This document shows, piece by piece, positions 1 through 46,025 of a stretch of 46,025 nucleotides of DNA. Both the position numbers and the translations under genes were made by a program. A model generated the notes under the pieces. That model was given only the letters and a program-made list of their open reading frames with translations, was not told where the DNA came from and did no database searches. This DNA is from Candidatus Cloacimonadota bacterium (GTDB lineage Bacteria > Cloacimonadota > Cloacimonadia > Cloacimonadales > TCS61): the NCBI GenBank assembly GCA_021157525.1, contig JAGGWK010000037.1:98867-144891 (forward strand). The letters run 5' to 3'. Each line of letters opens with the position of its first letter. Position 1 is the stretch's first letter.

Positions 1-116
1 AGATAACCGTATTTCCCGGCACGTCAGACCTCATCGGTAAATTTGTAAAAGTAAGGATCGTTGATGCGGTGGGGTGGACCCTCAAGGGTGAAATGATAGA
101 GGTGGTGGATGGGTAG
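1..116 (+). CDS. miaB: tRNA methylthiotransferase MiaB, C-terminal TRAM domain (partial)
   Basis: Only the last 37 or so residues are in the window (the frame begins at base 3), so this gene is not in the ORF track. The peptide reads ITVFPGTSDLIGKFVKVRIV, then a region containing WTLKGE, and stops at TAG. This is the TRAM RNA-binding domain that ends MiaB/MtaB-type radical SAM enzymes. The W-x-L-x-G ending is typical of MiaB, which adds the 2-methylthio group to isopentenyl-adenosine-37 of tRNA. The catalytic radical SAM part lies upstream of the window, so MiaB is preferred over MtaB or RimO only on the TRAM tail. Its stop overlaps the start of the antiporter gene by 8 bases, which suggests co-transcription. 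Confidence 0.7.
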   Translation, partial: ITVFPGTSDLIGKFVKVRIVDAVGWTLKGEMIEVVDG

Positions 117-1845
117 TCTGGCTACTCACTTACAAAGCTGGATGCATCACGACACTGCCCTGATTACCAGTGCGAACCCGCTTTTTGTATTGGCGGTGAT
201 TTTGGGCATTGGCTATCTGTTCAGCAGAATTGCCTCACGCCTGAAGCTTCCCACCATCACCGGGCAGATTTTGGGGGGTGTCATCATTGGACATTATGTT
301 CTCAATATTTTCGTGGATACCGCCTATCAGAGCTTTGCACCTATTACCAACTTCGCCCTTGGATTTATTGGCCTTACCATTGGGAGCCACCTGGACTTCC
401 GCAAACTGCACAACGCAGGCAAACGCATCATCCTCATTACCCTGTGTGATGTGATCATTACGCCGGTTCTGGTCTATTTCTCCCTACGATATATAGCCGG
501 TCTCCCCGCAGTGCATAGCATGCTTATTGCCGCCATCGCCATTACCACTGCACCGGGTTCTACCATTCACATCGTCAAGGAGAAGCGGGCCAAAGGCATC
601 CTGACCAAAACTCTCCTGGCCGTTGTGGCCCTGAATAATGTGCTTACCATACTGATTTTCTACACGCTGTATTACTTTTTGCACAACAAATCTGTTTCTG
701 CAGACATCAATATTCTAAGCATCATGGGTAACTCCTTTCTCCTTTTGTTGGAGTCAGTTATTATCGGAAGTGGGGTAGGGTATGGCGTGATTCACTTCAC
801 CGAAAAGCGCAAAACGCGAGTTTCCTTTCTGGTGATGGTGATCATGGCTGTGGTTCTCACTGTTGGAGCATCGGAAACGTTGCACCTGTCCGGCATCCTC
901 TCCAGTCTCATTCTGGGGATGATCATTACCAATTTTTCCAGATTTCGCAGCGTTCTCTTCGGTGCCTTCAAAGAGATTGAAATCGAGGTGTTTACTTTGT
1001 TCTTTGTGTTAGCCGGGACGCATCTTGATTTTCATGCGATGAAGCTGGGCGGCTTTGCCGGTGTAGTGCTGATTCTCAGCCGCTTTGCAGGCAAAGTTTC
1101 CGGCCCGACTCTGGGAGCCTGTCTGGCCGGGGCAACGTCAAACATCAAGAAAAGTATCGGACTGGCCATGCATCCCATTGCGGGAGTGGCCATCGGTCTG
1201 GTATTATTGATAGAAAACAACGTACTTCTGGCACCCTATTCTGATCAGATTACGGCGGTTGTTCTTACCGCTGTGGTAGTGTATGAGCTTATAGGGCCAC
1301 TACTTACGGGAAAAGCTATTGCCCTGGCCGGGGAAGAGGGGAAGAACCGTCTGCGGCTTATGGACTTTATCCAGGAAGAATTTATCACCGTCGATCTGGA
1401 TGCATCCGATAAATGGCAGACCCTGGACTATCTTGCTGAGTTTCTTGTTCGTACCCACCAGGCGCATCACATTGATATAAATGAACTTAAGGCATCTCTG
1501 GTGCAGCGTGAAATCGAAATCTCCACCGGCATCGGAAATAATTTGGCAATACCTCATGCCATTATTCATGATGGCCCGCAAATTATCGGTGTCATTGGCA
1601 TTAGCCGTAAAGGCGTGGAATTTGACAGCCTGGATAGTCAGCCGGTGCATATCATCTTCATGATAGCCACACCCAAAGAAAATTTCGATCGGCAGCACCT
1701 GCAAGTGCTGGCAAACATAGCCAAACTCTTTGGCAAGCACAAGGATATCAAGTCACAACTGATTAATGCGCGATCTGCGGCGGAAGTATATGAGATATTA
1801 CAGAGCAAAGAAGTTGATGAACTCAATCCATTCTTTGAAGACTAA
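109..1845 (+). CDS. CPA2-type cation/proton antiporter fused to a PTS EIIA domain
   Basis: Residues about 22-400 form a chain of hydrophobic helices typical of CPA2 (Kef/NapA-like) sodium or potassium/proton antiporters. They include the N-terminal signature RLKLPTITGQILGGVIIG and a later GxxLxLSGILSSLILGMII segment. Residues about 418-565 form a soluble PTS EIIA domain of the mannitol/fructose class. Its phospho-acceptor context is GIGNNLAIPHAIIHDG, which places the active histidine near residue 483. The fusion suggests that the antiporter senses PTS phosphorylation or uses the domain as a regulatory module; the ion is unknown. The start overlaps the miaB stop by 8 bases. The next gene is 283 bases downstream, so this may end the miaB operon. 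Confidence 0.85.
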   Translation: MGSLATHLQSWMHHDTALITSANPLFVLAVILGIGYLFSRIASRLKLPTITGQILGGVIIGHYVLNIFVDTAYQSFAPITNFALGFIGLTIGSHLDFRKLHNAGKRIILITLCDVIITPVLVYFSLRYIAGLPAVHSMLIAAIAITTAPGSTIHIVKEKRAKGILTKTLLAVVALNNVLTILIFYTLYYFLHNKSVSADINILSIMGNSFLLLLESVIIGSGVGYGVIHFTEKRKTRVSFLVMVIMAVVLTVGASETLHLSGILSSLILGMIITNFSRFRSVLFGAFKEIEIEVFTLFFVLAGTHLDFHAMKLGGFAGVVLILSRFAGKVSGPTLGACLAGATSNIKKSIGLAMHPIAGVAIGLVLLIENNVLLAPYSDQITAVVLTAVVVYELIGPLLTGKAIALAGEEGKNRLRLMDFIQEEFITVDLDASDKWQTLDYLAEFLVRTHQAHHIDINELKASLVQREIEISTGIGNNLAIPHAIIHDGPQIIGVIGISRKGVEFDSLDSQPVHIIFMIATPKENFDRQHLQVLANIAKLFGKHKDIKSQLINARSAAEVYEILQSKEVDELNPFFED

Positions 1846-2128
1846 GCGTCAAATCTATCCGCTGATTGGTTTAAATTGCTCAGGTGAGTCGGTGCATTGG
1901 TGGTTCGATGTTTGAGCCGCAGGGTGCGCATTTCGCCGTTGGTGTTTTTTAACCTGAGCCCACGAACGTAAATTTACTAAAATAGGGAAAAAATCGATGA
2001 ACAACAGACAAAGAGAGGTGGATTCCGGTTATACTCTATCCTATGATAATGTACATTATGTAAACTATGAAGTGAAACACAACAATCTGGTACGAAACAA
2101 ATTAGAAAAATAATGGAGTGCAGGTGTT
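1846..2128 (+). promoter_or_regulatory. Intergenic leader before yicC, with a long-range inverted repeat and a tiny ORF
   Basis: This gap separates the antiporter gene from yicC. GCTCAGGT at 1878-1885 can pair with ACCTGAGC at 1952-1959, enclosing 66 bases that include a run of six T. This could be a structured leader or a terminator-like fold. A 38-codon ORF lies at 1997-2113 (start MNNRQREV), but it has no convincing ribosome site and no recognisable family, so I do not call it a gene. A clear purine-rich ribosome site (GGAG) lies before the yicC start. The region is AT-rich from 1970 onward and probably carries the yicC promoter, although no -35/-10 pair is clear. Confidence 0.3.
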
Positions 2129-3007
2129 ATGAAAAGTATGACAGGTTACGGTAAAGCGAATCATGTAGATGAGAACTTTGAAATGGAAGTGGAAGTAAAG
2201 TCGGTTAACAGCAGGTTTTTCGACTTTAAGATACGGAGTCCACGTGAACTTTCCTTCATGGAATTTCGGATCAAAGATATTTGCTCTCAGAGCATCAAAC
2301 GAGGGAAAGTCGAGGTTTATGTTAACTTTAAGGATAAACGCGTCCCGGAGATCGTTTTGGACGAATCGCGGTTTTCGGCTTTTGTAGAGGTATATCATCG
2401 GGCTCAATCTCTTATGGGAGGCAATCGGGAGTTGCCCTTTGCGAAGATCATCAGTGAGCCGGGAGTTATCTTGATGAGCAACACAGACTTAGAAACATCC
2501 GGTGCCATAGAGACTCTGGAGAAAGTGGTGGCGGAAGCGGTACAGAAGCATCAACAGATGGCACTCAATGAGGGAGACTCCATGAAAACCTATCTCACCG
2601 ATGCAATGGAGAGAATCGCCTCTGCCCTGTCTGAGATCGAATCGGCTATCCCATCCCACAAAGAAGCGCTCTTTGAAAAGGTGAAAAACAGTATTGAAGC
2701 ATTGCTGCCAGAGGCCCTCGGCAAAGAAGATCACAAACGACTGATGATGGAGGCCGCAATTTATATAGACAAATCTGATGTCACCGAGGAAATTGTGCGT
2801 TTGAAGAATCATGTGCAAAAGTTTCTGGACCGTGTAGGCAAAAGTGATAAAGAGATGGGCAAAAGCCTTAATTTCATTTTGCAGGAGATGCATCGGGAGA
2901 TCAACACAACCGGTTCAAAATTTGGCGATACCGGCGTGTTTCCCAGCATCATGATGATACGAGAGGAGATAGAAAAATGCAGGGAGTTAGTACAAAATGC
3001 CGAGTAA
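2129..3007 (+). CDS. yicC: YicC-family endoribonuclease
   Basis: The protein opens with MKSMTGYGKA, the hallmark of the YicC/YloC family, followed by EVEVKSVNSRFFDFKIRSP. The C-terminal part holds SDVTEEIVRLKNHVQKF and GKSLNFILQEMHREINTTGSK, matching the conserved DUF1732 region. Its 292 residues are the usual family length. Members are known as hexameric endoribonucleases that act in RNA turnover. In many genomes yicC sits before gmk; here a small membrane protein and RNase R follow instead, so an RNA-decay theme continues in the operon. The start at 2129 has a GGAG site and the family's canonical first residues. The stop lies 8 bases inside the next gene's start region (11-base overlap). 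Confidence 0.93.
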   Translation: MKSMTGYGKANHVDENFEMEVEVKSVNSRFFDFKIRSPRELSFMEFRIKDICSQSIKRGKVEVYVNFKDKRVPEIVLDESRFSAFVEVYHRAQSLMGGNRELPFAKIISEPGVILMSNTDLETSGAIETLEKVVAEAVQKHQQMALNEGDSMKTYLTDAMERIASALSEIESAIPSHKEALFEKVKNSIEALLPEALGKEDHKRLMMEAAIYIDKSDVTEEIVRLKNHVQKFLDRVGKSDKEMGKSLNFILQEMHREINTTGSKFGDTGVFPSIMMIREEIEKCRELVQNAE

Positions 3008-3485
3008 ATATCCGTTGAGATGGGTGTCACACCCAATGCGTGAATACCCCATTACCACCGGGATATTGCTTCTTTTTCTCGGTTTGATCGCCGCCTTTTT
3101 GTGGGATGTCACCAGCACCCCGGTGGATCAGTCTATCACCGTTTTTACCTGGGTCGGCATGAACGTAGCCGGATGGGATATGCCCTTTTTTTACTACCTG
3201 GGCATCATCTTTCTCTTCTTCAGCCTCATCACCTATTTCATTCCCACCTATTACCAATGCGATGAAGACCTTATCACCATCCGCTACTGGTTTTTCAAAG
3301 TAACCCATCGCTACGATGAGTATGGCTGCTTTTATCTGGATGCAAAGGGCGTAATGCTGAGCACCTTTAAGCGGCCTCGTCGTCTCGATCCCTTCAGGGG
3401 TTTGTCCCTCCGCTTTTCCCGTAGCAGAAAGGAAAAGCAACCGCTTTTGGACATCCTGCAAGAACGCATAGGAAACCGAGTTTAA
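2997..3485 (+). CDS. Small membrane protein with two transmembrane helices (hypothetical)
   Basis: I do not recognise a named family. The 162 residues hold two hydrophobic helices (about 19-37 and 62-83) joined by a short loop. A cytosolic C-terminal part follows, with alternating hydrophobic strands (DLITIRYWFFKVTHRYDEY) and a basic tail rich in R and K. The layout resembles small PH-like membrane proteins, but that is a guess. The listed start overlaps yicC by 11 bases. An in-frame ATG at 3036 (MREYPITTG) just before the first helix is an alternative start. The stop overlaps the rnr start by one base (TAATG), which implies coupled translation with RNase R. Confidence 0.7.
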   Translation: MPSKYPLRWVSHPMREYPITTGILLLFLGLIAAFLWDVTSTPVDQSITVFTWVGMNVAGWDMPFFYYLGIIFLFFSLITYFIPTYYQCDEDLITIRYWFFKVTHRYDEYGCFYLDAKGVMLSTFKRPRRLDPFRGLSLRFSRSRKEKQPLLDILQERIGNRV

Positions 3486-5572
3486 TGTTTGATAAAACAC
3501 TGGCATATCACATTGAGAAATTACTTCTGGATTATGAAGGTAATTATTTCAAAACCAAGGATATAGCCAAGGCTCTGAAGATTAAGAAACACAAATACAA
3601 AGACCTGATGGATACCCTCTACGGCATGTCCAAACAACGGCGGATACGGCGAAAAGACAGAACCTTTGGAATAGAAAATCTTCAGAAGCCTGAGCTTATC
3701 GTGGAAGGCATATTCGATGCTCGATCTCTGGTGAAAAATCGTTCCTTTGCCTTTGTCTCATCCCCAGAGGGAGACCTCTATATTTCTGCCGAAGACATCC
3801 AGACGGCCTACCATGGCGACAGGGTAAAAGTAAGTGTGCACAGTGGCAGTGGCGGCCGCAAATATGGACGGGTAATCTCGGTGGTTAAACGGGCCAAAAC
3901 CACCTTTGCAGGCACTTTTCAACGATACCGGAATAGTATGTATCTGGTGCCGGATAATGGGAAAATCCACACACATTTGATGGTGCGGGATGCCAATGGT
4001 GCTCGGTCTGGCCAGAAAGTTGTGATGAACATTATAAATTGGGGCTCTCGGGAATTACAAAAACTTCCCATTGGCGATATTACGCAAGTGTTGGGAGAAT
4101 CGGGTAATCCCGAAGTGGAAATCCTGGCAGTTATCATGGAATACGGCTTGCCTCTGGAATTTCCCGAAGAAGTAATTGATGCCGCTCAAGCTATCGATGG
4201 CTCCATCAAGGATGAAGATATTGCATCCCGAACAGACTTGCGAGATCTACTGACAATCACCATAGATCCCCTCTCAGCCCGGGATTATGACGATGCCATC
4301 TCGCTGGTACAGTCCGGCGATGAAATGGTACTTTACGTGCACATTGCCGATGTGGCCCACTATGTTGTCCCCGGTTCACCACTGTACAAAGAAGCCTGTG
4401 AGCGCGGCAACAGCTACTATTTTCCACGGCGCGTCATTCCCATGCTTCCCACCAGACTTTCAAACCAGATTTGCAGTCTGCGCCCCGATGAAGATAAGCT
4501 CGCTCTCACGGTGGAAACCCATTTTTCAGCCTCTGGATCCATGAGCAGACAAACCGTGTATGAGAGCGTGATCCGCTCTGACGCCAGGCTGGTGTATGAG
4601 CAGGTGGATGCGCTGTTTGACGGTGATAAAACCGATATCTCTGAACCGATAGCAGCAATGCTAACCAGTCTGCACCAGCTCTCGAAGGTGCTGGCAAAAA
4701 TCCGGCAGGAAGCTGGTTATCTTACCTTCTCTCTCCCGGAAAGCGAATACGAATTTGATGACGACGGACATCTGATAAACATCCATCGTTCACGGGAGAC
4801 AGATTCTCATCGGCTTATCGAGAACTGTATGCTGGTGGCCAATCAATATATTTGCCAACGATTGTCCAAGGGTGAAACCCTCTATCGCATTCACGAAGAT
4901 CCCAATGAAGATCGCATCAATGTAATCCTGGACATTTTGAGGAAATACAATGTTGATGTGTATTTACAAGAAAATCTTAACAAAACACTTCAACATGTTC
5001 TGGAAGAATTAAAGACCGAATCTTTTCATCGGGTATTTGACAGACAGATATTACGGAGCCTCAAGCGAGCCCGTTATTCCATAGAAAACAAAGGTCATTT
5101 TGGTTTGGCGATGACGTATTATACCCATTTCACCTCACCAATCCGGCGCCTGTGTGACTTGGTTGTGCACTTGCAGATCAAGGATCAGATCCATCATCGC
5201 CCACCACGGTTCACCCGTCAGGAACTCTTTGACTTGGCTGGCAAAGCAACCGAGCGGGAGATGATCGCTGATGAAAGCGAACGGGAAGTGGATTGGAAAA
5301 ACAAACGCATCTTCATGAAGAAGAAACTGGGAGATGAATTCAGCGGCATTATACTCGCTGTTCAAAAAAACCGCATCGTTGTTGAACTGGATGATTATCC
5401 TGTTTCTGGCGTGATAGAGATGGCTACGGTAAAAAAAGAGCGATTTGACTTTATTGAGCAATACAGCCGTATGGTTGGACGGAAAACCGGGAAGATATTG
5501 GGACTTACGGACAAAGTGACCGTGATGGTCAGCAAAGTAACGGATGATATCTATTTTCAATTAATCTTATGA
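3485..5572 (+). CDS. rnr: Ribonuclease R (RNB-family 3'-5' exoribonuclease)
   Basis: This hydrolytic 3'-5' exoribonuclease degrades structured RNA and defective transcripts. The order seen is an N-terminal winged-helix-like region (about 1-60), cold-shock-like RNA-binding domains (about 65-215), the RNB catalytic domain from about 250, and a C-terminal S1 domain (DEFSGIILAVQKNRIVVEL onward). The catalytic acidic cluster is visible as DPLSARDYDDAISL (residues 261-274). The conserved YTHFTSPIRRLCDLVVHLQI segment is also present. At 695 residues it is shorter than the E. coli enzyme and lacks a lysine-rich tail, as in many other phyla. It overlaps waaA through ATGA, so the two are translationally coupled. 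Confidence 0.95.
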   Translation: MFDKTLAYHIEKLLLDYEGNYFKTKDIAKALKIKKHKYKDLMDTLYGMSKQRRIRRKDRTFGIENLQKPELIVEGIFDARSLVKNRSFAFVSSPEGDLYISAEDIQTAYHGDRVKVSVHSGSGGRKYGRVISVVKRAKTTFAGTFQRYRNSMYLVPDNGKIHTHLMVRDANGARSGQKVVMNIINWGSRELQKLPIGDITQVLGESGNPEVEILAVIMEYGLPLEFPEEVIDAAQAIDGSIKDEDIASRTDLRDLLTITIDPLSARDYDDAISLVQSGDEMVLYVHIADVAHYVVPGSPLYKEACERGNSYYFPRRVIPMLPTRLSNQICSLRPDEDKLALTVETHFSASGSMSRQTVYESVIRSDARLVYEQVDALFDGDKTDISEPIAAMLTSLHQLSKVLAKIRQEAGYLTFSLPESEYEFDDDGHLINIHRSRETDSHRLIENCMLVANQYICQRLSKGETLYRIHEDPNEDRINVILDILRKYNVDVYLQENLNKTLQHVLEELKTESFHRVFDRQILRSLKRARYSIENKGHFGLAMTYYTHFTSPIRRLCDLVVHLQIKDQIHHRPPRFTRQELFDLAGKATEREMIADESEREVDWKNKRIFMKKKLGDEFSGIILAVQKNRIVVELDDYPVSGVIEMATVKKERFDFIEQYSRMVGRKTGKILGLTDKVTVMVSKVTDDIYFQLIL

Positions 5573-6783
5573 TAATTTACTACGTACTAACGACCATAAT
5601 CTTTGTTGTTACGCTACCAATCTTAATGTTATACATTAAGTTTACAAACCAGGCTCAACGTCTGACGTGGGGATATAAAAAGTACTATCAATGCCTGTGG
5701 ATTCACGCTGCATCCATGGGAGAAGTAAACGGAATTCGGCAGCTCATTGCCAGACTCCGCCGGGCTTACCCAAATCGGGAGATCGTGATAACCACCATGA
5801 CCAAAACCGGCCGAAAAGTTGCACGGGAACTTGCCGACGCAGCCTATCTTGCACCCCTCGACCTCTTCCCCATTCTTCTGCGAGGATTTCGTTTTCTTCA
5901 GCCTGCTGCTATCATCATTGCAGAAACCGAGATATGGCCGGGAATGATCACCATGGCTCACAAAAAAGGTATTCCGCTGGTATTTATCAATGCCCGGATA
6001 TCAGATTCGTCATTGGGCAGTTATCAAAAGTTAAAACCTTTGTTAGCCCCGGTTTTTCGCCATGTTCACACCGTGATTGCCCAATCTGAAAAAGATCAAC
6101 AACGGTTTATAAGCCTCGGCTTCAGAGATGTACGCCATACCGGAAACCTGAAATTCTCCGTCACTCAACCGCTATATCGAAAAGAGGATATGCGAAAGGA
6201 AATGGGCTTTGCCCAAGATGATCTTGTCGTGGTTTGGGGCAGTAGTCGTCCCGGTGAAGAACAGCTGGCTTTAACCACATTTGACGCATTAAAACAGAGA
6301 CATCCCCGCCTGCACCTGATACTTGTCCCGCGGCATCTGAAGCGGCTTCCGGAGATCCGGACAATACTGAATGGGCATGACGTGACCTATTATAGTTCCT
6401 ACAAGCCCGGCGCCCCCATTGTGGTGGTAGATGCCATGGGGGTGTTGCAAAAGCTCTACGCCCTGTGTGATATTGCCGTTGTGGGTGGCAGCTTTTTCGA
6501 TTTTGGTGGACACAATCCTCTGGAACCCGCCTTCTATCGCTGTCCGATAATTATGGGTCCCTACCACAGTTCCTGTCGGGATTCGGTAGAAAAATTAAAA
6601 CAAGGTAATGGAATTATAATTGCAAACACAGATACGTTGCAGGATGAGATGCAAAAATTGCTGGTGGACAGCCTGTTGAGAAACCGCATTGGAAACAATG
6701 CAAAAAACGTGCTCGAAGCCCATGCATCCAGCGTGGATGATACCACCAAAATCCTGCAAAATATCATTGCGGAGTCATTATGA
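5569..6783 (+). CDS. waaA: 3-deoxy-D-manno-octulosonic acid (Kdo) transferase
   Basis: WaaA/KdtA moves Kdo from CMP-Kdo to lipid A at the inner membrane, so this gene implies an LPS-bearing outer membrane. One N-terminal hydrophobic anchor (about 3-22) is followed by the GT30 N-terminal fold with WIHAASMGEVNG. The catalytic-region motif AETEIWPGMI comes next, then FINARISDSSLGSYQKLKPL. The C-terminal nucleotide-binding half holds VWGSSRPGEEQLAL, LVPRHLKRLPEI, and the family's closing GGSFFDFGGHNPLEPA. The 404 residues are slightly short for the family but no block is missing. ATGA overlaps join it to both rnr upstream and the lipoprotein downstream. Confidence 0.95.
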   Translation: MIIYYVLTTIIFVVTLPILMLYIKFTNQAQRLTWGYKKYYQCLWIHAASMGEVNGIRQLIARLRRAYPNREIVITTMTKTGRKVARELADAAYLAPLDLFPILLRGFRFLQPAAIIIAETEIWPGMITMAHKKGIPLVFINARISDSSLGSYQKLKPLLAPVFRHVHTVIAQSEKDQQRFISLGFRDVRHTGNLKFSVTQPLYRKEDMRKEMGFAQDDLVVVWGSSRPGEEQLALTTFDALKQRHPRLHLILVPRHLKRLPEIRTILNGHDVTYYSSYKPGAPIVVVDAMGVLQKLYALCDIAVVGGSFFDFGGHNPLEPAFYRCPIIMGPYHSSCRDSVEKLKQGNGIIIANTDTLQDEMQKLLVDSLLRNRIGNNAKNVLEAHASSVDDTTKILQNIIAESL

Positions 6784-9113
6784 GACGGTTGTTACTGTTT
6801 GCGATTATTGTGGTTACACTCTTTGTCGGATGTTCCAAAGACACCACTTCAACAGGGCGGTTAGATGCACCAACAGGCCTGGTAGCCGAAAAATACGGGC
6901 TTTTTCACATTCGGATAAGATGGAACGATAACTCCACCGGCGAGGAGTCTTTTTTCATCGATCGCAAAAAAGGTGAAAGCGATTGGGATGTAGATTTTGC
7001 AGAAGTTGCCAAAAACACAGAAGAATATGTAAACAACATAAACACATCAGCTGCCACAGACACGTTGTATTCGTACCGTGTGAGGGCTTTTGACAGCGGA
7101 GATTATTCAGACTACAGTATTTCTGCAGCCTACATTGATGCATCAGTAGCCCCCGATTCCCTTACCTTTGTGCAAATAGGACAGGATAGCGTGGGCCTGA
7201 GCTGGAACGATAACACCATCGGAGAAGAGGGCTTTGCGCTGGAGCGCCGCAGCGAAGGAGAAGATTGGACGTCCGTAGCTTTACTGGATGCAAACGTCAC
7301 CAGTTTTGTGGATGCTGTTCCCGCACTTTACGATACACTGCTTTATCGGGTGAGTGCTTTTGTGGGAGATTCACATTCTGAATATCTGGAAAATAACTAC
7401 AACCCAATCCTCCCTGTTCCCAGTAATTTAACGATAACATGTTCAAGTATAACATCAGTGCAATTGACGTGGGATGACAACGCCACTCTGGAAGATGGAT
7501 ACCGGATTTATAAATCGGAAGATCTCATTTCCTGGGATGAATCCACCCTTCCACAAAACAGCACGCAATGGGTGGATTCTTCGGTTACCCCCGGAGTGAT
7601 GACCTATTATAAGGTGCTTTCATTCCTGGGCCAAAATACCTCTCCCGCAGTTTCCGACAGCGTAAACACCATACCGGAGCCATCCAATCTGGTAGCTACG
7701 GCCAATAATGATAACCTTGAAATATCTCTTACTTGGGATGATTTTTCCCTTTTTGAAGATACATTCCGGATTGAACGGCGCACATTAACGGGGGATTTTG
7801 CTCCACTGGCCACCATCCCGGCAAACAGTACGCACTATATCGATACGCAGATAGAAAATCTGGTAACCTATTATTACCGAATAACTACCAATGCTCAGGG
7901 CTACTCATCTCCCCCTTCAGCAGTTGTATCGGCTACCTGCACCGCTGGTCAAACGACAATGCTGCTGGTTCCGTCACAATTTGCTTCCATCCAGGATGCC
8001 ATAGATGCAGCCCGGGATGGCGATCGGGTTCTGGTATTACCTGGCCACTATCGAGAAAAAATCGACTTCGAGGGGAAATCTATCTCCGTCGTTTCCATGT
8101 ACTCCCTTACTCATGACCACAGTGCCATCGTCGAAACCATTATCGACGGAGAATCCGACGGCTCTGTCGTGCGCTTTGCCAATGCAGAAGACTCCCTTAC
8201 CGTCATCCAGGGGTTTACCGTTCAAAACGGCTTTGATAGCAGCGGTATCTTTTGTAGTTCCAGTCGTCCCATGATCAAAAACATGATAATCAAAAACTCC
8301 CATGCCACGTCAAACGGTGGCGGATTGCGGGTTCGTAATCTTTCCCACTTGGTGGTGGATAGTGTGGAATTTGTGGGAAATTGTGCAGTCAATGGCGGCG
8401 GAATGTCTGTTGAAGGGGAAAGTGTCGTACTCATCAAAAATTGTACTTTTACCCAAAACACTGCCGAGCAGGGTGGGGGACTGGAAATTATAAAATCCTT
8501 CGCAACCTTGGAAAACAATGAATTCTTTGCCAATGAAGCAGAGCATGGCGGCGGGATGCATTCCAAAACCGAAGCGGAAATCACCATGATCCACTGCCGC
8601 TTTTTTGAAAATCTCAATGATGGGTTTGATGGACGTGGCGGGGCTTTATACACCTCAGGAAGCACATATCACATAGAAAATACCATCTTTGCAGATAATG
8701 CCTCTTACGGGCCAAACGCCATTGGCGGTGCCATCTACACGGTGAGCAATTCAAACATTGATCTTTTGAATGTGGTGATCACTGACAACATCGCAAACAT
8801 TGGCGGCGCCGTGTACATCACCGAGCTTTCCGATATCACCATCCGCAACTGCATCATCTGGGAAAACCTGCCCTATGATATCGATATCAACGGACGTGCA
8901 GTCTTTATGCATTACACCGATGTTACCGAGGATTTTCCCGGAAACAACAACATCAATGAAGAACCCAACTTTACGGATCCGGAAAATCACGATTATCATC
9001 TGCAACAAGATTCACCCTGCATCGATGCCGGAGATCCGGATGGTTTGTATAATGATCCCGATGGATCGGTAAATGACATGGGGGCTTACGGCGGACCAAA
9101 CGGACAATGGTAA
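6780..9113 (+). CDS. Lipoprotein with four fibronectin III-like repeats and a parallel beta-helix domain
   Basis: A short signal peptide ends in the lipobox LFVGCSK (Cys at about 19), so the protein is probably anchored in a membrane facing the periplasm or cell surface. Residues about 28-390 contain four related FN3-like repeats, each with the signature WxDN or WDDF followed by E-x-x-F-x-I/L-x-R. From about 395 (VPSQFASIQDAIDAARDGDR) a right-handed beta-helix starts, with repeated NxGGG, GGGM and GGAIY turns, as in pectate-lyase-like or polymorphic outer-membrane proteins. The end reads DPDGSVNDMGAYGGP, a common closing motif of such secreted FCB-group proteins. A role in surface binding or glycan contact is plausible but not shown. 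It overlaps waaA by 4 bases and is followed by a strong terminator. Confidence 0.8.
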   Translation: MRRLLLFAIIVVTLFVGCSKDTTSTGRLDAPTGLVAEKYGLFHIRIRWNDNSTGEESFFIDRKKGESDWDVDFAEVAKNTEEYVNNINTSAATDTLYSYRVRAFDSGDYSDYSISAAYIDASVAPDSLTFVQIGQDSVGLSWNDNTIGEEGFALERRSEGEDWTSVALLDANVTSFVDAVPALYDTLLYRVSAFVGDSHSEYLENNYNPILPVPSNLTITCSSITSVQLTWDDNATLEDGYRIYKSEDLISWDESTLPQNSTQWVDSSVTPGVMTYYKVLSFLGQNTSPAVSDSVNTIPEPSNLVATANNDNLEISLTWDDFSLFEDTFRIERRTLTGDFAPLATIPANSTHYIDTQIENLVTYYYRITTNAQGYSSPPSAVVSATCTAGQTTMLLVPSQFASIQDAIDAARDGDRVLVLPGHYREKIDFEGKSISVVSMYSLTHDHSAIVETIIDGESDGSVVRFANAEDSLTVIQGFTVQNGFDSSGIFCSSSRPMIKNMIIKNSHATSNGGGLRVRNLSHLVVDSVEFVGNCAVNGGGMSVEGESVVLIKNCTFTQNTAEQGGGLEIIKSFATLENNEFFANEAEHGGGMHSKTEAEITMIHCRFFENLNDGFDGRGGALYTSGSTYHIENTIFADNASYGPNAIGGAIYTVSNSNIDLLNVVITDNIANIGGAVYITELSDITIRNCIIWENLPYDIDINGRAVFMHYTDVTEDFPGNNNINEEPNFTDPENHDYHLQQDSPCIDAGDPDGLYNDPDGSVNDMGAYGGPNGQW

Positions 9114-9162
9114 ATCTGGTTGTAATGCAATAACATAGAACTGTTTTTTTAAGCGGTTAATG

Positions 9163-9205
9163 CCACCGTTTTCCAGGAAAACAAGAAAACGGTGGACATT
9201 TTTTT
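9163..9205 (+). terminator. Rho-independent terminator after the lipoprotein gene
   Basis: A perfect 11-bp stem, CCACCGTTTTC at 9163-9173 and GAAAACGGTGG at 9185-9195, closes an 11-base loop and is followed by a seven-T run after ACA. It should end the miaB/yicC-to-lipoprotein transcript. The next gene, with its own strong ribosome site, starts 45 bases later. Confidence 0.85.
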
Positions 9206-9250
9206 AGCCAGAAGCACCTATCTCCCCAAAAAAGGGAGAGGAGAAATCAC

Positions 9251-10432
9251 ATGAAATCTGTCGCTGTTGCCATCCTGCTGATGCTTGCCATTTCCCTCTT
9301 CCCCATCACCTATACCCCACTGCAATTCCAAAAGTTCCACGGCCACGTCGAATCCTCCATCGGTTTTCATGTCTGGTCAGACCATTTTGTGGTGCGCAAT
9401 CTCCAACTGCGAGGCCTTCTTTACACCCCCTGGTTTTTGCGTATAAATGCCGTATTTCGTTCCAGCGATAGAGAATACCTCATCATAAAAGAACACCATC
9501 ATAACTATTACAACACTCGCTTTCGTCCCTATATCGACGAACTCTATGCAGAGACCATCCACAATTTCAGTCAGTCTGGATGGAATCTCGATCTGGCCGC
9601 AAAAGTAGGCAGAACCCGGTTTCTGCGGTTTCCATACTACTTTCAAACTGCGCGGTTTGACCGCATCCCCGGTGTGGCAGACCTGCGTGGTGGCGACGAT
9701 ACCGATTATTCCGGCATCATCCCCACAGCAAATTTGTCGGCTCCCTTTGGCCTGGGATATCATGTGGCTGCGATACAATGGCTGTGGAATGATGTGAAAG
9801 GTCTTGGCATCCTGGAAAACTATCTCTACTATGCCCCGGATGTCCGTCCTGGTATTCTGGAACTGCGCTTTGGCCAGCTGGCTCAGCGCACAGATCCTCC
9901 GGGGAGTACGGTGCAGGGTGCATCCATGTTGCTGGGAGCGTCGAGGAGCGGATTTTCGGTGGGGTTTTTTGTTGAACGCACGGTAGATGACACTTTCACC
10001 GGTTTGCTGGTGAATTTTGCCCAAACAAAAATCACCAATGCTCTTGGCAGAGTGCGGCTCGATTATACCCGCTCATATCAGGGGCTTGTGTTTCAGATTC
10101 CCTTTGCTAAATACAACATTGGCTATGCTTCCACCCCACCGGCAGACGCCCAACTGGTTGGCACCGTTGAGGTCGATCGGGCTATCACATTCTGGCGGGC
10201 TGGACTAATGCGTAACTTTTACGAGCACATTGCATCCCGCACTGGCTCTACCGATGGCGACATCATCGTGATGAAGGAAAAACCCTGGTATCTTGGATTT
10301 GAGGGATTGATAAGCACATATAAAATAACGAGTTATTCAATTGATGAAATGAAAAGGTGGAATAATTCCACCACTCGGCCGGGGCAATACAGCCAACAGG
10401 CCACCTATTATATTTATCGCAGGAGGCGCTGA
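9251..10432 (+). CDS. Putative outer-membrane beta-barrel protein (hypothetical)
   Basis: No named family is recognised. A signal peptide is clear (MKSVAVAILLMLAISLFPIT). The rest is rich in aromatic residues and in alternating polar/apolar stretches, such as FVVRNLQLRGLLYTPWFLRINAVF and SGFSVGFFVER. It has no long hydrophobic helix, so a barrel in the outer membrane is likely. The tail is strongly basic (YYIYRRRR) and does not end in the usual barrel aromatic residue. GAGGAG lies a few bases before the ATG and supports the start. The stop TGA overlaps the ATG of the radical SAM gene by one base (TGATG), so the two are co-translated although their functions look unrelated. Confidence 0.65.
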   Translation: MKSVAVAILLMLAISLFPITYTPLQFQKFHGHVESSIGFHVWSDHFVVRNLQLRGLLYTPWFLRINAVFRSSDREYLIIKEHHHNYYNTRFRPYIDELYAETIHNFSQSGWNLDLAAKVGRTRFLRFPYYFQTARFDRIPGVADLRGGDDTDYSGIIPTANLSAPFGLGYHVAAIQWLWNDVKGLGILENYLYYAPDVRPGILELRFGQLAQRTDPPGSTVQGASMLLGASRSGFSVGFFVERTVDDTFTGLLVNFAQTKITNALGRVRLDYTRSYQGLVFQIPFAKYNIGYASTPPADAQLVGTVEVDRAITFWRAGLMRNFYEHIASRTGSTDGDIIVMKEKPWYLGFEGLISTYKITSYSIDEMKRWNNSTTRPGQYSQQATYYIYRRRR

Positions 10433-11406
10433 TGCAAGAAGCAAAATATTTTACCAGACAAACGGGAAACCGTGTGATTTGCACGCTGTGTCCCCACGGA
10501 TGTCTTTTAGCAGATGGTGAAGAAGGATTGTGCCGTGGCCGCGTAAATCGGCGCGGAACCCTCTACGCCACAAACTATGGCCAGACTATCTCCGTAAATC
10601 TCGATCCCATCGAGAAAAAACCGCTGTATCACTTTTTACCGGGAAACCAGATTTTGTCTATCGCATCAAATTCCTGCAATTTTCGCTGCGATTTTTGCCA
10701 GAATTTCTCCATCAGCCAGCAACCCCAGCCAACCTTCGCCATCACACCGGAGATGTTGCTGGAACTGTGTACCAAGCACCATTGTTCTATGGTCGCCTTT
10801 ACCTACACCGAGCCCCTCACGTGGTACGAGTTTGTGCTGGATGCAGCCGGGTTTTTGCAAAAGCATCACATCAAAACCGTGCTGGTGACCAATGGCTTTA
10901 TCAATCCGGAACCATTGGCGGAATTGTTGCCAGTAATTGATGCCATGAATGTCGATCTTAAGGCGATGTACGACGGATTTTACAAAAAAATCTGTGGAGG
11001 CGCATTGAAACCGGTTTTGGCCACCATCCGTTACGCTGCAAAACACTGTCATCTGGAGCTTACAAATCTACTGATTCCCGGCGAAAATGACAGCGATTCC
11101 CAGATCGAGTCCCTCATTGATTTTGTCGCTTCGGTAGATCGCCGCATCCCTCTCCACTTTTCCAAGTACTTTCCTCACTACCTCCGCAGCACGCAGCCTA
11201 CCGACGAAAAAACCCTGTATCACGCTCTTGAGATGGCCAGGGCCGAGCTGGATTTCGTCTATTTGGGAAACATCATTCACAGTCATACTACCCGGTGTCC
11301 TCAATGTGGCGAATTGCTTATCACCCGTGGAACCAAAACCACAATCAACCTCCAGGATGGATCGTGCCCGTCCTGCCACTATCCGGTGTATGGCGTATGG
11401 AAATAA
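10432..11406 (+). CDS. amrS: AmmeMemoRadiSam-system radical SAM enzyme (AmrS, PflA-like)
   Basis: This radical SAM enzyme belongs to the group once annotated as pyruvate formate-lyase activating-like, now AmrS of the AmmeMemoRadiSam cluster. Its reaction and substrate are not firmly known. The N-terminus has the extra cysteine pattern CTLCPHGCLLADGEEGLCRG that marks the group. The cluster-binding motif CNFRCDFCQN (CxxxCxxC) follows at about residue 82. A C-terminal zinc-ribbon-like segment, with CPQCGELL and CPSCHYPVYG, completes the usual architecture. AMMECR1 and Memo partners are not in this window. A ribosome site (AGGAGG) sits inside the end of the preceding gene. The stop overlaps the start of the NusG-domain protein. 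Confidence 0.88.
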   Translation: MQEAKYFTRQTGNRVICTLCPHGCLLADGEEGLCRGRVNRRGTLYATNYGQTISVNLDPIEKKPLYHFLPGNQILSIASNSCNFRCDFCQNFSISQQPQPTFAITPEMLLELCTKHHCSMVAFTYTEPLTWYEFVLDAAGFLQKHHIKTVLVTNGFINPEPLAELLPVIDAMNVDLKAMYDGFYKKICGGALKPVLATIRYAAKHCHLELTNLLIPGENDSDSQIESLIDFVASVDRRIPLHFSKYFPHYLRSTQPTDEKTLYHALEMARAELDFVYLGNIIHSHTTRCPQCGELLITRGTKTTINLQDGSCPSCHYPVYGVWK

Positions 11407-11768
11407 ATTTCAGGCATTATAGACGGATGTTCACCCGCGGGGATGTTTTTTTGCTGGTGATTTTGCTCCTGATTGCTGGCGGTATTTTCTTCGGGCAGCA
11501 GCGCAGAAATGTAAACCAACGCGTGGTGGTGTTTCGTGATGATTCCCAGCTGGGATCTTACCCTCTCTCTCAGGATGCTACCATACAAATTGATACCCAT
11601 TGCACCTTCCAGATAGAAAACAGACGGGTGCGAATGCTGCACTCCGATTGCCCAAACCAGCTCTGTGTTAAGCAGGGATGGAGCACCGGTTTGCCCATCA
11701 TCTGCGTGCCAAATCACATTATCATCCGCATCCAGAGTGGCGAAGAGCCACTGCTGATTACCCATTAA
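11397..11768 (+). CDS. NusG domain II-containing protein
   Basis: The ORF track starts this frame at 11295, deep inside amrS; the ATG at 11397 (MEINFRHYRR) or at 11427 (MFTRGDVFLL) is far more likely. From 11397 the protein has about 123 residues. A single N-terminal membrane helix (VFLLVILLLIAGGIFFG) precedes a domain with the family signature of DUF1312/NusG_II: MLHSDCPNQLCVKQGW, then LPIICVPNHIIIRI. The domain faces the periplasm if the helix is an anchor. In other bacteria the family often sits beside ApbE-like or isoprenoid genes; here it follows amrS with overlapping codons. Function is unknown. Confidence 0.85.
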   Translation: MEINFRHYRRMFTRGDVFLLVILLLIAGGIFFGQQRRNVNQRVVVFRDDSQLGSYPLSQDATIQIDTHCTFQIENRRVRMLHSDCPNQLCVKQGWSTGLPIICVPNHIIIRIQSGEEPLLITH

Positions 11769-11814
11769 TCTCTTTACGGATTCGTTGGAATCTTTGTTTT
11801 AGAAGAAGCTTTTC

Positions 11815-12567
11815 TTATCTTTTTTGGGCGATGAGAATGAGGTTATGGGATTCCGGAACTACCGGTCCTTTCTGAAAATCTCCATAAACTTCTTCCGGAG
11901 AAAAACCGCATGCATCCAGCAGAAGTTTCATATAATCCAATGAACATTCCCGCAGGGAAATGTTGTGTTCAAAGGTGCGTTTAGAGCCATCTGGCAACAA
12001 TTCTTCATAACGGTCGTGCCAGTGTTTAATCAGGTTCAGCCGGTCGATATCGTAGCTGGTAAACATGGCGAGGGTGGATTTTGCTGGTGAAAAATAGCTG
12101 CGATACTGGAGCGTGAGAGGGAATGTGTCGGGACCTTCGCAGAGGCAGGGAGTGAGGTCTATTCCCAGGATGCCGTCAGGTTGAAGATGATCATGAACAC
12201 TGCTCAGGCAGCGGATCTGGTCATCCTGGGTAAGAAGTTGCTGAAAAGATGAGTAGCTGATGAAGGCGAAGGGAAAGGTTGCATCCAGAGAAAAAGAGCG
12301 CATGTCTGCCTGCAGGGTGCTGATGGGAAGCTGCCCCGCTTTTGCCTGTAATGCATCCAGTAATGCGGAAGAATAATCGACAGCGGTAACGGGAAAGCCG
12401 GCTTTGGCCAAGGGGATGGTGATGCGGCCACTACCACAGCACAGTTCTAAAATCGGGCTGCCAAACCGGGCAGCTGCATCCAGCCAAAAGCCAATATCCT
12501 CTGCCTGTCTGGTACAGATTTTTTCAAATTCCCAGTCGTAATAGCGGGCAAAATCATTCCAATTCAT
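11815..12567 (-). CDS. Class I SAM-dependent methyltransferase
   Basis: The 250-residue protein has motif I as ILELCCGSGRITIPLAKAG (about residues 39-57), the acidic motif II residue in VTAVDYSS and motif post-II LQADMRSF. This is a Rossmann-type small-molecule or protein methyltransferase of the Methyltransf_25/31 type. The substrate cannot be told from sequence. It begins with MNWNDFARYYDWEF, a common opening for this family. The gene converges on the NusG-domain gene with a 46-base gap and stands alone, 222 bases from the receiver gene's stop on the same strand. It carries several GGATGCA heptamers, like the core genes. Confidence 0.85.
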   Translation of the reverse strand: MNWNDFARYYDWEFEKICTRQAEDIGFWLDAAARFGSPILELCCGSGRITIPLAKAGFPVTAVDYSSALLDALQAKAGQLPISTLQADMRSFSLDATFPFAFISYSSFQQLLTQDDQIRCLSSVHDHLQPDGILGIDLTPCLCEGPDTFPLTLQYRSYFSPAKSTLAMFTSYDIDRLNLIKHWHDRYEELLPDGSKRTFEHNISLRECSLDYMKLLLDACGFSPEEVYGDFQKGPVVPESHNLILIAQKR

Positions 12568-12789
12568 TCATACTCCTGGGGCGAGATTAGAAAGCATTTC
12601 CAGAAGTCAAAGAAAATTTGTTTACAGTGGGAAGTGCCTGTATGAAATTGAATAAAAACAATAAACGTACGCCGGAGATACCGAGACAAGAGCTGAATCT
12701 GCAGAACTTGAGTCGCAAAGTGCAAAGTTATGGTGACTTGAGGGCTGCACAACTTTATGTTGTAACATTTCCTCTTTAAGTCAACAATA

Positions 12790-13161
12790 TCAATCGGTTT
12801 TCAACGTCTCAATTATCTGCTTTACTCTATCTATATCAACCGGTTTATTTAGATACGCTACAGGATTTAATTTTTGGGCCCGCCTTTTGATCATATCTGT
12901 TGCATAACCGGTCATAAAAGCGACGGGGACTTTCTTTTGTAACAGTATTTGCTCGGCAGCTTCGATGCCATCCATCCCGCCTGGCAGATTGATGTCCATC
13001 AAAATGAGATCGGGGTTCTCCTTATTGGCGATCTCTATTGAAGCCTTACCATTGGAAACTGTCGGGAGTACCATTACGCCAATATCCTCAATATCAAGCT
13101 TCAAGCACATAGCAATCAATTGTTCGTCTTCCACGATGAGCACTTTCATTGGTTTTTCCAT
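12790..13161 (-). CDS. CheY-like single-domain response regulator
   Basis: This stand-alone receiver domain of 123 residues has the acidic pocket in VLIVEDEQ, the phosphorylation aspartate in LILMDINLP (Asp56), the conserved Thr in VAFMTGYA (about 85) and the Lys in LNKPVD (about 109). There is no output domain, so it must act by protein contact or phosphorelay. Its ATG directly abuts the stop of the kinase gene upstream on the same strand (TAA/ATG), making the kinase its obvious partner. Such single receivers commonly pair with HWE/HisKA_2 kinases. Confidence 0.93.
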   Translation of the reverse strand: MEKPMKVLIVEDEQLIAMCLKLDIEDIGVMVLPTVSNGKASIEIANKENPDLILMDINLPGGMDGIEAAEQILLQKKVPVAFMTGYATDMIKRRAQKLNPVAYLNKPVDIDRVKQIIETLKTD

Positions 13162-15831
13162 TTATACCCTCTTATAGTATTGTTCTTTTGCGATTACAAT
13201 CCGGCATTTGAAGCCATCGCCGCTGGTGAACGTGACCTCACCGCCCAATTGATCCCTTGCCAGAGCTATAACCGTTTGCAATCCCAGATGACCGTCTTTT
13301 TCTACGTTAAAATCTTCTGGAAATCCCGTACCATTATCAGACACTTCAATGATCAGTCTTTTTTCGGCATCCTGCTTTAAAACCACATGGATTTCACCTT
13401 TCTCTTCTGCAGGAAAAGCATGCTTCACCGTATTGGTGAGCAGTTCGTTTAATACCAATCCAAGGGGAATTGCCGTATCGATCAAAACGGGTATGTCTTC
13501 GGGTGCGTCAAAATGGAATTGAATTTTGTCAGCTTCCGAGAGGAAACTCTGCCGGATCAGAACAATTAAATCGCTGAAATAGGATCTCAGATTCAGGGAA
13601 GACAAATCCTGTGATTCGTACAATTTTTGATGCACCAGAGCCATTGAACGAATTTTCAGCTCAATTTCCCTGAATGAAGTTTGTACCGTTTCATCCGATA
13701 TGGTTCGGGCCCTCAACCGCAGCATGGCGGAAATCACCTGCATGTTGTTTTTGGTTCGGTGATAGAGTTCCCGCAGTAACAGTTCTTTTTCCTCAAGATC
13801 TTTTTGGATTTGTTCTTCCGCTTTTTTCCGTTCGGTAATATCAGTGAATATTGTTGCAAATTTTCCTTTCTCCGGAGAATATACCAAAATACGGAGATAT
13901 TTTTTCATTGGCGGGAAATATTCTTCGAATGTCACACCTTTGCCGGTTTCTGCCACCTTTGCGTAAATATCAAGATATGGAGCTTCTTTTGTTCCGTAAA
14001 GTTCTGTTGCCAGTTTTCCCATGGCATTTTCGGGTTTTATATTGAGGTATTTTTCAGAAGCCGGATTCGCTTCAATTATTCGATAATCAATTGCTTTCCC
14101 TTTCTTGCTATAGATAATTTCATGGAGATAGACACCTTCTGTCATTTCTGAAAATAGCGAATGGAATTTTGCTTCGCTTTCCTGCAACGCTATTTCCGCC
14201 TGCCTGCGCTTTTCGTCAACTTTGATGCTGTGCAGGGCAAAGGCAATATCCCCGCTCACCTCTTTAAAAAGTGCAATCTCTTCATTGTCATATATAAGCT
14301 CGCGTGGAATTGAAACCGTCATCAATCCGTAAATTTTCCCCTCATGCTCCAGTCGAATTGTCATCGCTCCTCTGTCTGCATACTTACCGGATATCGGACA
14401 ATCTTTACATTCATCTTCTGGAAACTCAGTAATTACCGGATCAGATTGTTTTAATGCCTTTTCCCCGCAAACTGTGTTCTTCCCGCTTCTCATAAGTTCG
14501 ATGAGAGGTAAAAAATCCTTGCCCAAACCCGCTTCGGCAGCTGATACAAATTTGCTCGATCCATCAAACAAAACAATCCAGGCATTGGCATAACCGCGAG
14601 TTTCTATCAGATTATTACAGGCGCCATTTATAACTTTATCTCTCTCTTTTTCTTTGGTGATAAGCTGATTCACCGTGCGGATAGCACGAAGCACAAGATT
14701 AAGATGCTTGATTTTCTCTTCCGCCTGCCTGCGCTCGGTTATGTCTTCTACAGTGCCGTCATAATAGAGTGTTTTACCGTGTGAATCGCGAATGGCACAA
14801 GCGCTTTCCCTGACATAAAACACTAACCCGTCCCGCCGCGTCCAGATAGATTCCAATCCTTTTACTTCCCCTTCCTTTTCGATAAGCTCAATGAACTGTT
14901 TACGGGGTGTGGCAATTTCGAAACCATTTTTTTCGAGATTTCTCTCTGCAAGCTCATCAAAAGACCCATAACCAAGCATCTTAATTAAAGCGGGATTGGC
15001 GAGAAGAATAGTGCCGTCTGGCGTTGTCCGGTAGAGTCCGAGGGTTACATTATCATAGAGACTGCGGAAACGTTTCTCTGATATCTTTAACTCTTCTTCT
15101 GCTTTCTTAAGTGCGCTAATATCCAACATTGATACCACACTTTGTTTTGTGTTGGGAATCATGGCAACATAAAGAACAATATTCTTGATGTCTCCATCGA
15201 CATTTAAGATGCGAACTTCATATTTTCTTTCAACCGACTTCGGATTTTCCCTGCGTGCCCTATGCCGGTTCAACATCAACGCTAAATCCTCTTTATAAAC
15301 GAAATCAGTCCAGGATTTCCCGATAAGCTGATCGGGAGAATATCCAAAAACTTCTTCACATTCATTGTTTGCATGTACAATTGTCGTGTCTTCGTCAACG
15401 ATTAGGGTAGCCGTTCCGGTAGATTCAAATATAGCTCTATATTTCTGTTCGCTGTGTTCAATAATCTGTTCCGATTGGGCGCGCAATTTCAAAAAAGAAT
15501 TCATCCGTGTCAGGAACTCTGCTTTACCGACGGGCATTCGGATGATGTCATCAAAGCAGTTGCTCAGCCAGGGCTCAGCCGGAGTTTTTTCAGACAATAA
15601 TGCCAGAATTGGAAGAAATGGCCCGGCTGATTCTTTTATGTCATCAAGGAATGGAGAGATTTGATGGCCGGTTAATTCGTCCACCAGAACAGCATCGGCT
15701 TTCTTTAGAAGCTCAATCCTGTTGGCGCTGGTAAGTTTTTCTACCCGGTGCCCTTCCTTTTGCAGTAAATCGGCGAGCAGCTTGTAATCGGCCAGGTTTT
15801 TTACCGAAAGAAGAATCGTTCTTTTTTTCAT
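13162..15831 (-). CDS. Multi-sensor histidine kinase (degenerate receiver, PAS repeats, GAF, HisKA_2/HATPase)
   Basis: This is a cytosolic sensor kinase of about 890 residues without membrane helices. In order: a receiver-like N-terminal domain that lacks the acidic pair (about 5-115), a PAS domain (KYRAIFESTGTATLIVDED), a second PAS (RFRSLYDNVTLGLYRTTPDG), a GAF domain (about 395-560, with CGEKALKQSDPVITEFPEDE), a third PAS (KFHSLFSEMTEGVYLHEI), then the kinase core. The phospho-histidine box ELYHRTKNNMQVI (His near 694) is of the HisKA_2 type. ATP-binding boxes are NELLTNTVKHAF and DNGTGFPEDF. The ORF track starts at a GTG (15840); an ATG at 15831 (MKKRTILLSV) is preferred. It lies between the KaiC-like gene and the receiver gene, nearly without gaps. 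Confidence 0.9.
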   Translation of the reverse strand: MKKRTILLSVKNLADYKLLADLLQKEGHRVEKLTSANRIELLKKADAVLVDELTGHQISPFLDDIKESAGPFLPILALLSEKTPAEPWLSNCFDDIIRMPVGKAEFLTRMNSFLKLRAQSEQIIEHSEQKYRAIFESTGTATLIVDEDTTIVHANNECEEVFGYSPDQLIGKSWTDFVYKEDLALMLNRHRARRENPKSVERKYEVRILNVDGDIKNIVLYVAMIPNTKQSVVSMLDISALKKAEEELKISEKRFRSLYDNVTLGLYRTTPDGTILLANPALIKMLGYGSFDELAERNLEKNGFEIATPRKQFIELIEKEGEVKGLESIWTRRDGLVFYVRESACAIRDSHGKTLYYDGTVEDITERRQAEEKIKHLNLVLRAIRTVNQLITKEKERDKVINGACNNLIETRGYANAWIVLFDGSSKFVSAAEAGLGKDFLPLIELMRSGKNTVCGEKALKQSDPVITEFPEDECKDCPISGKYADRGAMTIRLEHEGKIYGLMTVSIPRELIYDNEEIALFKEVSGDIAFALHSIKVDEKRRQAEIALQESEAKFHSLFSEMTEGVYLHEIIYSKKGKAIDYRIIEANPASEKYLNIKPENAMGKLATELYGTKEAPYLDIYAKVAETGKGVTFEEYFPPMKKYLRILVYSPEKGKFATIFTDITERKKAEEQIQKDLEEKELLLRELYHRTKNNMQVISAMLRLRARTISDETVQTSFREIELKIRSMALVHQKLYESQDLSSLNLRSYFSDLIVLIRQSFLSEADKIQFHFDAPEDIPVLIDTAIPLGLVLNELLTNTVKHAFPAEEKGEIHVVLKQDAEKRLIIEVSDNGTGFPEDFNVEKDGHLGLQTVIALARDQLGGEVTFTSGDGFKCRIVIAKEQYYKRV

Positions 15832-15841
15832 AATGTTCACA

Positions 15842-17299
15842 TCATCTGTTTTTTATTGGTGTTCCGGACAATAAGCCGCTGAATCCTTCCAGTTTGTCAC
15901 CGACCTGAATTCCTTTTTCGTTCGATATTATCAATTCGCGTAGTTCAGGTTCATATTCACCCAGTCGTTTTTTCATACAACTGATCAGGCGAATAATCCT
16001 TCCATTCAACTCAGCGAAACGCAACAACAACACATTATCAGCAATATAACTGATACCGTAATCCGTTAACCTGAGATCGCCGGTAATTGCTTCCATCTCG
16101 TTAATGATAATGACATTCACCTGTTTTGATTTCAGAAAATTGATGAGGTTTTGTGTATGTGTCAAAATGTTACCGAATTGCTCCATGGAAATGTTGAATC
16201 CCCGCATACTATCAAGAACCACAGTTTTGACGCCCCGTTTCAGTTCGTTGCGGATTTTGAGAAGCAATTCGTCAGGGAAGAGATCAAGCGGGTTCACAAA
16301 AACAATTTTAATGATACCATTGTCGATATACGGTCGGATATCCATGCCCAGGTTTTCAGCACGTTTGACGATAAAGGGCTCGTGTTCTTCGAAAGCGTAG
16401 AGAACCGAAGAATTGCCTTTACGCGCTTCGGATAAAAGATATTGCATACCCAGAGTGCTTTTCCCGACGCCGGCGGGACCGGTGATCAATGTATTGGTTC
16501 CGACTTCCAGGCCTCCTTTCAGCAGATCATCGAGACCGGTGATCCCCGAAGTAAGCACTTCGTCCCTGAGGGCAGGCGGAACATCTTTTTCGATAATATG
16601 GGGATAAATGGTAATCCCTTCATTGGTAATCCGCATAGGATGCAGACCCGATAAATATCCCGAACCTCTTAATTTTTGAATTTCAATCATACGCAGATCT
16701 ATTACCCGGGATTGCGATAAAGTTCTGTCCAAATAAAGTACCGCGTCAACCGAGAGGGCAAGCGAGGCGTCTTTATCCATTTCAGTGGGATCATACAGTA
16801 ACAAGGCAGTGCATTTTATGGATTTGAGGTAATTAACAAATACCAGCAGATGTTTGCGGAATTGATAATCGTCAGTTGAAAGATAACTTAACAGAGTAAC
16901 CGAATCGATAACCACTTTTTCCGGTTTCTTTTTTTCAATAGCGTCATAAATCGCTTTCCAGGTGGTGGACAACTCGACCTCACTGGGCGAAAAGACCGTG
17001 TATTCTTCCACATCACCAGGTTTCCCCGATGGACTCAGGTCAACGATGTCAATTTTATCAAGTGACCAGCCAAAGCTGTCCACATTGGCATGCAATTCTC
17101 CGGCGCGCTCGGCGAGGGTAATATACTGACACTTTCCATCGTTCAGTAATTTTTCATCCGACAGCAGCCATTGCAAAGATAAAATTGTCTTGCCGCTACC
17201 GGTAGAACCGGCCAGCAAATACGAGTATCCGGGCATAAAACCACCCTGAAGGATGATGTCGAGTCCGGGGATTCCGGTAGATATTCTTTTACCATTCAT
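15842..17299 (-). CDS. KaiC-like double-domain RecA-family ATPase
   Basis: Two tandem KaiC/RecA-like domains make up 485 residues. The first has Walker A GSTGSGKT (31-38) and a Walker B-like KVVIDSVTLL. The second has GPAGVGKSTLGMQYL and TVVLDSMRGFNIS. This is the architecture of cyanobacterial KaiC, but without KaiA or KaiB nearby it belongs to the broader KaiC-like group, whose roles include stress responses and signalling. The start is supported by GGGAGG seven bases upstream. The stop is one base before the listed GTG of the histidine kinase, so the three genes form one operon. The KaiC-like protein may feed energy or redox state into the kinase, which is an inference. Confidence 0.88.
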   Translation of the reverse strand: MNGKRISTGIPGLDIILQGGFMPGYSYLLAGSTGSGKTILSLQWLLSDEKLLNDGKCQYITLAERAGELHANVDSFGWSLDKIDIVDLSPSGKPGDVEEYTVFSPSEVELSTTWKAIYDAIEKKKPEKVVIDSVTLLSYLSTDDYQFRKHLLVFVNYLKSIKCTALLLYDPTEMDKDASLALSVDAVLYLDRTLSQSRVIDLRMIEIQKLRGSGYLSGLHPMRITNEGITIYPHIIEKDVPPALRDEVLTSGITGLDDLLKGGLEVGTNTLITGPAGVGKSTLGMQYLLSEARKGNSSVLYAFEEHEPFIVKRAENLGMDIRPYIDNGIIKIVFVNPLDLFPDELLLKIRNELKRGVKTVVLDSMRGFNISMEQFGNILTHTQNLINFLKSKQVNVIIINEMEAITGDLRLTDYGISYIADNVLLLRFAELNGRIIRLISCMKKRLGEYEPELRELIISNEKGIQVGDKLEGFSGLLSGTPIKNR

Positions 17300-17671
17300 T
17301 TTGAGCCTCCCTTAAAACATCCGTTCATTCCATACTCACATGACAAGTACTGTATTTAGAATCTGTCTGCTTCTGAAAAAGTCAAGGCCCTTTTTTTGCG
17401 TGCATCTTCCTCGTTCTTTATAATGATGCATCCTGTATAGCTTTAAGTATCGTTTTCAGATCTTCTAGAATTTCCACAAAGTGGTTTCCTTCAATGGTTT
17501 ATCTCTCATGAAGTCCTCTCAATGCATCTCCCGGATGTGAATTTATCAACTTCTTTCTGCTCGAGAGGGCCATGTCTGGCTACGTTGGTTCTTTTCTCGT
17601 CCCAACGCAACATTTGGTCTTCCTGAATCTTACAGGTTATTTTCTTGGCAAAGGCGTCGATTCTTCCTCTG
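17300..17671. other. Gene-free stretch with decayed coding remnant
   Basis: This 372-base gap lies between the KaiC-operon start and the aroB stop. The minus-strand ORF 17506-17718 overlaps aroB and looks unreal. Another minus-strand frame, 17418-17498, ends in a protein-like tail (EILEDLKTILKAIQDASL) but is cut by an upstream in-frame stop. It looks like the end of a broken gene of unknown family. The promoter of the KaiC operon should lie near 17310-17400, but no convincing -35/-10 pair was found. Confidence 0.3.
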
Positions 17672-18700
17672 CTATTGGGCAATATAATCAGTAAGGTGTC
17701 GCAAGATGGTGGCGGCATCCACGTCTTCTACCACCTCTCCCTGCTGGATAGATCGCAATAATATCAGGGTGATTTGACCCACATTTTTTTTATCCTGCTG
17801 CAATATAGCTTCCCCTTTGGCCAGGATGCGTTCCCGCGGGCACACGGACAGAGTTTGAGGGATATTGAAGTCATCCAGTAATCGGCCAATTTCCTCGGCC
17901 GCACTGGGCAGTAGCAAGCCACGTTCCACGCTCAAAGCGTTGGCGATGCGCATCCCTACGCCAACGGCAGTGCCATGATGCACCGAATATTCCGAAAGCC
18001 CTTCGATGACGTGGGCAAAGGTATGACCAAAATTCAGCAGCCGCCGTTGGCCGCGATCGTGCAGATCCACTTCACAGATGCTCATTTTCACATCCACCGC
18101 TTCCCGCAGGATGGTGGGAATGTTCAGCGGTTTTTGCCTGATAAGCTCCAGCAAGGGGGATGCCGATATCAAGGCCATTTTTATGGCTTCGGCCCAACCT
18201 TCCTGCATCACGGCCAGTGGCAATGTATCGAGAAATCTCTGACAGATCAACACCTTCTCCGCAGGATAAAAACCGCCAACACAGTTTTTGATACCATCAA
18301 AATTGATCGCCGCTTTTCCCCCCAGAGATGCATCTATCATTCCCACAAAGCTGGTGGGAACCAGTTGCAACCGGCATCCCCGCTTGTATGTAGCGCCGAT
18401 GAACCCGGCGATGTCTGTGGTAATGCCGCCGCCAATGCCGACCACCGTGCTACTGCGATGGGCTTGATGACGATTCATAAAACGAAAGATATCTTTGAGG
18501 ATGTCGGGAGATTTGTTCTCCTCCGTTGCATCCAGCCAAAACACCGGATATTTGTCTATGGAACCAACCATCAACTTTTCCAGCGATGGCCGCACTTTTT
18601 TGTCGGCAACGATTATCGGGTGTTGAATGTCCGACAGGTCTATGGCGGAGGTAAAGGAAACCTTCGTTTGAAAGCCGTTAAGATGATAAATCTGATCCAC
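17672..18700 (-). CDS. aroB: 3-dehydroquinate synthase or related sugar-phosphate cyclase
   Basis: This NAD- and metal-dependent cyclase family converts DAHP to 3-dehydroquinate. Seen here are VVGIGGGITTDIAGFIGATY (NAD site), VPTSFVGMIDASLGGKAAIN, KNCVGGFYPAEKVLI, the metal-binding GWAEAIKMALI glutamate, and the histidine motif NFGHTFAHVIEG, followed by HHGTAVGVGM. The 342 residues are typical. Translation starts at GTG, preceded by AGGAGA, and overlaps the flippase stop by 23 bases. It is the last gene of a surface-glycan operon and no other shikimate genes are near. It could be the cell's housekeeping AroB or a dedicated cyclase making a glycan precursor; the motifs favour AroB. Confidence 0.88.
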   Translation of the reverse strand: MDQIYHLNGFQTKVSFTSAIDLSDIQHPIIVADKKVRPSLEKLMVGSIDKYPVFWLDATEENKSPDILKDIFRFMNRHQAHRSSTVVGIGGGITTDIAGFIGATYKRGCRLQLVPTSFVGMIDASLGGKAAINFDGIKNCVGGFYPAEKVLICQRFLDTLPLAVMQEGWAEAIKMALISASPLLELIRQKPLNIPTILREAVDVKMSICEVDLHDRGQRRLLNFGHTFAHVIEGLSEYSVHHGTAVGVGMRIANALSVERGLLLPSAAEEIGRLLDDFNIPQTLSVCPRERILAKGEAILQQDKKNVGQITLILLRSIQQGEVVEDVDAATILRHLTDYIAQ

Positions 18701-20144
18701 GTATATTCTCCTGAATTTTATTAAAAAGTAATTTTGGTGAAGGGCTCACCATCCAGATAAGGATGCTGCCTGCTATGACTAACCCGATTTTGATTCCGCT
18801 GAACCAGAGGGTTTGTGGCAATCGGGGATTGATCCATGCGATCACACACAAAAGGGCAATTGCTCCCAGGATGCGCCGGAGGGAATAGCCCACCGGATAC
18901 ATTTTTTCGGCGATGGTAAAATTGAACAAAACAATGAAGAGATAGGCGATCACCGAAGCCACCGCCGCGCCGGAAATACCCCAGCGAGGAATGAAGAAAT
19001 AGTTCAGTCCGATATTGATCAGTGCTCCCAAAAACACGGTACCTGCTATGTTCCCGGCCCGTTTTTTGATGTAAAAACTCAAATTGATAATGTTGAAAAT
19101 GCCATTGAGAAATGTGGAAATCACGCCGCAAAAAACAATGGGAATGGCGGCGGCATAGGCATCATCGATAAAGAGGGAAAAAAGTTCCGGACTAAAGAGC
19201 ATTACCAGGCTGGCGATCACCACCCCTCCCAGAAGATAATAGTTCATGAGAGTGGTGTAAGACCGCTTGGCAAAAGGCTCCGCCGCTATCTTCATGGCAT
19301 AGGGAAAAAAAGTGAGACTCACAATGCCATTGAGAAACGCTACCACCGAGCCAACCCGATAGCTGATGGCATAGATGCCGGCATCATGCAGTCCACCAGG
19401 CGAAAGATAGGTGATCATGTAGCGGTCGCTCACCCGCAAAGCCATCATGGCTACTGTGCCGGGAATCATCACCAGCCCAAAACCCAGCATACGCAGAAAC
19501 AGTGTGCCGGAAAAGCCCACACTTCCTGCATCCATGGCTGAGGTGTAACGGATAATAACCACCAGCGCCAGAACAAAACTGATGACTGACGCCACCAGAA
19601 GAGCGATGAACAACTGTTCGATGGCGAGGCTTCGCTGAAGTGCAAAAAAGCCCACAATACATACAAATATGCCGTTTTTTATGATGGCCAGCAAACCATA
19701 ACTGCGGGAGCGCTCCATGATATTCAGCAAACTGCGGATGATGGCAAAGAGGGAATCGAAAAAAATGATAACCGCCACAATGCGGATGATATGGCCATAG
19801 TTTGGGGTGCGGACGATCAACTGAGATATCTGCGTCCCATTGATGGCGATGAGAGCAGAAAGCAAAAGCCCTGAAGCAGTGACGGCAGTGAGAACGGTAA
19901 TAATCACACTGCGATAATGGCGAGGGGATTTTTCTTCGTAATAGAAGGAAAACAGTGCCTGCTGCAAGCCCAGAAGATAGAGTAGGCCGGCAAAGCCCAT
20001 GAAGATGGTTATGTTGGCATAGATGGCGTATTGGGCTGGCGGTAAAAAGTGTGTAAATAGTGGCAATAAAAGCAGATAGAGAAGTTTATTAATAAAATCA
20101 CTTCCGGCATAATCCAGACTTTTCCTCAGATAGGGATGCATCAC
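18678..20144 (-). CDS. Lipid-linked oligosaccharide flippase (Wzx/polysaccharide biosynthesis family)
   Basis: The 488-residue protein is almost wholly hydrophobic, with about 12-14 helices. It opens with a soluble stretch and SDFINKLLYLLLLPLFTHFLPPAQYAIYANI, as in MATE-like polysaccharide exporters. The inner repeats GLVMIPGTVAMMALRVSDRYMITY and NIGLNYFFIPRWGISGAAVA are typical of the MVF/Wzx superfamily. It should flip undecaprenyl-linked glycan units across the inner membrane. Its ATG overlaps the glycosyltransferase stop upstream (ATGA), and aroB starts inside its 3' end. No ligase or polymerase (Wzy/WaaL) is recognisable in the window. Confidence 0.88.
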   Translation of the reverse strand: MMHPYLRKSLDYAGSDFINKLLYLLLLPLFTHFLPPAQYAIYANITIFMGFAGLLYLLGLQQALFSFYYEEKSPRHYRSVIITVLTAVTASGLLLSALIAINGTQISQLIVRTPNYGHIIRIVAVIIFFDSLFAIIRSLLNIMERSRSYGLLAIIKNGIFVCIVGFFALQRSLAIEQLFIALLVASVISFVLALVVIIRYTSAMDAGSVGFSGTLFLRMLGFGLVMIPGTVAMMALRVSDRYMITYLSPGGLHDAGIYAISYRVGSVVAFLNGIVSLTFFPYAMKIAAEPFAKRSYTTLMNYYLLGGVVIASLVMLFSPELFSLFIDDAYAAAIPIVFCGVISTFLNGIFNIINLSFYIKKRAGNIAGTVFLGALINIGLNYFFIPRWGISGAAVASVIAYLFIVLFNFTIAEKMYPVGYSLRRILGAIALLCVIAWINPRLPQTLWFSGIKIGLVIAGSILIWMVSPSPKLLFNKIQENIRGSDLSS

Positions 20145-21169
20145 AAACTCCGATACACGGCTTCGGTAGCTTCGGCGATTTTTGGCCAGATGCAGGTGTT
20201 CAGGACGTGCTGCTTAAGGGCGTCTTTACGCGGTGCATTCAGCGCCTTTTCTATCGCATTTTGGATGGATGCCACCGAGTCCGGTTCCGGATACCAGGCG
20301 TGAGTGCCAAAATATTCTCTGGTGCCGCCATAGGGTGTGATTACGATATTGGCGCCGGTGAGAGCGGCTTCCAACGCAGCCCTACCGGGGGTTTCGTAGC
20401 GGGTGGGTAATATAAAGGTGTGGCAGGCGGCATAGGCCGATGCAAAAAGCGGATCATCATGATCCAGCCACTCGATAAGGGTGATGTTTTTGCTTTTGCC
20501 GATGGCATCCCGACACCAGTCACCTTCTTCGTTGTGCAGGATGTCGCTGATTATCACCGCAGGGTGATCAAGGTTTTGCAATGCTTGTATAATTTTTTTG
20601 CCATTTTTGCGGTAGGGCCCCAGATGCCCAACATAGAGTACAAAATCCCGTAAACCATATTTTTGTGTAAAAAGTTCCGGTGTTGCCCGGGCAAAACGAT
20701 CCTCCACCCCATTGTAAATAGTGGTGATTTTTCGCCGGTCTATCCACAACCCGTCGGCCAATAAATTCCCTTCGGCTGCGGTGTTTGGCAGCACCCGATC
20801 GGCGCCGGCGCAGATTTGCCGAGTAAACTCATAATCCGAGTGGGATCGCTGAAAAATCGGCTTAAGAATCCGCTCCATCCGCTGATACATCCGTAACTTC
20901 CACGCCGGATGATTGGAGTAAAAAATGGGATTCACCACATAACGGGCTCCGTAGAGTTTCACATTGCGGGCGATGCCCCAAGTATCGATTCCGGCATTGA
21001 AAATATGCACGATATCGTCTTTTCCCAAGCGCAAATCGGTATCCCACATGTTAAAAAACGCTACATCCAGTCCCCGCTCCCGCAGCGCCCGATGGGTCTG
21101 CAGCAGTTTATAGGTGGGGCCGCCACGGTTCAGCATTATCGAGGGGTAACTAACTAAATAAATCTTCAT
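20141..21169 (-). CDS. GT4-type glycosyltransferase
   Basis: The ORF track begins at 21277, but the family-like start is MKIYLVSYPSIMLNRGGPTY at 21169, which overlaps the upstream deacetylase stop by 20 bases. The protein then has about 342 residues. The N-terminal acceptor half includes DIVHIFNAG and RADRVLPNT-like positions (GADRVLPNTAAEGNLL). The donor half has DFVLYVGHLGPYRKNGKKII and the closing LPTRYETPGRAALEAALTGANIVITPYGG, with the conserved glutamate pattern of GT-B retaining enzymes. It adds a sugar to the lipid-linked repeat unit; donor and linkage are unknown. Confidence 0.85.
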   Translation of the reverse strand: MKIYLVSYPSIMLNRGGPTYKLLQTHRALRERGLDVAFFNMWDTDLRLGKDDIVHIFNAGIDTWGIARNVKLYGARYVVNPIFYSNHPAWKLRMYQRMERILKPIFQRSHSDYEFTRQICAGADRVLPNTAAEGNLLADGLWIDRRKITTIYNGVEDRFARATPELFTQKYGLRDFVLYVGHLGPYRKNGKKIIQALQNLDHPAVIISDILHNEEGDWCRDAIGKSKNITLIEWLDHDDPLFASAYAACHTFILPTRYETPGRAALEAALTGANIVITPYGGTREYFGTHAWYPEPDSVASIQNAIEKALNAPRKDALKQHVLNTCIWPKIAEATEAVYRSL

Positions 21170-22688
21170 GATACCGTTTTCCTTTGCGAGATTCGTAATC
21201 GTACAGTGCATCGCGCCAGTGCCATTTTCTGGTACGGGCGAGGTCTTTTGGCCGGGTATTTTTTTGGCTGGATGCAAGGGACAGTGCGGTGATATCGTAG
21301 GTTCCGGCGGGCACTGTAGTGCTGCCTTTCGGCGTAGTCAGATGCATCCATACATCGGGATGAGAAGTGGAAAATTCCAGAATATTTTTGTGATACTCTA
21401 CCGGTAGCTTGGCAGCCAGACGCTGACGCCACCACTGAGCCCACTGGCTAAGGGTCATGTGCAGCAGATTGCGACGGGAGATGTCGTTAAACAGCGCATC
21501 AAAGACCTCTAAATGGCCGTGGTGCGGGTGATGATAAAAAATCTGCGGAAGTTGCAATGCTGCATTGTGCGCCACCACAGCAGTAAAATAGTGCACCATT
21601 TCGGAAGTGGAAAAATGAGACCGCCGCAACCGTCCCAGACTGATGGGATGGATGGGAAGCTGTAACACATCAGAAGGTGTGCCGCCAGATAATGGGAAAA
21701 AAGGAAGATCGTCATACCCCACGGCAAACTCGCCACTGTACCGAAACCCAGCTTCCCTCAGCACTTCGTCCAGAGCCGGATTCCACTCTCCAAAGGGTGC
21801 GGCAAATCCCTGAGGTTTGATACCGGCACGATTCATGGCGGCAAGGCCACGCCGGATATTCTGGCGGTTCCGCTCCACATCGTCAAACACCACATGACCG
21901 TGGCAGTGAAGGCCGATCTCCTGGTCATCCATGGTGGCATAGAGGTTTTTTACCCGCGCTTCATCGGCCACATCGATAAACCACGTGGCGCGGAGACGGT
22001 GCTTTTGTAACAGAGCCAACATCGCTTTGGCATCGGCGGCCGAACAAAAATCGGTATCAAGACGGAAGCAAAAAACGCTTCGGGCATCTCGGGGAAAAAA
22101 CCAGCGATGCACAAAGGGCAGATTTTGCCGATGAAACAGCCGTTCAAGCAGTCGGGAAACGACGATGCGCAACAGTCCTTTACTGACAGCGCAAAGTCGT
22201 TCGCTGGGCAACTCTGCTCGGGGGAACCACACTTTTTTTCGCCGCACATCATAGCGGGAAAGAAGGGTTTCCACATTCCATGGAATTATGGTCATGCAGC
22301 CAGGGCCGATGAGCTGTTCAAAAAGGGAGAGATTGGCATCCAGCGTTTTCAGTGTTTTATCTTTTGGGACGGCGATGGTATCGTAGATATCCAGTGGCGG
22401 CAAATCGCCAAAAAGCCCATTCTGTTGGGGAAGCGCCCAGGTGCACATGCGGGTAGATACCGGTTTTTCCATGATACATCTCCAGGCTGCGGCTTCGATG
22501 AGCACACTGCCGCCAGCGGCGCAAAAACTTTCCAACGCATCTTGAGAAATAAGGGAATCTTGATGGATAATCCATACCGGTGACAGGTGCGCAAGAGCTG
22601 CATCCTGCACAACAAAGGGTATTCCCTGCTGCTGCAAAAGCCCTTCCCATCCTGAACCGGGAGAGATGAGCCCCACCTGCAATCTCAT
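21150..22688 (-). CDS. Polysaccharide deacetylase family protein (NodB) with extra N-terminal domain
   Basis: Residues about 1-190 form an unrecognised domain that begins MRLQVGLISPGSGWEGLLQQ and contains a stretch resembling glutamine-amidotransferase-like folds (FCAAGGSVLIEAAAW). From about 205 the NodB deacetylase domain is visible: FCFRLDTDFCSAADAKAM (the metal-binding Asp pair), EIGLHCHGHVVFDDVERNRQN (metal-binding His), then GFAAPFGEWNPALDEVLREAGF. These enzymes remove acetyl or formyl groups from glycans. No signal peptide is seen, so it may act on a cytosolic, lipid-linked intermediate. It sits between two glycosyltransferases with short overlaps. Confidence 0.8.
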   Translation of the reverse strand: MRLQVGLISPGSGWEGLLQQQGIPFVVQDAALAHLSPVWIIHQDSLISQDALESFCAAGGSVLIEAAAWRCIMEKPVSTRMCTWALPQQNGLFGDLPPLDIYDTIAVPKDKTLKTLDANLSLFEQLIGPGCMTIIPWNVETLLSRYDVRRKKVWFPRAELPSERLCAVSKGLLRIVVSRLLERLFHRQNLPFVHRWFFPRDARSVFCFRLDTDFCSAADAKAMLALLQKHRLRATWFIDVADEARVKNLYATMDDQEIGLHCHGHVVFDDVERNRQNIRRGLAAMNRAGIKPQGFAAPFGEWNPALDEVLREAGFRYSGEFAVGYDDLPFFPLSGGTPSDVLQLPIHPISLGRLRRSHFSTSEMVHYFTAVVAHNAALQLPQIFYHHPHHGHLEVFDALFNDISRRNLLHMTLSQWAQWWRQRLAAKLPVEYHKNILEFSTSHPDVWMHLTTPKGSTTVPAGTYDITALSLASSQKNTRPKDLARTRKWHWRDALYDYESRKGKRYHEDLFS

Positions 22689-23674
22689 GACAAATCCTCA
22701 ATGGCAGCCACCAATTCCCGCTGTCTGCGCTGCAGACTGAACTGAGAAATATGGGTAATTTGCGCCGGATGCAGGGAACTGTCCAGGGCGTGAGAAATGG
22801 CATCCGCAGTTTGGGTGACGTCGTTATACGCCACCTCAAATCCAAAACTGCCACGGACTTCCGGCAAAGCGCCACGGTCGGTAGTTACCGGAATGCAGCC
22901 GCACAACATAGCTTCTGCCAGAGAGAGGCAAAAACTTTCCTGGGCCGAGAGCTGGACATATACCTGAGCTTTCCGATACCATTTCAGCAGCTCCTCCTGA
23001 GGAAGGAAATCGATGAATTCCACATTTTCTGTGGCCATGGCCCGCAGTTCGTCGATAGCATCATCGGGTTGCTTACCGATCATCACAAAGGGAACGTCGG
23101 GCATCTGCGCCGCCGTCAACACAAAGGTCTTCAGCCCTTTACAACTGAGGTTTGCCTGCTTCACGATGCCCACGGTGAGCACCAGTTTTTCTTTGGTACC
23201 AGAAGGGGTGAAACGGGAAATATCCACACCGTTGTAGATGCGTAGCAGGCGGCGGGGTGTGATAAAATTCATGATTTGGGCGTAACTGGATTGAGAGACC
23301 GCCAGCACCAGATCAGCACGGGACAGGGTGTAGCGAAGGCGAGGAATGAGGTGCGGGTGGAGCAAGCCGCCGTAATGGATTTCCGGCATGGAGACTACTT
23401 CGTAGCCCCCCACCACAACGATGGCTTTTTTGTGCAGAAGTCTGGCGTAGCGTACCGCCATCCAGGCACGAAAATCGGCAAACCAGCAAAAGACAACATC
23501 GTGGTGCAGTACCGCCCAAAAAATACGGAGGTTTTGGCGCCACAGATCCCACACACTTTTTCCAATGTCGGGCATCAGGAGGGGTGTAACGGGATACTCC
23601 TTTTGCAGGAGCGAGATGTCGTTCTTTACAAAGGACATCTGGTAGGCAGAAATAACGACGATGCTTTTTTTCAT
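22685..23674 (-). CDS. GT4-type glycosyltransferase
   Basis: The better start is the ATG at 23674 (MKKSIVVISAYQMSFVKNDI), which overlaps the stop of the PorZ-like gene as ATGA; the ORF track starts 57 bases earlier. About 329 residues follow the GT-B pattern. They include HDVVFCWFADFRAWM, LVLAVSQSSYAQIM, the hinge LLRIYNGVDISRFTP, and the donor-site QVYVQLSAQESFCLSLAEAMLCGCIPV. The motif YNGVD is a GT4 hallmark. The stop overlaps the deacetylase start by 4 bases (ATGA). Confidence 0.87.
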   Translation of the reverse strand: MKKSIVVISAYQMSFVKNDISLLQKEYPVTPLLMPDIGKSVWDLWRQNLRIFWAVLHHDVVFCWFADFRAWMAVRYARLLHKKAIVVVGGYEVVSMPEIHYGGLLHPHLIPRLRYTLSRADLVLAVSQSSYAQIMNFITPRRLLRIYNGVDISRFTPSGTKEKLVLTVGIVKQANLSCKGLKTFVLTAAQMPDVPFVMIGKQPDDAIDELRAMATENVEFIDFLPQEELLKWYRKAQVYVQLSAQESFCLSLAEAMLCGCIPVTTDRGALPEVRGSFGFEVAYNDVTQTADAISHALDSSLHPAQITHISQFSLQRRQRELVAAIEDLS

Positions 23675-26070
23675 CGAATCAGCGCAATTTTTCCTTTGGC
23701 GATCTCGCCCTTTGGCGAGCCTACCACCCAATAATACATCCCGCTGCTACAGACTTTTCCGGCTTTGTTTGTGCCATCCCAGCTGAATTGCTGGTATTGG
23801 TCCTTATCCAGTACCACGATGAGGTCGCCGCTGATGTCGTAGATTTTGCATTGGGTTTTGTCTTTTGGCATGGAGATGGCGCCATGGTTTTCGATGCGCA
23901 GTACACCATCTTCGGTAGGTTTAAAGGGATTTGGAAAAGCGATGACATCGTAGAGTTTCGTTTCGGTATTTTGTTCTTCCGTGAGGCCTACCTGCACCGT
24001 GTTTAAGCCGTTTGGTGTACCGATGTACATCTCGCCGGTCACCGCATCATAGGCAAAAGATGTGATGATGTTTGAAAGCAGTGGCACCTTGGAGGTGTTG
24101 TAGTTTTCATAGGTATCTTTTTCCGGAGTGAAGATGGTAAAGCCATTTGATGCCGATCCCACCCACACCCGGTTAAAAGGATCAATCTGTAAAGCGCTGG
24201 GATTGGTGGGAACCGACCCGAAAAGCTTTTCCTGGCCAACCACGTAGAGGTATTCCGGGCTGCCTTCCTCGTAATACCAGCCATTATTCCACACCTGCTT
24301 TTTGATGTCTGTGCCATAGAGATGCCACATATCGGTTTGGAAATAGCGATTATAGCCATACATGTACAGGCCGGTGGAAGCAGCAATCCAGAGCTCTTCC
24401 CCATAGCCGGTCTGGCGGGATGTAATATCGTAAATCTCAGCGGATTTCAGATCGGTGAAAGGTGGTACAACCCAGTGAGTGCCGTCTTGAAGGGGAACCG
24501 AAGCATCGTCCCAGATACGAATGCCGTTGTATCTACAGCCCAGCACCGTGCGGGTGGGAGTGGTATACATTTGCAGCACATCGGTAAATTTATAATCGCC
24601 ATTGGGTTGGTAGAGCCTGAAGGTGGAAAGGTTTTCATAATCTTCATCCATCACAATCACCTTAGTTGCGTAATTGGCCATCAGTAAATCTCCGCTGTTT
24701 GACGTGGTAAAAGCTACACAGGCATTTGTTTCCATCGAGTCATTGGATGCAGAGTTTATGGTGAGCCAGGTGTTGGATGCGTCATTAAACACCGAAGCGC
24801 CGGCGCTCCAGGAGCCAAAGACTTTGTTGTTATTGGCGTCTATGTGGACGTCGTAGATGTTGTTGCTGACCAGTGGAGAATCTTCGGTACTGTAATTTTG
24901 CCACACATCGCCGTCGTAGCTAGAGACGCCTTTGGTGCCTTTGGGTGTAGTAGGCATGCCGGGGGCAGGCAAAAAACCGTTGGCAATCCACAGTCGGTTA
25001 TTCGCATCAAACTCCATATCCCGCACCAGATTAGCCTGGATGCAGTTTGGTTTGATGGCAAAGGCAAGTTCTTCGTCATCCAGGATGTATGCACCATCGC
25101 CCCAGGTAGAGACAAAGACACGATTCCCGAAGAAAGATATTTTCTTCACCTTCTGGCTTTCTATCAATTCCCCGGGTAACCAGCGAGTGAGGGAGCCTGA
25201 CTGGCTGTATTTTGCCAAAGCATATTGTCCCAGATTTTCCAGAGCCAGATTGGCTTCGATCCAGCTGCCATAACTGAACCACACATTTCCTTCTCCATCT
25301 ACAGCTATGGGGTAAATGGGATCCGTCTCGATAAGGTGAGAAATCTGCGGCGTTTGATAGATATCCTCGGCTAAAAAGATCCCTGCATCCGTGGCTAAAT
25401 AAACGAGGCCGCCATACACCGCTGCATCCTGAAAGGTATTTACACCGGCATCCGCCACCGTGATGGTGTGCCAGGCGTTTTGTGCGGAGAGTTGGCTGAG
25501 GTGAATAAACTGCACAGCCTCAGAGGTTTGCACAAAGAGATATTCATCGGCATTGATCAGCACCTTGGTTACCTTATTGGTCACCAGGCCATTATCCACA
25601 TCAAAGGTGGTTATCAGCAGAGGAAAAGGATACGCCGGATTGCTCTTAAACACGCTCACTCCACTGTTTGTGGCCACCACGGTCACACTGTCATTCAGCG
25701 CTATGCTGTTTACCCTGTTGCTGGGAAGTCCCACGGTGGTATTGAGGGGAATACGGGAGACACCATCCTGCAAGATGATAACACCTTTGCGTTCGGTGCC
25801 CAGAAAAAGGGTATTTTCCCGGCTGGCAATGGCGCGGATATTGGAGTCATCCAGTCCATTTCCTATGGTTAACACCGATTCGACAGATTGGGTTGTAGTC
25901 TCATAGCTATTATAACAAACAAGGCCGCCCCAAGTGCAACAGTAAATGGTAGAGCCATCCTGCAACGCATCGTACATGTGTGTGATGTTGGTATAGGATT
26001 TCCAGTTTTGCAGGGCAACTGCCTGAAGGCACAGGAACAGGGCAAAGGCAAGGGTGATGATTTTTTTCAT
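23671..26070 (-). CDS. PorZ-like secreted beta-propeller protein with C-terminal FlgD/type IX-style domain
   Basis: The start at 26070 (MKKIITLAFALFLCLQAVAL, a signal peptide) is preferred over the track start at 26121; AAAGGAGATAAC lies just before it. The mature part begins QNWKSYTNITHMYDALQDGS and continues as repeated propeller blades with motifs such as NRVWVGSASNGFTIF, WFSYGS and GNVW, as in two-component-regulator propellers and PorZ. The last 90 residues (FPNPFKPTEDGVLRI, WDGTNKAGKVCSSGMYYWV, ending GKIALIR) match FlgD-Ig or type IX C-terminal domains. PorZ in Porphyromonas gingivalis binds anionic LPS. Its location inside a glycan operon fits such a role, but this is inference. Confidence 0.75.
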   Translation of the reverse strand: MKKIITLAFALFLCLQAVALQNWKSYTNITHMYDALQDGSTIYCCTWGGLVCYNSYETTTQSVESVLTIGNGLDDSNIRAIASRENTLFLGTERKGVIILQDGVSRIPLNTTVGLPSNRVNSIALNDSVTVVATNSGVSVFKSNPAYPFPLLITTFDVDNGLVTNKVTKVLINADEYLFVQTSEAVQFIHLSQLSAQNAWHTITVADAGVNTFQDAAVYGGLVYLATDAGIFLAEDIYQTPQISHLIETDPIYPIAVDGEGNVWFSYGSWIEANLALENLGQYALAKYSQSGSLTRWLPGELIESQKVKKISFFGNRVFVSTWGDGAYILDDEELAFAIKPNCIQANLVRDMEFDANNRLWIANGFLPAPGMPTTPKGTKGVSSYDGDVWQNYSTEDSPLVSNNIYDVHIDANNNKVFGSWSAGASVFNDASNTWLTINSASNDSMETNACVAFTTSNSGDLLMANYATKVIVMDEDYENLSTFRLYQPNGDYKFTDVLQMYTTPTRTVLGCRYNGIRIWDDASVPLQDGTHWVVPPFTDLKSAEIYDITSRQTGYGEELWIAASTGLYMYGYNRYFQTDMWHLYGTDIKKQVWNNGWYYEEGSPEYLYVVGQEKLFGSVPTNPSALQIDPFNRVWVGSASNGFTIFTPEKDTYENYNTSKVPLLSNIITSFAYDAVTGEMYIGTPNGLNTVQVGLTEEQNTETKLYDVIAFPNPFKPTEDGVLRIENHGAISMPKDKTQCKIYDISGDLIVVLDKDQYQQFSWDGTNKAGKVCSSGMYYWVVGSPKGEIAKGKIALIR

Positions 26071-26071
26071 G

Positions 26072-27112
26072 TTATCTCCTTTTGTTGAAGATTTTTGCAA
26101 AAAACAATGATAATAGTGCAAACAAAAGCACCAGTAATATTACGAGTATTTGTTTTGATATGAATAGAAAGCCGACGGCGATAAGGCCGAAGAGCAGAGT
26201 GATAAAATAGCAGATCAGGACAATAGTGGACTGTGAGAAGCCAAAGTCCAGCATCCTGTGATGAATATGGAGTTTATCTGCTTGAAAGATATGTTTACCC
26301 GTGCGCACCCGGCGAAAGATAGCCAGTGCCGTGTCCGCCAATGGCAGCACCAGAGTGATGATAGGGATAAGCATGGTGATTGTTGTTACTCCTTTAAAAC
26401 TCTCATTTCCCAGCACCGAGAGTGCGGCAACATGAAAGCCCAGAAACAGACTCCCGGTATCACCCAAAAATATCTTGGCGGGGAAAAAGTTGAACTTCAA
26501 AAAAGCAACGGTACTGCCAAACATTACGGCGGCCAACAATGCCACTCCCTGGTTGTGGTAGAGAATTCCTACTGCCATCAGGGTGAGCATGACGATGGCG
26601 ATTATGCCGGATGCAAGACCGTCCAGTCCGTCGATGAGATTTACCGCATTCATCACCAGCAAAAACCAGCACAGGGTTACCGGAAAGGAGAGCCATCCCA
26701 AACTGATGCTTTCGCCGAAGGGATTGGTGAGCAATTGGATGCGCACCCCCAACAGATAGATGATGGTAATGATGATAACCTGCCAAAGCAGCTTATAGCG
26801 CGCGGTAAAAGCGGTTCTGTCGTCTAAAAATCCCAGCAGCAAAGTCGCTGCTCCGCCGATGATAAGAGCCCGCATTTCTATGGCGTAGGATTGATGGGCG
26901 AGCAAAATGATGAATTCCACCATCAGGGCCGGGATGGCTACAGAGAAGCCTCCTGCCAGAGGTGTTGCTTTGATATGAATTCCCCGAGGTTTGGGATTAT
27001 CAATCAATCCAAATCGCCGGGAAAACCGGATATTCAGGGGCGTAAGAAAAAGGGTGAGCGCTCCTCCCAGCAGGATGGCCAGAAGTGCGTTACCCATTAT
27101 AGAGCTGTTCAT
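26072..27112 (-). CDS. Undecaprenyl-phosphate sugar-1-phosphate transferase (WecA/MraY family)
   Basis: This multi-pass membrane enzyme would start the glycan by moving a HexNAc-1-phosphate from a UDP sugar to undecaprenyl phosphate. About 10-11 helices are visible. Family motifs in order are DNPKPRGIHIKATPLAGG, NAVNLIDGLDGLASGI (the active-site aspartates), and FFPAKIFLGDTGSLFLGF. The WecA-type loop LHIHHRMLDFGFSQ distinguishes it from MraY. The stop is one base before the ATG of the PorZ-like gene. Its own start overlaps the upstream glycosyltransferase by 23 bases. Confidence 0.92.
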   Translation of the reverse strand: MNSSIMGNALLAILLGGALTLFLTPLNIRFSRRFGLIDNPKPRGIHIKATPLAGGFSVAIPALMVEFIILLAHQSYAIEMRALIIGGAATLLLGFLDDRTAFTARYKLLWQVIIITIIYLLGVRIQLLTNPFGESISLGWLSFPVTLCWFLLVMNAVNLIDGLDGLASGIIAIVMLTLMAVGILYHNQGVALLAAVMFGSTVAFLKFNFFPAKIFLGDTGSLFLGFHVAALSVLGNESFKGVTTITMLIPIITLVLPLADTALAIFRRVRTGKHIFQADKLHIHHRMLDFGFSQSTIVLICYFITLLFGLIAVGFLFISKQILVILLVLLFALLSLFFAKIFNKRR

Positions 27113-28193
27113 AGCGTTCCACCATATTTTGAGGTGAGAATTGTGTTACCCGGGATTCTGCGGCAGATCCCATTTGCCTACGAAGTGAAGCGTCGTTGAT
27201 GAGAGTGAGCAATGCCTGTGCAAAGAGGTCTGGACGGCGGGGCGGAACCAGCAAACCGGTTTTATTGTGGATCACCACTTCCGGGATGCCTTCTACCCTG
27301 GTTGCTACCGAAGGTAATCCTACAAAACCCGCTTCGGCAAAGACAATGCCAAAGGCCTCGTAGATGGAGGTGAGACAAAAGATATCGCTCTCTGCCAAAA
27401 CCTCTGCCACCGATGGTAACCACCCGCACAACTCCACGCGATCCTGCATCCTGTGCAGAGCCACAAACTCCCGCATCCTGGGTAAATAGGTGCCATCTCC
27501 CACTATCTTCACCCGCACATTGACGGTCTGAGCCAGCACGATGCGCAAAGCGTAGAGAAAATCCATGGGAGACTTGGCCCGATCCAGCCTTCCTACGAAG
27601 ACCAACCGTACCTCATCATCATCACGCGTCTTCTTTTTTTGTAATCGGGAAAAGTCCGCAGAGTTGTAAATCGTCAGTTTTCCCCTTTTTGGTTTGAACC
27701 AGAAATACCGTAAATAGGTCTTGTTGACCGATACAATTGCGTCACAAAATAGTCCTGAAAACACCTCCAGCCCATAGTAGAGGGCTCGTTTATGAATCGG
27801 TTCGTAGGCGTGAAACGCGTGTCCCTGCAGAGTATGAATCACCCGTGGACATCCGGCAAGCCTGGCGGCGATGCGCCCGATCACACCCGGCTTGGATGAC
27901 TGGGTATGAACAATGTCAAAGTGCTCACGTTTCACCAATTGATAGATTTCTTTAAAGGCTGCGACGTCGTGTATCCCGATCTCCCGTTTGAGGTGAGATG
28001 AGGTAACCACGGTAACCCCAAGCTTTTGTGATTCAGTAATAAAGGATGTGGGAAGCTTATCTGCATCGGGTGCGCAAAGGAGCCAGAAATCGTATTTCCC
28101 CTGAAGATACTTAAAAATGTTTAAGCTGGTGAGCTGGACTCCCGACAATATCGGGAGCACCTGGATGTGCAGTACTTTCAGCTTTTTCGTCAT
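27090..28193 (-). CDS. GT4-type glycosyltransferase
   Basis: The 367-residue GT-B enzyme starts MTKKLKVLHIQVLPILSGVQ, with a glycine-poor version of the usual N-terminal loop. It holds HFDIVHTQSSKPGVIGRIAA (a strong EpsD/capsular GT4 motif), VRLVFVGRLDRAKSPMDFL, and the EX7E-like segment TSIYEAFGIVFAEAGFVGLPSVAT. It ends GLLVPPRRPDLFAQAL. It probably extends the lipid-linked oligosaccharide; the sugar is unknown. The start abuts the stop of the preceding glycosyltransferase, sharing one base at 28193. Confidence 0.9.
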   Translation of the reverse strand: MTKKLKVLHIQVLPILSGVQLTSLNIFKYLQGKYDFWLLCAPDADKLPTSFITESQKLGVTVVTSSHLKREIGIHDVAAFKEIYQLVKREHFDIVHTQSSKPGVIGRIAARLAGCPRVIHTLQGHAFHAYEPIHKRALYYGLEVFSGLFCDAIVSVNKTYLRYFWFKPKRGKLTIYNSADFSRLQKKKTRDDDEVRLVFVGRLDRAKSPMDFLYALRIVLAQTVNVRVKIVGDGTYLPRMREFVALHRMQDRVELCGWLPSVAEVLAESDIFCLTSIYEAFGIVFAEAGFVGLPSVATRVEGIPEVVIHNKTGLLVPPRRPDLFAQALLTLINDASLRRQMGSAAESRVTQFSPQNMVERYEQLYNG

Positions 28194-29500
28194 TACGCTC
28201 CAGTCCTTATTTCATTACAAACTTCGGCTACTTTTTGAGCGATTCGATTTCTGTCAAATGTATTTCGGAAGGCAGGGATGCAGGTATGCTGCGCCAGGAC
28301 GCCGGTGCGGTGCATCTCTACCAGTTGCTTGACAGTTGCACTCCCCCGGTTCACATCATCGGAGGCCACGGCAAAACCCAGATTCCCTTCATTGATGAGT
28401 TTCGCCAGGTCGCCGCCTGCAGGACAAAAGGCCAATACTGGTCGATCTGCACCGATGTAATCGAAAATCTTTGCCGGTAAAATAACGCCGCTCTCGGCGG
28501 TATCATCGGGTAAAAACGCCAACAGCACATCAGAGGTTGCCATCATCTCCACCAGTTGGTGATAGGGCACTTTGGCCCGCTGCTCTATCTGCACATCCAG
28601 CTTTTTCATGAGGGATGCATAGTGCTGGATCAGGGTAGTGGCATTTCCACGGATGTTGCCGACAAAGCGGATGGTGATGGGGTAGCTCTCCCCCGCTTCC
28701 AGAATTGACTGAAACAGAATTTTGGGCGAGATGCGGGTGTAGATGCTGCCACAAAACGTCATCACCAGCCGATCTTCGGGTATTCGCTGCCGATGAGAGA
28801 AATCCGCCGGATCGAATCCATTGGTAATAGTGTGGAACTTCGGTGTCGATGAATATTGTTGCAAAAATGCGGTAGTTGAGGCTGTTACGCCGATAACGGC
28901 GGCGGCATCTTTTACCACACGCTTCTCCAGAGCTGTATTAATGTTCCGCACCAAGCGGCTCTGTTCATTGAGAGGATTGCCACTCCACAAATCCCGAAAA
29001 TCCAGGATATAGGGGACGCCGGTGATTTTGCTGAAGAGCCAGGTGGTGAGGGCGGTATGAAACACCCCACCAAGGGTGGTGAAAACGCAAGAAAACCGAT
29101 ATCGGCGATGAAGCTCCAGCGCCCGCCAGAGGGCGGCAGGCATCCAGCCAATTTTATCATCCAGGGGCAGGTATTTTTTCAGGTTCTTTACCAATCCCTC
29201 TTTTTGGGTAGTAATTTCCCTCAGGGAGTTTTCAGGTGACGATGCACTGCCAAATCGTTTTTTCAGCTTTTGCAGGGTAAACACGTCGAAGGTGGCGGTG
29301 CGTACCACATTCAGATCATCCGGGTAGAGGAGCGGATCCTGGCAAAAATAGTCATTTTGTTGAACCGTAAGAATGGTGGCATCCCAACCCCAGTTTGGCA
29401 GATAACGGGCCAGTTTTCCCACTCGCACAGCACCGGGAACATTTTGTGGCGGCGCAAAATAGGAGATGATAAGCAGCTTTTTATTCGGTTCTGCGGCCAT
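28193..29500 (-). CDS. Glycosyltransferase (GT4-like, GT-B fold)
   Basis: The preferred start is 29500 (MAAEPNKKLLIISYFAPPQN), which overlaps the upstream gene's stop by 20 bases; the track start at 29563 adds 21 residues unlike the family. The N-terminal half has YFAPPQNVPGAVRVGKLARY, typical of group-1 transferases that act early in glycan assembly, and VPYILDFRDLWSGNPL. The C-terminal half has VMTFCGSIYTRISPKIL, DVLLAFLPDDTAESGVILPA and KIFDYIGADRPVLAFCP. About 435 residues. It resembles WcaI/fucose-type transferases in layout, but the donor sugar is not clear. Confidence 0.85.
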   Translation of the reverse strand: MAAEPNKKLLIISYFAPPQNVPGAVRVGKLARYLPNWGWDATILTVQQNDYFCQDPLLYPDDLNVVRTATFDVFTLQKLKKRFGSASSPENSLREITTQKEGLVKNLKKYLPLDDKIGWMPAALWRALELHRRYRFSCVFTTLGGVFHTALTTWLFSKITGVPYILDFRDLWSGNPLNEQSRLVRNINTALEKRVVKDAAAVIGVTASTTAFLQQYSSTPKFHTITNGFDPADFSHRQRIPEDRLVMTFCGSIYTRISPKILFQSILEAGESYPITIRFVGNIRGNATTLIQHYASLMKKLDVQIEQRAKVPYHQLVEMMATSDVLLAFLPDDTAESGVILPAKIFDYIGADRPVLAFCPAGGDLAKLINEGNLGFAVASDDVNRGSATVKQLVEMHRTGVLAQHTCIPAFRNTFDRNRIAQKVAEVCNEIRTGA

Positions 29501-31295
29501 GAGGTTCCTCGGGTTTTCTGCCCAGTTTAATGCGTATGCGGGTATCTGCCAACACGGTTTCAAAGTGTATCGTTGCGCCGTCGATGGTGATTTTGGTGTT
29601 TTCCACCGAAAGGGCTTCGCCAGGGCTAAAAAGCCTCAGCTGTTCGCTTTCGCCGGTGGTTGTATCGATGATCTGAAAGAAGTATGGGAAGCCAAAGACC
29701 TTGAGGGTGAAGTGCTCCAAATCGTCGGGGAAATAGATTTCCAGCTCGTGACGCTTCTCTTTTATCACCACGGCATTGCGCTTTTTCCACCAATGGGTGA
29801 TATCTTTGAGAGGTCGCACATAGGCGTTTTGCGTCGTGATCTGCTCCAACAGGTCGTTATATAATTTTTCAAGATAGGTAATTTCCGTGAAATTATGCAC
29901 GCCAAAATCACAGCACAGAAGTCCCTGCATTGGTGTGACAGCCTCAATAAGCTGACACATCAGTTCTTGAGCTTTTGCCGCAGAAACCCGGCCAACGGTG
30001 GAGAGTATCAAGGATTCATCGAAGAGGTTGATGGGAATCTGCAGACAGTTATTTTTCCGAAATTCCGCCATGCCCTTCGGTGCGTCAGGACGGTTGGGTA
30101 TGTATTGGAAATAGGGAAATGCAATCCCGTGCTTAAATCCCGATTGCTCGATGAATCCCACGGTAGAATCGTAAACAAAATGGTAGCGATTGTGGTATTC
30201 AAGATTCTTTTCGGGATTCGACCGACGCAAGGGATGCCGCACCCCCATCTGCTTATGCGACACATAGCCCGTCAGCTCACGTTTCTGGTTTTCCAGCACA
30301 TCGTTATTGTAGGCAGCCGTGGATGCCAGAAGCGATACATCGTGATCAGTATTGCATTGGTCTGTAATAATTTCTGCCAAGTCGTTATCCAATAGGGAAT
30401 AATCGACATCCAGCTTATTTTTCTCCTTCTTACTCCGCTTTTTGGTACCCCAGAAATAGGTGCTGCGAACCTGATATTTTTCTTCCAGATTTTTCACAGT
30501 GGAAAAATTCCAATACTGTTCTTCATTGGTAGCCAGATAGAGTAATTTGCGGTATGCTTCCCGGCCAAACCGCCGGATGTAGAAAATGTTCAGCAGATCT
30601 ATTACGCACCCTTTCAGAAACCCTCCCACCGTCCAGCGCTGCAATCGGGATATCGAGTGAGAAAGGGCAATGGCATAGGGCTCGTCTTGGGGCCAGGCGG
30701 TACGCTTAACCAGATAAACGTCACCCCACTGGGTTGCTGCTTCGATGAGAAATTGCTCAAACATCCAGAACAATTCATTAACGTAGGGGATTTTGGCATA
30801 TTCCACAAACCGATCTGCACTATCGGGAATGCGATGGAGAGAATCTGCCGAGGTAGAGCGGTGATCATCCAGAGCAGCCAGGTGGAAAAAGGCATTGGAA
30901 AGAAGGTCAAAATTGTAGATACCATAGTAGAGATCTTCATGCATCAAAACATTGAGGGGAGCTTCGAAGCTACGGCGGGTGAGCAGGGGAATGGTGTGGA
31001 GCAAGGTCACCGGGCGGATGCATCCTGCAAAATCTTTGGGATCCATGCGATCTGCTTGAAAAAACTCCGGTTCCGCAGGGATGTAAATCATAATACCGCA
31101 CAATGCCAAGGCACGTAACTCGGCGATATTGGGCTCGATAAGGCCATAATACAACACCACATCCTGCTTACGGATCTGGTTCAACCGTGAGATAAATTTA
31201 TACTCATACCCCAATGTTCGCAGCATACACTCAAAGGTGTACTCCACTTCATTGCGGTATTTAGCCATCTCCCGCTCTATGTAAATAGCTAGCAT
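29481..31295 (-). CDS. Polysaccharide-deacetylase-like protein with N-terminal extension (putative)
   Basis: This 604-residue protein has no signal peptide or membrane helices. Residues about 1-250 show features of the DUF7033-type domain that often precedes deacetylases (IEREMAKYRNEVEYTFECML, VVLYYGLIEPN). Residues about 280-420 resemble a divergent NodB domain: YQVRSTYFWG, DHDVSLLASTAAYNND near a region like a metal site, GVRHPLRRSNPEKNLEYHNR, and GFIEQSGFKHGIAFPYFQYIPN. The domain call is by pattern, not by alignment. It is the first gene of the glycan operon and could tailor the product. Confidence 0.6.
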   Translation of the reverse strand: MLAIYIEREMAKYRNEVEYTFECMLRTLGYEYKFISRLNQIRKQDVVLYYGLIEPNIAELRALALCGIMIYIPAEPEFFQADRMDPKDFAGCIRPVTLLHTIPLLTRRSFEAPLNVLMHEDLYYGIYNFDLLSNAFFHLAALDDHRSTSADSLHRIPDSADRFVEYAKIPYVNELFWMFEQFLIEAATQWGDVYLVKRTAWPQDEPYAIALSHSISRLQRWTVGGFLKGCVIDLLNIFYIRRFGREAYRKLLYLATNEEQYWNFSTVKNLEEKYQVRSTYFWGTKKRSKKEKNKLDVDYSLLDNDLAEIITDQCNTDHDVSLLASTAAYNNDVLENQKRELTGYVSHKQMGVRHPLRRSNPEKNLEYHNRYHFVYDSTVGFIEQSGFKHGIAFPYFQYIPNRPDAPKGMAEFRKNNCLQIPINLFDESLILSTVGRVSAAKAQELMCQLIEAVTPMQGLLCCDFGVHNFTEITYLEKLYNDLLEQITTQNAYVRPLKDITHWWKKRNAVVIKEKRHELEIYFPDDLEHFTLKVFGFPYFFQIIDTTTGESEQLRLFSPGEALSVENTKITIDGATIHFETVLADTRIRIKLGRKPEEPHGRRTE

Positions 31296-31328
31296 TGTTT
31301 CAATTCCGCATCCTTTCGATATTTGCTG

Positions 31329-31359
31329 TTTAGATGGTACACCGGGGTAAATCTGTCAA
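31329..31359 (-). promoter_or_regulatory. Possible promoter of the glycan operon
   Basis: On the minus strand TTGACA (31354-31359) is followed after 19 bases by TCTAAA (31329-31334). It lies 34 bases upstream of the first operon gene's start at 31295. The -35 is perfect, the -10 matches four of six, and the spacer is slightly long. A GGATGCA heptamer occurs just upstream. Confidence 0.4.
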
Positions 31360-31438
31360 CTCTCATTTAGTCGGGATGCAGCAGAGGGAAAAAACGGTTG
31401 ACACCGAAACCGCCGCTTTTTTTGTGCACGTCACGTGT

Positions 31439-31514
<76 letters not shown>

Positions 31515-31673
31515 TTTTTTTTATCCCCCTTTTTTATCCCTTATTTGGTCAGGGACACAATCGATATTATTAGTAGCTCATCTGTCTTTCGCCGGATACA
31601 CCGCAAAGGCGCGAAGGAGTTTAGCAACGGACAAAGGCAACAAAGAGACACCCATCTGCTTCCCTATTTGTGG

Positions 31674-31700
31674 AGACCCCCGACCGGGGCGTCTTTTGCA
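31674..31700. terminator. Hairpin between tRNA-Lys and the patB-like gene
   Basis: AGACCCCCGACCGGGGCGTCT (arms AGAC-CCCC and GGGG-C-GTCT, with one bulged C) is followed by TTTTGCATTTTT. It lies downstream of the convergent patB-like stop at 31736 and of the tRNA, so it could act for either strand. The flanking 31515-31735 contains no gene that I can support. Confidence 0.45.
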
Positions 31701-31735
31701 TTTTTGGTTCTGCAGAGACGCATGAAAATGGGTCG

Positions 31736-32908
31736 CTACAGATGCTCCACAGCATTTTGTAACTGTTCCAGAGCCTGTTGAATAAGAGAGCGGCGGCAGG
31801 CAATATTCATGCGCATAAAGCCAGCGCCATCTTTACCAAACCATGTACCGTCATTCAGGCCAAGCCCAGCTTTATCGATAAAGAAGCGGGAACATTCGGT
31901 GGCTTTCATCGGCAGATTACGACAATCCAGCCACAGCAAAAAAGTACCCTGTTGCGCCGTTACCCGCAGTTGTGGGATATACTCAGCAACGAAGTGTTTC
32001 ACAAACTGATAATTACTCCAAACGTACTGATTTAATGCATCCAGCCATGGGCTGCCATACTTGTAAGCTGCAATAAAGGCGGTGATGCCCAGAGTGTTAC
32101 CGATGTGCTCCCCCATTTTATTGCTGAAGTCGCAGTATTGGGTACGTAACTCTTCATCGGGAATGATTGTTACGGCGGTGGTGAGGCCGGCAATATTGAA
32201 GGTTTTGCCGGGGGCGTAAAGAGTGATACATTGCCGTGCCAGCGTCTCATCCAGAGTTGCGATGGGAATCTGCCGATAGCCGGGGTAAATGATGTCGGCA
32301 TGAATTTCGTCAGAGATCAGCAGCACGTTGTAGCGCACCAGAAGCTGAGCCAAACGCACAAGTTCATCCCGGCGCCACACGCGGCCTACCGGATTGTGGG
32401 GACTGCACAGGATCATCATTTTCACGCCGGATGCAAACTTGGTTTCCAGATCGGCAAAGTCCATCTCGTAGCCAGCAGGAGTTTCGATAAGTGGCGAGGT
32501 AACCAGCTGACGCTCGTTGTTGCGGATCGATTTGAAGAATGGCTGATAGACCGGAGTCTGGATGAGCACAGGATCGTTAATGGTAGTAAAGCACTGGATG
32601 GCGGTATTTATGGCTTCCACCACCCCATGGCTGTTAACCATCCATTCCCGATGAATATCCCAGTTATAGCGATTTTTTGCCCAGTTTATAAACACATCGT
32701 AAAATTCTTCGGGATAAATGGTATATCCAAAAGCGCCATGAGCTGCCCGGGCGCACAGGGCTTCACTCACCTCTTTGGGAGCAGGGAAATCCATATCGGC
32801 AACCCACAGAGGAATAACGTCGCTGCGTCCAAAAATCTCTTCGTTGATATCCCACTTTACCGAATCGGTTCCAACGCGGGAGAAGGGAGCGTCAAAATCA
32901 AATGCCAT
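31736..32908 (-). CDS. patB: MalY/PatB-type PLP-dependent C-S lyase or aminotransferase
   Basis: The 390-residue fold-type I PLP enzyme has the subgroup marker IPLWVADMDFPAPKEVSEAL. Other motifs are INTAIQCFTTINDPVLIQTPVYQPF, the conserved MMILCSPHNPVGRVW, the PLP-phosphate aspartate in LLISDEIHADIIYPG, and the Schiff-base lysine in YAPGKTFNIAGL. This group cleaves cystathionine or cysteine S-conjugates. The start is 2 bases from the stop of the 72-residue gene, so it belongs to the asparaginase operon. The exact substrate is unknown. Confidence 0.92.
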   Translation of the reverse strand: MAFDFDAPFSRVGTDSVKWDINEEIFGRSDVIPLWVADMDFPAPKEVSEALCARAAHGAFGYTIYPEEFYDVFINWAKNRYNWDIHREWMVNSHGVVEAINTAIQCFTTINDPVLIQTPVYQPFFKSIRNNERQLVTSPLIETPAGYEMDFADLETKFASGVKMMILCSPHNPVGRVWRRDELVRLAQLLVRYNVLLISDEIHADIIYPGYRQIPIATLDETLARQCITLYAPGKTFNIAGLTTAVTIIPDEELRTQYCDFSNKMGEHIGNTLGITAFIAAYKYGSPWLDALNQYVWSNYQFVKHFVAEYIPQLRVTAQQGTFLLWLDCRNLPMKATECSRFFIDKAGLGLNDGTWFGKDGAGFMRMNIACRRSLIQQALEQLQNAVEHL

Positions 32909-32910
32909 AG

Positions 32911-33129
32911 TTAAAATCCTTTTGAAAAAAATATATCCAGCACCATAAGGCTGAGATCAGAAAATTCGTCCAGATCACCAAAAATATCTTTCAAGCTTTT
33001 GATGATGGCCGGTAACTTCAGCTTCTCCGCCAGCTGCCCCATCAAGTATCCAACAACCAGTAAAAGCCCGGCGCTGAATATGATGTGATGGGCAAAAGTA
33101 CTGTAGATGTGCTGAAGAATTGCATCCAT
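32911..33129 (-). CDS. 72-residue membrane protein resembling the first helix of a CPA2 antiporter
   Basis: The N-terminal half (HHIIFSAGLLLVVGYLMGQL, then AEKLKLPAI) matches the opening of Kef-type antiporters. That includes the antiporter at 109-1845 in this window, which reads FVLAVILGIGYLFSRIASRL and then KLPTI at the same place. After LPAI the sequence leaves the family and ends in an acidic stretch, EFSDLSLMVLDIFFSKGF. It may be the product of an in-frame internal deletion that joined antiporter N- and C-termini, or a true small membrane protein. It abuts the asparaginase stop (gap 0) and precedes patB by 2 bases, so it is translated in that operon. Confidence 0.65.
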   Translation of the reverse strand: MDAILQHIYSTFAHHIIFSAGLLLVVGYLMGQLAEKLKLPAIIKSLKDIFGDLDEFSDLSLMVLDIFFSKGF

Positions 33130-34128
33130 TCAGGTACGCACCTTCCCCAGAGAATTTTGCTCGCTGATGAGATACTCACGAATCCTTTCAACATCGTCGA
33201 ATTTACCAAACAGAGCCATCAGCTTCAGGCGCATTTTGGGCCCTTTAAGGTCGCCACCCATGATGCATCCCGCCTTTTTCAGATAGGCGCCGCCACCCTT
33301 ATAGCCATACTCCGCCACCACCCGTCCTGTATGAGTACGGGAAGTGATGACGATGAGCACACCTTCGGCCAATGCGCTCTCCACACTGGGCACCATGGTC
33401 AGAGGAATATTTCCCCGGCCAAAGGCTTCGATGACTATCGCCTTTACTCCCCGCGCTACAGAGGACTCCACAAAACGTCCATCCATCCCAGAAACGCACT
33501 TGATCAAATCGACATTTTCATCGATAGTATCGGTAAAAATCTTTTCATGGATATAGGGTGACCGGTAATAAATCACCCGGTCGGGATCTACGATTCCCAG
33601 CAATCCACACGAGGGCGAAACGAAGGTGTCGGTTTTGCCGGAATCGGTTTTTACTACGTCCCGGGCTGCATCGATCTCGTCATTCATCACCACCAATACG
33701 CCCTTTCCCGATGAGCGGGTAGATCCGGCCACCCGCACCGCACCTACAATATTCCGCGGACCGTCCAGTCCCAACTCACTGCCGCTGCGCATGGCAGCGG
33801 TAAATATCACCGGCTTGGTGGTGCGCAAAATGAGATCCAGCATGTAGGCCGTCTCTTCCAACGTATCAGTACCATGAGTTATCACGATGCCATCGTAGCT
33901 TTGACTTTTCACTTCCACCAATTGCGCCAGCTCCAACATCCGCATCGGCGTCATAAAGGGACTGGGAATATTGGCAAACTCATGGACATCGATTGTGGCA
34001 ATCTTCGCCAACATGGGGAAGGTCTTCAATTGCCGCACAAATTCATCGTTCGGCACCACACCAAAGGGGCTGTTCTGTTTCATGGCGATGGTCCCACCAG
34101 TTGTAATGATCAGTATATGCTTCTTCAT
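33130..34128 (-). CDS. ansA: Type I/II L-asparaginase
   Basis: This enzyme hydrolyses L-asparagine to aspartate and ammonia. Two catalytic threonine motifs are visible: ILIITTGGTIAM near the N-terminus and VITHGTDTLEETAYMLDLIL about 80 residues later. Structural motifs DGPRNIVGAVRVA and the C-terminal VIEAFGRGNIP are also typical. There is no signal peptide at the preferred start (MKKHILIITTGG, 34128), which suggests the cytosolic form. The track start at 34224 adds 32 residues unlike the family; an ATG at 34173 is another option. A downstream 72-aa gene and patB form one operon with it. Confidence 0.9.
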   Translation of the reverse strand: MKKHILIITTGGTIAMKQNSPFGVVPNDEFVRQLKTFPMLAKIATIDVHEFANIPSPFMTPMRMLELAQLVEVKSQSYDGIVITHGTDTLEETAYMLDLILRTTKPVIFTAAMRSGSELGLDGPRNIVGAVRVAGSTRSSGKGVLVVMNDEIDAARDVVKTDSGKTDTFVSPSCGLLGIVDPDRVIYYRSPYIHEKIFTDTIDENVDLIKCVSGMDGRFVESSVARGVKAIVIEAFGRGNIPLTMVPSVESALAEGVLIVITSRTHTGRVVAEYGYKGGGAYLKKAGCIMGGDLKGPKMRLKLMALFGKFDDVERIREYLISEQNSLGKVRT

Positions 34129-34237
34129 GCAATCCTCATTGACATCTTTTTTGGTTAGATTTTCTTCTTTCATAGCCCTGTCAAGGGAAGTTTCCCATCT
34201 CTTTTGGCAGGATGCAAGTGGCAAAAAGGAGCGGAGA

Positions 34238-34510
34238 ATGTCTATTCAGGAACTTTGCACAGCCAGCAACGGCGCACACCGGATCGAAATTTTGACTGCC
34301 AGTGGCATCTCCCACACCAACGTCCTGCAGACACTCACCGCCACAGACTGCACCCAACTTCATAGCAGTTTCAGCAGAAAAATCGTCCCTCCATCATCCC
34401 ATTCAAGCCCTTTTGATTGTTTGCAAAAAGAAACCGACGGGACAGCCGTGACCGCCATTCGACGGAATATGAACAAGTTGGAATCCCGAGCAATCTTTGA
34501 GGCTAATTGA
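34238..34510 (+). pseudogene. Probable remnant of cutC (C-terminal fragment)
   Basis: The 33971 ORF in the track overlaps asparaginase. An internal ATG at 34238 with the strong ribosome site AAAGGAGCGGAG gives 90 residues starting MSIQELCTASNGAHRIEILT. The stretch GAHRIEILTASGISHTNVLQ followed by TDCTQLHSSFSRK looks like the last third of CutC, which reads as R-I-x-I-M-x-G-x-G-I then T-E-x-H-x-S in family members. The rest of CutC is missing because asparaginase lies divergently just upstream. The fragment may be translated but should not fold as the barrel. The CutC match is by eye. Confidence 0.4.
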
Positions 34511-34589
34511 GGAGAATATTTTTTTCAGGGTTTTACTTTTTTGTGCTTGACACTCACTCCCATATTGCAGCTTTTAGCACTTGTGACGT

Positions 34590-34666
34590 GCGCCCGTGGC
34601 TCAATTGGATAGAGCACCTGACTACGGATCAGGAGGTTTGGGGTTCGAGTCCCTTCGGGCGTACCA
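34590..34666 (+). tRNA. tRNA-Arg (anticodon ACG)
   Basis: A 77-base cloverleaf with CCA encoded. The acceptor pairs GCGCCCG with CGGGCGT, the D arm has GGCTCAATTGGATAGAGC, the anticodon arm is CCTGA-CTACGGA-TCAGG with anticodon ACG (inosine-34 expected), and the T arm is GGGTTCGAGTCCC. A TTGACA at 34547-34552 is a possible -35. A T run follows the CCA. It marks the left border of the repeat-rich zone. Confidence 0.97.
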
Positions 34667-34741
34667 TTTTTTTATCAAAAAACATTACCCACCAATCAAT
34701 TATAAAAATCTATGAAGTGCAAAAAAAGCGAAAAAGGCACC

Positions 34742-34880
34742 ACTGGCATCCAGCACCATTTCGCCGTTAACAATGATCGGCCCCCTTGCCCGAAAGGGCA
34801 ATACACCATCATCCATTGGTTTTAACCAATGGATGAATCATGAAAACACCATCACAACCCGACAAGGGTTGCATATTATT
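34742..34880. repeat. Left copy of 70-bp repeat plus REP-like stem-loops
   Basis: Bases 34742-34811 match 35446-35515 with a single mismatch (A for G inside the TTGCCC/GGGCAA hairpin loop). The shared tail CAACCCGACAAGGGTTG plus CATATTATT is also in both copies (34855-34880 here). Only this copy has a 43-bp insert at 34812-34854, which begins with a perfect 10-bp stem (TCCATTGGTT / AACCAATGGA, TT loop). The block ends at the stop of the transposase gene. Confidence 0.9.
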
Positions 34881-35325
34881 ACAACAAATATTTTTCATCA
34901 TATTCTACACCAGCCTGTTCCAATAAGTTTTTATATTCTTCAATAAAGGTAACGTGTTGATGATGTTGTTCCTGATTCTTAATATATTCAATGACATTTT
35001 TTTTATCTTTATTTGATACAGTGAATGCTCCATAACCAGATTGCCAATTTGTGAAATTTAGAAATAGTTTGTTTTCTTTGATCCAAATAGATGATGCTGT
35101 TTTTATTGTTTTAATAAAATCGGCTAAACAAACTGTGGGATGAATACTGGTGAGGATATGAATATGATCTGACACACAATTTATTCGGTAAAGGTGTGAC
35201 TTCTTGTTTTTGATTATGCCACAAATGTATTTCATTAAATCATCACGGTTAACGACAGATAATGTACGTTCACGGTTTTTCGTGCTAAAAACAATATGAT
35301 ACAGAATTTGGGTGTATGTAGACAT
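34879..35325 (-). mobile_element. tnpA: IS200/IS605-type Y1 transposase, REP-associated (RAYT-like)
   Basis: The 148-residue protein is a full-length HUH single-strand transposase. The HUH motif is in VSDHIHIL (His54 and His56) and the catalytic tyrosine in NVIEYIKNQEQHHQHV (Tyr114). It starts MSTYTQILYHIVFSTKNRER, as in IS200/RAYT proteins. There is no tnpB or IscB nearby. It is intact, with stem-loops on both sides: a CAACCC/GGGTTG hairpin 7 bases beyond the stop and another about 20 bases upstream of the start. This layout is typical of REP-associated enzymes rather than a bare IS200, but IS200 itself cannot be excluded. Confidence 0.88.
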
Positions 35326-35345
35326 TTTTTACCTTCTTCTTCGTT

Positions 35346-35545
35346 CAACCCATTTCAGGGTTGTTGGTATGTTTGTATCCTTTACCACAGGTTGAAACCT
35401 GTGGCTATTTATCGGCAATCCCGTTGGGATTATCATGATGTTTGTACTGGCATCCAGCACCATTTCGCCGTTAACAATGATCGGCCCCCTTGCCCGGAAG
35501 GGCAATACACCATCACAACCCGACAAGGGTTGCATATTATTTCTA
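35346..35545. repeat. Upstream stem-loop array and right copy of the 70-bp repeat
   Basis: Three perfect hairpins come first: CAACCC/GGGTTG (35346-35363), CCACAGGTT/AACCTGTGG (35385-35404) and AATCCC/GGGATT (35417-35431). Each is followed by an AT-rich tail. Then comes the second copy of the 70-bp repeat (35446-35515), with a TTGCCC/GGGCAA hairpin, and the CAACCC/GGGTTG hairpin with CATATTAT. The modules differ in stem sequence but share the stem-plus-tail form seen for REP elements. Confidence 0.85.
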
Positions 35546-36096
35546 CAAGCACGATTTCCCTTGGCAACATTCATAGCAACTATCTGGAACTCTTTAGACA
35601 GTTGCCAACATAGATCATTCACAAAATCGATGTCAACCAGAAAATCACCTGAGGTTAGTTTTTATTAACGAAGATGATTATGTTGGAGTTGACGGGTTAA
35701 TGGAAAGTTATGGGTACCTCACCCGACTTTCACTACGTTCAAGTCAGGGGCTGTCTCACAATACAAAAATACTACAAAACAACAGGGACATGCCAGTATT
35801 GCTTGTGGCAGGAGTTGGTATCTCCGGCTGCGTGTTTCAACCTTTTAGAAGGTCGATGCCGGCTACATATACCCATTGAAAGGTTTAGCATCCCTGCCTG
35901 AATAAAAAACAACTAATTTACTTGACTCAAAATTGGAGCATCAATATCAAAGTACCGAATAAGAGCAGGGGCATGGTTCCAATCTGAGTATCAAAAACCC
36001 GAGTTGCGAACTGCGTCTGTTGTGTTTTTGATGTGATGATATCCAATTGGATGATCGAAGAAACATAGAGCTAATTTATGATTGATGGAGTAAGAA
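35546..36096. other. Gene-free zone with hairpins and decayed coding remnants
   Basis: About 550 bases with no supported gene. On the minus strand near 35545-35650 a reading frame (GDFLVDIDFVNDLCWQLSKE, then FQIVAMNVAKGN) looks protein-like, but it has stops on the upstream side and runs into the repeat. It seems to be a broken gene of unknown family. The plus ORF at 35710-35901 has no family features. A further hairpin ACCTT/AAGGT lies near 35838-35851. The last 150 bases before the zinc-ribbon gene are AT-rich. Confidence 0.35.
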
Positions 36097-36345
36097 ATGC
36101 CTTTTTGTAAGAAATGCGGGAAAAAGTTATATGTCGATGCGGCCTTTTGCCCAAACTGCGGTACGCTGGTTAAGAAAACATCAAACAGTACCATTCCGAA
36201 GGACCTTGTCCATCCGTCAAAAGCCGGACACGGTTCGGAAGGTACCGGTGATTTTGAAACACGAGTACGCACAAATTCTTCAACCTGCGGAATGGTAAAT
36301 CTGGAAGATCTGCTGAAGGGCCATGATGCAGCTCCCGCTTATTGA
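36097..36345 (+). CDS. Short zinc-ribbon protein, possibly truncated
   Basis: The first 30 residues are a classical zinc ribbon: MPFCKKCGKKLYVDAAFCPN then CG, with two CxxC knuckles. The remaining 50 residues are polar and end TCGMVNLEDLLKGHDAAPAY. In larger proteins a zinc ribbon is followed by a linker like NLEDLPKG and then a kinase or other domain. Here the frame stops 23 bases into mnmH, so the product looks like the N-terminal stub of a longer protein whose remainder was replaced by mnmH. It may still be expressed. The ribosome site is weak. Confidence 0.55.
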   Translation: MPFCKKCGKKLYVDAAFCPNCGTLVKKTSNSTIPKDLVHPSKAGHGSEGTGDFETRVRTNSSTCGMVNLEDLLKGHDAAPAY

Positions 36346-37429
36346 AAATTTCCGCCCGTTATTTTTGCAGGATGTCCCACTGTTGGATGTCCGGGCTCCG
36401 GTTGAATTTGCCGACGGCAGCTTTCCCTGCGCCAGCAATCTTCCTCTGATGAACAATGATGAGCGGCGGAAAATCGGCATTCGATATAAGGAAGCCGGAC
36501 AGGAAGCGGCCATTCACCTGGGGAATACATTGGCAACCGATGAGATCAAAATGCAGCGGATTGCAGCGTGGAAATCCTTTGCAGACCAACATCCCGACGG
36601 AGCGCTGTATTGCTTTCGTGGCGGGATGCGTTCCCAGATTGCCCAGCAGTGGCTTTTTGAGCACACCGGCGTGACTTATCCCCGTATTCGGGGCGGCTAC
36701 AAGGCGTTACGCAGATTTCTGATCGATGAACTGGAAGCTTCTGCCAATGAGATACATCCACTGGTTATCGGTGGTCGCACCGGCGTAGGCAAAACCGTGC
36801 TTCTGCGCAGGATGCCAAATACTCTGGATCTGGAAGAAATGGCCTGGCATCGGGGATCTGCCTTTGGGCGTCACGCCACAGCACAGCCCACTGCCATAAA
36901 CTTTGAAAATGCGCTGTCAATCGCCCTGATAAAACATCGGGATCGGGGCAATCCGCCCCTGATAGTGGAAGACGAAAGCAACAACATCGGCGCACGTCAC
37001 CTGCCGGTAAATCTGTTCAGGCGGTTCCGGCAAAGTCCGCTGATCATTTTGGAAGCCACCGTGGAAGAGCGTGTGGAAACCATCATCCAGGAATACATTG
37101 TAAACGACATCGAGGAATACAACGACTGCTTCGGGCCGGATGACGGATTTCAGAAATGGGCAACTCATGCACTGGAAAGCATGGACAGGGTGAAGCGGCG
37201 GCTGGGCAGCGAGGGACACGGCAAATTGAGAACCGCACTGGAAACAGCTATCTGCATCCAGAAAAAAGATGGCACCACAGAAGCGCACCGCCTGTGGATA
37301 CGCGAACTCCATACATCCTATTACGACCCCATGTACGATTATCAGATGAGCAAAACCTGGGAGCGAGTGGTGTTTCGTGGCAATGCTGAGGAAGTAGAAA
37401 AATACATCCGAGGCTACCAAAAAGCGTAA
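36323..37429 (+). CDS. mnmH: tRNA 2-selenouridine synthase
   Basis: MnmH (SelU/YbbB) exchanges sulfur for selenium in 5-substituted 2-thiouridine-34 of tRNAs, using selenophosphate. The N-terminal rhodanese domain (about 10-125) contains LDVRAPVEFADGSFPCASNL and the active-site loop ALYCFRGGMRSQIA, with Cys97. The P-loop GGRTGVGKTVLLRRM (about 150-164) follows, then LEEMAWHRGSAFGRH, which is typical of the family. At 368 residues it is full-length. Its start lies inside the zinc-ribbon gene's 3' end. No selD is in the window. Presence of this gene implies that the cell uses selenium. Confidence 0.95.
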   Translation: MMQLPLIENFRPLFLQDVPLLDVRAPVEFADGSFPCASNLPLMNNDERRKIGIRYKEAGQEAAIHLGNTLATDEIKMQRIAAWKSFADQHPDGALYCFRGGMRSQIAQQWLFEHTGVTYPRIRGGYKALRRFLIDELEASANEIHPLVIGGRTGVGKTVLLRRMPNTLDLEEMAWHRGSAFGRHATAQPTAINFENALSIALIKHRDRGNPPLIVEDESNNIGARHLPVNLFRRFRQSPLIILEATVEERVETIIQEYIVNDIEEYNDCFGPDDGFQKWATHALESMDRVKRRLGSEGHGKLRTALETAICIQKKDGTTEAHRLWIRELHTSYYDPMYDYQMSKTWERVVFRGNAEEVEKYIRGYQKA

Positions 37430-37591
37430 CGATTCCGGTACCGCCATCCCGTAGAAGTTGGCCGGCAAAGGAAAAGAGATGGCACAAACCGTCCCTGAAA
37501 CTGAGAAAATCTATTTGACAGACGGGGAATCCATCGGGATTTACGATATCAAACGCTGACGCGTGGAAATAATTTTGGAGGAGATGCAACA
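37430..37591 (+). promoter_or_regulatory. Short gap before the AIM24-like gene with a tiny ORF
   Basis: A 26-codon ORF (37479-37559, starting [10 protein letters not shown]) has an AAAGGA site but no recognisable family, so I do not call it a gene. TTGACA occurs at about 37515 and could be the -35 of a promoter for the downstream gene. GGAGGAGA at about 37578-37585 is a very strong ribosome site for the gene at 37592. Confidence 0.3.
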
Positions 37592-38329
37592 ATGGCAGAC
37601 GTGATAGACTATCGGATATTTGGCAACGATATGCAAATTGTGGAAATCGAGCTGGATCCAGGGGAATCGGTGCGGGCAGAGGCTGGCGCCATGATTTATA
37701 TGACTGAGGGGATTCAGATGAAAACCGGAACCGGTGGCGGCGTGTTGAAGGGACTTTCCCGCATGCTTACCGGGGAGAGTTTTTTCATTACGGATTTTTC
37801 TCAATCAGGCAGAAGCAAAGGTCAGGTGGGTTTTGGCGCGCCCTTTCCGGGAAAGATAATTCCTATCGATCTCATCGAGTTCAACGGCACCTTTTTGTGC
37901 CAGAAAGATGCTTTTTTGTGTGCTGCCAGAGGTATTGACATCAGTGTGGCCTTCACCAAAAAAATCGGTGCCGGGCTTTTTGGCGGCGAAGGATTTATTT
38001 TGCAAAAGCTCACCGGGGATGGATTGGCCTTTGTCCACGCTGGTGGCACCATCATTCAGCGAACCTTGGCCGCCGGTGAAACCCTGCGGGTAGATACCGG
38101 CTGTCTGGTGGGTTTTGAAGAATCCATCCAGTACGATATCGCCATGGTTGGCGGTTTTAAAAACGCACTCTTTGGTGGTGAGGGACTCTTCATTGCTACA
38201 GTGAAAGGCCCGGGAAAAGTGTTTTTGCAAAGCCTGCCACTATCGCGTCTGGCAGACAGAATCATGGCCGGCTATGGCAGCAACAAGGGGGAAAAGCGAA
38301 GCCTGCTCAACTCTCTCCTTGATCAATAA
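37592..38329 (+). CDS. AIM24/TIGR00266 family protein
   Basis: The 245-residue protein has the family pattern: [20 protein letters not shown] near the N-terminus, then [38 protein letters not shown], and later [20 protein letters not shown] and [14 protein letters not shown]. Members are beta-rich, often repeat-folded, and of unknown function in bacteria (the mitochondrial AIM24 affects MICOS). No signal peptide or membrane helix is seen. A very good GGAGGAG ribosome site precedes the ATG. A hairpin without a strong T run follows the stop. Confidence 0.92.
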
Positions 38330-38342
38330 CTTTTCGTGTCAC

Positions 38343-38373
38343 AGGAGAATCGATACGGTATTTCGGTTCTCCT
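38343..38373. terminator. Hairpin after the AIM24-like gene
   Basis: AGGAGAATCG and CGGTTCTCCT form a 10-bp stem with one G-T pair and an 11-base loop, 14 bases beyond the stop. There is no T run after it (GATCCC follows), so it may be a weak or Rho-assisted terminator or a REP-like element. Confidence 0.4.
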
Positions 38374-38515
38374 GATCCCTGGCCGGTACCCTTACCCGTT
38401 GATAACATCCTTGATGTAACAGCCGGGAAAAAGCCTATTTTGACGCTCACATTTCTAAACACACCATTGCCTCGCTCCTTCCCCGACCAAGGGAGTGGGA
38501 ATGATATTTGTTTGA

Positions 38516-38559
38516 GAATATCGCCCCTATCGGCAAATTGTCGGGGAGACAGACATAAG
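38516..38559 (+). repeat. 44-bp direct repeat, left copy
   Basis: This 44-bp sequence (GAATATCGCCCCTATCGGCA at its left end, AGACATAAG at its right) recurs without change at 44622-44665. It contains CCCC...GGGG arms around the quasi-palindrome CGGCAAATTGTCG, so it is REP-like. The two copies bracket the island at 38.6-44.5 kb in the same orientation. Confidence 0.95.
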
Positions 38560-38602
38560 GCACATAAGTAACCCAGTGCTACCAAGGAGAGATGCGGATT
38601 AC

Positions 38603-38713
38603 ATGAGTAAAACAAAATTGTGTGCAAATTGCAGACTCTGTAAGCACGTCGGCAATCGGGTTGGTTGGTGCTCTTTGTTTGAATCTTACGATTCAACGAA
38701 CCGGTTAGTTTGA
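38603..38713 (+). CDS. 36-residue cysteine-rich small ORF (putative)
   Basis: Too short for the ORF track. It starts MSKTKLCANCRLCKHVGNRV and has cysteines at 7, 10, 13 and 23, a pattern able to bind zinc or iron-sulfur. It ends SYDSTNRLV. A good AAGGAGAG site lies about 11 bases before the ATG. It sits inside the 44-bp repeats, upstream of the methylase genes. It could be a real microprotein or the end of a larger zinc-finger gene; no family is recognised. Confidence 0.4.
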   Translation: MSKTKLCANCRLCKHVGNRVGWCSLFESYDSTNRLV

Positions 38714-38786
38714 ACTTGAGCACCTCAGGCAACACGAGGCATGGCCCGGACATGTGTGCTCATTGTAGATTTGAGTGTTAATGTAC

Positions 38787-38814
38787 TTGACACCAATTGA
38801 GACATCACTATTTA
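38787..38814 (+). promoter_or_regulatory. Putative promoter of the restriction-modification operon
   Basis: TTGACA (38787-38792) and TATTTA (38809-38814) are separated by 16 bases, 40 bases upstream of the preferred methylase start (38854). The -35 is perfect and the -10 matches four of six. The TTG start used by the ORF track (38797) lies inside this promoter, which argues for the later ATG. Confidence 0.5.
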
Positions 38815-38853
38815 TCGAGTGTGAAAATAAAAAAAAGAAGAAAAATTGATACT

Positions 38854-39540
38854 ATGAATGAACAGGTAAAATCAAAGAAGAGAGTTGCGAACTATGGAGA
38901 AGTGTTTACTTCTAAACGAGAAGTAAACGCCATGCTGGATTTGGTGAAACAAGAGACCCAGAGGATAGACTCCCGCTTTTTGGAGCCAGCCTGTGGCACC
39001 GGAAACTTCCTCACAGAGATACTGGAACGTAAACTGAGAGTTGTAGAAAAACGTTATAAAAGGAATCAGATAGAATTTGAAAAATATTCTATTCTTGCCG
39101 TTTCAAGTATTTACGGTATTGAAATACAAAGAGACAATGTTAAAGAATGTCGCATGAAATTGTTTGGTATTTTCGATTGGAAATATACCGAGTTATATCC
39201 CAAAACGACTAAAAATGAATGTAGAAATTCGGTTAAATTTCTTTTCTCAAAAAATATCATTCATGGTAATGCACTTTCTCTCCAAACAGAAGATAACCCA
39301 CCAAAACCAATCACCTTTTCGGAGTGGTCATTGGTAAATGGTAGTATGATAAAACGGAGAGACTTTACAATGTCTTTATTGATTAATTCCTACCAGTCTG
39401 CACAAATGGATCTGTTTCCAGAACCAGATCTTTTTGCTGATTTTGACGAAGAAGAATTCGTCCCTAAACCTACAAAAGAATATCCGCTTCAACACTTCCT
39501 GAAATTGGGAGAAGAAAATGATAGAAAATTACAATCCTGA
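38854..39540 (+). CDS. N6-adenine methylase-family protein without the NPPY motif
   Basis: The preferred start is the ATG at 38854 (MNEQVKSKKRVANYGEVFTS). The resulting 228 residues have the N6 methylase opening (V-F-T-S-x-x-E-V) and SAM-binding motif I FLEPACGTGNFLTEIL (Glu44 to Gly50). The catalytic D/NPPY tetrapeptide does not occur. Instead a segment NALSLQTEDNPPKPITFSEW and VNGSMIKRRDF fill the place. It may be a SAM-binding partner of the next gene's product rather than an active enzyme. The 3' end overlaps the next gene by 23 bases. Base composition is AT-rich, unlike the core genes. Confidence 0.8.
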   Translation: MNEQVKSKKRVANYGEVFTSKREVNAMLDLVKQETQRIDSRFLEPACGTGNFLTEILERKLRVVEKRYKRNQIEFEKYSILAVSSIYGIEIQRDNVKECRMKLFGIFDWKYTELYPKTTKNECRNSVKFLFSKNIIHGNALSLQTEDNPPKPITFSEWSLVNGSMIKRRDFTMSLLINSYQSAQMDLFPEPDLFADFDEEEFVPKPTKEYPLQHFLKLGEENDRKLQS

Positions 39541-41011
39541 TGTACTTACTTGTTTAGCAAATCTTAGCAATGATGAAGTGTTTACACCACCAGAATTAGT
39601 AAACGACATCTTAGACCTTTTACCAAAAGAACTGTTTGAAAACAAAGAAACTACTTTTTTAGATCCCGTTTGTAAGTCTGGTGTGTTTTTGCGTGAAATT
39701 GCTAAAAGATTAATGACAGGTTTAGAAAAAGAAATCCCCGATAAACAAAAAAGAATTAACCATATTTTTAAAAACCAACTTTTTGGCATTGCTATCACTG
39801 AGCTTACATCGTATCTTTCTCGCCGCAGTGTATATTGCAGCAAAACAGCGAACGGCAAATACTCGGTGTGTGATGCCTTTGATGATGCGCAGGGAAACAT
39901 AGGTTTCAAAAGAATTGACCATACATGGAAAAATGGTAAATGTATTTTTTGCGGTGCCGGTAAAAAAGCATACAGCCGCGGTAAAGACCTTGAAACCCAC
40001 GCCTATCAATTCATCCACACCACAAAACCAGAGGAGATTTTTAACATGAAATTTGATGTAATTATTGGAAATCCACCGTATCAATTAAATGATGGTGGTG
40101 GTACTGGTTCAAGTGCAAAACCTATTTATCATAAATTCATTGAGCAGGCAAAAAAACTGAATCCAAGATTTATTACAATGATTATTCCTGCTCGATGGTA
40201 TTCTGGTGGAAAAGGATTAGATAGTTTTAGAAAAGTTATGTTGAGCGATAAGAGAATTAGACAGTTAATAGACTTTGAAGATTCTCGGGATTGTTTCCCT
40301 AGTGTTGACATTGCAGGTGGTGTTTGTTATTTCTTATGGGATCGTGACAATCAAGGCAAGTGTAATGTAATAACTAATAACAATACTCAGATTCAACATT
40401 CAGAAAGATTTTTAGATGAATTTGACACATTTATTAGAAGTAATACAGCATTAAATCTGATACAAAAAATAAATAAAAAAAGCGATGTCTTTCTTGATTC
40501 AATTGTGTCTAGTAGAATGCCTTTTGGTCTAACAAATGATTTTAAAGAAGAAATTAATGGTAAAATTACATTAATTAGTAGTAGTGGAATAAGTAAAATT
40601 TCAATAGAACAAGTAACAAATGGAAAGCAATTAGTAAAAAAGTGGAAAGTTCTTTTATCTAAAACTGCAAGTGAGCATGCCGGTCAACCGGACAAAGAAG
40701 GTAAAAGAAGAGTATTTTCAAGAATAGAAGTTATGCCTCCAAATGTGGTTTGCACTGAGTCTTACTTAATTGTTGGCAATTTTGAGAATGAACAAGAAGC
40801 TATAAATGCAGTATCGTTTCTTAAATCAAAATTCTGTAGATTTTTAGTTTCGTCCATATTACTTACTCAGAATATAACAAAAAGTAAATTCGTTTTTGTT
40901 CCCATGCAGGATTTTTCAAAACCGTGGACAGATGAAGAGTTGTACAAAAAATACGATCTCACCCAGGAAGAGATTGCCTTTATCGAATCAATGATACGTC
41001 CTATGGAATAG
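39518..41011 (+). CDS. Eco57I-type DNA methyltransferase with zinc-finger-like insert
   Basis: A DNA adenine methylase of 497 residues, of the kind found in restriction-modification systems. Seen in order: the opening DEVFTPPELVNDILDLLP, a divergent motif I FLDPVCKSGVFLREI (49-60, K in place of G), an insert with CIFCG (Cys142 and Cys145) and His161/His167 that could bind zinc, and the catalytic motif VIIGNPPYQLNDGG (NPPY at 185-188). The C-terminal half holds a target-recognition-like region and closes with DLTQEEIAFIESMIRPME. The preceding protein has motif I but no NPPY, and this one has a weakened motif I, so the two may work as a pair. RhuM follows after 3 bases. Confidence 0.85.
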   Translation: MIENYNPDVLTCLANLSNDEVFTPPELVNDILDLLPKELFENKETTFLDPVCKSGVFLREIAKRLMTGLEKEIPDKQKRINHIFKNQLFGIAITELTSYLSRRSVYCSKTANGKYSVCDAFDDAQGNIGFKRIDHTWKNGKCIFCGAGKKAYSRGKDLETHAYQFIHTTKPEEIFNMKFDVIIGNPPYQLNDGGGTGSSAKPIYHKFIEQAKKLNPRFITMIIPARWYSGGKGLDSFRKVMLSDKRIRQLIDFEDSRDCFPSVDIAGGVCYFLWDRDNQGKCNVITNNNTQIQHSERFLDEFDTFIRSNTALNLIQKINKKSDVFLDSIVSSRMPFGLTNDFKEEINGKITLISSSGISKISIEQVTNGKQLVKKWKVLLSKTASEHAGQPDKEGKRRVFSRIEVMPPNVVCTESYLIVGNFENEQEAINAVSFLKSKFCRFLVSSILLTQNITKSKFVFVPMQDFSKPWTDEELYKKYDLTQEEIAFIESMIRPME

Positions 41012-41014
41012 AAG

Positions 41015-42025
41015 ATGAATAAACAAAATCAATTAATCATCTACCAAACCGAAGATGGCAAAGTAAAGATCGAAACGCATTTTGAGAATGAGACCGTTTG
41101 GCTGTCCACAGAGCAAATTGGAGAGCTCTTTCAACGAGATAGAAGCGTAATCAGCAGACATATCAAGAATATCTTCAGCGACGGGGAACTGGAAGAAAAT
41201 CTGGCTTGTGCAAATTTTGCACATACCACTCAACACGGTGCTATCAAAGGGAAATCTCAAACTCAAAATGTAAAATGCTACAACCTTGATGTAATTATTT
41301 CAGTAGGTTACAGAGTAAAATCTCATCGTGGTGTTCATTTTAGAAAATGGGCAACAGCACTTATCAAAGAATATTTGATAAAGGGTTTTGCAATGAATGA
41401 CGAACTGCTGAAAGAAGCAGGTGGTGGCAGTTATTTTGATGAGCTTCTGTCTCGCATCAGAGACATTCGTTCTTCAGAAAAAGTATTCTGGAGAAAGGTC
41501 TTAGATATATATGCCACCAGTATAGACTATGACCCCAATTCTGAGATTACTCGTGAGTTTTTCTCCGTTATCCAAAACAAAATGCATTGGGCATCTCATG
41601 GAGAGACGGCAGCAGAAACTATATATCGGCGTGTAGATGCAAACAGTGAGCATCTGGGGTTAACCTGTTTTAAAGGTAAACATCCAGCAAAGCATGAAGT
41701 GCTTATAGCCAAGAACTATCTTACAGAGCAGGAATTAAATATCTTAAACAGGATGGTTTCGGCATTTTTAGAGATCGCAGAAATCAAAGCCATCGATCAT
41801 GTGCCTATGTACATGAAAGATTGGATAGAACAACTTGATAGTTTTTTGAAAATGACACAAAAAGAGGTTTTAAATCATTCAGGAACCATTTCGCATCAAG
41901 AGGCTGCTCAAAAAGCTCTTTCAGAGTATGAGAGCTATAAAGAAAAGACAAAGAATGAAGTAAGTGAAGTGGAGATGGATTTTATTAAGCAGATAGAAGA
42001 TGCCGCAAAAAGGTTAAAAGAATGA
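41015..42025 (+). CDS. rhuM: RhuM-family virulence-type protein
   Basis: The 336-residue protein opens with a KilA/RhuM-type DNA-binding-like region (VWLSTEQIGELFQRDRSVIS, then RHIKNIF). The family core follows: VKCYNLDVIISVGYRVKSHR, GVHFRKWATALIKEYLIKGF, and SRIRDIRSSEKVFWRKVLDIYA. The C-terminal region is helical and charged. RhuM was named in a Salmonella pathogenicity island, but its biochemical role is unknown. It is often found near restriction-modification and other defence genes. Here it lies between the methylase and the helicase, overlapping the helicase start by 4 bases, so it is part of the same operon. Confidence 0.9.
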   Translation: MNKQNQLIIYQTEDGKVKIETHFENETVWLSTEQIGELFQRDRSVISRHIKNIFSDGELEENLACANFAHTTQHGAIKGKSQTQNVKCYNLDVIISVGYRVKSHRGVHFRKWATALIKEYLIKGFAMNDELLKEAGGGSYFDELLSRIRDIRSSEKVFWRKVLDIYATSIDYDPNSEITREFFSVIQNKMHWASHGETAAETIYRRVDANSEHLGLTCFKGKHPAKHEVLIAKNYLTEQELNILNRMVSAFLEIAEIKAIDHVPMYMKDWIEQLDSFLKMTQKEVLNHSGTISHQEAAQKALSEYESYKEKTKNEVSEVEMDFIKQIEDAAKRLKE

Positions 42026-44514
42026 GTAATACACTTTTTCCTGAACGTCCCGATTCTGCTCCGGTTATATATGCTTATGAGATACTTGGTGCAGATAACA
42101 GGCGTGGATTACTGAAAGTTGGATTTACAAATCGTGAAGCCAAAGAACGGATAAAAGAGCAACTACAAACAACAGGTTTAGATTACACGATTGTACTTGA
42201 AGAAACAGCAATGCGCAATGATGGATCTAGTTTTACAGATCATGAAGTCCATCGTCAGCTTAAGAAAGATGGGATTATCAATACCGACGGTGAATGGTTC
42301 AGATGTACCGTTTTCGATGTAAAATCGGCAATCATCGCCGTTCGTAATGGGGAAAGTAACGATAGAGCACGGGTTCATGATTTTGCCATGCGTCCAGAGC
42401 AGCAGGCTGCGGTAAACAAGACGTGCCAACATTTCAAAGACTTTAAGCGAAAAGAGCCGGGGATGACACCGCATTTTTTGTGGAATGCAAAGATGCGATT
42501 TGGTAAAACCTTTGCCGCATATCAATTGGCATTGAAGATGAACTGGAAAAGGGTATTGGTTCTCACCTTTAAGCCGGCAGTGCAAAGTGCCTGGGAAGAA
42601 GATCTATTAACTCATAAAGATTTTGAAGGTTGGCAGTTTATTTGTCGGGACGGCCTTCAATTTCAGGATGCAGATGAGAATAAACCCTTTGTGTGCTTTG
42701 GTTCCTTTCAAGATTTTTTAGGCAGAAACACCAAAACCGGTGGAATAAAAACGAAAAATGAATGGGTTCATTGCATTAATTGGGATTGCGTAATCTTTGA
42801 TGAATATCATTATGGGGCATGGCGAGATAATGCAAAAGAGCTCTTTGAAAGTGAAGAGAAAGAGCAGATAATGGAAATGGGCGATATAAAAGAATTTGAT
42901 GAAGGCATCCTGCCTATCACAACCGATCATTATCTCTACCTTTCCGGCACGCCATTCAGAGCAATTGAATCGGGCGAATTTATTGAAGAGCAGATATTCA
43001 ATTGGACTTATTCTGATGAGCAAAAGGCAAAAGAAGAGTGGGTAGGAGAAAATAATCCATACGCAGCACTTCCACGGATGGTTTTACTAACATACCGAAT
43101 GCCAGATGATATCAGAGATGTTGCTCTGGGTGGAGAGTTCAATGAATTTGATTTAAACACGTTTTTTAAAGCCAAAGGATCAGGTGATAAAGCACACTTC
43201 ATATTTGAGAGTGATGTACAGAAGTGGCTCAGCTTGATTCGGGGTTCTCATCTAGCTACGACATTAGACAATCTTAAAATGGGCGCTAAAAAACCACCCA
43301 TGCCCTTTTCTGATAGCAGATTGTTACAGCTGTTATCGCATACATTCTGGTTTTTGCCAAGCGTTGCATCCTGCTATGCTATGAGAAATTTGATGAATCA
43401 AAGACAAAACAATTTTTATCATGATTACAATATCGTTGTTGCTGCAGGCAATAGTGCAGGGACTGGTGCAGAGGCACTCCCCCCTGTGTTTAAAGCCATG
43501 GGAGATCCATTACAATCTAAAACAATTACACTGTCTTGTGGTAAACTAACCACTGGCGTTTCAGTAAAACCGTGGTCTGGTATTTTTATGCTGAGAAATT
43601 CTTCCAGTCCTGAGACCTATTTCCAAGCAGCATTTCGAGTGCAAACACCATGGACGATAAGTAACCCCGATGGTAAATCACCTGATGAGATAGAAATTCT
43701 AAAGAGAGAATGCTATGTATTTGATTTTGCTCCCAACCGAGCATTGTCTCAAATAGCTGATTATAGCTGCCGATTGAATGTGAGTGAAAGGAATCCCGAA
43801 AAGAAGGTAGCCGAGTTTATTCATTTTTTACCTATTCTTGCCTATGATGGAAGTTCCATGAAACAGATTGATGCCAGAGGAGTACTGGACATTTCTATGA
43901 GTGGAACAACTGCAACCTTGCTGGCAAGAAGGTGGGAAAGTGCACTGCTGGTAAACGTAGATAATGAAACCCTTCATCGGTTGATGAATAATGAAAGAGC
44001 GATGGAAGCCTTAATGAAAATCGAAGGATTTAGGAAGCTGAATAAAGAAATTGAAGCAATAATCAACAAATCTGAAGCAGTAAAAAAGGCTCGAAAAGAA
44101 GCAAATGATTCTGAGATGACAAAAAAAGAGAAAAAGAAACTCACCGACGAAGAAAAAGAGTATAAAAGCAAACGGAAACAAATCCAGGAAAAACTCATCA
44201 AGTTTGCTACCAGAATCCCCATCTTCATGTATCTCACCGATTATAGAGAAAAGAGCCTGAAAGATGTCATTACCCAACTTGAGCCGGGGTTATTCAAAAA
44301 AGTCACCGGTATCTCTGTAGATGATTTTGAGCTTCTGGTTAGTCTTAATGTGTTTAACAGCTCATTGATGAACGATGCAGTGTACAAGTTTAAGCGGTAT
44401 GAAGATGCGAGTCTTGCATACATCGGCATAAACAAACATGAAGGCGAAGATGTCGGTCTCTGGAATACTGTTTTAAATTCTGGCGATTGTATTGAAATCG
44501 TAGAGAATGAGTAA
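42022..44514 (+). CDS. SF2 helicase with N-terminal GIY-YIG (T5orf172) nuclease domain
   Basis: Residues about 14-105 look like a T5orf172/GIY-YIG nuclease: IYAYEIL (17-19), LLKVGFTNREAKERI with Arg43, HEVHRQLKK, and EWFRC (91-95). From about 123 the SF2 core follows: Q-motif-like MRPEQQAAV, Walker A KMRFGKTF (158-163), DEYH box (260-263), SGTPF (308-312), TTGVSV (510-515), and the arginine motif QAAFRVQ (535-541). The C-terminal quarter is very charged, with a coiled-coil-like K/E-rich stretch around 690-725. This should be the translocase and nuclease of the restriction system; its partners are the methylase genes upstream. The nuclease assignment rests on motif spacing, not on alignment. 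Confidence 0.85.
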   Translation: MSNTLFPERPDSAPVIYAYEILGADNRRGLLKVGFTNREAKERIKEQLQTTGLDYTIVLEETAMRNDGSSFTDHEVHRQLKKDGIINTDGEWFRCTVFDVKSAIIAVRNGESNDRARVHDFAMRPEQQAAVNKTCQHFKDFKRKEPGMTPHFLWNAKMRFGKTFAAYQLALKMNWKRVLVLTFKPAVQSAWEEDLLTHKDFEGWQFICRDGLQFQDADENKPFVCFGSFQDFLGRNTKTGGIKTKNEWVHCINWDCVIFDEYHYGAWRDNAKELFESEEKEQIMEMGDIKEFDEGILPITTDHYLYLSGTPFRAIESGEFIEEQIFNWTYSDEQKAKEEWVGENNPYAALPRMVLLTYRMPDDIRDVALGGEFNEFDLNTFFKAKGSGDKAHFIFESDVQKWLSLIRGSHLATTLDNLKMGAKKPPMPFSDSRLLQLLSHTFWFLPSVASCYAMRNLMNQRQNNFYHDYNIVVAAGNSAGTGAEALPPVFKAMGDPLQSKTITLSCGKLTTGVSVKPWSGIFMLRNSSSPETYFQAAFRVQTPWTISNPDGKSPDEIEILKRECYVFDFAPNRALSQIADYSCRLNVSERNPEKKVAEFIHFLPILAYDGSSMKQIDARGVLDISMSGTTATLLARRWESALLVNVDNETLHRLMNNERAMEALMKIEGFRKLNKEIEAIINKSEAVKKARKEANDSEMTKKEKKKLTDEEKEYKSKRKQIQEKLIKFATRIPIFMYLTDYREKSLKDVITQLEPGLFKKVTGISVDDFELLVSLNVFNSSLMNDAVYKFKRYEDASLAYIGINKHEGEDVGLWNTVLNSGDCIEIVENE

Positions 44515-44621
44515 GCTGGCTCTTATAAAGCGAATTTAATTCTTGAGTCTCTTTTTTTAAAAAAGGCGGAATCTAACACATGAACGATGCCATGCCTCAG
44601 GGGAATGGTACGAAAACGGTT
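44515..44621. other. Short gap after the helicase gene
   Basis: This stretch has a T-rich/A-rich dyad (CTTTTTTTAAAAAAGG) that might act as a weak terminator. No gene is seen. The right copy of the 44-bp repeat begins directly after it. Confidence 0.3.
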
Positions 44622-44665
44622 GAATATCGCCCCTATCGGCAAATTGTCGGGGAGACAGACATAAG
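44622..44665 (+). repeat. 44-bp direct repeat, right copy
   Basis: This copy is identical over 44 bases to 38516-38559 and in the same orientation. It lies just 29 bases upstream of the S41 peptidase start, so it may also contribute to that gene's 5' region. The sequences outside the repeats share no longer match that I can see. Confidence 0.95.
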
Positions 44666-44694
44666 TTTCAATGAAATTAATATGAGGAAGGAAA

Positions 44695-46025
44695 ATGAAA
44701 AAATTTAACAGAAAGCAATTAATTACAGATTTTGACTTTATGGTGAAAACTTTCGAGGAAGTTCATCCGAATATCTATGCAATGGTTGATGAGAATAAAA
44801 TGAAAGAAGCAGCAAAAATGATTAGAGGAAATCTTGCAGACGGAATGACGATTATTGATTTCCATAATATAATCGGTAAATTTGTTGCCTCCATCAAAGA
44901 TGGTCATACTTTCATATATCTTTTCAATAATTATTTGTATAAACAAAAAGATTTCAAATTCTTCTACCCTGTTTTACTATTTAGTGAGAAAAAAGCTAAA
45001 TTTAAAAATAATGTTGAAGATATTGCAAAAATTGGAGATGAAGTTTTAGAGATTAACGGAATATCAATGGAATCTATTATCACTGAAATGCTAAAATACA
45101 TTTCCGCAGAAACTGAATCGTTTCAATATACCCAATTAACGGGTAAATATCGACTTTTATTATATTTCTTATTCAATATCAAATCACCTTTCAAAGTTAA
45201 AATAAAAAGAGATAATGAGATTCTTGAAATTGAATTTGAAGGAAAATCAATTAATGATTTCAATAAAAATAAATCGAAGAAAAAAGAATCAACGAATGAG
45301 CATTTAAAAGAAAATTTCAAAATTGAGAACGGAGTTGGGATATTTACAATTAAGACATTTGGTTATCATAAAGAGGAAGCAGAAAAATTTAAAAGATTTG
45401 TTGATAAATCATTTGAAGAAATGAAACGAAATAACATAGGTAAATTAATATTTGATGTTCGACAAAATGGTGGTGGTAATTCTTCGATGGCAAATTATAT
45501 TACGAATTATCTTACCGAAAAACCAACATACAGCTTTGATAGACTGATTTGGAAAAGCAGTCAGCAAATAAGAAATTTTGTGTCGGATGATGTTAAAAAT
45601 AAAACCTATGGGTATTATGATCAAGATTCATATGATGAGTTATTGTCTGTAAATTTAGGTGAATGCTTGGAAATGGATTGTAAATCTTATAATAATCCGA
45701 ATGCCAAAGAAAAAACCTATAGAGGTGATGTGTATGTGTTATCAGATGAAGCTTGTTTTTCAACAACATCAGATTTTATTGCGATGATTAGAGATTTTAA
45801 ATTAGGTAAAATAGTCGGTCAAACTCCTGGTGGTCTTCCTAATTCTTTTGGTGATTGCTATTATTTTGATTTGCCAAACACGAAAATTATGGTTTCAGTT
45901 TCTCACAAATATTTTGTAAGACCTTCTGGAAATGAAAAAGATAATGATCTTATTCCAGATTATATCGTAGAGCAAACCATCGAAGATTCAAAGAGAGGAA
46001 TAGATACAGTTATGGAATTTGCAAA
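44695..46025 (+). CDS. S41-family peptidase (partial, cut by window end)
   Basis: This ORF is open to the window edge (443 codons), so the track does not list it. It starts MKKFNRKQLITDFDFMVKTF with a GAGGAAGG ribosome site and has no signal peptide. The tail-specific protease core is visible: IKDGHTFIYLF, then FKIENGVGIFTIKTFGYH, KLIFDVRQNGGGNSSMANYI, and the catalytic serine region VLSDEACFSTTSDFIAMIRD with GKIVGQTPGGLP. A PDZ-like segment may lie at about 105-130 (KIGDEVLEINGIS). It would cleave proteins in the cytosol; the target is unknown. The gene is very AT-rich, more so than the island, which suggests acquired DNA. Confidence 0.85.
   Translation, partial: MKKFNRKQLITDFDFMVKTFEEVHPNIYAMVDENKMKEAAKMIRGNLADGMTIIDFHNIIGKFVASIKDGHTFIYLFNNYLYKQKDFKFFYPVLLFSEKKAKFKNNVEDIAKIGDEVLEINGISMESIITEMLKYISAETESFQYTQLTGKYRLLLYFLFNIKSPFKVKIKRDNEILEIEFEGKSINDFNKNKSKKKESTNEHLKENFKIENGVGIFTIKTFGYHKEEAEKFKRFVDKSFEEMKRNNIGKLIFDVRQNGGGNSSMANYITNYLTEKPTYSFDRLIWKSSQQIRNFVSDDVKNKTYGYYDQDSYDELLSVNLGECLEMDCKSYNNPNAKEKTYRGDVYVLSDEACFSTTSDFIAMIRDFKLGKIVGQTPGGLPNSFGDCYYFDLPNTKIMVSVSHKYFVRPSGNEKDNDLIPDYIVEQTIEDSKRGIDTVMEFA

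What the first reader, a model, noticed from the sequence alone, without database searches (positions are those of the whole stretch)
1..46025. Heptamer GGATGCA is about eight-fold over-represented across the window
By hand scan I find about 44 copies of GGATGCA or TGCATCC (for example at 140, 1398, 3338, 7286, 10839, 12280, 21270, 25038, 31016, 32429 and 37253), against roughly 5.6 expected for a random heptamer on both strands. The copies are balanced between strands (about 20 and 24), occur in different reading frames (Asp-Ala, Ala-Ser, Trp-Met-His contexts) and in intergenic DNA (17427, 31374, 34210). Two form the full palindrome GGATGCATCC (1398 and 31016). Flanking bases are not conserved. 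Codon bias alone does not explain this. It could be a DNA uptake sequence, a HIP1-like motif, a methylation site or a chromosome-organisation signal.
Basis: seen in the sequence. Interest (0 to 1): 0.78.

Follow-up and report, generated by a model that had tools for sequence, protein, structure and literature searches.

The report
DNA-uptake-like signal repeated across genome
An uncultured Cloacimonadota bacterium carries about one copy per kilobase of a short DNA word (core CWGGATGCA, with a T-rich stretch on one side), which looks like a self-recognition tag for taking up its own kind's DNA, a trick known so far only from two families of Proteobacteria.

Summary
GGATGCA occurs 45 times in the window (about 4-5x expectation) and 1,903 times in 2.03 Mb of the same genome (3.45x an order-2 model). 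It is the most significantly enriched 7-mer genome-wide and in intergenic DNA, survives synonymous-codon shuffling (3-4x), and has pulled peptides such as Leu/Gln-Asp-Ala upwards. It is lineage-specific: 144 copies of GGATGCATCC here against 0-11 in each of 124 other genomes of the phylum Cloacimonadota.

The full motif is a pyrimidine/T-rich tract (-13..-5), then C at -2 and A/T at -1, then GGATGC(A/C); GGATG tolerates no change. The motif is one-sided. The palindrome is mostly two half-sites overlapping, which argues against a HIP1-type palindrome. There is no replication-strand bias, which argues against Chi/KOPS. Low-GC foreign DNA, including part of this window's end, largely lacks it.

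The genome encodes type IV pili, ComEC, a ComEA-like protein and DprA. Best explanation: an uptake-signal-sequence-like motif, built up by biased natural transformation (about 0.6). Uptake was not shown, no receptor was identified, and the consensus is softer than in classical USS/DUS. It works like a USS but is not shown to be one.

The parts
1..34300 (.). motif-rich part of the window: 42 of 45 copies (about 1.2 per kb)
34301..46025 (.). motif-poor part: 3 of 45 copies; IS200-like transposase, then a restriction-modification-like cluster with 37% GC at 40-45 kb
140..146 (+). GGATGCA copy
1169..1175 (-). GGATGCA copy
1398..1407 (.). GGATGCATCC: two overlapping inverted copies
3338..3344 (+). 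GGATGCA copy
4222..4228 (-). GGATGCA copy
5709..5715 (-). GGATGCA copy
6723..6729 (-). GGATGCA copy
7286..7292 (+). GGATGCA copy
8554..8560 (+). GGATGCA copy
9919..9925 (-). GGATGCA copy
10231..10237 (-). GGATGCA copy
10839..10845 (+). GGATGCA copy
11911..11917 (-). GGATGCA copy
12280..12286 (-). GGATGCA copy
12352..12358 (-). GGATGCA copy
12475..12481 (-). GGATGCA copy
16638..16644 (+). GGATGCA copy
17427..17433 (-). GGATGCA copy, intergenic
18527..18533 (-). GGATGCA copy
19527..19533 (-). GGATGCA copy
20134..20140 (+). GGATGCA copy
21270..21276 (+). GGATGCA copy
21343..21349 (-). GGATGCA copy
22599..22605 (-). GGATGCA copy
22767..22773 (+). GGATGCA copy
24745..24751 (+). GGATGCA copy
25038..25044 (+). 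GGATGCA copy
25384..25390 (-). GGATGCA copy
25423..25429 (-). GGATGCA copy
26609..26615 (+). GGATGCA copy
27445..27451 (-). GGATGCA copy
28276..28282 (+). GGATGCA copy
28613..28619 (+). GGATGCA copy
31016..31025 (.). GGATGCATCC: two overlapping inverted copies
31374..31380 (+). GGATGCA copy, intergenic
32036..32042 (-). GGATGCA copy
32429..32435 (+). GGATGCA copy
33121..33127 (-). GGATGCA copy, intergenic
33264..33270 (-). GGATGCA copy
34210..34216 (+). GGATGCA copy just inside the longest possible start of the asparaginase ORF
37253..37259 (-). GGATGCA copy in the motif-poor part
42666..42672 (+). GGATGCA copy in the motif-poor part
43365..43371 (-). GGATGCA copy in the motif-poor part

Best explanation
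GGATGCA is the core of a genome-wide, one-sided signal: a Y/T-rich tract (-13 to -5), then C, A/T, then GGATGC(A/C), at about one strong copy per kb. Most likely it is an uptake signal sequence. A receptor at the type IV pilus tip or outer membrane preferentially binds double-stranded DNA carrying the signal. The pilus/PilQ machinery and the ComEA-like protein bring it through the outer membrane, ComEC passes one strand inward, and DprA loads it for recombination. Chance mutations that create the signal make their fragment more likely to be taken up and recombined, so the signal accumulates by biased transformation wherever proteins tolerate it, and newly acquired foreign DNA lacks it. Shown: enrichment, motif anatomy, lineage restriction, protein-level footprint, low enrichment in low-GC DNA, presence of the machinery genes. 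Inferred: preferential uptake, the receptor, and the drive.
For: About 1 per kb genome-wide, both strands, coding 0.95 and intergenic 0.86 per kb. Most significant 7-mer genome-wide and in intergenic DNA, 290 vs 65. Mismatch ladder for CWGGATGCA: O/E 8.9, 3.0, 1.7, 1.2 for 0-3 mismatches with GGATG intact, and 0.8 for one mismatch that hits it; this matches an inner core plus softer positions, as described for USS (PMC7811141) and DUS (PMC12616744). One-sided T-rich tract seen separately in intergenic copies (z up to 6.8) and coding copies (z up to 10.4), and it transfers from one set to the other (AUC 0.64); USS also carry an AT-rich flank on one side (PMC1626085). Overlapping inverted pairs occur, as in simDUS/kingDUS (PMC3630211). 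No strand heterogeneity, chi2 89.9 for 116 tiles. Low-GC 5-kb blocks: O/E 1.4-1.55 against 3.0-3.7 elsewhere. Protein footprint: [LQ]DA 1.80x vs 1.07x in relatives, [RGW]M[HQ] 1.37 vs 0.58, AS[WC] 1.81 vs 0.92; residues encoded by the motif conserved in 72 of 177 cases against 107 expected. Machinery: ComEC, DprA, tandem HHH_3 ComEA-like protein, type IV pilus operon with pilin, PilT, PilB, PilC, PilD, PilQ, PilM.
Against: Uptake was not tested, and no receptor was identified. The weak ComP_DUS hit (22.1 bits, cutoff 27.3) is to a pilin conserved at 74-82% identity in relatives that lack the motif, so it reads as a generic pilin match. The consensus is softer than in classical USS/DUS: 756 perfect CWGGATGCA against 2,020 core-intact one-mismatch copies. 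Competence genes are widespread in the phylum (32 of 40 with ComEC), so they do not single out this genome. No congeneric genome is held, so dialect inheritance cannot be checked. Closely spaced, non-overlapping inverted pairs typical of uptake-sequence terminators are not enriched.
Confidence: 0.6

Rival explanations
1. HIP-like by-product of methylation: an orphan methyltransferase recognises part of the motif (for example GGATG or GCATC) and methylation-linked repair or mutation bias ratchets the genome towards it, with no uptake role.
For: GGATG/CATCC and GATGC/GCATC are themselves enriched; GGATGCATCC is strongly enriched. Elhai (PMC4390886) describes genome-specific HIP palindromes tied to methyltransferases. 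Two DNA MTases were found outside the window, L024:17440-19998 and an MTase at the end of contig C11, plus the one in the window.
Against: The motif is one-sided, with a T-rich tract on one side only. The palindrome is close to independent half-sites: CC follows TGCAT in 29% of cases without GGA in front and 41% with it. No D12-class MTase. The MTases found resemble restriction-modification or BREX-type enzymes, whose sites would be expected to be avoided. Mismatches at almost every core position are depressed, rather than one mutation type feeding the motif.
Confidence: 0.15
2. Chi-like or segregation signal: a polar site read by AddAB/RecBCD or FtsK.
For: Density of about 1 per kb is Chi-like; an AddA-like helicase-nuclease is encoded (L036).
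Against: Such sites are skewed to one replication strand; here the strand balance per tile is no more variable than a coin toss (chi2 89.9, 116 tiles). Sense and antisense copies in genes are 864 vs 745.
Confidence: 0.06
3. Codon-pair or protein-composition effect (Asp-Ala, Ala-Ser) with no DNA-level signal.
For: In genes the copies favour frames giving Asp-Ala and Ala-Ser.
Against: Synonymous shuffling that keeps proteins and codon usage leaves 272 vs 865 and 172 vs 748. Intergenic O/E is 4.4. Peptides in rarer frames are enriched too, and relatives show no such bias.
Confidence: 0.01
4. Binding site of another abundant DNA-binding protein (nucleoid organiser, global regulator) or a neutral drive of unknown kind.
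For: A one-sided motif with graded positions fits any protein-DNA contact; the receptor is unknown.
Against: Copies are spread evenly within genes with no bias to gene starts or ends and with similar density in and out of genes, which does not suit a regulator. A nucleoid protein with so sharp a GGATG core would be unusual.
Confidence: 0.18

Closest known systems
Uptake signal sequence (USS) of Pasteurellaceae (AAGTGCGGT / ACAAGCGGT)
   Same: About 1 copy per kb, both strands, coding and intergenic, invariant inner core with softer outer positions, AT-rich tract on one side (PMC1626085, PMC7811141), type IV pilus/ComEC-type machinery present.
   Different: Unrelated core sequence (CWGGATGCA); different phylum; softer consensus (about 25-fold per 9-mer over random composition by my arithmetic, against 175-fold in H. 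influenzae, PMC1626085); found in one lineage only; uptake untested.
DNA uptake sequence (DUS) of Neisseriaceae with the ComP receptor
   Same: Density, lineage-specific dialects, overlapping inverted pairs with dyad symmetry in some species (PMC3630211).
   Different: Unrelated sequence; DUS lack flanking motifs (PMC1626085); no ComP orthologue established here, only a sub-threshold Pfam match of the conserved major pilin.
HIP1 and other highly iterated palindromes of cyanobacteria
   Same: Short, genome-wide, lineage-specific enrichment; contains a palindrome (GGATGCATCC).
   Different: HIP1 is itself palindromic and tied to orphan methyltransferases (PMC4390886); here single one-sided sites dominate and no such enzyme was found.
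Chi sites
   Same: Short, about 1 per kb.
   Different: No replication-strand bias.

Membership tests
Uptake signal sequence (USS/DUS) | around one copy per kb genome-wide | tested here: met
   1,903 GGATGCA in 2.03 Mb; 2,455 PWM sites at 12 bits or more vs 332 in an order-2 simulation
Uptake signal sequence (USS/DUS) | both orientations, no strand bias | tested here: met
   946 vs 957; chi2 89.9 over 116 tiles
Uptake signal sequence (USS/DUS) | present in coding and non-coding DNA, not explained by codon usage | tested here: met
Uptake signal sequence (USS/DUS) | very strong consensus: perfect copies outnumber one-mismatch copies | tested here: not met
   756 perfect vs 2,020 core-intact one-mismatch copies of CWGGATGCA, although O/E falls from 8.9 to 3.0
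Uptake signal sequence (USS/DUS) | invariant inner core | tested here: met
   GGATG invariant among the top 2,401 PWM sites; core mismatches at O/E 0.8
Uptake signal sequence (USS/DUS) | one-sided AT-rich flank (USS only) | tested here: met
   T-rich -13..-5, seen independently in coding and intergenic copies
Uptake signal sequence (USS/DUS) | rare in recently acquired DNA | tested here: met
   O/E 1.4-1.55 in 5-kb blocks below 40% GC vs 3.0-3.7 elsewhere; 3 of 45 copies in the last 11.7 kb of the window. Low GC is only a proxy for foreign origin.
Uptake signal sequence (USS/DUS) | natural-competence machinery | tested here: met
   ComEC, DprA, ComEA-like, type IV pilus operon
Uptake signal sequence (USS/DUS) | shared motif or dialects among close relatives | tested here: inconclusive
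   124 other genomes of the phylum lack it but none is congeneric; about 0.3 Mb from two relatives shows no equally strong word
Uptake signal sequence (USS/DUS) | preferential uptake of motif-bearing DNA, cognate receptor | not testable with these tools
   needs an uptake or binding experiment
HIP1-like palindrome | palindrome is the primary unit | tested here: not met
   266 of 1,903 GGATGCA lie in palindromes; CC after TGCAT 0.41 with GGA in front vs 0.29 without; asymmetric flank
HIP1-like palindrome | orphan methyltransferase for an internal site | tested here: inconclusive
   no D12 MTase; three other DNA MTases of unknown specificity; about 9% of the genome was not read
Chi/KOPS | skew to one replication strand | tested here: not met

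The most novel reading that the evidence does not exclude
A third, independent origin of sequence-specific self-DNA uptake, outside Proteobacteria, confined to one lineage of Cloacimonadota, with its own core (CWGGATGCA) and a USS-like T-rich flank. It would be a young or permissive system, caught while its consensus is still soft.
Probability: 0.5. Interest if true: 0.87.

Novelty: new variant of a known kind. Interest (0 to 1): 0.74.

Why it matters
The papers found here describe self-specific DNA uptake signals only in Pasteurellaceae and Neisseriaceae. A sequence-unrelated signal of similar anatomy in a distant uncultured phylum would be a third independent case. It would allow tests of what makes such signals arise (an invariant inner core plus a one-sided AT-rich flank in both USS and this motif) and whether they spread by drive. 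It would also imply that natural transformation is active in Cloacimonadota, where the one literature search I made for competence and uptake in this phylum gave nothing relevant.

Tried and rejected
Codon usage or protein composition: rejected by synonymous shuffling, intergenic counts and comparison with relatives.

Palindrome as the unit (HIP1): the excess over independent half-sites is only about 1.4x.

Chi/KOPS: no strand heterogeneity.

ComP receptor: the sub-threshold Pfam hit dissolved on follow-up, since the pilin is conserved in relatives without the motif and its nearest solved structures are ordinary pilins such as geopilin.

Terminator-type inverted pairs: not enriched beyond the overlapping palindrome.

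An equally strong motif in relatives G003 and G017: none seen in about 0.3 Mb.

Viral contigs with CTGGATGCATCCAG: 82 hits, but only very short pieces, already centred on a hit, reach high density, so they are uninformative.

No paper in the library links GGATGCA or GGATGCATCC to a repeat of this kind.

Full report
What was checked. The window holds 45 GGATGCA, against 9 in dinucleotide shuffles and 11 under an order-2 model. The window lies on contig C17 of a 2.23-Mb, 98.5%-complete genome. Its RpoB places it in Candidatus Cloacimonadota, with nearest named relatives at about 80% identity. I fetched 2.03 Mb of that genome. There GGATGCA occurs 1,903 times: order-2 expectation 552, order-4 899, maximal order 1,394. 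The last figure already contains the motif's own 6-mers and is still exceeded. By z it is first among 7-mers, and the other leading words (CATCCAG, CAGGATG, AGGATGC, GCATCCA) are pieces of the same longer motif. The order-2 z-scores of ordinary 7-mers have an sd of 6 rather than 1, so the observed 57 is about 9-10 sd on that empirical scale.

It is a DNA-level signal. Density is 0.95 per kb in called genes and 0.86 per kb between them, and in intergenic DNA it is the top 7-mer, 290 against 65. Shuffling synonymous codons, which keeps proteins and codon usage, gives 272 against 865 observed for GGATGCA and 172 against 748 for TGCATCC. GCA-TCC is the most over-represented codon pair of all. Peptides that the motif encodes are raised compared with relatives: [LQ]DA 1.80 vs 1.07, [RGW]M[HQ] 1.37 vs 0.58, AS[WC] 1.81 vs 0.92. 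In 128 genes with orthologues, motif-encoded residues match the best relative in 72 of 177 cases, where the same amino acids elsewhere would give 107. So copies sit at tolerant positions, or have changed residues, or both; the test does not separate these.

Anatomy. C occupies -2 in 55% of copies, -1 is mostly T or A, +1 avoids C. A T-rich tract runs from -13 to -5. It appears separately in intergenic copies (z up to 6.8) and coding copies (z up to 10.4) against permuted control words, and a flank profile trained on intergenic copies separates coding copies from controls (AUC 0.64). An iterated weight matrix keeps GGATG invariant, C at 84%, A/C at the last position, C at -2 in 78% (this step sharpens by construction), and finds 2,455 sites at 12 bits or more against 332 in a simulated order-2 genome. 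Over-representation falls smoothly with mismatches outside GGATG (8.9, 3.0, 1.7, 1.2) and is absent when one hits it (0.8). The palindrome GGATGCATCC (144 in the genome, 2 for the reversed control) is largely two overlapping copies: CC follows TGCAT in 29% of cases without GGA in front and 41% with it.

Distribution. Strand counts are 946 and 957 and no more variable between tiles than chance (chi2 89.9, 116 tiles), which excludes the replication-strand skew of Chi or KOPS. Copies are level along genes. Blocks of 5 kb below 40% GC have O/E 1.4-1.55 against 3.0-3.7 elsewhere. In this window 42 of 45 copies lie in the first 34.3 kb and 3 in the last 11.7 kb, which hold an IS200-type transposase and a cluster of Eco57I-type methyltransferase genes, RhuM and a T5orf172/ResIII protein. 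Among 124 other genomes of the phylum GGATGCATCC occurs 0-11 times each. Among 59 relatives CWGGATGCA totals at most 134, in a genome almost twice as large, against 822 here. Loci from named relatives and other phyla together show 107 GGATGCA against 177 expected.

Machinery. The genome encodes ComEC, DprA, a 236-residue protein with tandem HHH_3 domains like ComEA, and a type IV pilus operon: prepilin peptidase, PilC-like, PilB-like, secretin, PilM-like, PilT-like, major pilin and two fast-evolving small putative minor-pilin genes (PilN/O/P and the minor pilins are assigned by position and sequence character, not by a family hit). ComEC is found in 32 of 40 genomes searched, so competence is probably old in the phylum and the motif is new in this lineage.

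Interpretation. Density, strand balance, presence in and out of genes, an invariant inner core, a one-sided AT-rich flank, tolerance-limited protein footprint, scarcity in low-GC DNA and overlapping dyads match published descriptions of USS and DUS (PMC1626085, PMC7811141, PMC3630211, PMC12616744). Not matched: the very strong consensus of classical USS/DUS (756 perfect against 2,020 core-intact one-mismatch copies), and terminator-type inverted pairs. Uptake preference and receptor are untested. I therefore say that it most likely works like a USS, and do not file it as a member of either known family. The main rival, a methylation-linked ratchet like that proposed for HIP1 (PMC4390886), is weakened by the asymmetry and by the lack of a D12 methyltransferase, but not excluded, because the specificities of the three DNA methyltransferases seen are unknown and about 9% of the genome was not read.

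Limits. Gene calls are my own simple caller (1,428 genes, 84% coding); it missed atypical genes, for example some in the low-GC end of the window, so some 'intergenic' sequence is coding. Low GC is only a proxy for foreign origin. No genome of the same genus was available.

Noticed in passing
window 38797-44514: Low-GC restriction-modification-like cluster: two overlapping MmeI/Eco57I-type methyltransferase ORFs (38797-39540, 39518-41011; one gene split by a frameshift, or two subunits), RhuM, and a T5orf172+ResIII protein.
   Followed up: partly
window 34879-35325: IS200-like (Y1) transposase near the border between the motif-rich and motif-poor parts.
   Followed up: no
window 12790-17299: KaiC-like ATPase, a multi-PAS/GAF HisKA_2 histidine kinase and a response regulator in a row.
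   Followed up: no
L103:14546-16633: 695-residue protein in the pilus operon with no Pfam or NCBIfam match, between the minor pilin genes and pilM; a possible pilus-tip protein.
   Followed up: partly
genome-wide, e.g. L024:898-924, L025:494-521: Dispersed intergenic inverted repeat CCTGGCAGGT...ACCTGCCAGG (arms about 16-18 bases apart), often near contig ends; also CTACTCTCCAT (20 copies) and AATCCCTTCAATC (24 copies). Likely short repeat or insertion-element families.
   Followed up: partly
G017 (L216-L225) and named relatives' rpoB loci: TATCGATAA is enriched in relatives (17 vs 2.9 expected in 174 kb of G017); a different short word that might be worth a genome-wide count.
   Followed up: no
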